Origin: an uncultured Oscillospiraceae bacterium
Lineage (GTDB): Bacteria > Bacillota > Clostridia > Oscillospirales > Oscillospiraceae
DNA length: 43,590 nt
Direction: 5' to 3'
Assembly: GCA_947599875.1 (NCBI GenBank)
Contig: CANQFV010000021.1
Coordinates: 1 to 43,590, forward strand
Part shown: positions 1-43,590 of the stretch, piece after piece
How positions within the stretch are numbered: position 1 is the stretch's first letter
Layout of the letters: the number at the start of each line of letters is the position of its first letter
Position numbers and translations under genes: made by a program
The notes under the pieces: model-generated
What the model saw: the letters and a program-made list of their open reading frames with translations, nothing else
Told to the model about the DNA's origin: nothing
Database searches by the model: none

Positions 1-83
1 GTCCCGCCTTTTACGGGGGTCTGGGGGCGGTATACAGGGGAACCAATACAACACCGGTTTTCCGTAGACGCACGAGGTCCCCT

Positions 84-215
84 GTAGGGGCCGACGACCT
101 CGTCGGCCCGTGTTTCGATTACTACCACTTTACAATTCAACGCAGCTCAACCAACGAGGGCCGCCGTGGGCGGAGGCCCGTACAGATTGAATTGGTGGTA
201 ACGCTCTATTTTCAT
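84..215. repeat. R3 repeat cluster (GC-rich palindromic modules)
   Basis: This stretch has no credible gene. It holds two short palindromic modules of a family that recurs through the window. One is GTAGGGGCCGACGACCTCGT followed by CGGCCCGTG, a near-perfect hairpin. The other is a GGGCCGCCGTGGGCGGAGGC-type module. They are joined by a conserved AT-richer linker containing TTCAACGCAGCTCAA. The same modules occur near 13625-14030, 29858-29985, 30755-30950, 39250-39390 and 39640-39752, in both orientations. The stem bases differ between copies while pairing is kept. Confidence 0.75.
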
Positions 216-278
216 TCCTTGAGGAGGTGGGACAACGGGGACGGGAAAGACGGGGATCGTGCGTTGTCGGGCAGCCGG

Positions 279-360
279 TGTGACACGGGGACGGTTCCTT
301 AGTCACACCAGTGTGCGCACTGGTGGTACAAAGAAACCGTCCCCTTTGTCCCACCTCCTC
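279..360. repeat. R2 inverted-repeat element
   Basis: The outer arms GGGGACGGTTCCTT and AAGAAACCGTCCCC enclose an inner palindrome CACCAGTGTGCGCACTGGTG, and the unit ends in TGTCCCACCTCCTC. Near-identical units lie at 14094-14178 and 26732-26816. Related units with different inner hairpins lie at 13481-13572, 31003-31090, 39108-39194, 39445-39535 and 39763-39854. The open frames that cross it are repeat-derived and are not genes. Confidence 0.8.
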
Positions 361-395
361 AAGAGACGGGAAGCTCCTCCGAAAAAGGCGGGACT

Positions 396-462
396 GAGGG
401 ACGGTTTTTTTGTCACACCGCAGGTGGGACTAAAGAACCGTCCCTCTGTAACGCCGGGTCAC
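396..462. repeat. R2 inverted-repeat element, short variant
   Basis: This is a second R2 unit directly after the first. Its arms are GAGGGACGGTTTTTTTGTC and AAAGAACCGTCCCTC, followed by TGTAACGCCGGGTCA. The same arrangement of a long unit followed by a short unit recurs at 26732-26930 and 31003-31205. Confidence 0.7.
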
Positions 463-510
463 GGCCTCCAATCAACGGAGAACGCCCCGACCCGATCCCC
501 TCATTCAAAA

Positions 511-709
511 TATTTTTTGCGGGGCTTTGCCTCGCAAAAAATCCCTCTTGCCGCGCAACTGTCCAGTCCGCAGACTGGTCGCGCAGCGCGGCAGCAGGAA
601 GCCCCGGCGTGAATTCTGCGGAATTCACGCCGGGGCTTCCGCACGTTCCCCCTTGGCAGGAAAAGGATTTGAGGTTCTCGTCAGAGAACCCCAAATCCTT
701 TTTCGCCAG
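511..709 (-). repeat. 4H element, copy 1 (four covarying hairpins)
   Basis: Read on the plus strand, the order is hairpin 3 (TTTTTTGCGGGGC with GCCTCGCAAAAAA), hairpin 2 (GCCGCGC with GCGCGGC around CCAGTCCGCAGACTGG), hairpin 1 (arms 598-616 and 621-639, core GAATTCTGCGGAATTC), spacer GCACGTTCCCCCTTGGCA, and hairpin 0 (AAAGGATTTGAGGTTCTC and its complement, closing with CGCCAG). The strand is given as minus because hairpin 0, the gene-abutting side in other copies, is at the right end. It lies just upstream of the Asp23-type gene. Confidence 0.85.
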
Positions 710-758
710 ACTTTTTTTGGCGAGGTGAGAAGTTTTCCTTTATTTTTCCCGAAGGGTG

Positions 759-767
759 TGTTAAAAT
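759..767 (+). promoter_or_regulatory. candidate extended -10 promoter for the Asp23/nusB cluster
   Basis: TGTTAAAAT fits an extended -10 (TGn followed by TAAAAT) about 95 bases upstream of the Asp23-type start. No good -35 is visible at 17 bases, so this is a weak call based only on the -10 and on its position between a terminator-like hairpin and the first gene. Confidence 0.35.
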
Positions 768-862
768 GAGGTTTGACCCCTGGCGACCGGGGCTTTTGGC
801 CCGGCGCGGGGACAGTTTGTGGGAATAACGGCCCTTCTGGCCGATTACGCAAGGAGGATCTT

Positions 863-1231
863 ATGGGCGAGAACAGGGAATACATCACCCACCCCGACGA
901 GAAGGGGAGCATCAACATTTCCGAGGACGTGGTCTGCGCCGTCGCCGCCGCCGCGGCGCTGGAGACGGAGGGCGTGGCCGCCCTCTCCGGCGGGCGGGAC
1001 CTTACGGAGCTTCTGGGGAAGAAAAACCCCGGCCGGGGCGTGCGCATCTCCGTTGAGGGGGAGACGGTGAAGGTGGATCTGTGGCTCACCGTCCGCCTTG
1101 GCGTGTCCGTGAACAAGGTGGGGCAGAAGGTGCAGGAGGCCGTGACCTCCTCCATCGAGTCCATGACCGGCTTTACCGTGGATCAGGTCAACGTGCATAT
1201 CACCGGAGTGCTGCTGGCGAAAAAGGCCTGA
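863..1231 (+). CDS. Asp23/Gls24 family envelope stress protein
   Basis: This 122-residue protein belongs to the Asp23/Gls24 family, small cytoplasmic proteins linked to cell-envelope homeostasis in Gram-positive bacteria. What is seen: the typical N-terminal GSINISEDVV segment, a central ALETEGVAALSGG stretch, and a basic/hydrophobic C-terminal half with VRLGVSVNKVGQKVQEAV followed by FTVDQVNVHITGV, which matches the family's full short length. The start was chosen at the ATG preceded by AAGGAGGATCTT, not an upstream in-frame codon that would add 30 residues. Its last codons, LLAKKA and the stop, lie inside the 4H element that follows, so the repeat supplies the end of the gene. In related genomes this gene often precedes nusB, as here. 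Confidence 0.9.
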   Translation: MGENREYITHPDEKGSINISEDVVCAVAAAAALETEGVAALSGGRDLTELLGKKNPGRGVRISVEGETVKVDLWLTVRLGVSVNKVGQKVQEAVTSSIESMTGFTVDQVNVHITGVLLAKKA

Positions 1232-1413
1232 CGGAAACTGGCGAAAAAGGCCTGACGGCCTTTTTCTGCCAAGGGGGACGTGCGGGAAATTTTTCTGAAT
1301 TTTGCGAAATTCAGAAAAAATTTCCCTGCTGCCGCGCTGTGTGCCGCCGGAGGCGGCGACTTGCGCGGCAAGAGGGATTTTTTGCGAGGCAAAGCCCCGC
1401 AAAAAATATTTTA
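1212..1413 (+). repeat. 4H element, copy 2
   Basis: It begins in the end of the Asp23-type gene with CTGGCGAAAAAGGCCTGACG, which is present twice in tandem. Hairpin 0 is AAAAAGGCCTGACGGCCTTTTT, a terminator-like stem. Then come TGCCAAGGGGGACGTGCG, an AT-rich hairpin 1 (GGGAAATTTTTCTGAATTT and its complement), hairpin 2 with an inner CCGCC/GGCGG stem, and hairpin 3 ending AAAAAATATTTT. It lies between the Asp23-type gene and nusB. Confidence 0.85.
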
Positions 1414-1470
1414 AAAGAAAGAATCTGAGCGCTGCAAAAAATTTGAATGACCGTATGCAGGGGATTATTT

Positions 1471-1920
1471 ATGAACAGATCGGAAGCGCGTGAGATAGCC
1501 ATGCGGCTGTGCTATGAGATTTCCGCCCGGGAGTGCGACGCCCGCCAGGTGCTGACCCACTTCTTTGAGGGGGACTACTATGCCTCCCTGGCGTCGGAGG
1601 ATAAGCTGTACGAGTCCTTCCCCCAGGAGAACCACCGGGAATATATCGAGAAGCTGGTCATGGGCGTGGGGGAACACTCGGCGGAGCTGGACGGATATGT
1701 GGCCAAGTACGCCAAGGGGTGGAAATTTGCCCGCATCTCCCGGACGGCCCTGGCGGTGATGAAGACGGCCATGTACGAGATCATGTACATGCCGGAGATC
1801 CCCAACGCCGCGGCCATCAACGAGGCGGTGGAGCTGGCCAAGAAGTACGACGAGCCGGAGACGGTGTCCTTTGTCAACGGGGTACTGGGTTCCTTTGTGA
1901 GGGAAGAGCTGCCGGAATGA
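1471..1920 (+). CDS. nusB: transcription antitermination factor NusB
   Basis: NusB binds boxA RNA together with NusE (S10) and supports antitermination of rRNA operons. The 149-residue product has the usual length and all-helical character. It starts MNRSEAREIAMRLCYE and ends with the characteristic helix IPNAAAINEAVELAKKY followed by SFVNGVLGSFVRE. The ATG at 1471 is preferred because it has an AGGGG just upstream and begins the family's usual N terminus; an ATG 24 bases earlier lacks a ribosome site. The stop overlaps the next start by four bases (ATGA), indicating translational coupling with the TsaD-like gene. Confidence 0.95.
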   Translation: MNRSEAREIAMRLCYEISARECDARQVLTHFFEGDYYASLASEDKLYESFPQENHREYIEKLVMGVGEHSAELDGYVAKYAKGWKFARISRTALAVMKTAMYEIMYMPEIPNAAAINEAVELAKKYDEPETVSFVNGVLGSFVREELPE

Positions 1921-2837
1921 AAAAGCTTGTATTGGCCTTTGATACATCCAACTATACCACCTCCTGCGCCGTCTTTGACGGGGAGCAGGGGGACAATTCG
2001 GGGCGTCTTCTGGACGTTCGGCCCGGGGAACTGGGCCTTCGCCAGTCGGACGCCCTTTTTGCCCATGTGCGCCGCCTGCCGGAGATCATGGACGCGCTGG
2101 AAATCCCGGGGGAGCTTATGGCCGTGGGGGCGTCGGAGACGCCCCGGGAGACGGAGGGCAGCTACATGCCCTGCTTCCTGGCGGGGGTGGCCCAGGCCCG
2201 GGGCATCGCCCGGGTGATGGGGCTTCCCTATTTCGGCTTCTCCCACCAGCAGGGGCACATAGCCGCCGCGGCCTGGAGCGCGGGGCATATGGAGCTTCTG
2301 GACAGGCCCCACCTGGCCTGGCACCTGTCCGGGGGGACCACGGAGCTTCTCCACGTCACCCCTTGCGGCACGGCGGTGCGCTGCCGGATCGTGGGCGGCA
2401 CCCAGGACGTGTCCGCGGGGCAGCTCATCGACCGCACGGGGCAGCTTCTGGGCCTGCCCTTCCCCGCGGGGAGGGAGCTGGACAGGCTCTCCCGGGGCGC
2501 TGTGGAGAAAAGATCCTACCTGCCAAAGGGGGACGGCTGCCGGTTTTCCCTGTCCGGGGTGGAACACAAGATGAAGCAGATGAAGGAGCGGGGGGAGCCG
2601 GCGGAGGAGATCGCCTACTTCTCCCTTGCCAGCGTCATCCGCGCCGTGGCCCAGGCCACCGGTGAGGCGCTGAAGGAGTTGGGGGACCTGCCCGTCCTCT
2701 ACTCCGGCGGCGTGGCCTCCAACTCCCTTCTCCGGGAGCTGACGCCCGGGGGCATCTTCGCCCAGCCCCGGTACTCCACCGACAACGCCCTGGGCACGGC
2801 GATCCTCACCTGGAGGGCGGTGAATTCCCTTGGATAA
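1917..2837 (+). CDS. TsaD/Kae1-family (glycoprotease-like, ASKHA fold) paralogue
   Basis: This 306-residue protein is a divergent member of the Kae1/TsaD (peptidase M22) superfamily. TsaD itself makes the t6A tRNA modification. Motifs seen: an N-terminal DTSNYTTSCAVF phosphate loop, HQQGH (equivalent to the metal-binding HxExH of TsaD, with both histidines kept), HLSGGTTEL, YSGGVASNSLLRE and the late acidic motif STDNALGTAIL. It is shorter than a typical TsaD (about 340) and sits in the nusB-xseA operon where many Firmicutes have folD, so it is probably a paralogue rather than the essential TsaD; its true substrate is not clear. It starts in the nusB stop (ATGA overlap) and overlaps xseA by eight bases. 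Confidence 0.8.
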   Translation: MKKLVLAFDTSNYTTSCAVFDGEQGDNSGRLLDVRPGELGLRQSDALFAHVRRLPEIMDALEIPGELMAVGASETPRETEGSYMPCFLAGVAQARGIARVMGLPYFGFSHQQGHIAAAAWSAGHMELLDRPHLAWHLSGGTTELLHVTPCGTAVRCRIVGGTQDVSAGQLIDRTGQLLGLPFPAGRELDRLSRGAVEKRSYLPKGDGCRFSLSGVEHKMKQMKERGEPAEEIAYFSLASVIRAVAQATGEALKELGDLPVLYSGGVASNSLLRELTPGGIFAQPRYSTDNALGTAILTWRAVNSLG

Positions 2838-4020
2838 CGGCATCCTCTCCGTGACGGAGCTGAACGAGTACCTGAAAAATGTGTTTGACTCCATGCCCGG
2901 GCTTGCCAACGTGTATGTGCGGGGGGAGCTTTCCAACTACAAGGTCTACCCCTCCGGGCACCACTACTTCACCATGAAGGACGCCGGCGGGGCGCTGCGG
3001 TGCGTGCTGTTTCGCTCCTCCGCCGCCCGCCTCCGCTTCCGCCCCGCGGACGGGATGAAGGTCATCGCCACGGGCCGGGTCTCGGTGTACCCCAGGGACG
3101 GGGCGTATCAGCTGTATGTGAACAGCCTGACGCCGGACGGCGTGGGGGAGCTGCAAATGGCCTTCCAGCAGCTGAAGGAGAAGCTCTACGCCCAGGGCCT
3201 CTTCGACCAGGCTCACAAAAAGCCCCTGCCGGCCTGCCCCATGCGGGTGGGCATCGTCACAAGCCCCGCCGGGGCGGCGGTACACGACATCATCCGCGTT
3301 ATGAGAAAGCGCTGGCCCGCGGCAAAGCTCCTGCTTCTGCCTGTGCGGGTGCAGGGGGCGGAGGCCCCGCCGGAGATCATCCGGGCCATTGAATACGCCG
3401 ACCGATACCAGGTGGCGGACGTCCTCATCGTGGGACGCGGCGGCGGGAGTATGGAGGATCTGTGGTGCTTCAATGACGAGGGGGTGGCCCGGGCCATCTA
3501 CCGGTGCAGCATCCCGGTGATCTCCGCCGTGGGCCACGAACCGGACGTGACCATCGCCGACTTTGTGGCGGATGTGCGGGCTGCCACGCCCTCCAACGCC
3601 GCGGAGCTTTGCTCCCCGGACATGGGGGAGCTTCAAAGCCGTCTCCGGGCCTTGGAGGAGCGGGCGGCCGGCGCCTTGGAAAAGCGCCTTGTCTCCGCCA
3701 GGGAGAGGCTGGCCGTCTACGCCGGGGCCAGAGTTCTCCAGCGGCCGGAGAGCTATTTGGACGAGTGCCGCCTTGCCCTGGACGCCCGGGGGGAGAGGAT
3801 CGCCGCCCTGACGGCGGCGGCCCTGGCCACGGCCCGGCGGCGGTACGCGGAGCTGGCGGCGGCCCTGGACGCCATGAGTCCCCTGAAGGTGCTGGGGCGG
3901 GGCTACGCCATCGCCCAGGACGAGTCCGGCCGGGTCATCCGGGAGAAATCGGACGTGAAGAGCGGCGACCTGATCCGGATCCGCCTGCAAAAGGATCGGA
4001 TCGACTGTGTTGTGAAATAA
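2830..4020 (+). CDS. xseA: exodeoxyribonuclease VII large subunit XseA
   Basis: XseA is the catalytic subunit of exonuclease VII, which degrades single-stranded DNA from both ends with XseB. The 396-residue product has an N-terminal OB-fold (about residues 1-100, SVTELNEYLKNVFDSMPGLA), the catalytic domain with VGIVTSPAGAAVHDI and the hallmark GRGGGSMEDLWCFNDE around residue 205, a long alanine- and arginine-rich helical arm, and the C-terminal LKVLGRGYAIAQD segment. The TTG at 2830 is chosen because it follows GGAGGGCGGTG at suitable spacing and begins the normal N terminus. It overlaps the preceding gene and is 15 bases from xseB. Confidence 0.95.
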   Translation: MDNGILSVTELNEYLKNVFDSMPGLANVYVRGELSNYKVYPSGHHYFTMKDAGGALRCVLFRSSAARLRFRPADGMKVIATGRVSVYPRDGAYQLYVNSLTPDGVGELQMAFQQLKEKLYAQGLFDQAHKKPLPACPMRVGIVTSPAGAAVHDIIRVMRKRWPAAKLLLLPVRVQGAEAPPEIIRAIEYADRYQVADVLIVGRGGGSMEDLWCFNDEGVARAIYRCSIPVISAVGHEPDVTIADFVADVRAATPSNAAELCSPDMGELQSRLRALEERAAGALEKRLVSARERLAVYAGARVLQRPESYLDECRLALDARGERIAALTAAALATARRRYAELAAALDAMSPLKVLGRGYAIAQDESGRVIREKSDVKSGDLIRIRLQKDRIDCVVK

Positions 4021-4035
4021 ATCGGGAGGTTTCCA

Positions 4036-4269
4036 ATGGCCACGAAAAAACCCACATTTGAGGAATCCATCGCCCGTCTGGACGAGATCGTCAAGCTCCT
4101 GGAGCGGGGGGAAAGCCCCCTGGATGAGGCCCTGGGCCTCTTTGAGGAGGGGACGAAGCTCATCAAGAGCTGCGGCAAGCTCCTGGACGACGCGGAACAG
4201 AAGGTGGTGAAGCTCCGCCGGGGGCCGGACGGCTCGCCGGAGGAGACGCCCTTTGAGGAGGCGGAGTGA
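4036..4269 (+). CDS. xseB: exodeoxyribonuclease VII small subunit XseB
   Basis: XseB is the small helical partner that binds the arm of XseA in exonuclease VII. The 77-residue product shows the family pattern FEESIARLDEIVKLLERGE followed by PLDEALGLFEEGTKLIKSC, a two-helix hairpin. A GGGAGG ribosome site precedes the ATG. The stop overlaps the ispA start by one base (TGATG), so the three genes are translationally linked. Confidence 0.95.
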   Translation: MATKKPTFEESIARLDEIVKLLERGESPLDEALGLFEEGTKLIKSCGKLLDDAEQKVVKLRRGPDGSPEETPFEEAE

Positions 4270-5141
4270 TGGACGCCTCCCTGCGCCTGCGGGAGCTGAA
4301 GGGGGAGATCGACCGGTATCTCGCCGGCCTCTTCACCCGGGATGTCCCCTGGGGCAAGCTTACGGAGAGTATGCGCTACTCCCTGCTGGCGGGGGGAAAG
4401 CGGCTGCGCCCCGCCCTGACGCTGCTCTTCTGTGAGGCGGCGGGAGGGGAGACGCGGCGGGCCATGCCCCTGGCGGCGGCGGTGGAGCTGATCCACACCT
4501 ACTCCCTGATCCACGACGACCTGCCGGCGATGGACGACGACGACCTGCGCCGGGGCCGCCCCACAAACCATGTGGTGTACGGGGAGGGGCGGGCCATCCT
4601 CGCCGGGGACGCCCTCCAGGCCGGGGCCTTTGAGCTGGCGCTGTCGGCGCCCCTGCCGGCCGGACGCCTGGTGGAGGCCGCGTCGTATCTGGCCTCCTGC
4701 GCCGGAGAGGCGGGCATGTGCGGCGGACAGGAGCTGGACACGGCGGAGGGGACGGACAGGTCCCTCGCCGGCCTTACGCGCTTGAACGACATGAAGACCG
4801 GCGCCCTGCTGCGGGCCGCCTGCGTCCTGGGGGTCATCGCCGCCGGCGGGGAGGAGGAGCTGCGGCGCGCCGCGGAGCTTTACGCCCTCCACCTGGCCCG
4901 GGCCTTCCAGATCCGGGACGACATCCTGGACGTGACGGGGTCTGCCCGGGAGCTGGGAAAGACCGTGGGGTCCGACGCGGCCAACGGAAAGCCCACCTAC
5001 GCGTCCGCCTTGGGGGTGGAGGAGGCGGAGCGGCAGGTCGTGGCGGAGAGTGAGCTTGCAAAAGCCGCCCTCCGGGGGAAATTCCCCGATCCCGGGATCT
5101 TTTGGGCCATAGCCGACCTTTTGGCCGTGAGAAACAGCTGA
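4269..5141 (+). CDS. ispA: geranyl/farnesyl diphosphate synthase (polyprenyl synthetase)
   Basis: This 290-residue protein is a short-chain trans-prenyl diphosphate synthase that condenses isopentenyl diphosphate with allylic diphosphates. Both aspartate-rich metal sites are present: the first is HDDLPAMDDDDLRRG near residue 83 and the second FQIRDDILDVTG near residue 220. GGKRLRPAL near residue 42 binds diphosphate. Length is close to the IspA norm. An in-frame GTG lies directly before the ATG; the ATG is used because it couples to the xseB stop. It is followed, as in other OLE-containing Firmicutes, by the OLE RNA and then dxs, all serving or flanking isoprenoid synthesis. Confidence 0.95.
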   Translation: MDASLRLRELKGEIDRYLAGLFTRDVPWGKLTESMRYSLLAGGKRLRPALTLLFCEAAGGETRRAMPLAAAVELIHTYSLIHDDLPAMDDDDLRRGRPTNHVVYGEGRAILAGDALQAGAFELALSAPLPAGRLVEAASYLASCAGEAGMCGGQELDTAEGTDRSLAGLTRLNDMKTGALLRAACVLGVIAAGGEEELRRAAELYALHLARAFQIRDDILDVTGSARELGKTVGSDAANGKPTYASALGVEEAERQVVAESELAKAALRGKFPDPGIFWAIADLLAVRNS

Positions 5142-5149
5142 TAAACCTC

Positions 5150-5178
5150 TTGCATAATATCGAAAGATACTGTATAAT
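5150..5178 (+). promoter_or_regulatory. sigma-A type promoter for OLE RNA
   Basis: TTGCAT (5150-5155), a 17-base spacer and a perfect TATAAT (5173-5178) lie just after the ispA stop. A start near 5185 would begin transcription at the observed 5' edge of the OLE RNA. This suggests OLE can be made independently of read-through from the nusB-ispA operon. Confidence 0.75.
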
Positions 5179-5185
5179 AAAAAGA

Positions 5186-5823
5186 AGCGGCGCAGTATCC
5201 TAGTCGGAGCCGGCGTCTCCTAAGAAGGGCCTAAAAATCCTTTGAAGGGCACATCGTTGAAGCCTCTTGTGTTTGCTTGGAACGCCCAGTTCCGGGTGGA
5301 TGCTGGAGGGAGGCGGAATTTTTTTCGGCCTGCATCTTCAGGGCGACCGTCAATGGCATGACGGCCTCGACCCTGCTGGTGTGGAGACCCGGAATCGTGG
5401 TCAGGCGTACTCCCCTTGGGTCAGCGACCTGATTACGAACCGGGGTTTAAACCTGTATTGCGGTGCGATCTGAAGGGTAGACTTTTTGAGTTCAACCTGT
5501 GCTGTGTGCAGAGTAGCCTGCCTTGAGTGGAACATGCGGATAGGGGAGCTACGCGCCCCCTGCCCCGGCCAGGGTGTGGGGCGATATCCCCTTGAAATAT
5601 GTTCTGCAAAAGAGGCTAAAGAGACGTTTCGCTTCGTCATGGAAAACATCTAGGCTGTCCATCGGGCGAGCAGGGGATTGCAGTGCGGCCTTAGTGGCGA
5701 TCGGGTGACCGGACCGGCGACGTCCGGAACGGAGCTTCAATGGGAAACCGCCCTCACGGCAACGGGGGGCAGCTCCGGGGGAAAGCCAACCCGACCTATG
5801 CCGCAAGATTTATTCTGTTCGCC
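5186..5823 (+). ncRNA. ole: OLE RNA (ornate, large, extremophilic RNA)
   Basis: A non-coding gap of about 640 bases lies exactly between ispA and the OapA-type gene/dxs, the diagnostic place of OLE RNA in Firmicutes. Length matches OLE (about 600-650 nt). The frames crossing it lack codon bias and ribosome sites. The interior is rich in local stems, for example GGAGCCGGCGTCTCC at the 5' end, CCGGAC/GTCCGG at 5709-5727, and a highly structured GC-rich 3' part; the segment GAAGGGTAGACTTTTTGAG near 5473 resembles the conserved core as I remember it. Known of the family: OLE is membrane-associated through OapA and contributes to growth under stress, including cold, alcohols and Mg2+. The ends are inferred from the promoter and the terminator. 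Confidence 0.88.
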
Positions 5824-5880
5824 GCCGCCTTCACGCGGTCAAGGGATCCGTTGACCGCGTGAAGGCGGCAAACTTTTTTT
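5824..5880 (+). terminator. strong intrinsic terminator after OLE RNA
   Basis: A perfect 19-bp stem (5824-5842 with 5851-5869, loop GGGATCCG) is followed by AAAC and seven T. It would end OLE transcripts or strongly reduce read-through into oapA-dxs. A second GC hairpin (CCGGGGG/CCCCCGG, 5882-5902) stands between it and the oapA ribosome site. Confidence 0.85.
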
Positions 5881-5915
5881 CCCGGGGGGCGTGTACCCCC
5901 GGATGAGAGGACAAT

Positions 5916-6452
5916 ATGAAACGAAAAACCAACATCAAATGGATCGTTGAGATCGTGGTCATCTCCGTGGTCATGTCCGTGATCTTCTCCTTCACCTCGT
6001 CGGAGATCCTGGAGGGCGCGGGGTACATAGTGGCGTTTATCCTGCTCCTGGCCTTTGTGGTCCTGGGCGTGATGTTCGACGTGGTGGGCGTGGCCGTCAC
6101 CTCCGCCACGGAGACGCCCTTCCACGCGATGGCCTCCCACAAGGAGCGGGGCGCCCGGGAGGCGCTGAAGCTCCTGCGCCACGCCGAGCGCGTCAGCTCC
6201 ATCTGCAACGACGTGGTGGGGGACATCTCCGGCATCATCTCCGGCGCCACGGCGGCGGTGATCGCCGGGAAGCTCAGCCAGGATCTGAGCGTCTCCTCCG
6301 TGGTCACGTCCCTGCTTGTCACGGGTGTGGTCTCCGGCCTCACCATCGGCGGCAAGGCGGTGGGCAAGGGCATCGCCCTCGATAAAGACACACAGATCGT
6401 GTTTATGGTGGGCAAGCTCATGGCGCTCCTGCCCCGCTTCGGAAAGAAATAG
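5916..6452 (+). CDS. oapA: OLE-associated membrane protein OapA
   Basis: This 178-residue membrane protein lies directly downstream of the OLE RNA and upstream of dxs, the standard position of OapA, the protein that binds OLE and brings it to the membrane. Four hydrophobic segments are visible: about residues 9-26, 36-60, 100-120 and 125-145. Between segments 2 and 3 runs a conserved-looking stretch DVVGVAVTSATETPFHAMAS followed by a basic helix KERGAREALKLLRHAERV, a plausible RNA-contact region (inference). The C terminus is basic (LPRFGKK). The ATG has GAGAGGA upstream. The call rests on synteny and topology together. Confidence 0.88.
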   Translation: MKRKTNIKWIVEIVVISVVMSVIFSFTSSEILEGAGYIVAFILLLAFVVLGVMFDVVGVAVTSATETPFHAMASHKERGAREALKLLRHAERVSSICNDVVGDISGIISGATAAVIAGKLSQDLSVSSVVTSLLVTGVVSGLTIGGKAVGKGIALDKDTQIVFMVGKLMALLPRFGKK

Positions 6453-6463
6453 ATCCCAACCGG

Positions 6464-6492
6464 CCCCCGCCGTGACCCTGCGCGGGGGTTTT
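6464..6492 (+). terminator. possible weak terminator/attenuator between oapA and dxs
   Basis: The stem CCCCCGC (6464-6470) with GCGGGGG (6482-6488) is followed by TTTTCC. The short T run suggests partial termination or an mRNA-stability hairpin, not a full stop, because dxs starts 17 bases later with no clear promoter of its own. Confidence 0.5.
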
Positions 6493-6508
6493 CCTCAAGA
6501 GGTTTACC

Positions 6509-8380
6509 GTGAGTATATTAGAACATCTTGCCTACAGAGACATAAAGCTCCTCACCGACGAGCAGGTGAACACCCTGTGCGGGGAGCTGCGTGAGGCCGT
6601 CATCCGGACGACGGCCAGGCAGGGAGGACATCTGTCCTCCAACCTGGGCGTGGTGGAGCTGACGGTTGCCATCCACCGGGTGTTTGACACAAGCCGGGAC
6701 AGGCTGCTCTTTGACGTGGGCCACCAGAGCTACGTCCACAAGCTCCTCACCGGCAGGGCGGCGGAATTTGATACGCTCCGCTCCTTCGGGGGCATCTCCG
6801 GCTTTCCGAAGCCGGAGGAGTCGGTACATGACGCCTTTGTGGCGGGCCACGCCTCCTCCGCCATCTCCACGGCGCTGGGTATGGCCAGGGCCAGGACCCT
6901 GTCCGGGGAGAATTACTCCGTCGTGGCCCTGGTGGGGGACGGCGCCCTCACCGGGGGATTGTCCTACGAGGGGCTGTGCGACGCCGGCGCCAGCACGGAG
7001 CCGCTGATCGTCATCCTCAACGACAACGGCATGTCCATCAACAAAAACGTGGGCGGTATGGCGCTGTACCTCAGCCGCCAGCGGCTGAAGCACGGGTATA
7101 TCGCCTTTAAAAACTTCTACCGCCGCCTTATGCGCAAGCTCCCCGGGGGGAAGCGGGTCTACGCCCTGACCCACAGGATTAAGCAGACGGTGAAGGAGGC
7201 CATTTTCCACTGCTCCATGTTTGAGGACATGGGCTTCACCTACTTAGGGCCGGTGGACGGGCACAACATCAAGGCCCTCACCGCCGCGCTGAAGATCGCC
7301 CAGGAGGCGGGGGAGCCTGTCCTGGTCCATGTCATCACCAAAAAGGGCAAGGGCTGCCCCTGGGCCGAGGAGAACCCGGACGCCTTCCACGGCGTCAGGG
7401 GCTTTGACCCTGTGACCGGCCGCATCCCCCCCGCGGGGCCGGACTTCTCCCGGGTCTTCGGGGAGGAGCTTTGCCGGATCGGCCAGGAGGAGCCGCGCCT
7501 TGCCGCCGTCACCGCCGCCATGCCCTCCGGCACGGGGCTTACGGAGTTTGCCCGCCGCTTCCCGGAGCGGTTTTTCGACGTGGGCATCTGCGAGGGCCAC
7601 GCCGTGAGCATGTCCGGCGGCGCGGCGAAGCAGGGGCTGATCCCGGTGTTCGCCGTGTACTCCACCTTCCTCCAGCGCGGCTACGACATGCTCCTCCAGG
7701 ACGTGTGCCTGGGCCGGGAACACGCCGTTCTGGCCGTGGACAGGGCCGGGATCTCCGGCGAGGACGGGGAGACCCACCAGGGCAGCATGGACGTGAGCTT
7801 CCTCACCAGTATGCCCAACATGACCGTCTGGTCCCCCGCCAGCTTCGCGGAGCTGCGGGATATGCTGCGCCAGGCGGTTTTTACGGAGACCGGCCCCGTG
7901 GCCGTCCGCTACCCCAAGGGGGCGGAGGGGGAGTACACCCTGGGCGGGGCCGAGGCGGTGAGCCTCCTGCGCCGGGGCGAGGATTTCACCCTCCTCACCT
8001 ACGGCATCAGCGTGAACACGGCCCTGAGGGCCGGGGCGCTTTTGGAAAAGCGCGGGATCATGACCGATGTGATCAAGCTGGGGCGGATCAAACCCCTGGA
8101 GTTGGAGGACGTGGCCCGGTCGGTGCGCAGAACAGGGCGGCTTCTGGTGCTGGAGGAGGCCGTGGCCACGGGCTGCGTGGGGCAGCAGGTTGCGGCGGCC
8201 CTGGCGGAAATGGGCGTGCCGGTTCGGACGCTGATCTTAAAAAATCTGGGGGACCGGTTCATCCCCCACGGCACGGTGGAGGAGCTTCGCCGGATGTGCG
8301 GCATCGACGCGGTGAGCGTGGCGGACGCGGTGTCCCGGGCATTGGATGCGGGGGAGGACAATGGCAAAGACAAGACTTGA
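6509..8380 (+). CDS. dxs: 1-deoxy-D-xylulose-5-phosphate synthase
   Basis: Dxs condenses pyruvate and glyceraldehyde 3-phosphate in the first step of the MEP isoprenoid pathway. The 623-residue product has the usual length and domains: an N-terminal thiamine-diphosphate module with GGHLSSNLGVVELTVA and HASSAISTALGMA, the cofactor motif VGDGALTGGLSYEGL near residue 150, the pyrimidine-binding DRAGISGEDGETHQG near residue 415, and a transketolase C-terminal domain ending in DRFIPHGTVEELRRMCG. The start is a GTG with AAGAGG upstream and gives the expected MSILEHL N terminus. It overlaps tlyA by 20 bases. It shares the locus with ispA, so the two isoprenoid genes flank OLE/OapA. Confidence 0.96.
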   Translation: MSILEHLAYRDIKLLTDEQVNTLCGELREAVIRTTARQGGHLSSNLGVVELTVAIHRVFDTSRDRLLFDVGHQSYVHKLLTGRAAEFDTLRSFGGISGFPKPEESVHDAFVAGHASSAISTALGMARARTLSGENYSVVALVGDGALTGGLSYEGLCDAGASTEPLIVILNDNGMSINKNVGGMALYLSRQRLKHGYIAFKNFYRRLMRKLPGGKRVYALTHRIKQTVKEAIFHCSMFEDMGFTYLGPVDGHNIKALTAALKIAQEAGEPVLVHVITKKGKGCPWAEENPDAFHGVRGFDPVTGRIPPAGPDFSRVFGEELCRIGQEEPRLAAVTAAMPSGTGLTEFARRFPERFFDVGICEGHAVSMSGGAAKQGLIPVFAVYSTFLQRGYDMLLQDVCLGREHAVLAVDRAGISGEDGETHQGSMDVSFLTSMPNMTVWSPASFAELRDMLRQAVFTETGPVAVRYPKGAEGEYTLGGAEAVSLLRRGEDFTLLTYGISVNTALRAGALLEKRGIMTDVIKLGRIKPLELEDVARSVRRTGRLLVLEEAVATGCVGQQVAAALAEMGVPVRTLILKNLGDRFIPHGTVEELRRMCGIDAVSVADAVSRALDAGEDNGKDKT

Positions 8381-9158
8381 CGTGCTTTTAACGGAGCGCG
8401 GCCTTACGGAGAGCCGGGAGAAGGCCCGGGCCGTCATCATGGCCGGGGAGGTATTCGTCAACGGCCAGCGGGCGGATAAGCCGGGCACGGCCTACGACCC
8501 GGACGTCCGGGTGGAGGTTCGCGGCGGCACGCTGAAATACGTCTCCCGGGGCGGGCTGAAGCTGGAGCGGGCGCTGGATTTCTTCGGCGGGGATCCCCGG
8601 GGGCGGGTCTGCCTGGACTGCGGCGCCTCCACCGGGGGCTTTACCGACCTTATGCTCCAGCGCGGCGCCGTAAAGGTCTACAGCGTGGACGTGGGCTACG
8701 GACAGCTGGCCTGGCAGCTGCGCTCGGACCAGCGCGTGGTGGTGATGGAGCGGACGAACGCCCGGTATCTCACCCCGGACATGTTCCCGGAGACCCCGTC
8801 CCTGGCCGGGGTGGACGTGAGCTTTATCTCCCTGGCCCTGATCCTCCCGGCCATCCGCCGGGTGCTGACGGAGGACGGGGAGGTGTTCTGCCTGATCAAG
8901 CCCCAGTTTGAGGCCGGCCGGGAGAAGGTGGGGAAGAAGGGTGTCGTCCGGGAGCCAGAGACCCACTTAGAGGTGCTGGAGAGCTTCCTCCACAACGCCG
9001 AAAACGCCGGCTTCCGGGTGGAGAACGTGACCTACTCCCCCATCAAGGGGCCGGAGGGGAATATCGAGTATTTGGGGCACCTGGTGTCCCATGCGTGTGA
9101 AAACAGGGCCGTTCTGCCGGATGTGGTGGCGGAGGCCCACGCCGCTTTGCGGGGGTGA
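8361..9158 (+). CDS. tlyA: TlyA family rRNA (cytidine-2'-O)-methyltransferase
   Basis: TlyA-type proteins (often named hemolysin A or YqxC) methylate the 2'-OH of cytidines in 16S/23S rRNA. The 265-residue product has an N-terminal S4 RNA-binding domain (RLDVLLTERGLTESREKARA to VFVNGQRADKPG) and an FtsJ-like methyltransferase domain with the SAM motif CLDCGASTGGFTDLML near residue 85, then VDVSFISL and a late CLIKPQFEAGREKVGKKG. The start ATG, preceded by GGGGAGG, lies within the end of dxs. The order dxs-tlyA-argR-recN is conserved in Firmicutes. Confidence 0.93.
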   Translation: MAKTRLDVLLTERGLTESREKARAVIMAGEVFVNGQRADKPGTAYDPDVRVEVRGGTLKYVSRGGLKLERALDFFGGDPRGRVCLDCGASTGGFTDLMLQRGAVKVYSVDVGYGQLAWQLRSDQRVVVMERTNARYLTPDMFPETPSLAGVDVSFISLALILPAIRRVLTEDGEVFCLIKPQFEAGREKVGKKGVVREPETHLEVLESFLHNAENAGFRVENVTYSPIKGPEGNIEYLGHLVSHACENRAVLPDVVAEAHAALRG

Positions 9159-9162
9159 GGAC

Positions 9163-9981
9163 TTGGGCAAGGTACTTCTTTTTTCCAATCCCGACAGGGA
9201 CGCGGGTCTCGCCGCCTGCGGCGCCGTGGCCCGGATCTTAGGGGATCTGGGCCGGGAATACGCCGTGTGTACGGATGCCAGGACTCTGGCGGAGCTTGAC
9301 CGGGACGCGCCGCTGTGTGTGGCCTTCGGCGGGGACGGCACCATCCTCCACGCCGCCCGGGCCTTGTGCCGTGCCGGCACCCCCATTCTGGGGGTGAACC
9401 TGGGGCACACGGGCTTTATGGCGGAGCTGGAGGCCGGGGAGCTGGAGCTTGTGCGGCAGGCCTTTGAGGGCCGCTTCACCCTGGAGGAGCGGATGATGGC
9501 GGACGTGACGGCCTTCCGGGACGGGCAGGCAATCTTCCGGGATTTCGCCCTGAACGAGGCAGTCCTGGGCGGCGTCTCCCGGGTGGTGGGCGTCAACGTC
9601 TACGGCGACGGCCGCAGGATCATGGGCTTCTCCGGGGACGGGGTCATCGTCTCCACCCCCACGGGGTCCACGGCCTATTCCATGTCCGCCGGGGGGCCTA
9701 TCGTGGAGCCGTCCGCCAGCAGTCTTGTGGTGACCCCCGTGTGCCCCCACGTCCTGTCCGCCCGGAGCTATGTGCTGTCGCCGGAGCGGACAGTCACCCT
9801 GGAGGTGAGGAGCCTGGGCGGGAAGAGCGCCTACCTGTCCGTGGACGGCGGCCAGGCCCTGGATCTTACGGAAAACGACAGGATCGAGGTGCGGAAAAGC
9901 CGGCTGATCACGCGCCTGGTGCGCATTACCGGCCGGAGCTTTTACGACAAGGTAAACAGGAAGCTGGGGGATCACGCGTGA
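9163..9981 (+). CDS. nadK: NAD kinase
   Basis: This enzyme phosphorylates NAD to NADP. The 272-residue product shows the family motifs AFGGDGTILHAAR near residue 50, LGHTGFMAELE, and GDGVIVSTPTGSTAYSMSAG near residue 160, which together form the NAD and ATP sites. The start is taken as TTG at 9163, four bases after the tlyA stop, because GGGGGTGAGG precedes it and the resulting MGKVLLFSNPDRD fits the usual N terminus. It ends with a GTGA overlap into argR. Confidence 0.95.
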   Translation: MGKVLLFSNPDRDAGLAACGAVARILGDLGREYAVCTDARTLAELDRDAPLCVAFGGDGTILHAARALCRAGTPILGVNLGHTGFMAELEAGELELVRQAFEGRFTLEERMMADVTAFRDGQAIFRDFALNEAVLGGVSRVVGVNVYGDGRRIMGFSGDGVIVSTPTGSTAYSMSAGGPIVEPSASSLVVTPVCPHVLSARSYVLSPERTVTLEVRSLGGKSAYLSVDGGQALDLTENDRIEVRKSRLITRLVRITGRSFYDKVNRKLGDHA

Positions 9982-10424
9982 AATCGGAACGTCAGGAAAA
10001 GATCATGGAGCTTATCTCCACCTACGACATCGAGACCCAGTCGGAGCTGGCAAGGCGTCTGGCCGCAATGGGCATCCGGACGACCCAGGCCACCCTGTCC
10101 CGGGACATCCGGGCCTTGGGGCTGAGCAAGGAGCCCTCCGCCTCCGGCCGTCAGCGGTATGTGGCGGCCAAGAACCGGGCCGTGGACACAAAGGAGCGGC
10201 TGCGCAGCATCTTCCGGGAGTGCGTGGTCAGCGTCACCCGCGCCCAGAACCTTGTGGTGATCAAGACCCTCCCCGGCCTTGCCCCCGCCGCCTGCGCGGC
10301 CATAGACCGGATGGACATCCCGGGCCTTGCCGGGACCATCGCCGGGGACGATACGGCGTTTCTGGCCCTGTCGGACGACGACGCGGCGGAGGCGCTGTGC
10401 CGGAATATGCGCCGGGGCCTGTGA
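9978..10424 (+). CDS. argR: arginine repressor ArgR
   Basis: ArgR is the hexameric, arginine-sensing regulator of arginine metabolism. The 148-residue product has the N-terminal winged helix (KSERQEKIMELISTYDIETQ with TTQATLSRDIRALGLSK) and the C-terminal oligomerisation and arginine-binding domain with GLAPAACAAIDRM and the GTIAGDDTAFLAL motif. It begins with GTG inside the nadK stop. No arginine genes are in the window; its place before recN follows the Bacillus ahrC-recN order. Confidence 0.95.
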   Translation: MKSERQEKIMELISTYDIETQSELARRLAAMGIRTTQATLSRDIRALGLSKEPSASGRQRYVAAKNRAVDTKERLRSIFRECVVSVTRAQNLVVIKTLPGLAPAACAAIDRMDIPGLAGTIAGDDTAFLALSDDDAAEALCRNMRRGL

Positions 10425-10469
10425 CCCGGCGGACGGGGATCTATAAAGAGAGAAAAGGAGGCTGTTTCC

Positions 10470-12143
10470 ATGCTCACCCTTCTTCATATCGAGAATATCG
10501 CCGTGGTGGAGCGGGCGGATATTGAATTCGGCCCCGGCCTCAACGTCCTCACCGGCGAGACGGGGGCGGGAAAATCCATCGTCATCGACGCGCTGGAGGC
10601 CGCCCTGGGCTGGCGCACAAGCCGGGAGCTGGTGCGCACCGGCGCCGGGAGCGCCCTGGCCACCGCCGCCTTCACCGGGGCGGACGTGGGGGACTGGTGC
10701 CGGGAAAACGGGGTGGAGTACGAGGGGGAGCTGGTGCTGACGCGCCGCATCTCCGAGGACGGGAAAAGCTCCTGCCGGGTCAACGGCGTGCCCGTCTCCG
10801 CCGTACAGCTGCGGGAGCTGGGCCTGCGCCTCATCGATATCCACGGCCAGGGGGACGGGCAGAGGCTGACCAATGAGCGCTGGCACCTGTCCTACCTTGA
10901 CGGCTACGCCGGCACAGCCCTGCGCCTCTCGGCCTACAGGGCCGCCTATGACGCGTACCGGGAGATCGCCCGGCAGCTGGAGTCCCTGACTTTGGACGAG
11001 GGGGAGCGGGAGCGCCGGGCGGACATTCTACAGTTCCAGATCGGGGAGCTGGAGCGGGCGTCGCTCACCCCCGGCGAATACCAGGAGAAGCAAAAGCGCC
11101 GGGATTTCCTGCGCAGCGCCGGAAAGCTCTCCGACTGCGTGCGGGACGCCACCGCGTGCCTTCTGGGGTCGGAGCGCAGCGACGGGGCGGTGAGCCTGAT
11201 CGAGTCCGCCGCCGCCGGCATCGGCTACGCCACCCGCTGGACGGAGGAGCTGAACGCCCTCGCCGGGAATCTGAACGATCTGAAATATGCCGCCGAGGAC
11301 GCGGCGGAGGAGCTGCGGGATATGGCCTCCCGGCTGGAATACTCCCCGGAGGAGCTGGACGAGCTGGACGGCCGGCTGGACGTGATCCGGCGGGCCATGC
11401 GCAAATACGGCGGCAGCGAGGAGGCCGCCCTGGAGACCCTGGAGCGGTCAAAGCAGGAGCTGGAGGAGATGGAGTTCTCCGACCAGCGGGCCAGGAAGTT
11501 GGAGGAGAAGCTGGCCCAGGCCCGGGAACAGGCGGAGAAGCTGGCCGCGGAGCTTACCGGTGCGCGGCGGAAGAGCGCCCAGGCCCTGGCCCGGGCCGTG
11601 GAGGAACAGCTCCACAGCCTGAGTATGCCGGGGGCGCGCTTCACCGTGGAGCTGACGCCCCGGGAGCTTGGGCCGGAGGGCGCGGACGAGGTGCGTTTCC
11701 TCATCGCCGCCAACGCCGGGGAGAACGCGGGGCGCATCGCCAAAATCGCCTCCGGCGGCGAGCTGTCCCGGGTGATGCTGGCCATGAAGACCGTCCTCTC
11801 CGGGGCGGACACGGTGGAGTCGATGGTCTTTGACGAGATCGACACCGGCGTGTCCGGCATCGCCGCCCAGCGTGTGGCGGAGAAGCTGGCGGGGATCAGC
11901 CGGGACAAGCAGGTGATCTGCGTCACCCACCTGCCCCAGATCGCCGCGATGGCCGACCACCAGTTCTCCATCGAAAAGCGGGTGGAGAGGGGCAGAACGT
12001 ATACAAGCGTCACCGGACTTGACGGCCCCGGCCGGGAGCGGGAGCTTGCCCGCCTCACCGGCGGGGACAACGTGACGGAGACTACGCTCCTGGCGGCCCG
12101 GGAACAGCTGGACGCCGCGGAGCGGTTTAAAAAGGGGAGCTGA
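10470..12143 (+). CDS. recN: DNA repair protein RecN
   Basis: RecN is an SMC-like ATPase acting at DNA double-strand breaks. The 557-residue product has the Walker A GETGAGKSIVIDAL near residue 28, a long glutamate- and arginine-rich coiled-coil centre (about residues 160-370), the ABC signature SGGELSRVMLAMK and the Walker B FDEIDTGVSG near residue 455, then CVTHLPQIAAMAD. The ATG at 10470 is preceded by GGAGG. It is 45 bases from argR and five from the next gene, so it lies within the same run of genes. Confidence 0.96.
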   Translation: MLTLLHIENIAVVERADIEFGPGLNVLTGETGAGKSIVIDALEAALGWRTSRELVRTGAGSALATAAFTGADVGDWCRENGVEYEGELVLTRRISEDGKSSCRVNGVPVSAVQLRELGLRLIDIHGQGDGQRLTNERWHLSYLDGYAGTALRLSAYRAAYDAYREIARQLESLTLDEGERERRADILQFQIGELERASLTPGEYQEKQKRRDFLRSAGKLSDCVRDATACLLGSERSDGAVSLIESAAAGIGYATRWTEELNALAGNLNDLKYAAEDAAEELRDMASRLEYSPEELDELDGRLDVIRRAMRKYGGSEEAALETLERSKQELEEMEFSDQRARKLEEKLAQAREQAEKLAAELTGARRKSAQALARAVEEQLHSLSMPGARFTVELTPRELGPEGADEVRFLIAANAGENAGRIAKIASGGELSRVMLAMKTVLSGADTVESMVFDEIDTGVSGIAAQRVAEKLAGISRDKQVICVTHLPQIAAMADHQFSIEKRVERGRTYTSVTGLDGPGRERELARLTGGDNVTETTLLAAREQLDAAERFKKGS

Positions 12144-12147
12144 CAAG

Positions 12148-13173
12148 ATGAAAAAAATACGCCTGGGTAAAACGGAGCTGATGGTCACCCGCACGGCCTT
12201 CGGGGCCTTGCCTGTGCAGAGACGCACCAAGGAGGACGGGGCGCGGCTTCTGCGGATGGCTTTCGATGCCGGCATCAACTTCTTCGACACCGCCAACGCC
12301 TACTCCGACTCCGAGGAGAAGATCGGCATGGGCCTCTCCGACGTGCGGGGGGATATCGTTATCGCCACAAAGAGCGGCGGGGGCGACTACGACACGGTGA
12401 AGCGCCATATCCAGATGAGCCTGGAGCGGATGCGCACCGACTATATTGACCTCTTCCAGTTCCACAACCCCGCCGTCCTCCCGGACCCCGCCGACCCCGA
12501 CGGGCCATACGCCGCCGCGGCGGAGGCGAAGGCGAAGGGATATATCCGGCACATCGGCATCACCAACCACCGGCTGGGCGTGGCCCACGCCGCCATTGAC
12601 AGCGGGAATTTCGAGACGCTCCAGTTCCCCTTCAGCTATCTGGCCGGGGAGCAGGAGCTGGAGCTGGTGAACAAGTGCCGGGAGCATGACATGGGCTTTA
12701 TCGCCATGAAGGGCCTGGCCGGCGGCCTGCTCACCAACGTCACCCTGTGCCGGGCCTTCATGAACCGGTTTGATAACGTGGTGCCCATCTGGGGCATCCA
12801 GTTTGAGGATCAGCTGCGGGCCTGGATCGAGGCGGAGAACGCCGAGCCGGCTATGACGGCGGAGCTTTGGGAGGAACTGGAGCGGGAGAAGAAGCTCCTG
12901 GCCGGATCCTTCTGCCGGGGCTGCGGGTACTGCCTGCCCTGCCCCGCGGGCATCGAGATCTTCACAATGGCCCGCCTGGATATGCTGCTCCTGCGCTCCC
13001 CCTGGCAGCAGTACATGACGGATGAATTCCACGAGAAGGCCATGAAAATGCGGGATTGTATCCACTGCGGCGCCTGCGCCTCCCGCTGCCCCTACGGCCT
13101 GGATACCCCCAAGCTCATCGCGTATAATCTGGAGAATTACGAAAAGTTTTATAAACTGGCTTGGAAGGCCTGA
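12148..13173 (+). CDS. aldo/keto reductase with C-terminal 4Fe-4S clusters
   Basis: This 341-residue protein combines an NADPH-type aldo/keto reductase barrel with a ferredoxin-like tail. The barrel shows LGKTELMVTRTAFG at the N terminus, the catalytic aspartate/tyrosine region AGINFFDTANAYSDSEEKIG near residue 45 and IDLFQFHNPAVL. The tail has a first cluster CRGCGYCLPCP near residue 255 and a second CIHCGACASRCPYG near residue 300, as in the COG1453-type reductases of anaerobes. The substrate is unknown. The final KLAWKA and stop codon are supplied by the 4H element that begins there. It follows recN by four bases. Confidence 0.9.
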   Translation: MKKIRLGKTELMVTRTAFGALPVQRRTKEDGARLLRMAFDAGINFFDTANAYSDSEEKIGMGLSDVRGDIVIATKSGGGDYDTVKRHIQMSLERMRTDYIDLFQFHNPAVLPDPADPDGPYAAAAEAKAKGYIRHIGITNHRLGVAHAAIDSGNFETLQFPFSYLAGEQELELVNKCREHDMGFIAMKGLAGGLLTNVTLCRAFMNRFDNVVPIWGIQFEDQLRAWIEAENAEPAMTAELWEELEREKKLLAGSFCRGCGYCLPCPAGIEIFTMARLDMLLLRSPWQQYMTDEFHEKAMKMRDCIHCGACASRCPYGLDTPKLIAYNLENYEKFYKLAWKA

Positions 13174-13444
13174 GGCCACTGGCTTGAAAGGCCGCAGGGG
13201 TTTAGGCTGGCTTGAAAGGCCGCGGGGGCCTTCTGGCAAGGACAGCTTTTAGCACCTTTCCCACCCTGGTGGTAGACCCCTGCGGCCTTCCAATGCCAAA
13301 GGGGACGTGCGAAAGACCCGGCGTGAATTCTGCGGAATTCACGCCGGGTCTTTCTGCTGCCGCGCTGCGCGACCAGTCTGCGGACTGGTCACTTGCGCGG
13401 CAAGAGGGATTTTTTGCGAGGCAAAGCCCCGCAAAAAATATTTT
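13155..13444 (+). repeat. 4H element, copy 3 (long form)
   Basis: It begins inside the AKR gene with CTGGCTTGGAAGGCCTGA and repeats CTGGCTTGAAAGGCCGCAGG and a close variant before the matching GGCCTTCCAATGCCA. Then follow AGGGGACGTGCG, hairpin 1 (GAAAGACCCGGCGTGAATTC with its complement), hairpin 2 (inner GACCAGTC/GACTGGTC), and hairpin 3 ending CGCAAAAAATATTTT. Confidence 0.85.
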
Positions 13445-13480
13445 GAATGAGGGGAGCGGGTCGGGGGCTTGTCCGTCTTC

Positions 13481-13572
13481 TGAGGAGGTGGGACAAAGGG
13501 GACGGTTCTTTCGTCACATCGGAGCAAGGCGGAGATGGGACTAAAGAACCGTCCCCGTGTCACACCGGCTTC
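13481..13572. repeat. R2 inverted-repeat element
   Basis: Outer arms GGGGACGGTTCTTTC and TAAAGAACCGTCCCC flank an inner imperfect stem CACATCGGAGC...GGAGATGGG. It is preceded by GAGGAGGTGGGACAAAG, the R2 end sequence. The inner part is the reverse of the unit at 31003-31090. Confidence 0.75.
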
Positions 13573-13624
13573 TCTCAGACGCATGACGCCGCCCTTTCCC
13601 CGTTTATTATACCGCCCTCAATCA

Positions 13625-14030
13625 ACGACACGGGCCGCCGTGGGCAGAGGCCCGTACGGCAAATTTTAATATTTTTCGTCTTAACGCAACCGCCCTGTCA
13701 CCCAACCCGCCCGGGCCGATGAGGTCATCGGCCCCTACAAGGGAGTCTTGCAGACAGTAGGGGCCGCCTCTCTTGGCGGCCCGCCCCTCAATTTTGCCTC
13801 ATTGTCCGAATCAACGGCATTTGGTGTATGTAGGGGCCGACGACCTCGTCGGCCCGTGTTCCGAATTGCTCCAATATCGCGGTCAACGCGCAAACCTTCG
13901 TCCTTGCTGTACGGGTCGCCGCCCACGGCGACCCGTGTTTCGATAACCACCGGGTATCGATTCAACGCAGCTCAAACGACGCGGGCCTCCGTGGGCGGAG
14001 GCCCGTACAGATTGAATGGATGGTAACGCT
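13625..14030. repeat. R3 repeat cluster
   Basis: At least five R3 palindromes follow one another in this gene-free stretch: GGGCCGCCGTGGGCAGAGGC, GGCCGATGAGGTCATCGGCC, GGGGCCGACGACCTCGTCGG, TACGGGTCGCCGCCCACGGC and GGGCCTCCGTGGGCGGAGGC types, joined by the linker TTCAACGCAGCTCAA and by shared unique-looking segments also found at 30755-30950 in reverse. No gene is supported here. Confidence 0.75.
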
Positions 14031-14093
14031 CTTTTTTCGTTCCTTTGAGGAGGTGGGACAGCGGGGACGGAGAAAGGTACATCTACGGAAGTC

Positions 14094-14178
14094 GGTGTGA
14101 CACGGGGACGGTTCCTTAGTCACACCAGTGTGCGCACTGGTGGTACAAAGAAACCGTCCCCGCTGTCCCACCTCCTCA
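14094..14178. repeat. R2 inverted-repeat element
   Basis: A near copy of the unit at 279-360, with the inner palindrome CACCAGTGTGCGCACTGGTG and the end sequence TGTCCCACCTCCTC. A half unit (GAGGAGGTGGGACAGCGG) lies just upstream at 14047. Confidence 0.8.
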
Positions 14179-14217
14179 GAAGACGGACAATCCCCCGTCC
14201 CGCTCCCCCCCATCTCA

Positions 14218-14480
14218 AATATTTTTTGCGGGGCTTTGCCTCGCAAAAAATCCCTCTTGCCGCGCAAGTGTCCAGTCCGCAGACTGGTCGCACAGCGCGG
14301 CAGCAGGAAGACCCGGCGTGAATTCCGCAGAATTCACGCCGGGTCTTTCGCACGTTCCCCCTTGGCATTGGAAGGCCGCAGGGGCTTACCGCCAGGGCGG
14401 GGGAGGTGCGGAAAGCTCCCGCGCCAGAAGACCCCTGCGGCCTTTCAAGCCAGCGTGCCCCTGCGGCCTTTCAAGCCAGC
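14218..14480 (-). repeat. 4H element, copy 4 (long form)
   Basis: The order on the plus strand is hairpin 3, hairpin 2, hairpin 1 (arms GAAGACCCGGCGTGAATTC and its complement, loop CGCA in place of TGCG), GCACGTTCCCCCTTGGCA, then the long hairpin 0 with GGAAGGCCGCAGGGG and two copies of CCCTGCGGCCTTTCAAGCCA. It is a mirror-image relative of copy 3 located 0.8 kb away. It ends about 250 bases before the lipoprotein gene. Confidence 0.85.
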
Positions 14481-14552
14481 TCCCGCCAGCCCTACCAGAT
14501 TCGCAAAAAATAGTACCAAATTCGCAATGACGCCCCTTTCCGGGGAAATACC

Positions 14553-14561
14553 TGATAAAAT
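14553..14561 (+). promoter_or_regulatory. candidate extended -10 promoter for the lipoprotein gene
   Basis: TGATAAAAT fits TGn plus TAAAAT, about 170 bases before the lipoprotein start, in a non-repeat stretch. No convincing -35 is seen. The rest of 14485-14732 shows no gene. Confidence 0.35.
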
Positions 14562-14732
14562 AACTCTGTTCAAGCTGTCGAATTCGGGGGCCTTTTGGCG
14601 AAGACACGAAATGGGCAAGACTCCGGACGCGGTGGAAAACGCAAATGAGACACGACATGGCCTCATCAGGGGGGAACCCTCTCCTCCGGTGGGGCCGCGC
14701 AATTCAGCATTTAAGACAGGGGGCAGACCGTC

Positions 14733-15518
14733 ATGAGAAAGTGTTCCTGGTTCTGTGCAGCGTTTATCCTGCTGACGGCGCTTCTGACCTCCTGCGGGGG
14801 GAGGGCGGAGCCTGCGGCCGGTTCCCGGTGGCAGGCGGCCATGAGCGACGCGGTATTTTCCGAGGACGGGGAGCTTCACCCGCTTGTCACCCTGACGGCC
14901 CAGGACAGCCGGGTGATCTGGGACGACGCCGGGGAGAGGGTCCTGCTCCTGACGTGGCACGACTACCCCGATCCGTGCGATCCCGGGGCGCCCATCGGGG
15001 AGTACGGCGATATCTGGGCGACCTCGCTGGGCGAAATGGAGAGCTGGTTTCAGGAGAACGGGGAAGAGACAGCGGATTGGGCGCTTCGGTTTTCCCAGCT
15101 CCTGGGCGTCCATGAGAATGAGGGCTACACCAGGTTCACCGCCTTCTGGGTGTCGCCGCGGGATGTGGTCCGCCCGGCGTATGTCACGGACGTGACGAAG
15201 CAGATGGAAAACGATTACAGCCTCGTGACCGGGGAGTGGAAGGAGTGGTTCGATGCCAACATCCTGTTTTCCTATTTTGAGAGCGACTGCCCCTGGACAA
15301 GACTGGGCTACGCCTACGCCCGGGGGGTCTATCAGGCCCTGCGGGAGCTGGACAGCCACATCCCGATGGTGTCCGTGGATATCTGCGACGAGGACATTCA
15401 GCTAATGGCGGAGGGCAAAAACCGGAAGGCCTGCCGGACATGGATGGGTATAATAGGAAGCTATAAGACGAAGGTCCCTGCGATCGCGGGGCTTTCGGGA
15501 CACTTAACGATGGAGTAA
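14733..15518 (+). CDS. uncharacterised lipoprotein
   Basis: I do not recognise this 261-residue protein. It has a clear lipoprotein signal: a basic start (MRKC), a hydrophobic core CAAFILLTALLTS and a lipobox ending in cysteine (LLTSCGG), so it is expected to be membrane-anchored outside the cell. The mature part is acidic and rich in aromatic residues (WHDYPDPCD, ENGEETADWALRF, EWKEWFDANILFSYFESDC) with several cysteines, and ends in SYKTKVPAIAGLSGHLTME. AGGGGG precedes the ATG. It lies 94 bases upstream of the SpoIIE-type phosphatase and may belong to the same sensing unit, but this is only inferred from position. Confidence 0.7.
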   Translation: MRKCSWFCAAFILLTALLTSCGGRAEPAAGSRWQAAMSDAVFSEDGELHPLVTLTAQDSRVIWDDAGERVLLLTWHDYPDPCDPGAPIGEYGDIWATSLGEMESWFQENGEETADWALRFSQLLGVHENEGYTRFTAFWVSPRDVVRPAYVTDVTKQMENDYSLVTGEWKEWFDANILFSYFESDCPWTRLGYAYARGVYQALRELDSHIPMVSVDICDEDIQLMAEGKNRKACRTWMGIIGSYKTKVPAIAGLSGHLTME

Positions 15519-15611
15519 TACGAATATCTATTTAAGAGGAGACACAGGCCGGCGCGAATGTCTTATTTGAATTAGATCTTCGTATAGACTCTCTTTGGGG
15601 AGAGGCGATCT

Positions 15612-18092
15612 ATGGTATACTTACAGCTTGGGCTGGCGGCCCTCTGTCCCGCCGCGGTGTCCGCCGCGTTCTACTGGTGCAATAAAAAAACGGCCTTTTC
15701 AAATCTGTCCGGGAGGACGAAGCAGCTCATATACGGCGCTGTCTTTGGCCTGCTGGCCGTACTGAGTACGCAGTTCGGCTCCCAGGTGGACGGGGCCGTC
15801 ATCAACGCAAGGGACGCCTCCCCCCTGTGCGCCGGGCTGATTTTCGGCGCGCCGGCGGGCCTGTTGGCGGGCCTTGTCGGGGGCGTCTGGAGACTTTTCG
15901 CGGCCCTATGGGGCGAGGGGGTGTACACCGGCATCGGGGCCAGTCTCACCACCTTCCTCGCAGGGGCGCTTGGCGCCGCGCTGCGCAAGTGGATGTTTGA
16001 CAACAAGCGCCCCTTCTGGTACTACGGCCTGGCCGCGGGCGTCGTGGCGGAGGCTGCGAACATGCTCCTGGTGTTCCTCATCAACATGGAGGATGTACAC
16101 CGGGCCTTCCGGCTGGTGGAGAAATGCACCCTGCCGATGATCGCCCTGAACGCGGGGGCGGTGACGCTGGCCATGCTGGTGGTCTCCGCTCTGGCGGGCG
16201 AGCTGAAAAAGACCCGGGGGAGAAGCCGGTATCAGCTGGCGCAGACCTTCTCCCGGTGGCTGCTGCTGTGCGTCGCGCTGGCCTTTTTGGTGTCCAGCCT
16301 CTTTGTCTATGTGCTGCAGACGAGACTCGCCATGAACGACGCGGAGGACATGCTCTCCCTCTACATCGAGGACGTGCTGGCGGACATCAACGACGCCTCC
16401 GACGAGAACCTCCTGGCGCTGACACGGAAGATACGGGACGGGCTGGAGGGGGCCGGGGAGGTTGAGGAATCTGTCCTCCTGCCCCTGCTTGAGGCCCACA
16501 ACGTGTCGGAGATCAATATCGTTGACGATAACGGCATCATCACCGCCAGCACGGTGCCCGCGTATGTGGGCTTTGATATGACCAGCGGTGAGCAGTCCAA
16601 GGAGTTTATGGCGCTGCTCCACGGGGAGGAGCTTGTACAGCGCTACCAGCCCATCTCCCGCGACCAGGCAGTGTCCATGAAATACGCGGGGGCCGCCCTG
16701 AGGGACGGCGGCTTTGTGCAGGTGGGGTACGACTCGGGGCGGTTCCAGGCGGACATTGACGGACAGGTGGTGGGCCTCACAAGGAACCGCCATGTGGGCG
16801 AGGACGGCTTTATGCTCATCGCCAACGAGGAGCTGCGCCTTGTCAGCGACCCGACGGGACACGAGGGGACGTCCCTTGAGGGCACGGGGATCCGCCTCAC
16901 GCCGGAGGAGGACGGCTACGACGCCGTCTCCGGGAAATACGGCAGAGAGTGGCAGGTGCTGTCCCAGCCGGTTTTCGGGGAGAGCTGTTATGTGATGTAC
17001 GGCGCCACGGAGGGGTACTACATCATCGGCGTCCTGCCCAGATCGGAGGTGGTCTTCAGCCGCAATATGCAGCTGTACACCACCGTGTTTATTGAGATCA
17101 TGGTCTTCGCGGCCCTGTTCGTCCTGATCTACTTCCTGGTGAAGAAGCTGGTGGTGGAGAACATCCAGAAGGTCAACCGCTCCCTGGAGGAGATCACCGG
17201 CGGGAACCTGAACGTGACCGTGGACGTGCGGGGCAACGAGGAATTTGTGTCCCTGTCCGACGACATCAACTCCACGGTGCATACCCTGAAGGGCTACATC
17301 GCGGAGGCCGCCGCCCGGATAGACAAGGAGCTGGAATTTGCCAGGACGATCCAGCTGTCCACCCTGCCCGGCGTCTTCCCGCCGTACTCGGACAGGACGG
17401 ATTTTGACATCCACGCCACGATGGACACGGCCAAGGAGGTGGGGGGAGATTTTTACGACTTCTACCTGCTTGACGGGAACCGCCTGGCGTTTCTCATCGC
17501 AGACGTGTCCGGCAAGGGGATATCCGCGGCCATGTTTATGATGAAGACGAAAACGCTGATCAAGAGCTGTGCCGAGAGGGAGCGGGACGTATCCCGGATC
17601 CTGACCAGGGCCAACGCGGAGCTGTGCGAGAATAACGAGGCGGAGATGTTCGTCACCTGCTGGATGGGGATCCTGGATCTGGGGACGCACACGCTGTCCT
17701 TCGCCAACGCGGGGCACAACCCGCCGCTTGTGAGGCGCCGGAACGGGGAGTTTACCTATCTCAAGACCCGCCCCGGCTTTGTCCTGGCGGGCATGGAGGG
17801 CGTGGAGTACAAAAGCGGCGAATTCAAGCTCATGCCGGGGGACGAGATCTTTCTCTACACCGACGGCGTCACCGAGGCCACGGACGCCCGGAACAGGCTC
17901 TACGGCGAAGAGCGGCTGAAGGCCGTCCTGGACAGGCTGGCCGGCGCCGGGGCGAAGGAGATGTGCCTGGGCGTGAAGCGGGATGTGGACGCCTTTGTGG
18001 GGGATACGCCCCAGTTTGACGACATGACCATGCTGTGCCTTCGCCTCACGCCGGAGCGCGGCCCCGCGGAGAGGACACCGGGGGACGCCTGA
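15612..18092 (+). CDS. membrane sensor PP2C-type (SpoIIE) serine phosphatase with 5TMR-LYT domain
   Basis: This 826-residue protein joins sensing and protein dephosphorylation. Residues about 1-190 form a LytS-type five-helix membrane domain (GLIFGAPAGLLAGLVGGVWR, NMLLVFLINMEDVHRAF). A further helix near 215-240 leads into an extracytoplasmic sensor of about 250 residues, a closing helix near 490-515 (FIEIMVFAALFVLIYFLVKK), a HAMP linker and a SpoIIE phosphatase with AKEVGGDFYDFY, IADVSGKGISAAMFMM, FANAGHNPPLV, YTDGVTEATD and FDDMTMLCLRL. Such enzymes usually dephosphorylate an anti-anti-sigma (STAS) protein in partner switching; no STAS gene is visible here. The next gene ends in an anti-sigma-kinase-like domain, which makes a shared circuit plausible. 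Confidence 0.92.
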   Translation: MVYLQLGLAALCPAAVSAAFYWCNKKTAFSNLSGRTKQLIYGAVFGLLAVLSTQFGSQVDGAVINARDASPLCAGLIFGAPAGLLAGLVGGVWRLFAALWGEGVYTGIGASLTTFLAGALGAALRKWMFDNKRPFWYYGLAAGVVAEAANMLLVFLINMEDVHRAFRLVEKCTLPMIALNAGAVTLAMLVVSALAGELKKTRGRSRYQLAQTFSRWLLLCVALAFLVSSLFVYVLQTRLAMNDAEDMLSLYIEDVLADINDASDENLLALTRKIRDGLEGAGEVEESVLLPLLEAHNVSEINIVDDNGIITASTVPAYVGFDMTSGEQSKEFMALLHGEELVQRYQPISRDQAVSMKYAGAALRDGGFVQVGYDSGRFQADIDGQVVGLTRNRHVGEDGFMLIANEELRLVSDPTGHEGTSLEGTGIRLTPEEDGYDAVSGKYGREWQVLSQPVFGESCYVMYGATEGYYIIGVLPRSEVVFSRNMQLYTTVFIEIMVFAALFVLIYFLVKKLVVENIQKVNRSLEEITGGNLNVTVDVRGNEEFVSLSDDINSTVHTLKGYIAEAAARIDKELEFARTIQLSTLPGVFPPYSDRTDFDIHATMDTAKEVGGDFYDFYLLDGNRLAFLIADVSGKGISAAMFMMKTKTLIKSCAERERDVSRILTRANAELCENNEAEMFVTCWMGILDLGTHTLSFANAGHNPPLVRRRNGEFTYLKTRPGFVLAGMEGVEYKSGEFKLMPGDEIFLYTDGVTEATDARNRLYGEERLKAVLDRLAGAGAKEMCLGVKRDVDAFVGDTPQFDDMTMLCLRLTPERGPAERTPGDA

Positions 18093-18136
18093 CGGGAAAA
18101 GAAGAAGGGGAGCAAGACAGGAAGGAGAACAGTCCA

Positions 18137-18547
18137 ATGATCAAGAGGGAAAAGGTGATACGCTTGAAGGGAAAATTCCGGCTTGCCCTGCTGCCGGTGC
18201 TTCTCCTCTGTCTGCTCCTTGGTGGCTGCGGGAGGGACGGCGGGGAGAGTGCGCCCATAACCGATGTCCGTCAGCTGGACGGACAGGCCATCGGCGTGAT
18301 GAGCGGCTCCAGCTTTGATGTCCACACCGACAACCTGATCCAGGGCGCGCAGAAGCAGTATTACGACCGGATCACGGATCTGGCCCTGGCGGTGGAGCAG
18401 GGAAAGATCGCCGGCTTTTTGATGGACGAGCCTATCGCCCGTCTGCTTTGCAAGCAAAACCGGGCGGTGACTTACTTGCCGGAGGTACTGGTGCAGGAGA
18501 GCTACGCCGCCGCCTTCTCAAAGACCCGGCGCGGCGCTGAGGGATGA
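18137..18547 (+). CDS. N-terminal fragment of fused ABC transporter (lipoprotein signal plus substrate-binding lobe), frameshifted
   Basis: This 136-residue open frame starts at an ATG with AAGGAGAA upstream and has a lipoprotein-like signal ([18 protein letters not shown]). It continues as the second lobe of a family-3 amino-acid binding protein: [38 protein letters not shown] and SYAAAFSKT. It then runs out of frame at RRGAEG and a stop at 18545. The expected continuation, [20 protein letters not shown], is encoded one frame over and leads directly into the next open frame. It therefore belongs to a single gene with 18561-21551; by itself it is half a binding domain. The break lies in a 5-base tandem repeat, CGGCGCGGCG. 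Confidence 0.85.
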
Positions 18548-18560
18548 GTACAACGAATTT

Positions 18561-21551
18561 TTGGCGCAGATCAGGGCCGACGGCACGCTGGAGGAGATCG
18601 ACCGGATCTGGGTCGGCACGGACGAGAGCAAAAAGACGGTGGAGGACTGGACGGCCTTCCCGGCGGAGAACGGCGTCGTCCGGATGGCGGTAAAAACCGA
18701 CGTGGAGCCCTTCTGCTATATCAAGGACGGCCGGATCGTGGGGTATGACATCGATATCATGGCGCGTTTCTGCAAGGCCTACGGCTACGGGCTTGAGGTG
18801 ACAGGCGCGGAGATATCGTCAATTTTCGCGGGGCTTGCCACCGGCACATACGACGCGACGGCCAGCGGCATGACCGTGACGGTGGAGCGGGCGGAGAGCG
18901 TGAATTTCGCCGAGCCTGATTACACCGGAGGCGTTGTGGCGGTTGTGGCCAACCGCGGGCAGTTTGAGGCGCGCTTCAAGACGCTGGCGGACTTCGCGGG
19001 CACGACCGTGGGCGTTATGTCGGGCAGCATCACGGACGAGCTTGTCAGCGCCGCGGTGAGCGGCTGCGAATTTAAGTATTACGACGACGCCACCGCCTCT
19101 TTCCTGGCGCTTCAGTCGGGTGCGCTTGACGCCGTGGCCCACGATATGCCCGTTGCCCGGCTGGCGGCGGCAAGACATCCGGATCTGGCCGTATTCCCCG
19201 AGGTCGTGGCGCCCGACACCTACGGCCTGGGCCTTCAAAAGGACAGCCCGCTGACGGATCAGATCAGCGCCATCATCGAAAGATACGCCCAGGACGGCAC
19301 GCTGGACGCCCTCCAGGAGAAATGGATGAGCGCCGACGACAGCAAAAAGACCATCGATGTGGGGGAATATGACGCCCCCAACGGCACCCTGCATTATGCC
19401 CACGACTCCACGCTGGAACCCATGAGCTATGTGGGCGGAAACGGCCAGTCCCTGGGCTATGAGGTGGAGCTGGTCACGCTCATCGCCAAAGAGCTGGGCA
19501 TGAAGCTGGAGATCACCCAAAGCACCTTCAATTCCCTGATCCAGATGCTGATCAGCGGCAGGGCGGACATCGTATCCGGCGCCATGAGCATCACCGACGA
19601 GCGCAAGGAGAGCATCGATTTCCCCACCTCCCACTATGTGGGCGGCATGACCTTCGTCGTCCGGGGCGAGGATATGGGCCTGGCCGCGCAGACGGAAAAA
19701 ACAGGCTTCTGGGCCGGGCTGAAAAACAGCTTCTATAAGAATTTCGTCCAGGAAAACCGGTGGAAGATGATCCTCTCCGGCCTTGCCGTCACGTTTGTCA
19801 TCTCCGTCTTTTCGGCGCTCCTCGGCACGGTGCTGGGCTTCGGCCTGTGCCTTCTGCGCCGCAGCCGCAGCAAGATCGCCTCCGGGATCACGGCGGGCCT
19901 TATCCGGATCGTCCAGGGGATCCCGGTGCTGGTGCTGCTGATGGTGCTGTTCTATGTGGTGTTCGCCGGGTCGAGACTCAGCGGGATCGTGGTGGCCATC
20001 ATCGGCTTTACCATCAACTTCGGCGTCTACGTCTCCGAGATGATCCGCACCGGCAACGACGCCGTGGATGTGGGCCAGTGGGAGGCGGCGTTCGCCCTGG
20101 GCTTCGGGCGGGTCAAGACCTTTACAAAGATCATCGTCCCCCAGGCGGCGCGGCATGTCCTGCCGGTGTACAAGGGCGAATTTATCTCGATGGTGAAGAT
20201 GACCTCCGTGGTGGGGTATATCGCGGTGCAGGATCTGACCAAGGCCACGGATCTTATCCGCAGCCGTACCTTTGAGGCGTTTTTCCCGCTGATTCTGACC
20301 GCGGTCTTGTATTTCCTGCTGGCCTGGTGCCTGACCCTCCTGCTGGGACTGGTGGAGCGGAGGATCGACCCCCGCCGCCGTCGCCGGGAGCTGAAGGGGG
20401 TCGATAGGGGCGCCCCCCTGCCGGAAGCTCCGGAGGAGGCCAAGACCGGGCAAGCCGGGGAGCCGGTGATCACCATCTCCCACCTGAAGAAGGTGTTCCC
20501 CAACATAACCCCCCTGAAGGACGTGAACGCCGTGATAAACAGAGGGGACGTGATCTCCGTCATCGGCCCCTCCGGCACGGGCAAAAGCACCCTTCTCCGG
20601 TGCATCAACCGGCTGGAGACGCCGACGGAGGGCCGGATCCAGGTGCTTGGCCAGCCTGTGACCGGCGTAAAGCCGTCCCAGCTGGGCGCTGTGCGCCGCC
20701 GCATGGGGATGGTGTTCCAGAGCTTCAACCTGTTCTCCCACCTGACGGTGATCGAGAATATCATGCTCGGGCCGGCGGAGCTGCTGGGCTGTTCCCGGCA
20801 GCAGGCCTATGAGCGGGGTATGCGCCTGCTGGCCAGCGTGGGACTGGCGGAGAAGGAGCTGAACTACCCGGACGAGCTTTCCGGCGGCCAGAAACAGCGC
20901 GACGCCATCGCCCGCACCCTGGGGATGCAGCCGGAGATCGTGCTGTTCGACGAGCCGACCAGCGCCCTGGATCCCACGATGGTGGGGGAGGTGCTGGCCG
21001 TCATCCGCACCCTCGCCGGGCAGGGGCTGACCATGCTCATTGTCACCCACGAGATGCGGTTTGCCCGGGACGTGTCCACGCATGTCTTTTACATGGACGA
21101 GGGCGTGGTCTACGAGGAGGGGACGCCGGAGCAGGTGTTCGACCACCCGAAGACCGACCGCTGCCGGGCCTTTGTCCACCGGCTGAAGACCCTCCACCTG
21201 GACATCGCCTCCAGGGAGTTTGACTTTATCGGCGCGGCCGCCGATATCGACCGCTTTGCCCGCAAGCAGCTGCTCAGCGCCCGGCAGTCTCTGAAGTACC
21301 GGCAGATCTTTGAGGAGCTGTGCGTCGCCACCGTCCTGCCCACCCTGCCGGAGGGCGGGTGCAGTCTGAGCTTCGACGCCCTCTGCAGTGAGGACGGCGG
21401 CGAGTGCGAGGCCGTCATCCGCTGGGAGGGGGAGGCGTTCGACCCGCTGACCCAGGGGGACCGGCTCAGCGCGGCCCTGGCCGTCAGCCGGACAAAGAGC
21501 AGCGCCCACACCTATGCCGGCGGCGTCAACACGGTGACTATTGTATTTTAA
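18561..21551 (+). CDS. fused amino-acid ABC transporter: binding domains, permease, ATPase and degenerate HATPase-like tail
   Basis: The 996-residue frame (nominal TTG start; really the continuation of the preceding fragment) carries a whole polar amino-acid importer. In order: the end of one binding lobe ([20 protein letters not shown]), a full family-3 binding domain (about 40-265), another first lobe ([13 protein letters not shown] to [14 protein letters not shown]), a HisM/GlnP-type permease (about 385-610; [36 protein letters not shown]), and an ATPase (about 640-880; [38 protein letters not shown]). The last ~110 residues resemble the RsbW-like HATPase that accompanies SpoIIE phosphatases ([29 protein letters not shown]) but lack the key N-box asparagine. 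It follows the phosphatase gene. Confidence 0.88.
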
Positions 21552-21569
21552 GAATCCTTGTTTTATAAT
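21541..21569 (+). promoter_or_regulatory. sigma-A type promoter for the purine permease
   Basis: TTGTAT (21541-21546), a 17-base spacer and TATAAT (21564-21569) overlap the end of the ABC transporter gene and lie 41 bases before the permease ATG. They would let the permease, nucleotidase and CstA genes be transcribed separately from the sensor/transporter genes. Confidence 0.7.
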
Positions 21570-21609
21570 AGACAATATCCCAAAATAAAGAAAACGGGGT
21601 GTAAGATTC

Positions 21610-23016
21610 ATGTCATCACTGGAAAAATTTTTTCATGTAAAGGAATCCGGCTCCACCATGAAGACGGAGGCCCTGGCGGGGATCACGACCTTTATGACAA
21701 TGGCCTATATCCTCATGGTCAACTCCGGGATGTTTGCGGAGCTTCCGGGGGTGTCCTACAACGCCATCTACATCGCCACGGCCATCTCCGCCTGTATCGG
21801 GACGGTGCTGATCGGGCTTCTGGCGAATCTGCCGCTGGCGCAGGCGTCCGCTATGGGTTCCAATGCCTTCTTCGTCTACACGGTGTGCTTCGGCTTCGGG
21901 CTGAGCTACGCCAACGCCCTGGTGCTGATCCTGCTTGACGGCATCCTGTTCATACTCCTGACGGTGACGGGGCTGCGGAAGAAGATTTTCGAGGCGATCC
22001 CCACGGCGGTACGGGTGGCGATCCCCGCGGGGGTGGGCCTGTTTATCGCCTTCATCGGGCTTCAGGACTCCGGGATCGTGGTGTCGGACCCCGCCACCTA
22101 TGTGAACCTTGCGTCCTTCAACCTCCTCTCCGGAAAAGTGGCGTGGCGGGACATTATGCCGATGCTTGTCACCCTGGCCGCCCTGATCGCCATCGCCGTC
22201 CTGACCTGCAAAAAGGTCAAGGGCGCCGTCCTCTGGGGCATACTGGGGGGAACCGGGCTATATTACCTTCTGGGCCTGACGATCCCCGGATTTTACCAGG
22301 GATTTACGGAGAATATGAATTTTAACCCCCTGGCGGCGTTTGGCGACTTCGGCACCCAGGCGTTCGGCCGGGTCTTTACGGATGGCTTCGATTTTTCAGC
22401 TTATCTGGCGGGGCACAGCAAGACGGAGCTTGCCATGCTGATCGCCACCACGGCCCTGGCCTTCTGCCTGGTGGATATGTTTGACACCATCGGCACCCTG
22501 TACGGGGCCTGCGCCCGGGGGAACCTGCTGACGAAGGAGGGGGAAGTACCCAACCTGGACCGGGCGATGCTGGCCGACGCCGTAGCCACCGCCTGCGGCG
22601 CGGTCTGCGGCACATCGACGGTAAGCTCCTATGTGGAGTCCTCCACGGGCATCGCGGAGGGCGGAAAAACCGGCATGTCCTCTATGGTGACGGGGGCGCT
22701 GTTCTTCGTCAGCATGTTTTTAAGCCCCGTCGCCATGCTTGTGCCGGGGTGCGCCACGGCGGCGGCCCTCATCTATGTGGGGATCATGATGATGAACTGC
22801 GCCAGAAATATCGACTGGCTCAAGACGGACGAGGCGGTCCCGGCCTTCCTGACCCTGGCGATCATGCCCTTGACCTACAACATCTCCTACGGCATCGCCT
22901 TCGGTGTGATCTCCCATGTGCTGATCAGCGTGTTCACCGGAAAGGCGCGGAGCGTAAAGGCGGGGACATGGGTGATCGCGGCGCTCTTTGCCGTCATGTT
23001 CTTCGTGACGCACTGA
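21610..23016 (+). CDS. NCS2 family purine (adenine/guanine/hypoxanthine) permease, AzgA type
   Basis: This 468-residue polytopic protein imports purine bases by cation symport. It has the AzgA/PbuG-type N terminus (FFHVKESGSTMKTEALAGIT, TFMTMAYILMVNSGMF), the SAMGSNAFFVYTVCFG segment, IPAGVGLFIAFIGLQDSGIV, and the substrate-site region CLVDMFDTIGTLYGAC followed by CGTSTVSSYVESSTGIAEGG. About 12 membrane segments are visible and length fits the family (430-490). It has its own promoter upstream and is followed by a 5'-nucleotidase, so the two together suggest nucleotide salvage from outside the cell. Confidence 0.93.
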   Translation: MSSLEKFFHVKESGSTMKTEALAGITTFMTMAYILMVNSGMFAELPGVSYNAIYIATAISACIGTVLIGLLANLPLAQASAMGSNAFFVYTVCFGFGLSYANALVLILLDGILFILLTVTGLRKKIFEAIPTAVRVAIPAGVGLFIAFIGLQDSGIVVSDPATYVNLASFNLLSGKVAWRDIMPMLVTLAALIAIAVLTCKKVKGAVLWGILGGTGLYYLLGLTIPGFYQGFTENMNFNPLAAFGDFGTQAFGRVFTDGFDFSAYLAGHSKTELAMLIATTALAFCLVDMFDTIGTLYGACARGNLLTKEGEVPNLDRAMLADAVATACGAVCGTSTVSSYVESSTGIAEGGKTGMSSMVTGALFFVSMFLSPVAMLVPGCATAAALIYVGIMMMNCARNIDWLKTDEAVPAFLTLAIMPLTYNISYGIAFGVISHVLISVFTGKARSVKAGTWVIAALFAVMFFVTH

Positions 23017-23101
23017 GTGCCGTCACAAAAAAGCGCCGTCACAACGCCCAGACGGGCGGGACGGCGGATCGACCGCAAGCGGTTTCCAAGGGGAAAAAGG
23101 G

Positions 23102-24514
23102 ATGGACTTTAAGAGCATAGAGGAGAACATAGAGAAAAAACAGCTTTGCCGGAAAAGCCCTGCGGGCTTTTTCGGCAGGCCCGTCCTGCTGGCTGTCCTG
23201 CTGGCGGCCCTGCTGCTTTTGGGCGGGTGCGGCGCCAGAAACAGGGCGGCGGACGACATCATCATCCTGTACACCAACGACGTGCATTGCGCCGTGGACG
23301 ACAGCATCGGCTACGCCGGCCTTGCGGCGTACAGGCACTGGTGTGAGGAGCGTACCCCCTATGTCACGCCGGTGGACTGCGGGGACGCCCTGCAGGGGGA
23401 CGCCATCGGCGCGGTCTCCGGCGGGGAGCTGCCGGCGGAGCTGATGAACCGCGTGGGCTACGACCTGGCGGTGCTGGGGAACCACGAGTTCGACTACGGG
23501 ATGGAGCAGATCGACCGGCTCATGGAGATCAGCGGCGCCCAGTACCTGGGCTGCAACATCCGCTACACGGGGCAGGGGGACGGCGCGGCCTTCCTCTCCC
23601 GGTTCCTGCCGTACAAGATCCTGTCCTACGGCAAGGTGAAGGTGGCCTTTATCGGCGTGTCCACGCCGGAGAGCATCGTAAAATCCGTCCCGGCGTACTT
23701 TTGCGATGAGGACGGGAACTTCGTATACGATTTTTGCGGGGGAAGCGGGGAGGAGCTGTACGAATGTGTGCAGCAGAGCGTGGACGCCTGCCTGAAGGAC
23801 GGCGCGGACTACGTCCTGGTTCTCGCCCACCTGGGCACGGACGAGTCGTCCTCGCCGTTTACATCCCGTGAGCTGATCGCCCACACGCGGGGCATCGACG
23901 CCGTGTTGGACGGCCACTCTGACAGCGAGATCCCCTGCGACGTGGTGGAGAACGCGGACGGGGAGAACGTGCTTTCGTCCTCCACGGGCACGGGCCTTTG
24001 CAACATCGGCCGCCTCACCATCACCGGGAGCGGGAATATGGAGACGTGGCTGATCGGGGCGTACCCGGAGACGGACAGCGAAATGACGGACTGCATCGAG
24101 GGCATGAAGGAGACGTTTGAGGCCGAGCTTGCAAAGAGCGTGGGCGTATCCCAGGTGCCGCTCACAACGGCCTCCGATTCCGGTATGCGCCTCATCCGCA
24201 ACAGGGAGACAAACCTGGGGGACTTCTGCGCGGACGCGTACCGGGCCGTGTCGGGGGCGGATATCGCCCTGGTGAACGGCGGCGGCATCCGGGCCGACCT
24301 CTATGCGGGGGAGATCACCTACGGGGATATCCTGAGCGTGCATCCCTACGGGAATTCCCTGTGCGTGGCGAAGGCCACGGGCCAGGAGATCCTGGACGCC
24401 CTGGAGATGGCCAGCCGCTCCTGCCAGGCAGACCCGGACGACGGGGAAAACGCGGTGGGGGAGAACGGGGGCGTCCCACAACTACCTGATCAAGGAAGGC
24501 GGGGACGGGCTTAA
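23102..24514 (+). CDS. 5'-nucleotidase/UshA-type lipoprotein, frameshifted and lacking part of the C-terminal domain
   Basis: This 470-residue frame encodes a calcineurin-like 5'-nucleotidase or 2',3'-cyclic phosphodiesterase expected outside the cell: a lipoprotein signal with LLLLGGCG near residue 42, the metal motifs YTNDVHCAV, DCGDALQGD, LGNHEFDYG, LVLAHLGTD and DGHSDSE, then the 5'-nucleotidase C-terminal domain (RETNLGDFCADAYR, ALVNGGGIRADL, GNSLCVAKATGQEILDALE). After GENGG the reading changes abruptly to VPQLPDQGRRGRA, while the true family ending SHNYLIKEGGDGLNMF is encoded one frame over directly downstream. Compared with relatives about 60-70 residues between ENGG and ASHNY are missing. 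It is probably inactive or has altered specificity. Confidence 0.88.
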   Translation: MDFKSIEENIEKKQLCRKSPAGFFGRPVLLAVLLAALLLLGGCGARNRAADDIIILYTNDVHCAVDDSIGYAGLAAYRHWCEERTPYVTPVDCGDALQGDAIGAVSGGELPAELMNRVGYDLAVLGNHEFDYGMEQIDRLMEISGAQYLGCNIRYTGQGDGAAFLSRFLPYKILSYGKVKVAFIGVSTPESIVKSVPAYFCDEDGNFVYDFCGGSGEELYECVQQSVDACLKDGADYVLVLAHLGTDESSSPFTSRELIAHTRGIDAVLDGHSDSEIPCDVVENADGENVLSSSTGTGLCNIGRLTITGSGNMETWLIGAYPETDSEMTDCIEGMKETFEAELAKSVGVSQVPLTTASDSGMRLIRNRETNLGDFCADAYRAVSGADIALVNGGGIRADLYAGEITYGDILSVHPYGNSLCVAKATGQEILDALEMASRSCQADPDDGENAVGENGGVPQLPDQGRRGRA

Positions 24515-24653
24515 CATGTTCATGGACAACGAGCTGACCATCGACGAGGGGATGGTAGATTACGAAATCCTGATGACGTATCTGGCGGACGGTCTCAACG
24601 GGACGGTGGGGGACGAGTGCGCCCTGCCCCAGGGCCGGATAGAGGTCAGATAA
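24474..24653 (+). pseudogene. detached C-terminal end of the 5'-nucleotidase
   Basis: In the frame that opens at 24474 the DNA encodes SHNYLIKEGGDGLNMFMDNE and runs on to LPQGRIEVR and a TAA stop. This is the usual substrate-binding end of a 5'-nucleotidase (compare the S/TNDYxxxGGDG motif). It has no start or ribosome site of its own and follows the disrupted gene without a gap, so it is the displaced tail of that gene. Confidence 0.85.
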
Positions 24654-24682
24654 AAAAACAGAGACACGAACGGAGAGAGAAA

Positions 24683-26119
24683 ATGGTCACATTTTTCATA
24701 GCCCTGCTTGTTTTAGCGGCGGGATACCTGATTTACGGACGCATCGTGGAGAAAATCGCGGCGCCCACCGACGACCCCACGCCGGCGGTGGCCCACCCGG
24801 ACGGGGTGGACTTCACGCCCATGAAGAAGTGGCGGGTGTTTTTGATCCAGCTTTTGAATATAGCCGGGACTGGGCCGATCTTCGGGCCGCTGATGGGGGC
24901 GGTCTTCGGGCCGGTGGTGTTCTTGTGGATCGTGCTGGGATCCATACTCGGCGGAGCCGTCCACGACTATCTGTCCGGGATGGCGTCGGTGAGGAATGAC
25001 GGCGCGTCCATATCGGAGATCGTGGGGAAATACCTGGGCCCCGCGGCAAAGCAGGTGATGCGCGTTTTCTCCGTCGTGCTGCTTGTGTGCGTGGGGGCGG
25101 TGTTCACCACAAGCCCCGCCGGACTTCTGGCCAGGCTGACGCCGGACTATATGAACACCACCTTCTGGATCGTGGTCATTATGGCCTACTATGTGCTGGC
25201 CACGCTCCTGCCCATTGACAAGGTGATCGGGAAGCTCTATCCCGTGTTCGGCGTGGTACTGATGTTTATGGCGGCCGGGATCATCGGCGGCCTTGTCTTC
25301 GGGGGCTATACGCTCCCGGAGCTTACCGCCGGGACCTTGGCCAACCTGCACCCGGAGGGGAAGCCGGTCTGGGCCTACATGTTCGTGACGGTGGCCTGCG
25401 GCGCGGTGTCGGGCTTCCACTCCACCCAGTCGCCCATGATGGCCCGGTGCATAGAGAGCGAGAAGCAGGGCCGCGCTGTCTTCTACGGCGCGATGCTGGC
25501 GGAGGCCGTGATCGCCCTGGTGTGGGCGGCGGCCGGCCTGGGCTTCTACGGCGACACCACCAGCCTCTCATCGGCGCTTTCATCGATGGGTCAGTCCGGC
25601 GTCGTCTACGACATCTCGGTGGGCGTCCTGGGGAAGATCGGCGGGGCGCTGGCCGTCATCGGCGTGGTGGTCTGCCCCATCTCCACCGGGGACACGGCGT
25701 TTCGCAGTGCGCGCCTTACGCTTGCGGACTGGCTGAAGCTGGATCAGGCGAGCTTGGGGAAACGGCTCATTCTGGCGGTCCCCCTGATCGGCGTGGCCGC
25801 CGTCCTGACCCAGATCGATTTTGACATCATCTGGCGGTACTTCTCCTGGTCAAATCAGACGCTGGCTATGATCGTGCTGTGGGCGATGGCCGTCTACCTG
25901 GTTCAGAACGCCAAAAGGGCGTGGTACGCCCTGGTCGCGGCGCTCCCGGCGGCGTTTATGAGCGCGGTCTCCGTCACCTACATTCTGATGGCGGACGAGG
26001 GCTTCCGGCTCTCCACAAAAATAGCCTACCCCGCGGGGGCCGCGGCGTCCATAGCGCTGCTTATCGTATTTTTCGTGTATATGCTCCGCCGGGGGCGGAC
26101 AAAGCGGCAGCTCTCATAG
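24683..26119 (+). CDS. CstA family carbon starvation / peptide or pyruvate carrier
   Basis: This 478-residue polytopic protein belongs to the CstA family, whose members import peptides or pyruvate. It shows the family N terminus LLVLAAGYLIYGRIVEK, the motif GTGPIFGPLMGAVFGP near residue 65, VHDYLSGMASVRNDGASISE, CGAVSGFHSTQSPM and ISTGDTAFRSARL. It is the shorter form common in Clostridia, not the 700-residue E. coli type. The ATG at 24683 follows GAGAGA; an upstream in-frame start would add 22 charged residues. The stop abuts the stop of the convergent kinase remnant with no spacer. Confidence 0.92.
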   Translation: MVTFFIALLVLAAGYLIYGRIVEKIAAPTDDPTPAVAHPDGVDFTPMKKWRVFLIQLLNIAGTGPIFGPLMGAVFGPVVFLWIVLGSILGGAVHDYLSGMASVRNDGASISEIVGKYLGPAAKQVMRVFSVVLLVCVGAVFTTSPAGLLARLTPDYMNTTFWIVVIMAYYVLATLLPIDKVIGKLYPVFGVVLMFMAAGIIGGLVFGGYTLPELTAGTLANLHPEGKPVWAYMFVTVACGAVSGFHSTQSPMMARCIESEKQGRAVFYGAMLAEAVIALVWAAAGLGFYGDTTSLSSALSSMGQSGVVYDISVGVLGKIGGALAVIGVVVCPISTGDTAFRSARLTLADWLKLDQASLGKRLILAVPLIGVAAVLTQIDFDIIWRYFSWSNQTLAMIVLWAMAVYLVQNAKRAWYALVAALPAAFMSAVSVTYILMADEGFRLSTKIAYPAGAAASIALLIVFFVYMLRRGRTKRQLS

Positions 26120-26590
26120 CGCGATCACCAGCTTGAACCAGCCGTCCTCCGCGCTGAAGGAATAATAGGCGTTGTGCTTTTCGCAGAAGGCCATGATGGA
26201 GCGTGTGCCGATGCCGTGGCCGGGCCTGTCCGACTGCGGGAGGCCGTCCCGGCCGAAGGTGACAGGCCTGCGGCAGGAGTTTCCGATCTCAAACATGAAC
26301 TGCGGGGTGTGGATGCACCGGATGACGATTCTCCGCCGGCCCTCCGGCAGCTTCTCGCAGGCGTGGATGGCGTTTTCCAGGGCGTTGGAGAAGCAGATGG
26401 CCAGCTCCGCGGAATCCACGGGCAGCGTCTCCGGGATGGACAGCCTCTGCTCCACCGCGATGCCGGCGCGCCGGGCGCGGCCCAAATAGGCGGTGAGCGT
26501 GGCGTTTAAGATGGGATCCTCACAGCAGCGGACGGGGGCGGCGATGGCGTCCTGGGCGGAAGCCTCCTTATGATAAAAGACGTGTAGCTC
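26114..26590 (-). pseudogene. truncated GHKL sensor histidine kinase (AgrC/VirS type), C-terminal ATPase part only
   Basis: On the minus strand the open region between a stop at 26591-26593 and the end at 26114 encodes only the C-terminal ATP-binding domain of a GHKL kinase. Seen: CCEDPILNATLTAYLGRARR, the N box FSNALENAIHAC, and the G box GHGIGTRSIMAFCEKHN. The membrane sensor and the dimerisation/histidine region are missing, and no ATG or ribosome site opens the frame (a TTG at 26485 is possible but falls within the domain). The DNA upstream up to the R2 repeats at 26732 shows no continuation. It is a gene remnant that converges on cstA. Confidence 0.75.
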
Positions 26591-26731
26591 TCAAAAGGCA
26601 CGGTATTTTCCTCCATTTTGCCAGATGGCCGTCCACTTCCCCCGGGCGCCGCCCAGGGGGCGTTCCGTGGCAAGCTCTTCGCCGCATTCTTTAAAAGGAG
26701 TCCGCCCGAAGGGGGGACACCGCCGGGAAGC

Positions 26732-26930
26732 CGGTGTGACACGGGGACGGTTCCTTAGTCACACCAGTGTGCGCACTGGTGATACAAAGAAACCGTCCCC
26801 GCTGTCCCACCTCCTCAAAGGACGGGAAGTTCCCCCGAAAAAGGCGGGACTTGAGGGACGGTTTTTTTGTACCACCGCAGCGTCAGCGGAGGTGTGACAA
26901 AAGAACCGTCCCTCTGTAACGCCGGGTCAA
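26732..26930. repeat. R2 inverted-repeat elements (long plus short unit)
   Basis: The long unit 26732-26816 has the inner palindrome CACCAGTGTGCGCACTGGTG. The short unit 26851-26930 has arms GAGGGACGGTTTTTTTGT and AAAGAACCGTCCCTC around ACCACCGCAGCGTCAGCGGA. It has the same two-unit order as 279-462. Confidence 0.75.
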
Positions 26931-26975
26931 GGCCTCCGGTCAACGGACAATCCTCCGTCCCGCGTCCCCATTCCA

Positions 26976-27158
26976 AATATTTTTTCCGGCGGCATGTACG
27001 TCGGAAAAAATCCCTTTTGCCGCGCTGCGCGACCAGTCCGCAGACTGGTCGCGCAGCGCGGCAGCAGGAAAGGCCCTCTCGAATTCCGCGCAATTCGAGA
27101 GGGCCTTTTCGCACGCGTCCTATTGGCATTGGAAGGCCCTCAGGCCTTCCAAGCCAGC
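26976..27158 (-). repeat. 4H element, copy 5
   Basis: Plus-strand order: hairpin 3 with changed bases (TTTTTTCCGGCG with CGTCGGAAAAAA), hairpin 2 with a continuous 20-bp stem (GCCGCGCTGCGCGACCAGTC and its exact complement around CGCA), hairpin 1 (GAAAGGCCCTCTCGAATTC; right arm CAATTCGAGAGGGCC), GCACGCGTCCTATTGGCA, and hairpin 0 (TTGGAAGGCC with GGCCTTCCAA). It overlaps the 3' end of the nitroreductase gene, whose last residues it encodes. Confidence 0.85.
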
Positions 27159-27671
27159 AATTGTTACCTGTTTCTCCCTGTCGTAGGTGTGTGGCTCCTT
27201 GCCGGCGGCCTTGCGGCCCACGGCGATGGCGATCTGGAAGGTGTAGCCCTCCGGGAACCCCAGGGTCTTGGCAAAGCTCCCGCCGGTATCGGCGTCCATC
27301 GCCGCCTTGAGACAGCCCAGGATCACATTCCCCAGGCCCAGGCCCTCGGCGGCCAGGGCGATGTTCTCCACGGCGATGCCCGCGTCCACCGCCGTCCAGC
27401 GGAAATCCCGCTCCCCGCTGATGACAATGACCGTGGGCGCGTCGTACCAGAAGTTCTTCTCCGGCCTCATCCGGGCGCCCATCGCCTCCTGGATCGCAAA
27501 GAGGACGGGGTCGTCCCCGGCAAGGACGGTGAAGTGCAGCTCCTGCCGGTTGGTGGCCGTGGGTGCCTGGAGCCCCGCCGTCAGGAGGGTGTCCAGCTCC
27601 TCCGCTGTCAGCTCCTCCCCGGTGTAGCTCCTGGTGGAGCTGCGCTGCGCGATTGCGGATAAAAGTTCCAT
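27120..27671 (-). CDS. nitroreductase family protein
   Basis: This 183-residue FMN-dependent nitroreductase family protein shows the N-terminal RSSTRSYTGEELTAEELDTL FMN-binding segment, APTATNRQELHFTV, and the central AVDAGIAVENIALAAEGLGLG followed by GNVILGCL, ending with FQIAIAVGRKAAGKEPHTYD. Its physiological substrate cannot be read from sequence. The C terminus GLEGLRAFQCQ is translated from hairpin 0 of the adjacent 4H element, so the natural end has been replaced or extended by the repeat. The start ATG has GGAGGAAG upstream; it is 12 bases downstream of tyrS on the same strand and likely co-transcribed with it. Confidence 0.9.
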   Translation of the reverse strand: MELLSAIAQRSSTRSYTGEELTAEELDTLLTAGLQAPTATNRQELHFTVLAGDDPVLFAIQEAMGARMRPEKNFWYDAPTVIVISGERDFRWTAVDAGIAVENIALAAEGLGLGNVILGCLKAAMDADTGGSFAKTLGFPEGYTFQIAIAVGRKAAGKEPHTYDREKQVTIAGLEGLRAFQCQ

Positions 27672-27683
27672 ATCTCTTCCTCC

Positions 27684-28904
27684 TTATGGTAAGATGACCT
27701 TCATAAAGCTCTTTTTGCCGCGGCGGAGGACTACGCCCTCCTTCAGCTCCTGGGCGGTGAAGGAGAGGCCAATGTCCGTGACCTTCTTGTCGTCCGCCGT
27801 GACGCCGCCCTGCTGGATATTCCGCCGGGCCTCGGATTTGGAGGCCACAAGCCCCGCCTTCACCAGGAGGGTCATGATGTCCGCCGCGCCGCCGGTGAGG
27901 TCACTGTCCGACAGCTCCACCGTGGGCATCTGGCCGGAGTCCCCGCCGCCGAAGAGGGCGCGGGCGCTCTCCTGGGCGCGCTGCGCCTCGGCCTCACCGT
28001 GGACGAGCTTTGTCAGCTCAAAGGCCAGGATCTCCTTGGCCCGGTTGATGCGGCTGTCGGTCCAGGTCTCCATCTCGGCGATCTGCTCCAGGGGCAGGAA
28101 GGTCAGCATCTTCAGACACTTGATCACATCCGCGTCCGCCACGTTCCGCCAGTACTGGTAGAAGTCGTAGGGGGAGGTCTTGTTGGGATCCAGCCACACG
28201 GCGTTGCCAGCGGTCTTGCCCATCTTGTTGCCGTTGGAGTCGGTCAAGAGGGTGATTGTCATGGCGTGGGCGTCCTTCCCCAGCTTGCGGCGGATCAGCT
28301 CCGTGCCGCCCAGCATGTTGCTCCACTGGTCGTTGCCGCCGAACTGCATGTTGCAGCCGTAGTGCTGGAACAGGTAGTAGAAGTCGTAGGACTGCATGAT
28401 CATGTAGTTGAACTCCAAGAACGACAGGCCCCGCTCCATCCGCTGTTTATAGCACTCGGCCCTGAGCATGTTGTTCACGGAGAAGCAGGCGCCAACCTCC
28501 CGCAAAAGCTCCACATAGTTGAGGTTCAACAGCCAGTCGGCGTTGTTCACCATCTGGGCCTTGCCCTCGCCAAACTCGATAAACCGCTCCATCTGGCGCT
28601 TGAAGCAGGCGGCGTTGTGGTCGATGTCCTCGCGGGTCAGCATCTTGCGCATGTCTGTGCGCCCGGAGGGGTCGCCGATCATGGTGGTGCCCCCGCCGAT
28701 CAGGGCGATGGGGCGGTTGCCCGCCATCTGGAGGCGCTTCATCAGCGTCAGGGCCATAAAATGCCCCGCCGTCAGGCTGTCCGCCGTGCAGTCAAAGCCG
28801 ATATAGAAGGTGGCGCGGCCGCCGTTGATCATCTTGCGTATTTCGTTCTCGTCGGTGACCTGGGCGATAAGCCCCCGGGCCACCAGCTCCTCATAGATTT
28901 CCAT
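27684..28904 (-). CDS. tyrS: tyrosyl-tRNA synthetase
   Basis: TyrS charges tRNA-Tyr. The 406-residue product has the class I Rossmann domain with YIGFDCTADSLTAGHFMAL (the HIGH-equivalent) near residue 35, the tyrosine pocket MQSYDFYYLFQHYGCNMQFG with GGNDQWSNML, the KMSKS equivalent KMGKTAGNAVWL near residue 230, and a C-terminal S4 domain (LVASKSEARRNIQQGGVTAD). The gene follows a zinc-ribbon gene by about 20 bases on the minus strand, and both lie downstream of a T-box leader with a tyrosine specifier codon, so expression should rise when tRNA-Tyr is uncharged. Confidence 0.96.
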   Translation of the reverse strand: MEIYEELVARGLIAQVTDENEIRKMINGGRATFYIGFDCTADSLTAGHFMALTLMKRLQMAGNRPIALIGGGTTMIGDPSGRTDMRKMLTREDIDHNAACFKRQMERFIEFGEGKAQMVNNADWLLNLNYVELLREVGACFSVNNMLRAECYKQRMERGLSFLEFNYMIMQSYDFYYLFQHYGCNMQFGGNDQWSNMLGGTELIRRKLGKDAHAMTITLLTDSNGNKMGKTAGNAVWLDPNKTSPYDFYQYWRNVADADVIKCLKMLTFLPLEQIAEMETWTDSRINRAKEILAFELTKLVHGEAEAQRAQESARALFGGGDSGQMPTVELSDSDLTGGAADIMTLLVKAGLVASKSEARRNIQQGGVTADDKKVTDIGLSFTAQELKEGVVLRRGKKSFMKVILP

Positions 28905-28925
28905 GTTTTTCTCCTTGATCAGAAT

Positions 28926-29267
28926 TTAAAAATTGCCGTTGAAAACATCCGGGGAGTCCAGCTCCTGAAGCCGCTTCCCGCAATAGGGACACACGGCGTC
29001 GTCCAGCTCGTGCATAGTCCCGCAATGGGGACAGGCCACCTTCTTCATGGCCCCCATGTCCTCCGGCTCCTCCAGGGACTCCGGCTCCTCAGCGGCGTAG
29101 AACTCCATCTTGTGGCAGTGGTCGCAGACATAGACCTCCACCTCATAGGCCCCGGCAAGAAGGTTTGGCCACTCACCCAGGAAGAAACCCATCTTCCCCT
29201 TTTGCAGCTGTTCCCGGCCCACAAAGCTCATGTGACCGCCGCAGCGCAGGCAAACATTCTTTTCCAT
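28926..29267 (-). CDS. zinc-ribbon protein in the tyrS operon
   Basis: This 113-residue protein has four CxxC pairs: CLRC near the N terminus, CDHC near residue 48, and CPHC and CPYC near residues 79 and 93. They suggest two zinc ribbons separated by an acidic linker (AAEEPESLEEPEDMG). No catalytic motif is visible. It is the first gene after the Tyr T-box leader and precedes tyrS, so it is co-regulated with tyrosine charging; whether it has a role in translation is not known. A GGTGAGAGG stretch precedes the ATG. Confidence 0.8.
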   Translation of the reverse strand: MEKNVCLRCGGHMSFVGREQLQKGKMGFFLGEWPNLLAGAYEVEVYVCDHCHKMEFYAAEEPESLEEPEDMGAMKKVACPHCGTMHELDDAVCPYCGKRLQELDSPDVFNGNF

Positions 29268-29284
29268 AGCCTCTCACCCCCTTT

Positions 29285-29549
29285 GTGATAGAAAAAGCCC
29301 TCCGTCCCGATGGGACAGAGGGCGTGTTTACGCGGTACCACCTCTGGTCGCGGCGCCCTCGCAAGCGCCGCCTCACGGGGTCTGGGACCCCACGCGCTCT
29401 ATCGGGCGCACCCGTCGAGGGCTACTGGGAAGACCGTTCACCCCGCCGCTCCGGGCCGTATTCGCCTGCCGCTCCCCTCCCCCTTCCACCGACCGGGGTC
29501 TCTCTGCGCGGGACATCGCCAGGTTACTTGCGCCCTTCATCGCGTTACC
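29285..29549 (-). promoter_or_regulatory. T-box leader (tyrosine) upstream of the zinc-ribbon gene and tyrS
   Basis: Read on the minus strand, the region holds a structured stem I with AGAGAGACCCCGGTCGGTGG, a specifier context GGCGAATACGGCC in which TAC (29458-29460) is a Tyr codon, and the conserved T-box AGAGGTGGTACCGCG (29345-29331). It is followed by a terminator stem GCCCTCTGTCCC/GGGACGGAGGGC with TTTTT (29323-29291). T-box leaders sense uncharged cognate tRNA and antiterminate. The fit of codon, T-box and downstream tyrS makes the call firm. Confidence 0.93.
29291..29323 (-). terminator. T-box regulated terminator
   Basis: The stem GCCCTCTGTCCC with GGGACGGAGGGC, loop ATC, is followed by five T on the minus strand. 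It competes with the antiterminator that contains the T-box sequence immediately upstream. Confidence 0.9.
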
Positions 29550-29555
29550 GCTATG

Positions 29556-29584
29556 ATTTTACGATGGAATCGCCGATTTGTCAA
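29556..29584 (-). promoter_or_regulatory. sigma-A promoter of the tyrS operon
   Basis: On the minus strand a consensus TTGACA (29584-29579), 17 bases and TAAAAT (29561-29556) lie just upstream of the T-box leader. This gives a transcript start near 29549 and a leader of about 280 bases. Confidence 0.85.
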
Positions 29585-29601
29585 CTATTTTTGTACGCGA
29601 A

Positions 29602-29805
29602 ACTGGCGTTGAGGGCCTAAAGGCCACTGGCTTAAAATGCCTCAGGCCTTCCAATGCCAAGGGAGACGTGCGAAAGACCCGGCGTTAATTCTGCGGAATT
29701 TGAGTGGCCCTTTCCTGCTGCCGCGCTGCAGCGCACGCCCAAGGGCGCACGTTTGCGCGGCAAGAGGGATTTTCTGCGAGGCAAAGCCCCGCAAAAAATT
29801 TTTGG
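29602..29805 (+). repeat. 4H element, copy 6 (hybrid, hairpin 1 arms mismatched)
   Basis: It begins with CTGGCGTTGAGGGCC and ends near TTTCTGCGAGGCAAAGCCCC. Hairpin 1 is abnormal: the left arm GAAAGACCCGGCGTTAATTC matches copies 3 and 4, while the right arm GAATTTGAGTGGCCCTTTC resembles copy 7, so the two arms no longer pair along most of their length. Hairpin 2 (inner ACGCCC/GGGCGCACGT type) equals that of copies 7 and 10. Confidence 0.8.
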
Positions 29806-29857
29806 ATTGGGGACGCGGAGGGGGAGAGTTCCACCTCCTCAAAGGAACGAAAAAAGA

Positions 29858-29985
29858 GCGTTACCATCCATTCAATCTGTACGGGCCTCCGCCCACGGAG
29901 GCCCGCGTCGTTTGAGCTGCGTTGAATCGATACTCGGTGGTTATCGAAACACGGGTCGCCGTGGGCGGCGACCCCTACTTGCAAA
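29858..29985. repeat. R3 repeat cluster
   Basis: The modules TACGGGCCTCCGCCCACGGA and GGGTCGCCGTGGGCGGCGAC are joined by the linker TTTGAGCTGCGTTGAATCGA. This is the inverse of the arrangement at 13900-14030. It is followed by GCAAAAAATATTGAAATTGA, a tail fragment of a 4H element. Confidence 0.75.
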
Positions 29986-30017
29986 AAATATTGAAATTGA
30001 GTTTTTTGACAAGCTGT

Positions 30018-30046
30018 AAAAAGGAGGCCCACCGGCCTCCTTTTTT
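30018..30046 (-). terminator. intrinsic terminator of the XRE regulator gene
   Basis: AAAAAGGAGGCC pairs with GGCCTCCTTTTTT around a short loop directly after the regulator stop codon. On the minus strand the stem is followed by TTTTT. Confidence 0.85.
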
Positions 30047-30047
30047 G

Positions 30048-30326
30048 CTATCGCATCCTCAAGTACTCGACAATTTGATAGACCAATTGTATATCCTGCT
30101 CAGTCAGCCCTTGTAAATCAATAGAAGTGCTGCTGTCCACACCGAGCAGATAATCGGTCGATACGCGAAAAAGTGCCGCGAGTTCGACGATGTACTGAGT
30201 GGATGGTACAGAAATACCCATTTCCCAAGCGTTGACGCTGGAACGTGTAATGCCCAGCTTCTTCGCAAGGCCCGATTGGGTCATTGTGTTCTGTTCCCTC
30301 AGAAATTTGATTCGTTCAGCAATCAT
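30048..30326 (-). CDS. XRE-family HTH transcriptional regulator
   Basis: This 92-residue protein has an N-terminal Cro/CI helix-turn-helix: MIAERIKFLREQNTMTQSGL, AKKLGITRSSVNAWEMG, then PSTQYIVELAALFRVSTDYL as the typical closing part. The short C terminus (LQGLTEQDIQLVYQIVEYLR) is likely a dimerisation helix. The ATG at 30326 follows GAGGTGG at good spacing and is chosen over an in-frame start 45 bases upstream. Its lower GC and A/T-rich promoter differ from the surroundings and suggest acquisition. It is divergent from a small membrane protein gene with shared promoters and palindromes, suggesting autoregulation and control of that neighbour. Confidence 0.9.
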   Translation of the reverse strand: MIAERIKFLREQNTMTQSGLAKKLGITRSSVNAWEMGISVPSTQYIVELAALFRVSTDYLLGVDSSTSIDLQGLTEQDIQLVYQIVEYLRMR

Positions 30327-30345
30327 TTGAACCACCTCATTCAAA

Positions 30346-30386
30346 TGATATGCTATGCAAAGAGATATCACATTATCATAATGATA
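30346..30386. promoter_or_regulatory. candidate operators of the XRE regulator
   Basis: Two palindromes lie in the divergent region: TGATAT (30346-30351) with ATATCA (30365-30370), and TATCAT-A-ATGATA (30374-30386). Both share the half-site ATGATA or its complement. The second overlaps the -10 (GATAAT, minus strand) of the regulator's own predicted promoter, whose -35 TTGTCA lies at 30400-30395 with 17 bases between. Confidence 0.6.
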
Positions 30387-30393
30387 TTTATAA

Positions 30394-30422
30394 TTGACAA
30401 GTTAAAAGATAAAGGGTATAAT
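30394..30422 (+). promoter_or_regulatory. consensus sigma-A promoter of the small membrane protein
   Basis: TTGACA (30394-30399), exactly 17 bases, and TATAAT (30417-30422) form a perfect consensus promoter 55 bases before the ATG. Its -35 overlaps the -35 of the divergent regulator promoter. Confidence 0.88.
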
Positions 30423-30477
30423 GAAAAAAGGAATTGCAGCCCTGGTAATCAAATTTCTGTAATTGGGGGGAAACAGG

Positions 30478-30708
30478 ATGAATATTCCCGGAAAAGGAGA
30501 GGCAACAGCCAGTTTTGTCATAGGGATCCTTAGCCTTGCGTGCATGGCGCTGGGGGCGCCTATTTTTTCGCTGATTCTTGGCCTGATCGGTGTCGTTTTG
30601 GCGATATACTCAAAAAGAGCCGGATACAACAGCGGGCTGCGGGTGACCGGCCTGATTCTGTCGTGCCTGCCGCTCGGCTTGCTTCTTTTGCTCTTTCTTT
30701 TTCCGTAG
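30478..30708 (+). CDS. small membrane protein (DUF4190-like)
   Basis: This 76-residue hydrophobic protein has an N-terminal polar stretch MNIPGKGEATASF, one helix GILSLACMALGAPIFSLILG continuing to LIGVVLAIYSKRAG, and a final helix GLILSCLPLGLLLLLFLFP. The G-A-P/GLIG pattern resembles small DUF4190-type membrane proteins, whose role is unknown. The ATG follows GGGGGGAAACAGG. It is transcribed from a perfect consensus promoter and divergent from an XRE regulator, which could act as its repressor. Confidence 0.75.
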   Translation: MNIPGKGEATASFVIGILSLACMALGAPIFSLILGLIGVVLAIYSKRAGYNSGLRVTGLILSCLPLGLLLLLFLFP

Positions 30709-30754
30709 GGGCACGGAGGAGGGTTCGTCGTGCGTCTGAGGGCAGCCGGTGTGA

Positions 30755-30960
30755 CATGAGCTGCGTTGAATCGATACCCGGTGGTAATCGGAACACGGGC
30801 CGATAAGGTCATCGGCCCCTACATACACCAAATGCCGTTGATTCGGACAATGATGCAAAATTGAGGGGCGGGCCGCCAAGAGAGGCGGCCCCTACTGTCT
30901 GCAAGACTCCCTTGTAGGGGCCGATGACCTCATCGGCCCGTGTCGCGATGATTGAGGGCC
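30755..30960. repeat. R3 repeat cluster
   Basis: The linker GAGCTGCGTTGAATCGATAC, modules ACGGGCCGATAAGGTCATCG, GGGCCGCCAAGAGAGGCGGC and GTAGGGGCCGATGACCTCAT, plus the segment around CAAATGCCGTTGATTCGGAC, mirror the cluster at 13735-13985 in reverse order. No gene is present. Confidence 0.75.
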
Positions 30961-31002
30961 GCAAAATAAACGGAGAAGGGCGGCGTCAGGCGTCCCCTTA
31001 AA

Positions 31003-31205
31003 GCCGGTGTGACACGGGGACGGTTCTTTAGTCCCATCTCCGCCTTGCTCCGATGTGACGAAAGAACCGTCCCCTTTGTCCCACCTCCTCAGAAGACGGG
31101 AAGCTCCTCCGAAAAAGGCGGGACTTGAGGGACGGTTCTTTTGTACCACCGCAGCGTCAGCGGAGGTGTGACAAAAGAACCGTCCCTCTGTAACGCCGGG
31201 TCAAG
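31003..31205. repeat. R2 inverted-repeat elements (long plus short unit)
   Basis: The first unit (31003-31090) has arms GGGGACGGTTCTTTAG and AAAGAACCGTCCCC around a CATCTCCGCC/CGATGTG stem. The second (31124-31200) has GAGGGACGGTTCTTTTGT and AAAGAACCGTCCCTC around ACCACCGC/GCGGAGGT. They are followed by GTAACGCCGGGTCAAGGCCT as at 26917-26934. Confidence 0.75.
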
Positions 31206-31249
31206 GCCTCCGGGCAATGAAACAATCCCCCGCCCCGCCCCCCAATCCA

Positions 31250-31454
31250 AATATTTTTTCCAAGGACATGTGCCTTGGAAAAAATCCCTCTTGCCGCGCA
31301 AACGTGCGCCCTTGGGCGTGCGCTGCAGCGCGGCAGCAGGAAAGGGCCTCTGGAATTCCGCAGAATTCCAGAGGCCCTTTCCGCACGCATCCCCTTGGCA
31401 GAAAAAGGCTGATGGGGTTCTCATCAGAGAACCCCATCAGCCTTTTTCGCCAGC
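31250..31454 (-). repeat. 4H element, copy 7
   Basis: Plus-strand order: hairpin 3 with perfect CCAAGG/CCTTGG (TTTTTTCCAAGG, loop ACATGTG), hairpin 2 with inner GCGCCC/GGGCGTGC, hairpin 1 (GAAAGGGCCTCTGGAATTC and its exact complement, loop CGCA), GCACGCATCCCCTTGGCA, and hairpin 0 (AAAAAGGCTGATGGGGTTCT with its complement, then TTCGCCAGC). Hairpin 0 starts directly after the stop codon of the MIF-type gene. Confidence 0.85.
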
Positions 31455-31796
31455 TCAAAATAGACTCCCTTCCCATCCCCAGTTGTCCACCGGGTGGAAG
31501 GTGACGTAGACGCTCTCCCCGGGGATGTCCAGCTCCTCTTTCAAAATCTTCGTCAGCTCCGCGGCCATTTTGCCGCAGTCGGCCCGGGCGGGGTTCCCAA
31601 AGGCGGAGACGGAGACATACGCGCCCCGCTCCAGCTTCTTCCCGGCGAACCACAGATCCCGCTCCGGCTCGATGCCCACCATGAGGTAGCTCTCCGGCTT
31701 GCGGATGAGGCTCACGGCCCTGCCGAACCGGGCCTTGAGTACCTCCATTTTCTCCGGCCCCACGGGGACGGTGACTTTCGCTTCAATGTACGGCAT
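31455..31796 (-). CDS. MIF/phenylpyruvate tautomerase family protein
   Basis: This 113-residue protein belongs to the macrophage migration inhibitory factor fold, small trimeric tautomerases whose catalytic base is the N-terminal proline, here exposed as MPYIEAKV. Other family features are the internal KPESYLMVGIEPERDL segment (with the conserved lysine), the PAR-containing turn GNPARADCGKMAAEL and the C-terminal VYVTFHPVDNWGWEGSLF. Length matches bacterial MIFs (113-116). AAGGAGG precedes the ATG and overlaps the stop of the upstream HAD remnant. The natural substrate is not known. Confidence 0.9.
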   Translation of the reverse strand: MPYIEAKVTVPVGPEKMEVLKARFGRAVSLIRKPESYLMVGIEPERDLWFAGKKLERGAYVSVSAFGNPARADCGKMAAELTKILKEELDIPGESVYVTFHPVDNWGWEGSLF

Positions 31797-31808
31797 ATTC
31801 GCTCCTCC

Positions 31809-32163
31809 TTATAATTTGTTGCGCAAAATGATTTTCCCGGAGATCGCCACGATCTCCTGCTCTGCCGCGGGGAACCGCTGTCCCGCTCCGCCCGTCTGAA
31901 AAATCCCCAAAAGCTCCGCAAGGCACTCCACCGCGCAGTCCGGCGTCTCCCTCGGGAGGGGTGTTTGCAGCCTTCCGAAGCCCTGCTTTACCCAGACCGT
32001 CCCCATCCCCAGGGCCTTGGCCGGGGCGATGTCGTTATCCAGCCTGTCGCTGATCATCACCGCCTCGCGGGGGGCACTTGGCCAGCTCCAGCGCGTGGGT
32101 GAAGATCCGCCTGTCGGGCTTGGAGACGCGCACGGCCCGGAGGGGCCGCACACTTGTGTGACA
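31809..32163 (-). pseudogene. HAD-superfamily hydrolase remnant (N terminus lost, frameshifted)
   Basis: On the minus strand the second half of a HAD-type phosphatase can be read in two frames: VSKPDRRIFTHALELAKCPP in one and EAVMISDRLDNDIAPAKALG with MGTVWVKQG in the next. The switch falls at a run of six C (G on plus, 32069-32074). Motif III lysine (SKPD) and motif IV (SDRLDND) are kept; the nucleophile DxDx motif and motif II are absent because the upstream DNA is instead a partial 4H element. The gene cannot make an active enzyme. It lies directly upstream of the tautomerase gene. Confidence 0.8.
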
Positions 32164-32202
32164 TAAGGAATTTTTTCCGACGCGCATGTCGCCGGAAAAA
32201 AG
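32127..32202 (+). repeat. partial 4H element, copy 8 (hairpins 2 and 3 only)
   Basis: Only the inner hairpin 2 part (CGCACGGCCCGGAGGGGCCG), the closing arm GTGTGACATAAGGAA and hairpin 3 (TTTTTTCCGACG with CGCCGGAAAAAA) remain. The sequence closely matches copy 11 at 34654-34880. The left half is missing exactly where the HAD remnant begins. Confidence 0.8.
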
Positions 32203-32240
32203 TTTGAAGTTGAGCTTTTTGACAAACGGGCAGTTGCGTC

Positions 32241-33083
32241 TCATGCCCGGATCCCCAGGAGCTTTGCCCCGTTGCCGCCCAGGACGGCCTCCAGCTCCGC
32301 CGGCGTGAGGCCGCTGTCCCGCACCGCCGCCAGGGCCTCCGCCTGGTCAGACCAGGGGCTGTCGCTGCCGAAAAGCACCCGGTCCACGCCGTGGGCGCGG
32401 ACGGCCCGGACAAACCGGGCGCTGTCCAGGGGCTTTTCCCCGGAGAGTTCCCCGTTTTTCCGCCGCCACGGCCCCAGAGCCACGGCGGTATCCAGAAAGC
32501 AGGGCGCGCCGCACAGCGCCTGCGCCTGATCCCAGACGTTAAAGCCGCCCATGTGGGCCAGGATGATCCGCTGGTAGGGGACCTGGCGCAGGAGAGCCAG
32601 GAGCCTGCGGGGGGAGGCGTAGTCCAGGCCGGGGTAGTTGGGGTCGTCCCCGGCGTGGATCAGGACGATGAGTCCCAGCTCCGCGGCGCACTCCACCAGG
32701 CGCAGCACGCGGCTGTCGTCCGCGGGCACCCCCTGGAAGAGGGGGTGGAGCTTGATGCCCCGGAACCCGCCGGCCCGCAGCCCCTCTAAGATCTGCCGGT
32801 AATCGCCGTTGTCCGGGTGGATGCCCCCCAGGGAGATGAGACCCGTCTGGCCGGTGCGGGCGTTGATCTCCGCCGCCGCCCGGTTGATCCCCTCCGTCTG
32901 ATGGGGCTTTGTGGCCACGGGCGCCAGAACGGCGTACCGGATCCCCGCCCGGGCCATACCGGACAGCAGGCCGGACACCGTCCCGTCGGAGTAGGCCATC
33001 ATATCCGCGCCGGACGCCATCCCCTCCACGGCGCGTGGAGCCATAGCGTCCGGAAATGTGTGGGTGTGAAAATCAATAACCAC
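32241..33083 (-). CDS. amidohydrolase family metal-dependent hydrolase (COG2159 type)
   Basis: This 280-residue TIM-barrel hydrolase has the metal-binding pattern of the amidohydrolase-2 family: an N-terminal HxH (DFHTHTFPD), GIKLHPLFQG, a histidine in LIHAGDDP, ILAHMGGFNVW, and the late aspartate LFGSDSPWSDQAE. The substrate is not evident; relatives include decarboxylases and lactonases. The start is taken as the GTG at 33083 giving MVIDFHTHT, since upstream in-frame sequence is repeat-derived and the family normally begins right at this strand. It ends LLGIRA 38 bases from the partial 4H element. Confidence 0.88.
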   Translation of the reverse strand: MVIDFHTHTFPDAMAPRAVEGMASGADMMAYSDGTVSGLLSGMARAGIRYAVLAPVATKPHQTEGINRAAAEINARTGQTGLISLGGIHPDNGDYRQILEGLRAGGFRGIKLHPLFQGVPADDSRVLRLVECAAELGLIVLIHAGDDPNYPGLDYASPRRLLALLRQVPYQRIILAHMGGFNVWDQAQALCGAPCFLDTAVALGPWRRKNGELSGEKPLDSARFVRAVRAHGVDRVLFGSDSPWSDQAEALAAVRDSGLTPAELEAVLGGNGAKLLGIRA

Positions 33084-33127
33084 GTCTCGCCTCAGTTTGT
33101 ACAGTAATAGTAATGGTATATCAATCC

Positions 33128-33353
33128 AAATATTTTTTGCAAGGACATGTGCCTTGCAAAAAATCCCTCTTGCCGCGCAAGTGTGCGGCCCTCCGGGCCG
33201 TGCGCGCAGCGCGGCAGCAGAATCTCCGGGGCGAAATTCTAATTTCGCCCCGGAGATTCGCACGCATCCCCCTGGCAGGGAAAGGCCTTTAGACCTTTCC
33301 CGCCAGAGTCGCTCCCCTTGGCAGGGGAAGGTCTTCAGGCCTTCCCCGCCAGC
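33128..33353 (-). repeat. 4H element, copy 9
   Basis: Plus-strand order: hairpin 3 (GCAAGG/CCTTGC, loop ACATGTG), hairpin 2 (inner GTGTGCGGCCC with GGGCCGTGCGCGC, pairing through several G-T wobbles), hairpin 1 (GAATCTCCGGGGCGAAATT with its complement; shorter core), GCACGCATCCCCCTGGCAGG, and two tandem hairpin 0 units (GGGAAAGG/CCTTTCCC and GGGGAAGG/CCTTCCCC, each closed by TGGC/GCCA). The last unit encodes the final residues of acetate kinase. Confidence 0.85.
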
Positions 33354-34534
33354 TTGGATGTATCCATCGCGATCATAAGCTCCTCGTTTGTGGGGATGAC
33401 AAAGACCTTGACCTTGGAGTCGGCGGCGGAGATCTCCTCCTTGCCCCGGGTGGCGTTGCACTTGGGGCAGATCTTCACGCCCATGTACTCAAGGCCGGAG
33501 GCGATGCGCATACGCATGTCCGCGTCGTTCTCGCCCACGCCGGCGGTGAAGACGATGGCGTCCACCCCGCCCATCGCCGCGGCATAGGCGCCGATGTACT
33601 TCTTCACCTCGTAGGCGAACTTGTCCAGGGCCAGGGCGGCGCGCTCATTGCCCTCCTTGGCGGCGGCGGACAGGTCGCGGAAGTCGGAGCTGACGCCGGA
33701 GATCCCCAAAACGCCGGACTTTTTGTTCAGGACGTTCAGCATCTCCTTGATGTCCCAGCCGTAGCGGCCCATCAGGTACTCCATGATGGTGGGGTCGATG
33801 TCGCCGGAGCGGGTGCCCATAGGAAATCCGGCGAGAGGCCCCAGGCCCATCGAGGTGTCCACCACCTTGCCGTCCACAATGGCGGCCAGGGAGGAGCCGT
33901 TCCCCAGGTGGCAGGAGATGATCTTCGTCCCCTGGGGATCGTTCTCCCTGCCCAGCGCCCGCAGGGCCTGGCCGGCGATGTACTTGTGGCTGGTGCCGTG
34001 GAAGCCGTAGCGCCGCACCCCGTCCTTCTCGTAATACTCATAGGGCAGGGCGTAGATGTACGCCTTGGGGGGCATGGTCTGGTGGAAGGCGGTGTCAAAG
34101 ACGGCCACCTGCTTCTTCCCGGGCATGGCCTCCATACAGGCCCGGATGCCCATGAGGTTGGCGGGGTTGTGCAGCGGCCCGAAGGGGATGCACCGCTCGA
34201 TGGCGGCGATGACGTTGTCGTCAATCAGGCAGCTCTCGGCAAACTCCGCGCCGCCGTGTACCACGCGGTGACCCACGGCGTCGATCTCGTCGGTGGAGCT
34301 GATGACGCCCCGGACGGGATCCACCAGGGCGTCCATGACGGCGCGAATGGCCTCGTTGTGGGTGGGCATGGGGATGTCCAGCTTCACGTCCTCCCGGCCC
34401 GGGACCTTGTGGGTGAGACGACCGTCGATGCCAATGCGCTCGCACAGGCCCTTGGCGAAGACAAGCCCGGAGTCGGAGTCCATCAGCTGGTACTTGAGAG
34501 AGGAGGAACCGGCGTTGATGACAAGAATTTTCAT
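33335..34534 (-). CDS. ackA: acetate kinase
   Basis: AckA converts acetyl phosphate and ADP to acetate and ATP, the usual ATP-yielding end of anaerobic fermentation. The 399-residue product has the N-terminal INAGSSSLKYQL, the region AVGHRVVHGG, FDTAFHQTMPPKAY, the active-site segment RYGFHGTSHKYI, IISCHLGNGSSLAAI and VFTAGVGENDADMR near the C terminus. Length is as expected. No phosphotransacetylase gene is adjacent. The last codons (SKLAGKA and the stop) lie in the abutting 4H element. A promoter and a 9-bp palindrome lie upstream. Confidence 0.96.
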   Translation of the reverse strand: MKILVINAGSSSLKYQLMDSDSGLVFAKGLCERIGIDGRLTHKVPGREDVKLDIPMPTHNEAIRAVMDALVDPVRGVISSTDEIDAVGHRVVHGGAEFAESCLIDDNVIAAIERCIPFGPLHNPANLMGIRACMEAMPGKKQVAVFDTAFHQTMPPKAYIYALPYEYYEKDGVRRYGFHGTSHKYIAGQALRALGRENDPQGTKIISCHLGNGSSLAAIVDGKVVDTSMGLGPLAGFPMGTRSGDIDPTIMEYLMGRYGWDIKEMLNVLNKKSGVLGISGVSSDFRDLSAAAKEGNERAALALDKFAYEVKKYIGAYAAAMGGVDAIVFTAGVGENDADMRMRIASGLEYMGVKICPKCNATRGKEEISAADSKVKVFVIPTNEELMIAMDTSKLAGKA

Positions 34535-34572
34535 TTTTCTTACCTTCCCTTGTAAAAAAGTGAGCCAGGGGT

Positions 34573-34594
34573 TAAAATAGATACGTCTATTTTA
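34573..34594. promoter_or_regulatory. palindromic operator candidate upstream of ackA
   Basis: TAAAATAGA (34573-34581) and TCTATTTTA (34586-34594) form a perfect 9-bp inverted repeat with four bases between, overlapping the predicted ackA -10. A similar core, ATAGATAATCTAT, occurs at about 37280 between spoIID and the following membrane protein gene. Confidence 0.5.
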
Positions 34595-34617
34595 TACCAG
34601 TTTCCCCAATTTCACAA
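34589..34617 (-). promoter_or_regulatory. candidate ackA promoter
   Basis: On the minus strand TTGTGA (34617-34612), 17 bases and TAAAAT (34594-34589) lie about 55 bases before the ackA start. Confidence 0.6.
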
Positions 34618-34653
34618 TAGGGAAAATCAAAAAAGGCCATAAGGGCTTTTTTG

Positions 34654-34880
34654 GCTGGCTTTGAAGGCCGCAAAGCGGCCTTCAAATGCCAAAGGGGAAC
34701 GGAGGCTGGCGAATAAGGCCTGGCGGGCTTTTCCGACAAAGGGAACGCGTGCGGGGAATTTTTCTGAATTTTGCGAAATTCAGAAAAATTTCCCTGCCGT
34801 CACGCTGCGCGCACGGCCCGGAGGGCCGTACACTTGCGTGACATAAGGGATTTTTTCCGACGCGCATGTCGCCGGAAAAA
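34654..34880 (+). repeat. 4H element, copy 11
   Basis: It starts with GGCTTTGAAGGCCGCAAAGC and a second hairpin 0-like unit (GGCTGGCGAATAAGGCC). Hairpin 1 is AT-rich (GGGGAATTTTTCTGAATTT with complement, as in copy 2). Hairpin 2 has GTCACGC/GCGTGAC in place of GCCGCGC/GCGCGGC, so both arms have changed together. Hairpin 3 is TTTTTTCCGACG/CGCCGGAAAAA. It lies between the ackA promoter and tmcAL. Confidence 0.85.
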
Positions 34881-34946
34881 TGTTGAATTGGGGCTTTCTG
34901 GGAAAGACCCTTGAGCTTACTGAAAAATGCTGAGGAGTGGAGAAGG

Positions 34947-36143
34947 ATGAACATCACCGGGATCATCTGCGAATACAACCCCTTCCACCTGGGGCACCTG
35001 CGGCAGATGGAGGCGGCGCGGGCCGCCTCCGGGCCGGACACGGCCATTGTGTGCGTCATGGGGGGAGACTTTGTCCAGAGGGGGGAGGCGGCTGTCCTCT
35101 CCCGCCACGCCAGGGCGGAGATGGCCGTCCGGTGCGGCGCCGACCTGGTGGTGGGCCTGCCCGTGCCCTGGGCCATAGCCTCGGCGGAGCGCTTCGCCGC
35201 CGGGGGCGTGGCGCTGCTTGACGCCCTAGGGGCGGACAGCATCGCCTTCGGGTGCGAGTGCGGGGACGCCGGCCGACTCCGGGCCGTGGCCCTGGAGCTT
35301 TTGAAGGGGGAGACCCGGGAGGAGATCCGCCGGGAGCTGCGCTCCGGCGTCTCCTATCCCGCGGCGCGGGAGGCCGTCCTGGCCCGGCGCCTGGGCGGGG
35401 AGGCGGAGCTTCTGCGCAGTCCCAACAACATCCTGGCGGTGGAGTACCTCAAGGCGATGGCGGCCTCCGGCTCGGCCATGCGCCCCCTGGCGGTGCCCCG
35501 GTTCGGCGCGTCCCACGACGGGGCGGCCTCAGGCGGCGTGGCCAGCGCCTCCGGGATCCGGGCCATGCTCCGCCGGGGGGAGGATCCGGCGGCGTTCATG
35601 CCCGCCCCGGCCCTGGATGTCCTCCGGCGGGAGGTGGAGGCCGGGCGCGGCCCCGTGCGGCCGGAGGCGGCGGAGGCGGCCATCCTCTACCGGCTGAGGA
35701 CCATGTCCGACCAGGACTTTCAGGCCCTGCCCGACGGCGGGGAGGGGCTTTGGCGGCGGTTTATGAGCTGCGCCAGGAGTATGCCCACCCTGGAGCAGGT
35801 GCTGGAGGGGACGAAGACGAGGCGCTACGCCCTGTCGCGCCTGCGGCGGATGGCCACGGCGGCGTATCTGGGCGTCACCGCCCAAAATCAGGCCGGAAAG
35901 CCCCCCTACATCCGGGTTTTGGCCCTGGGGGAGAGGGGGCGGGCCGTCCTGCGCACGGCGCGCCGCGCCGGGGCACTGCCCGTGATCACAAAGCCCGCCG
36001 CCGCCCGTCTGGACGCTCCGGCCGGGGAGATCTACGCCCTGGACGCCCTGGCCGGGGACCTGTACGCCCTGCTGTACCCGGATCCCGCCCGGCGGGCCGG
36101 GGGCGGGGAGTGGACGGCCAGCCCCTTCATCATGCCGTCATAA
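34947..36143 (+). CDS. tmcAL: tRNA(Met) cytidine acetate ligase TmcAL (nucleotidyltransferase, YlbM family)
   Basis: TmcAL uses acetate and ATP to acetylate the wobble cytidine of elongator tRNA-Met. The 398-residue product begins with the family's hallmark GIICEYNPFHLGHLRQM (HxGH nucleotide-binding motif), followed by VCVMGGDFVQRGEAAVLSRH and VVGLPVPWAIASAERFA, then SIAFGCECGD, RSPNNILAVEYLKA and the C-terminal helical part. Length fits YlbM proteins. The ATG at 34947 follows GAGGAGTGGAGAAGG and is preferred over an upstream in-frame codon. Its end overlaps the convergent spoIID gene by 14 bases. Its acetate requirement is interesting next to ackA, but no functional link is shown. Confidence 0.92.
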   Translation: MNITGIICEYNPFHLGHLRQMEAARAASGPDTAIVCVMGGDFVQRGEAAVLSRHARAEMAVRCGADLVVGLPVPWAIASAERFAAGGVALLDALGADSIAFGCECGDAGRLRAVALELLKGETREEIRRELRSGVSYPAAREAVLARRLGGEAELLRSPNNILAVEYLKAMAASGSAMRPLAVPRFGASHDGAASGGVASASGIRAMLRRGEDPAAFMPAPALDVLRREVEAGRGPVRPEAAEAAILYRLRTMSDQDFQALPDGGEGLWRRFMSCARSMPTLEQVLEGTKTRRYALSRLRRMATAAYLGVTAQNQAGKPPYIRVLALGERGRAVLRTARRAGALPVITKPAAARLDAPAGEIYALDALAGDLYALLYPDPARRAGGGEWTASPFIMPS

Positions 36144-37197
36144 GGACGGTCCCCGGGTAGTAGGCGGCCAGGATCTCCTGAAAATCCGCGCCCTCCCCGG
36201 CCATCACGTTGGCCCCGTACTGGCTCATGCCCACGCCGTGGCCGTAGCCCCGGCAGGTCATGGTCACGGTGGAGGCGGAGACCGTGATCTCCACCGCCGT
36301 ACTGCGCAGGCCGAACATGGAGCGCAGCCGGGTGCCGGGGACCTCCACGCCCCCCAGCACCACGGAGCTGACCCGCCCGGAGGGGGAGAGGACGGTCTCG
36401 CCCACCCAGCCGGCGGGGTTGTCCCCGAAGGACGCCTCCGGGTAGTTCTCCGTCACCGTGTCCCGGAATTCCCGGGCGGACACGGTGACGGCGGAGATGT
36501 AGTTGGGCACGGAGCTTTCGTCCTCCGGGCTTGCCACGCTCACAAGATACGGCACGGGACTGCTCCACACCTCCCCGGCGCTCTCCGTCCTCCCGGCGGA
36601 GGAGGAGTGAAACAGCGCCAGGGCCGGCTCCCCCTCGTAGGCCAGGTAGATCCCCGCCGTGCTGTCCACGGCGGCGGCGATGACGGCGAGGCGGGCGTCA
36701 TAGTCCGCCCCCCACTTCTCCCGCAGCTGCGCCGGCGTTTTGTAGGCCGCGCAGCAGGAGCTGTCGCCGCAGATGTCCGCCTCCGGGTGGCGGGAGGAGC
36801 CGTCCAGCATCTTGCGCATAAGGTAGCTCCTCAGGGCCACGGCCTGAGCCATGAGAGCCTGGGGCGCGAAGGTGGCCGGCTCCTCCGCCGCCACGGCGCC
36901 GATGAGGTAGTCCCGGACGGAGATCTGCTCCACCTGCCCGTCCGCCAGGAGCCGGACGGTGACGCGGGTGTCGTAATCCGATGTCTCCACAGCCTCCGGC
37001 GGAGTGTAGAAGGGCAGCTCCTCCCGGGCGGTGTCCAGATACGCCCCCTGGGGATCCCCCGGGGGTGCGCTATGCTGGCCGGAATCCGTCTCCTCCGCCG
37101 GGGGCGGCGCGCCGCGGCCCGCGGCCAGGGACGCCGCCGGCGGGAAGATCAGGGCGAAGAGCGTCAGGATCAACGACGCGATCAGGATGACTTTCAT
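36130..37197 (-). CDS. spoIID: stage II sporulation protein D / LytB-domain protein
   Basis: SpoIID is a lytic transglycosylase that acts on peptidoglycan during engulfment in sporulating Firmicutes; SpoIID/LytB homologues also occur in non-sporulators. The 355-residue product has an N-terminal membrane anchor (VILIASLILTLFALIFPPAA), a proline-rich linker, and the SpoIID domain with ISVRDYLIGAVAAEEPATF, ALMAQAVALRSYLMRKM, CAAYKTPAQLREKWG, FHSSSAGRTESAGEVW, and the hallmark GYGHGVGMSQYGANVMA at the C terminus. The second ATG is used because GGAGGGG lies just before it. It is a good sign of a spore-forming lineage but is not proof. Confidence 0.92.
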   Translation of the reverse strand: MKVILIASLILTLFALIFPPAASLAAGRGAPPPAEETDSGQHSAPPGDPQGAYLDTAREELPFYTPPEAVETSDYDTRVTVRLLADGQVEQISVRDYLIGAVAAEEPATFAPQALMAQAVALRSYLMRKMLDGSSRHPEADICGDSSCCAAYKTPAQLREKWGADYDARLAVIAAAVDSTAGIYLAYEGEPALALFHSSSAGRTESAGEVWSSPVPYLVSVASPEDESSVPNYISAVTVSAREFRDTVTENYPEASFGDNPAGWVGETVLSPSGRVSSVVLGGVEVPGTRLRSMFGLRSTAVEITVSASTVTMTCRGYGHGVGMSQYGANVMAGEGADFQEILAAYYPGTVLMTA

Positions 37198-37312
37198 GCA
37201 AATCCCCTCCATGACGGCATTGACTTTACCTGCCGTTCTGATGTAAAATAAGTGGGCCGACGATTTTTCCCTTGGGATGATATAGATAATCTATTTTGGC
37301 AAGGTGTTGGAT

Positions 37313-38089
37313 ATGCGAAAAACAAGCCTTCTTTCTCCGGCCGCCCTTCTGCTGGGCCTGGCCGGCGGTTTGATACGGGCCAGGGAGCTGGACACGGTTT
37401 TTGACGCCGGGAGCGGCCTGGCCGACGCCGGGGCGGGGATCAGCCGCCTGCTCATCGCCCTGGCCGTCCTCACGGCGGCGGGGAGCCTGGCGGCCGCCTT
37501 TGTCCTGAAGGCCGTCAGGACGGAGCCGGAGAAATTCCGCAAAGCCTTTTACATCCGCAGATATCTGACCTTCGCCGTTATGGCCCTTTTGGGCATAGCC
37601 GTTGTGGCCTGCGGGGCCTCCTGCGCCCTGAGGGGGATACAGCCCCTGGGCCTTTCCGGCATCTCCAAGTGGGTCTTCGCCGGGCTTATGATCCTGTCCG
37701 GCGTGGGCATGACCGTGATGGCCTACGCCGCCTACACCCAGAAGGACACGCCGCCGCTGCCATTGTTCAGCGTGATCCCGGCCCTCTTTTTCTGCTACTG
37801 GATGGTGGCCCTCTACCGGGTGAACGCCGGGAACCCGGTGCTGCTGGACTTCTGCTACAGCGTCCTGGCCCTGGCTGCCGCGGCTATGAGCTTCTACTAC
37901 TTTGCCGGCTACGCCTACGGCCGCCGGAATCTCCGGGGCGCCGTGTTCACCGGCCTTACGGCGGTGTTCTTTCTGACCGTGGCCGCCGCCGACCCCGCGC
38001 CCTGGGAACTGCGGGCCACATTGCTTCTCACCGCCGTGTTCGAGTGTATGCTCACCTCCCGGTATCTGGCGGCGTTGCGGGCGAAATAA
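37313..38089 (+). CDS. uncharacterised seven-helix membrane protein
   Basis: I do not recognise this 258-residue integral membrane protein. About seven hydrophobic segments are visible, for example LLSPAALLLGLAGGLI, LLIALAVLTAAGSLAAAFVL, FAVMALLGIAVVACGAS, WVFAGLMILSGVGMTVMAYA, FSVIPALFFCYWMVALY, VLALAAAAMSFYYFAGYAYG and GLTAVFFLTVAAADP, with short loops and no obvious catalytic motif. The start at ATG 37313 follows AAGGTG. It lies five bases before sfsA and divergent from spoIID; the shared upstream region has the palindrome ATAGATAATCTAT. Confidence 0.75.
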   Translation: MRKTSLLSPAALLLGLAGGLIRARELDTVFDAGSGLADAGAGISRLLIALAVLTAAGSLAAAFVLKAVRTEPEKFRKAFYIRRYLTFAVMALLGIAVVACGASCALRGIQPLGLSGISKWVFAGLMILSGVGMTVMAYAAYTQKDTPPLPLFSVIPALFFCYWMVALYRVNAGNPVLLDFCYSVLALAAAAMSFYYFAGYAYGRRNLRGAVFTGLTAVFFLTVAAADPAPWELRATLLLTAVFECMLTSRYLAALRAK

Positions 38090-38093
38090 GACC

Positions 38094-38774
38094 ATGCGCT
38101 ACGAAAAGGTACTTCAGGGCCGGTTTATCAACCGGCCCAACAGATTTATTGCCCAGGTGGAGCTGGGGGGAGAGACCGCCGTCTGCCATGTGAAAAATAC
38201 GGGCCGGTGCCGGGAGCTGCTTGTCCCCGGCGCCACGGTCTGGGTGGAGGAGCGGGACGACCCCGGCCGCCGGACGAAATACGACCTCATCTGCGTGGAG
38301 AAGGGGGACCGACTCATCAATATGGACTCCGCCGCCCCCAACCGGGTCTTTGGGGAGTATCTGGCCGCCGGGCGGCTTGTGCCGGAGCCGGAGCTGATCC
38401 GGCCGGAGACGGTGTTCGGCTCCTCCCGCATCGACTTCTATGTGGAGAGCCGCGGACAGGGCCTCTTCTGCGAGGTCAAGGGCGTCACCCTGGAGGATCG
38501 GGGCGTGGTCAGCTTCCCCGACGCCCCCACCGAACGCGGCGTCCGGCATCTGCGGGAGCTTGTCCGGGCGGTGGAGGCCGGGTTCGGGGCCTACGCCGTC
38601 TTCGTAGTCCAGATGGAGGGGGCCAGGTTCTTCCGGCCCAACCGGGAGACGCACCCGGAGTTCGCCGACGCCCTGGCCCAGGCCCGGGACGCCGGGGTGA
38701 AGATCCTGGCGCTGTCCTGCGCGGTGACTCCAAACTCGATGGAAATAACTACCCCACTGGAAGTGAGGGTGTAG
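38094..38774 (+). CDS. sfsA: SfsA family DNA-binding/nuclease-like protein
   Basis: The 226-residue product matches the sugar-fermentation stimulation protein A family, with an N-terminal OB-like part (GRFINRPNRFIAQVELGG, CHVKNTGRCRELLVPGATVW) and a C-terminal PD-(D/E)XK-like part (SRIDFYVESRGQGLFCEVKG and VTLEDRGVVSFPDAPTERG), where D, E and K residues of the nuclease-like motif are present. Its role is poorly understood outside E. coli. It ends just before the long inverted-repeat block and follows the membrane protein gene by five bases. Confidence 0.93.
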   Translation: MRYEKVLQGRFINRPNRFIAQVELGGETAVCHVKNTGRCRELLVPGATVWVEERDDPGRRTKYDLICVEKGDRLINMDSAAPNRVFGEYLAAGRLVPEPELIRPETVFGSSRIDFYVESRGQGLFCEVKGVTLEDRGVVSFPDAPTERGVRHLRELVRAVEAGFGAYAVFVVQMEGARFFRPNRETHPEFADALAQARDAGVKILALSCAVTPNSMEITTPLEVRV

Positions 38775-38776
38775 AG

Positions 38777-39108
38777 AAGGTTCCCGCAGGGGAAGAAGTC
38801 CGCCTGAAAGGCGGAGGGGAGTCTCCCGGGGGGGACGGGGAGTTTCCCCGACGGGGGAATAAGGTGTCCGCCCAAAGGGCGGACGGGGGTATTTTACTTT
38901 CTCCCTTTGGTTCCGCCAAAGGGAGAAAGTAACAAAGAGGGAAAGCGGCCAGGGGGGATTTCGATTTCCCCCCTGGACCCCCTTGAACCGACCAGTTAGG
39001 GGGCTGCGGCCCCCTACTGGAGAAACCCCCGGGGAGCCCCCCGGAGGTTTTCTGGACGAATGGGTATTGAGCAGCCACCCGGTGGTGCATCGCGCCCGTT
39101 GGACTGAG
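38777..39108 (+). repeat. left arm of a long imperfect inverted repeat
   Basis: This arm contains, in order, GTCCGCCTGAAAGGCGGAGG, GTGTCCGCCCAAAGGGCGGA, ACTTTCTCCCTTTGG with its complement, GTAACAAAGAGGGAAA, GGGGGATTTCGATTTCCCCC, TTGAACCGACCAGTTAGGGG, GGAGAAACCCCCGGGG and GCGCCCGTTGGACTGAG. The same blocks in reverse order and strand make up 39898-40262. It contains no gene. Confidence 0.85.
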
Positions 39109-39194
39109 AAGGTGTGACAAAGGGGACGGTTCTTTTGTCACATCGGAGCAAAGCGGAGATGGGACTAAAGAACCGTCCCTCTGTAACGCCGGGC
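39108..39194. repeat. R2 inverted-repeat element
   Basis: Arms GGGGACGGTTCTTTTGTC and TAAAGAACCGTCCCTC flank a CATCGGAGC/GGAGATGGG inner stem, then TGTAACGCCGGGCCA. It is the inner neighbour of the long inverted-repeat left arm. Confidence 0.75.
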
Positions 39195-39249
39195 CAGGAG
39201 TCTCGTCCAACGATAATGGCCTCCTTCCAGGAAGTTATCGACAGCAGCG

Positions 39250-39390
39250 GCCCCTACTGTGTGTAAGAGTCCCCCTGTAGGGGCCGATGACCTCATCGGC
39301 CCGTGCGGGTTGGGTGACAGAGCGGTTGCGTTAAGATGGAAAACTTTAAAATATGCCGTAGGGGCCGCCGCCCACGGCGGCCCGTGCCGC
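39250..39390. repeat. R3 repeat cluster
   Basis: Modules GTAGGGGCCGATGACCTCAT and GTAGGGGCCGCCGCCCACGG are joined by GGGTTGGGTGACAGAGCGGT and TTAAGATGGAAAACTTTAAA. The same pair and linker recur at 39640-39752. Confidence 0.75.
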
Positions 39391-39444
39391 GATGATTGAG
39401 GGCGGTATAATAAACGGGGGAAGGGCAGCGTCAAGCGCCCCGGG

Positions 39445-39535
39445 AAGCCGGTGTTACACGGGGACGGTTCTTTTGTACCACCGCAGCGTCAGCGGAGGTG
39501 TGACTAAAGAACCGTCCCCGTGTCACACCGGCTCC
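39445..39535. repeat. R2 inverted-repeat element
   Basis: Arms GGGGACGGTTCTTTTGT and TAAAGAACCGTCCCC enclose ACCACCGC/GCGGAGGT. It begins GGGAAGCCGGTGTTACAC, the complement of its own end. Confidence 0.75.
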
Positions 39536-39574
39536 CTGGTGACGTCAGAAGCCCCGACCAGCGTCTCCAATTTC

Positions 39575-39626
39575 AATATTTTTTGCGGGGCTTTGCCTCG
39601 CAAAAAATCCCTCTCGCCGCGCAAGT
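39575..39626 (-). repeat. partial 4H element, copy 10 (hairpin 3 and one arm of hairpin 2)
   Basis: TTTTTTGCGGGGC with GCCTCGCAAAAAA forms hairpin 3, followed by TCCCTCTCGCCGCGCAAGT, after which the similarity stops. It is a truncated copy inside the inverted-repeat block. Confidence 0.75.
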
Positions 39627-39639
39627 TGGAAAATGGTTC

Positions 39640-39752
39640 CCTGTAGGGGCCGATGACCTCATCGGCCCGGGCGGGTTGGGTGACAGAGCGGTTGCGTTAA
39701 GATAGAAAACTTTAAAATTTGCCGTAGGGGCCGCCGCCCACGGCGGCCCGCG
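39640..39752. repeat. R3 repeat cluster (second copy of 39250-39390)
   Basis: It repeats GTAGGGGCCGATGACCTCAT, GGGTTGGGTGACAGAGCGGT, the TTAAGATAGAAAACTTTAAA linker and GTAGGGGCCGCCGCCCACGG almost exactly, as a direct repeat. Confidence 0.75.
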
Positions 39753-39762
39753 TCGTCACCGG

Positions 39763-39854
39763 GAAGCCGGTGTTACACGGGGACGGTTCTTTAGTCACAC
39801 CTCCGCTTCGCTGCGGTGGTACAAAAGAACCGTCCCCGTTGTCCCACCTCCTCA
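39763..39854. repeat. R2 inverted-repeat element
   Basis: Arms GGGGACGGTTCTTTAGTC and AAAGAACCGTCCCC enclose CACCTCCGC/GCGGTGG, and the unit ends TTGTCCCACCTCCTC. Confidence 0.75.
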
Positions 39855-39897
39855 AAAGATGGAGGAAGGTGTCGTCTCCGAAAACCGCCCCCGTCCC

Positions 39898-40262
39898 CAA
39901 CCAGCTCAGTCCAACGGGCGCGGCACACCGCCCTGTGGCTGCGCAGCACCAATTCGTCCCCTGTACCCCCGGGCAGCACCCCGGGGGTTTCTCCAGTAGG
40001 GGGCCGCAGCCCCCTAACTGGTCGGTTCAAGGGGGACCAGGGGGGAAATCGAAATCCCCCCTGGTCGGTTTTCCCTCTTTGTTACTTTCTCCCTTTTGAC
40101 GAAAGCAAAAGGGAGAAAGTAAAATCCCCCGTCCGCCCTTCGGGCGGACACCTCATTCCCCCGTTGGGGGAACCATCCGACGCCAGAAGCGCCCCCGCCT
40201 TACAGGCGGACACCATATCCCCCCGTGGGAGCGCTTCCCCTCCGCCTTTCAGGCGGATTTCT
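39898..40262 (-). repeat. right arm of the long imperfect inverted repeat
   Basis: It contains CTCAGTCCAACGGGCGC, CCCCGGGGGTTTCTCCAGTA, CCCCCTAACTGGTCGGTTCA, GGGGGAAATCGAAATCCCCC, TTTCCCTCTTTGTTAC, ACTTTCTCCCTTTTG with complement, GTCCGCCCTTCGGGCGGACA and TCCGCCTTTCAGGCGGA, the reverse of 38777-39108. The short hairpins inside differ between the arms but each stays self-complementary. From 40263 to about 40425 there is AT-richer DNA with no gene. Confidence 0.85.
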
Positions 40263-40425
40263 TACGATTGTGCATTTATACAATTTTAAAACGCCCGTTT
40301 TCCCCATTTTTCCCCTTAAAATGCTCTTTTTTTCGCCTGTTGCCCCGGAAACGGCCCAAAACCCCGGAAAAATGTCCGTTTGCATACCGCCAAAGGGACG
40401 AGGCACAATATGTAGGAATTTATAC

Positions 40426-40454
40426 TTGACCTCAGACACAAGATGTGGTATATT
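40426..40454 (+). promoter_or_regulatory. nrdD promoter
   Basis: TTGACC (40426-40431), 17 bases and TATATT (40449-40454) lie about 70 bases upstream of nrdD. The spacer and -10 coincide with an NrdR-like box. Confidence 0.7.
40436..40451. promoter_or_regulatory. NrdR-box-like operator
   Basis: ACACAAGATGTGGTAT matches the NrdR box pattern acaCwAtATaTwGtGt at 12 of 16 positions by eye and sits across the promoter spacer and -10. NrdR represses ribonucleotide reductase genes when dATP is high. A convincing second box was not found, which lowers confidence. Confidence 0.55.
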
Positions 40455-40524
40455 TATTGTACTTTCGGCTTAGACATCCAAGATATGCATATGCAAATAT
40501 AAGATCCGCTTTGAGGTGACACAT

Positions 40525-42723
40525 ATGAAGATCATAAAGAGAAACGGCGCGGAGATGGATTTTGACATCTCCAAAATTGAGAACGCCATCAGTAAGGCCA
40601 ACCTGTCTGTGGAGGAGCAGTCGCGCATGACGCCCCTCCAGATCCGGCGCATCTCCCAGTCCGTGGCGCTGGACTGCGAAAATATGGGCCGCAGCCCCTC
40701 CGTGGAGGAGATCCAGGATCTGGTGGAGAAGCAGATCATGGCCCACGGGGCCTTTGAGGTGGCCAAGAACTACATCACCTACCGGTACACCCGCTCCCTT
40801 GTGCGCCAGAGCAACACCACGGACGAGAAGATCCTCTCCCTCATCGAGTGCTGCAATGAGGAGGCCAAGCAGGAGAACTCCAACAAGAACCCGGTGGTGA
40901 ACTCCACCCAGCGGGACTACATGGCCGGAGAGGTGAGCCGCGACCTCAGTGAGCGCATCCTTCTGCCCCGGGACATCGTGGAGGCCCACGAGGCCGGCAT
41001 CATCCACTTCCACGACACGGACTACTACGCCCAGCACATGCACAACTGCGACCTGGTGAATCTGGAGGACATGCTCCAGAACGGCACCGTCATCACCGGC
41101 ACCCTTATCGAGAGGCCCCACAGCTTCTCCACCGCCTGCAATATCGCCACGCAGATCATCGCCCAGGTGGCCTCCAACCAGTACGGCGGCCAGTCCATCT
41201 CCCTCACGCACCTGGCCCCCTTTGTGGATATCTCCCGCCGGAAGATCCGCAAGGTGGTGGAGCAGGAGCTGGTGACTCTGGGGGTGAACCCCGACGAGGA
41301 GAAGATCCGGAAGATCGTGGAGGACAGGCTCCATGAGGAGATCCGCCGCGGCGTCCAGACCATCCAGTATCAGGTGGTCACTCTGCTCACCACCAACGGG
41401 CAGGCCCCCTTCGTCACCGTGTTCATGTACCTGGGCGAGGCCAGGAACGAGCGGGAGCGGGAGGATCTGGCCCTGATCATCCGCGAGGTGCTGGAGCAGC
41501 GCTACGAGGGCACGAAAAACGAGGACGGCGTCTGGGTGACCCCCGCCTTCCCCAAGCTCATCTACGTCCTGGAGGAGGACAACGTCACCGAGGGTTCCCG
41601 GTATTGGGAGCTTACCAAGCTGGCGGCCAAATGTACCGCCAGGCGCATGGTGCCCGACTACATCTCCGAGAAGAAGATGAAGGAATTAAAGGGCGACGTG
41701 TACACCTGCATGGGCTGCCGCTCCTTCCTCACCCCCGACCGCTTCACCGACGCGGGCGTGGGCAACGTGGCCAACGCCGGCAACTATGAGCCGGGCAAGC
41801 ACAAGTATTACGGCCGCTTCAACCAGGGCGTCGTCACCATCAACCTCCCCGACGTGGCCCTCAGCTCCGGCGGCGATATGGACAAGTTCTGGGAGATCTT
41901 TGAGGAGCGGCTGGAGCTGTGCCACCGCGCCCTGCGCTGCCGCCATGAGCGGCTGCTGGGCACCCCCTCCGACGTGGCGCCCATCCTGTGGCAGTACGGG
42001 GCGCTGGCCCGTCTGGAGAAGGGCGAGCCCATCGACAAGCTCCTCTATAACGGCTACTCCACCATCTCTCTGGGCTACGCCGGCCTTTACGAGTGCGTCA
42101 AGTACATGACCGGCAGATCCCACACCGACCCCGAGGCCACCCCCTTCGCCCTCTCGGTCATGCAGAAGATGAACGACAAGTGCAAGGAGTGGAAGCTGGC
42201 GGAGAATATCGACTACTCCCTGTACGGCACGCCCCTGGAGTCCACCACCTACAAGTTTGCCAAGTGCCTTCAGCGCCGCTTCGGCATCATCAAGGGCATC
42301 ACCGACAAGGGCTATATCACCAACTCCTACCACGTCCATGTGACGGAGCAGATCGACGCCTTCACCAAGCTGAAATTCGAGTCCGAGTTCCAGGCCCTGT
42401 CCCCCGGCGGCGCCATCAGCTATGTGGAGGTCCCGGATATGCAGAACAATCTGGAGGCCGTTTTGCAGGTGATGAAGTTCATCTACGACAACATCATCTA
42501 CGCCGAGCTGAACACCAAATCTGACTACTGCCAGGTCTGCGGCTGGGACGGCGAGATCGGCATCGTGGAGGAGGACGGAAAGCTCATCTGGAAGTGCCCC
42601 AAGTGCGGCAACACCGACCAGAACAAGATGAACGTGGCCCGGCGCACCTGCGGCTATATCGGGACACAGTTCTGGAACCAGGGCCGGACACAGGAGATCC
42701 GGGACAGGGTTTTACACCTTTAA
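40525..42723 (+). CDS. nrdD: anaerobic ribonucleoside-triphosphate reductase (class III)
   Basis: NrdD makes deoxyribonucleotides without oxygen, using a glycyl radical. The 732-residue product has an N-terminal ATP cone (KIIKRNGAEMDFDISKIENA, then ITYRYTRSLV), the reductase core (NSTQRDYMAGEVSRDLSERI, HFHDTDYYAQHMHNCDLVN, SLTHLAPFVDISRRKI, CMGCRSFLTPDRF, NQGVVTINLPDVAL), a C-terminal zinc site (CQVCGWDG and CPKCGN) and the radical loop RRTCGYIGTQFW, where the glycine carries the radical. The ATG at 40525 follows GAGGTG. The gene is followed by its activase nrdG after a hairpin-containing gap of about 120 bases. Confidence 0.96.
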   Translation: MKIIKRNGAEMDFDISKIENAISKANLSVEEQSRMTPLQIRRISQSVALDCENMGRSPSVEEIQDLVEKQIMAHGAFEVAKNYITYRYTRSLVRQSNTTDEKILSLIECCNEEAKQENSNKNPVVNSTQRDYMAGEVSRDLSERILLPRDIVEAHEAGIIHFHDTDYYAQHMHNCDLVNLEDMLQNGTVITGTLIERPHSFSTACNIATQIIAQVASNQYGGQSISLTHLAPFVDISRRKIRKVVEQELVTLGVNPDEEKIRKIVEDRLHEEIRRGVQTIQYQVVTLLTTNGQAPFVTVFMYLGEARNEREREDLALIIREVLEQRYEGTKNEDGVWVTPAFPKLIYVLEEDNVTEGSRYWELTKLAAKCTARRMVPDYISEKKMKELKGDVYTCMGCRSFLTPDRFTDAGVGNVANAGNYEPGKHKYYGRFNQGVVTINLPDVALSSGGDMDKFWEIFEERLELCHRALRCRHERLLGTPSDVAPILWQYGALARLEKGEPIDKLLYNGYSTISLGYAGLYECVKYMTGRSHTDPEATPFALSVMQKMNDKCKEWKLAENIDYSLYGTPLESTTYKFAKCLQRRFGIIKGITDKGYITNSYHVHVTEQIDAFTKLKFESEFQALSPGGAISYVEVPDMQNNLEAVLQVMKFIYDNIIYAELNTKSDYCQVCGWDGEIGIVEEDGKLIWKCPKCGNTDQNKMNVARRTCGYIGTQFWNQGRTQEIRDRVLHL

Positions 42724-42732
42724 AAAAGACAC

Positions 42733-42810
42733 AGTTTCCCGGGGCCAACGCCTCGGGAAACTCTTTAAAAACAAAAATACAAAATCGCCCGGTGGGGCCG
42801 GGCCGATTTT
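42733..42810 (+). terminator. two hairpins between nrdD and nrdG
   Basis: The first stem is AGTTTCCCG with CGGGAAACT. The second is AAAATCG-CCCGG with CCGGG-CCGATTTT (42781-42810). The latter ends in only four T, so it may be an attenuator or an mRNA-processing site that lowers nrdG output relative to nrdD and is less likely to be a full terminator. Confidence 0.5.
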
Positions 42811-42846
42811 GGAAGGAGGAACGGCGCCGGCGCCGGTGACGGGAAG

Positions 42847-43365
42847 ATGTATTACGGAGAGATCAAAAAATGCGATATTGCCGACGGGGAGGGGGTGCGG
42901 GTGACGCTCTTCGTCTCCGGCTGCACCAACCACTGCGAGGGGTGCTTCCAGCCTCAGACCTGGGATTTCCACTTCGGAAAGCCCTTCACCCCGGAGACGG
43001 AGGCGGAGCTTCTGGAGCTTCTGGCCCCCTCCTATATCAACGGCCTCACCCTTTTGGGCGGCGAGCCGATGGAGCCGGAAAACCAGCGGGCGCTGCTGCC
43101 CTTCGTCCGGCGGGTGAGGGAGACCCTGCCGGATAAGACCGTCTGGTGCTACTCCGGCTTCACCCTGGAGGAGCTGCTCGCCGACGGCTCCCACCCCCGG
43201 TGCGAGGTCACGGATGAGCTGCTGTCCCTCATCGACGTGCTGGTGGACGGCAGATTCATCCTGGCGCAGAAGGATATCTCCCTGAAGTTCAGGGGGTCCC
43301 GGAACCAGAGGATTATCGACCTGCCTGAGACGCTGAAGACGGGGAAAATAAAAATACTGGCTTGA
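42847..43365 (+). CDS. nrdG: anaerobic ribonucleotide reductase activating protein (radical SAM)
   Basis: NrdG is the radical-SAM activase that generates the glycyl radical on NrdD. The 172-residue product has MYYGEIKKCDIADGEGVRVT, the cluster motif CTNHCEGC (CxxxCxxC) with FQPQTWDF, LTLLGGEPME, VWCYSGFTLEEL and IDVLVDGRFILAQKD, all typical of NrdG. A strong AAGGAGG lies about 30 bases before the ATG, too far for normal use; the gap contains the self-complementary GGCGCCGGCGCC, which could fold and bring the two together (inference). The last codons KILA and the stop come from the 4H element that follows. Confidence 0.94.
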   Translation: MYYGEIKKCDIADGEGVRVTLFVSGCTNHCEGCFQPQTWDFHFGKPFTPETEAELLELLAPSYINGLTLLGGEPMEPENQRALLPFVRRVRETLPDKTVWCYSGFTLEELLADGSHPRCEVTDELLSLIDVLVDGRFILAQKDISLKFRGSRNQRIIDLPETLKTGKIKILA

Positions 43366-43590
43366 AAGGCCGCAGGGGGCTAAACTGGCTTGAAAGGCCA
43401 CAGGGGTCTTCTGGCGAGGGCAGCTTTCAGCGCCTTTCCGGGCTTTTGCGTAACCCCTGCGGCCTTTCAATGCCAAGGGGATGCGTGCGGAAAACGGCTC
43501 CTGAATTCTGCGGAATTCAGGAGCCGTTTTCCTGCTGCCGCGCTGCAGCGCACGCCCAAGGGCGCACGTTTGCGCGGCAAGAGGGATTTT
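43353..43590 (+). repeat. 4H element, copy 12 (cut by the window end)
   Basis: It begins in the end of nrdG with CTGGCTTGAAAGGCCGCAGG, repeated nearby as in copy 3, then CCCTGCGGCCTTTCAATGCC, AGGGGATGCGTGCG, hairpin 1 (GGAAAACGGCTCCTGAATTC with its complement, loop TGCG), and hairpin 2 (GCCGCGC...GCGCGGC, inner ACGCCC/GGGCGCACGT). Hairpin 3 lies beyond the window. Confidence 0.85.

Follow-up and report, generated by a model that had tools for sequence, protein, structure and literature searches.

A recurrent intergenic element of four hairpins (4H), found in a 43,590-nt stretch of DNA from an uncultured Oscillospiraceae bacterium (the window, taken at its full length), is probably a MITE-like mobile element whose insertion into a terminator hairpin leaves that hairpin in two copies, the local form being expanded and worn. 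This reading is based on duplicated hairpins, defined ends and two identical copies lodged in different terminators; from such relatives we infer the mobility of 4H in the window genome. The element belongs to the family and order of the window genome and occurs in many gut bacteria.

Family and architecture of the element

The preliminary description listed twelve copies of 4H in the window, all of one architecture. The core of all twelve falls inside the interval assigned to it, to within a few bases, and a search of the 2.73 Mb window genome with TTGCGCGGCAAGAGGGATTTTTT, allowing up to three mismatches, gave 113 + 97 = 210 core matches, compared with 0 + 0 for a reversed-pattern control. 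A real family with a single architecture is supported, and it extends far beyond the window. A covariance model (R1) was built from 38 copies, comprising 32 from the window genome and six from relatives; four of the 32 lie in the window, and therefore match R1 by construction. Ten window copies score 100-159 bits, one of them truncated where the contig stops; the pair that had been called partial are weaker matches, with 53 bits (32069-32205) and 33 bits (39575-39725). Folding of two window copies compared with dinucleotide shuffles gave z values of -7.3 and -8.3. The copies are as follows, with hairpins 0 to 3 denoted H0 to H3.

507..709, minus strand: copy 1 (H0 with TTCTC-type stem, H1, H2, H3); R1 156.7 bits at 507-653, and sequence
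1238..1271, plus strand: copy 2 H0, CTGGCGAAAAAGG..CCTTTTTCTGCCA; sequence and fold
1272..1283, plus strand: copy 2 linker AGGGGGACGTGC, with CGTGCG at 1279-1284; alignment
1284..1326, plus strand: copy 2 H1, variable arms around GAATTTTGCGAAATTC; fold and alignment
1331..1369, plus strand: copy 2 H2, GCCGCGC/GCGCGGC around an inner stem; fold and pair counts in relatives
1378..1406, plus strand: copy 2 H3, T6-GCGAGGC/GCCCCGC-A6; fold and pair counts in relatives
13182..13447, plus strand: copy 3 (long H0 CTGGCTTGAAAGGCCGC..CCCCTGCGGCC, H1-H3); R1 158.9 bits at 13298-13444
14216..14480, minus strand: copy 4; R1 156.3 bits at 14218-14362, and fold
26976..27160, minus strand: copy 5; R1 146.2 bits at 26976-27123
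29605..29806, plus strand: copy 6 (H1 arms partly mismatched); R1 100.6 bits at 29659-29802
29983..30016, plus strand: possible right-end remnant (AATATTGAAATTGAGTTTTTTGACAAGCTG), then a terminator-like hairpin; by-eye comparison with same-genus right ends
31248..31456, minus strand: copy 7; R1 155.8 bits at 31250-31395
32127..32205, plus strand: copy 8, partial (3′ part of H2, and H3); R1 52.8 bits at 32069-32205
33126..33353, minus strand: copy 9, with two H0 hairpins in tandem; R1 148.6 bits at 33129-33272, and sequence
34650..34886, plus strand: copy 10 (H2 outer stem GTCACGC/GCGTGAC); R1 133.9 bits at 34740-34885
39575..39626, minus strand: copy 11, partial (H2 3′ arm, and H3); R1 33.4 bits at 39575-39725
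43350..43590, plus strand: copy 12, truncated at the start of H3 by the contig end; R1 113.5 bits at 43476-43590

H0 of copy 2 directly follows the upstream stop codon, and its 5′ arm repeats the last codons of the gene. The H3 end of copy 4 faces copy 3, with other repeats between them. The CGTGCG motif is invariant across the ten aligned window copies. H0, described at first as one terminator-like hairpin, comprises several stem families, sometimes with two hairpins in tandem. The arm versions proposed for H2 and H3 resolve into three main versions each of inner H2 and of H3, which combine freely (permutation p 0.17), and 'at least six' versions of H1 proved too few, there being 68 distinct sequences among 86 parsed copies. 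In relatives the order of hairpins in an intact element is left-end hairpin, H1, H2, H3, with an additional H4 in most of the distant loci read. In many distant copies the loop of H3 resembles GYRCAYGYC by eye. The internal hairpins are conserved across the order.

Many genes end in intrinsic terminators, and copy 12 adjoins the contig end at 43590; look-alike terminators arising by convergence, or an assembly artefact, might be suggested on these grounds. This has virtually no probability and is already refuted by the 210 copies of the 23-mer with none in the control, by model matches in 57 of 106 sampled genera of the family and in other families too, and by defined ends with flanking repeats.

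The absence of a catalogued family, as the preliminary description supposed, is borne out in Rfam, where at the gathering score the window gave OLE RNA alone, away from the elements; at 13 loci searched with E up to 5 there was no family common to the elements, other hits being weak or from neighbours (OLE, T-box, tRNA). Literature searches found no hairpin intergenic repeat or MITE for Oscillospiraceae, nothing joining MITE, intrinsic terminator and target site duplication, and nothing on a Faecalibacterium intergenic repeat element with a terminator; among the matches listed no title or abstract start described 4H.

Duplicated hairpins and element ends in relatives

The element of relatives is bracketed by two copies of one stem-loop that resembles an intrinsic terminator at the 3′ end of a gene, and this duplicated stem-loop is apparently a neighbouring gene's own terminator. 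A flanking repeat with a score of at least 15 was found for 33 of 95 pooled copies, with repeat lengths of 19-48, leaving 62 of the 95 with none at that score. Of the same-genus copies 12/28 score at least 15, where the null has a 99th percentile of 12 and a maximum of 17; among copies from other genera 23/67 lie at or above the 99th percentile obtained from mismatched pairs and 17/67 score at least 24, the null maximum being 26. Twenty-nine of the 33 repeats fold into stem-loops with at least eight pairs. The repeat ends lie a median of 0 and 1 unpaired bases from the base of the stem (29 repeats, namely 28 of the 29 that fold plus L170, with L082, L103, L117 and L144 excluded), so the copied stretch stops at or near the stem base, whatever its length. 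The repeats at L082 and L103 look like chance (2/33), and at L144 the repeated stretch consists of the left hairpins of the element itself. The two flanking hairpins are in inverted relative orientation in 2/33 cases, with one more found only as inverted.

The element itself ends in short imperfect inverted repeats, CAGnnTGTCGA...TYGACAnnCTG. With up to two mismatches this terminal motif adjoins the repeat on the left in 26, on the right in 23 and on both sides in 22 of the 33 copies, compared with 3/33 and 0/33 in control windows outside the repeat. In 20 copies measured, the stretch between the flanking repeats spans 166-261 bp, too short for a transposase gene. Thus relatives of 4H are short and without coding capacity, with terminal inverted repeats and target-site duplication as in MITEs, and a variable-length inverted repeat is duplicated around the element as in the IS30/IS1630 type. 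Retrotransposition via mRNA was dropped as an explanation, since the inverted ends speak against it.

Mobility is indicated by two letter-identical 261-bp copies within one genome that lie in two different duplicated hairpins. In genome G064 the terminal-motif pair and a flanking repeat occur together in 8 of 20 regions (nine elements, of which one, L124, was already counted). At the lepA site the element is present in one genome and absent, by eye, from eight evaluable genus mates, and occupancy of the infB site differs between species whose IF2 is 92-94% identical.

By contrast, of 86 copies sampled in the window genome not one scores above the null maximum of 14; the null 99th percentile (11) is passed by two, without a terminator-like repeat. 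Four loci that could be read in other families of the order likewise lack a flanking repeat (scores 8, 8, 9 and 8). The right hairpin copy in relatives has a mean of 5.9 T in 12 bases, and 32 of 86 H0 hairpins in the window genome end in four or more T. A scan for consensus terminators across 1000-14700 of the window gave 11 sites compared with 10.7 expected.

Complementary arms and placement of the internal hairpins

The arms do change together, as first described: in 77 copies from relatives 42 of the 44 pairs change on both sides, and 92.8% of cells are paired, compared with 40-57% when slid (77 rows, in an alignment fitted to the structure). The further claim that such compensation alone speaks for selection on the folded RNA is not supported as stated, in view of the mobile insert, whole-hairpin exchange and the near-absence of G-U pairs from the H2 outer stem and H3.

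4H as an RNA in the 3′ UTR is possible. A fuller form of this idea, in which 4H is a functional RNA (mRNA-stabilising or protein-binding, for example), covariation is due to selection for the folded RNA and spread by copying is secondary, we consider conceivable though not probable. The two-sided changes and the pairing just described would be expected from it, as would conservation of unpaired motifs, namely CGTGCG in the window and the distant H3 loop. So would the placement of 4H after stop codons. Of 181 sampled copies 64 lie between convergent and 4 between divergent genes, and in tandem genes 61 run with and 20 against the direction of the genes. In the window genome the upstream gene is co-oriented for 71 of the 84 copies that have a called upstream gene; between convergent genes this is uninformative as a direction signal, and tandem pairs alone were used.

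The pair counts are mixed for an RNA function. G-U pairs, which selection on RNA ought to tolerate, number 1/522 in the H2 outer stem and 3/868 in H3, together 4/1390, whereas tRNAs from the same loci have 36/477; yet the duplicated stems have only 7/348 (2%), which makes the shortage of G-U less telling than it looks beside the tRNAs, and the rows are related to one another. The H2 inner stem has 5/332 and H1 58/1160. In H1 across genera G-U exceeds A-C (58 vs 24), as expected from RNA selection and a counterpoint to a DNA-level reading, whereas single-arm states of H1 in the window genome (G-U 17, A-C 13) have no clear G-U excess. Between H1 neighbours differing at one pair both arms have changed in 16/45, and therefore stepwise compensation occurs. 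Against a primarily RNA-level account, entire hairpins are swapped between copies, and site occupancy varies among the closely similar species at infB. At this orthologous site the H1 outer arms differ between species.

Part of what was seen as arms changing together is thus whole hairpins exchanged between copies. Complementarity seems to be kept at least partly at the DNA level, because G-U is nearly absent from H2 and H3 and whole hairpins are swapped. The arms would be kept complementary mainly by DNA-level processes, with an RNA function as a possible extra; candidates are whole-hairpin exchange, the use of one arm as template for its partner, and a need for DNA hairpins in transposition. 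The hairpin-duplicating habit of insertion may itself help explain why the arms stay complementary. In 55 of 77 rows, however, H3 keeps one unpaired position, mostly A-C, that would be lost if arms were simply copied. We note as a caution that strong 'covariation' in repeat families can stem from DNA-level exchange, and not from RNA selection alone.

attC sites and the ends of IS200/IS605 are hairpin substrates of recombinases, and 4H might likewise move as single-stranded DNA or a cruciform, its conserved hairpins being the recombinase substrate and the target hairpin being recognised in the same way. We regard this as somewhat unlikely. It would account for a duplicated stretch that is nearly always a hairpin, and hairpin-long, and for internal hairpins conserved across the order, given that MITEs need only their ends; low G-U, the conserved unpaired H3 position and the few mutually inverted flanking hairpins are also consistent with it. 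On the other hand, terminal inverted repeats with a duplication are the outcome of a DDE transposase, HUH enzymes to our knowledge produce no target duplication, and no candidate enzyme was found. A rather doubtful extension has folded DNA as substrate at both ends, where element hairpins (single-stranded or cruciform) with DNA-copied arms would be joined into an extruded terminator hairpin that sets the length of the duplication. If so, the host terminator would serve as an 'att site', with hairpins and not sequence recognised, in an element spread through an order of gut bacteria.

Related mobile elements and a possible mechanism of insertion

The closest parallel is IS1630 of Mycoplasma fermentans (IS30 family), which according to the title of Calcutt et al. 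targets and duplicates inverted repeats of variable length; citing passages give duplications of 16, 23, 25 and 26 bp in strain M64, and an element of 1.2-1.4 kb with 27-bp ends encoding an IS30-like transposase (PMC3317919). As far as that title and those passages go, 4H is like IS1630 in that a hairpin or inverted repeat is targeted and duplicated, so hairpin-duplicating insertion into terminators is a kind of behaviour already reported. Unlike IS1630, 4H has no coding capacity, and at none of the IS30 loci examined do the ends agree with its own. Insertion into gene-end hairpins with their duplication is a rare habit.

Mobilisation by an IS30-family or IS1634-family transposase of the same genomes is distinctly unlikely. 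The reported targeting by IS1630 speaks for the former, as do IS30 transposase matches in 10 of 21 carrier genomes (8 above the cut-off); the other 11 carriers, including the window genome, have no match, and at 13 IS30 loci the best inverted ends are unlike those of 4H (TTGTGTTACA in three), with one isolated 4H-type end motif (L206). IS1634 was rejected, its transposase being present in 1/21 carriers. No autonomous partner with 4H ends was found in 20 regions of G064 or at the 13 IS30 loci, and a terminal-motif search for an autonomous copy in one genome gave only 234-261-bp spans with a repeat. A search with Pfam HTH_38 gave mostly weak matches, the ORFs at locus L200 being sigma-factor-like by eye. 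In a search for phage carriers, viral contigs contained no exact match to the 21-mer.

The preferred reading, that of a MITE-like element, leads to the following possible mechanism. A putative transposase acting in trans would carry out the insertion, each strand of the target hairpin, perhaps extruded, being cut at its 5′ base; the element would be joined at the cuts, and gap filling would then copy the hairpin. The right hairpin copy tends to precede a T-run, and the element's first hairpin frequently closes with one; the host gene would thereby retain a terminator and the insert would be tolerated.

Prokaryotic MITEs are described in passages of PMC10969869 as intergenic, below 500 bp, typically AT-rich and with inverted ends and stable stem-loops, direct repeats surrounding younger copies. 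To judge from these passages, 4H is MITE-like in its small size, inverted ends, direct repeats, intergenic location and stem-loops. It differs from AT-rich MITEs in having 44-67% G+C in the copies measured, and from MITEs in general in that the target is a terminator-like hairpin, itself the duplication, and that across genera the internal hairpins persist while changing on both arms. If this reading is correct, a family of small mobile elements in many genera lodges in transcription terminators and doubles them, so that many genes gain hairpins at their 3′ ends; one 2.73 Mb genome carries at least 210 core copies. 4H offers numerous natural examples in which to study recognition of a hairpin, as opposed to a sequence, by a recombinase.

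The pneumococcal BOX, RUP and SPRITE are multi-copy intergenic repeats with clustering and nesting, SPRITE being rho-independent-terminator-like, according to passages of the same source (PMC10969869). So described, they resemble 4H, which is also multi-copy, intergenic and clustered. Its host and sequence differ. BOX, RUP and SPRITE are modular in build, and we know of no flanking hairpin duplication in them. REP/BIME palindromes, mobilised by RAYT, are extragenic hairpins in hundreds of copies; relatives of 4H differ from these in having terminal inverted repeats and target duplication. Among the hairpins of the window, those led by GTAG are presumably better REP candidates than 4H.

4H copies in the window and its genome

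The preliminary description counted twelve copies of 4H in the window. All twelve are present, on reading the sequence and as matches to a covariance model (R1) built from 38 copies, 32 of them from the window's genome and six from relatives. An alignment of ten window copies bears out the architecture described there, i.e. H0, a linker, H1, H2, a second linker and H3. The H0-H1 linker contains CGTGCG, invariant in 10/10 aligned copies. The arms of H1 enclose GAATTCTGCGGAATTC, the H2-H3 linker is AAGAGGGA, and H3 is bounded by T6 on one side and A6 on the other. RNA folds of two copies have z-scores of -7.3 and -8.3 against dinucleotide shuffles. We note that the contig ends within a 4H copy (window 43590), where assembly was probably interrupted by the repeat. 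Within window 1214-1271, the 5' arm of H0 repeats the 3' end of the upstream gene, from its final codons to the stop (CTGGCGAAAAAGGCCTGACGG); look-alike gene ends also lie upstream of two other copies (13155 and 43353).

Allowing three mismatches, a genome-wide search for the 23-mer core, which runs from the end of H2 into H3, gives 113 + 97 matches, and its reversed pattern none. Sixty stretches around copies were sampled from the list of perfect 23-mers, so the sample is biased towards that 23-mer; together with the window they gave 88 matches at up to five mismatches, 86 parsable and two not. The 86 copies have three main versions of H3, three of inner H2 and 68 distinct H1 sequences. By permutation, versions combine freely for H2 with H3 (p = 0.17) and for H1 with H3 (p = 0.42) or H2 (p = 0.10), while H0 is weakly linked to H1 (p = 0.012) and H2 (p = 0.009). 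At three loci (L016, L077 and L082) H2 holds roughly 65-120 additional bases, rich in more hairpins.

Using a simple purpose-written gene caller, none of the 86 copies was found inside a called gene. The upstream gene is co-oriented in 71/84 copies and opposed in 13, two further copies having no called upstream gene. Distances from stop codon to linker cluster at about 45-48 and 64-72, consistent with the length of H0.

Hairpin duplication and site polymorphism in relatives

R1 matches 29/34 genomes of the genus (E <= 1e-6), and 87/200 sampled genomes in 57/106 genera of the family (E <= 1e-3; matches inspected in part). Model R2, built on 77 copies of relatives, matches 37/295 sampled genomes in 21/148 genera of the order, spanning six families including the window's own (E <= 1e-5). 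An exact 21-mer is also found in two 'uncultured Oscillospiraceae' MAGs of the isolate set Lapin (presumably rabbit). Other-genus loci comprised 27 read from the R1 family search and 40 more that were fetched; by eye, most of those read have a fourth hairpin and ACTCTGCGAGGC after H3.

In many copies of relatives the terminator-like stem-loop of the host gene stands on both sides of the element. The flanks before and after each element were compared, with mismatched pairs as the null. In other genera 23/67 copies score 13 or more, the null 99th percentile, and 17/67 score at least 24 (null maximum 26); in the same genus 12/28 score at least 15 (null 99th percentile 12, maximum 17). Pooling the relatives with a slightly longer flank, 33/95 copies score at least 15. 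These 33 repeats are 19-48 in length, and 29 have a stem of at least eight pairs. The repeat edges coincide with the base of the stem, leaving a median of 0 and 1 bases unpaired (at most 9), in a set of 29, i.e. 28 of the 29 foldable repeats plus L170, without L082, L103, L117 and L144. The repeats of L082 and L103 are probably due to chance, and that of L144 is the left hairpins of the element itself. The second hairpin is the inverted first in two cases, and one further pair was detected only as inverted; these mutually inverted flanking hairpins (L125, L172 and L149) look as though the palindrome had flipped.

The element termini adjoining the repeats are CAGnnTGTCGA on the left (26/33) and TYGACAnnCTG on the right (23/33), allowing two mismatches, with both in 22/33; windows outside the repeat have them in 3/33 and 0/33. 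In the relative G064 two letter-identical 261-bp elements lie on separate contigs at two different hairpins, each of which is duplicated. The same arrangement is seen in 8/20 further regions of this genome (nine elements, one being the copy of L124 again).

Site occupancy is polymorphic. At lepA of G064 the element is oriented against the gene between two near-identical terminator copies, and it is absent from all eight other genomes of the genus with a readable lepA end (a ninth match, a fragment, was left out). At infB 27 of 28 same-genus loci were readable, one having no recognisable gene end. By eye, four have the full element (G338, G306, the window's genome and G231), four the left hairpin plus H3, six a lone H3-like hairpin, three a different insert, which likewise has a hairpin copy on each side, and ten none of these. 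The four full-element genomes have an IF2 with 93-94% identity to the query from G338, yet H1 has different outer arms in each of them. By eye, the different insert (L251, L253 and L254, the infB 3' ends of G117, G402 and G270) measures about 200 bp, is flanked on both sides by a GGGAGGGGAATTATCCCCTC-like hairpin and has the right end GTCTACAGTCTG; it may be a sister element that behaves in the same way.

In the window's genome 0/86 copies exceed the null maximum of 14, and the two that pass the 99th percentile of 11 have no terminator-like repeat. In these sampled copies the duplication and right end were either lost or never present. One feature may be a remnant:
29983-30016: possible right end of 4H

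The H2-H3 core is visible in 4/5 loci from other families, the fifth (L261) being a stretch off the element; the flanking repeat is absent from these four (scores 8-9).

Placement was examined in 181 copies (86 + 67 + 28), none a random sample. Convergent genes surround 64 and divergent genes 4; 61 lie with and 20 against the direction of tandem genes, and 32 have one side without a gene call. Among the 33 repeat-flanked copies the upstream gene is co-oriented in 28 of the 30 with an upstream call, which is partly trivial where genes are convergent. In 26 of these 28 the left hairpin lies within -13 to 41 bases of the stop. At tandem genes five repeat-flanked copies lie with the gene direction and two against.

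We regard 4H as a MITE-like family with terminator-hairpin targeting. In the proposed mechanism, a trans-acting enzyme would cut both strands where the terminator hairpin has its base. A precedent for hairpin-long duplications, judged by title and citing passages, is IS1630. No mobilising enzyme was found on examining IS1634 and IS30 transposases in 21 carriers: the IS1634 transposase is present in only one, and IS30 has a match in ten, its ends at 13 inspected loci differing from those of 4H. At L209, L211 and L216, IS30-family elements whose ends are TTGTGTTACA seemingly adjoin terminator-like hairpins (by eye), and may also be hairpin-targeting. The preliminary description knew of no described element with this layout. 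An Rfam search gave no fitting family, and nothing like 4H was found in searches of the open-access literature, a scope outside which fall most subscription papers and all preprints.

Complementarity of the hairpin arms

The covarying arms had been taken to indicate selection on the folded form. Their complementarity is upheld. An R1 alignment of 77 copies of relatives has 92.8% of its cells paired, compared with 40-57% with slid partners; both sides have changed at 42/44 pairs, and the covariation score is 0.648 against 0.158 when shuffled; the alignment is fitted to the tested structure and its rows are related. The complementarity is thus real and old.

In the same copies G-U pairs make up 1/522 in the outer stem of H2 and 3/868 in H3. 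This is lower than in 23 tRNAs of the same loci (36/477; Fisher p = 5e-18) and than in the duplicated stems (7/348; p = 0.002). Since the duplicated stems are themselves poor in G-U, the contrast is suggestive and falls short of proof. We read the complementarity of H2 and H3 as maintained at the DNA level, together with exchange of whole hairpins. Inner H2 has 5/332 G-U pairs and H1 58/1160. The single-arm states of H1 are 17 G-U and 13 A-C in the window's genome; across genera they are 58 G-U versus 24 A-C, leaning in the opposite direction to a DNA-level reading, and a contribution of RNA to arm complementarity is possible. Between H1 sequences one pair apart, both arms have changed in 16/45 comparisons, which are not independent.

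Other repeats and RNA in the window

The window contains one further RNA and two further families of repeats:
5171-5844, + strand: OLE RNA (RF01071), 423.7 bits, E 3.1e-121
83-143, 13712-13968, 30788-30973, 39280-39393, 39646-39759: second repeat family, GTAG-led REP-like hairpins (GTAGGGGCCGAYGACCTCRTCGGCCC)
268-411, 13480-13568, 14085-14228, 26724-26867: third repeat family, hairpins of type GGTGTGACACGGGGACGGTTCTTTAGTCACACC
30998-31141, 39104-39192, 39443-39531, 39761-39849: further sites of the third family

The GTAG-led hairpins lie beside 4H copies. Those of the third family are near 4H copies, and at 13480-14228 they are located between two that face each other.
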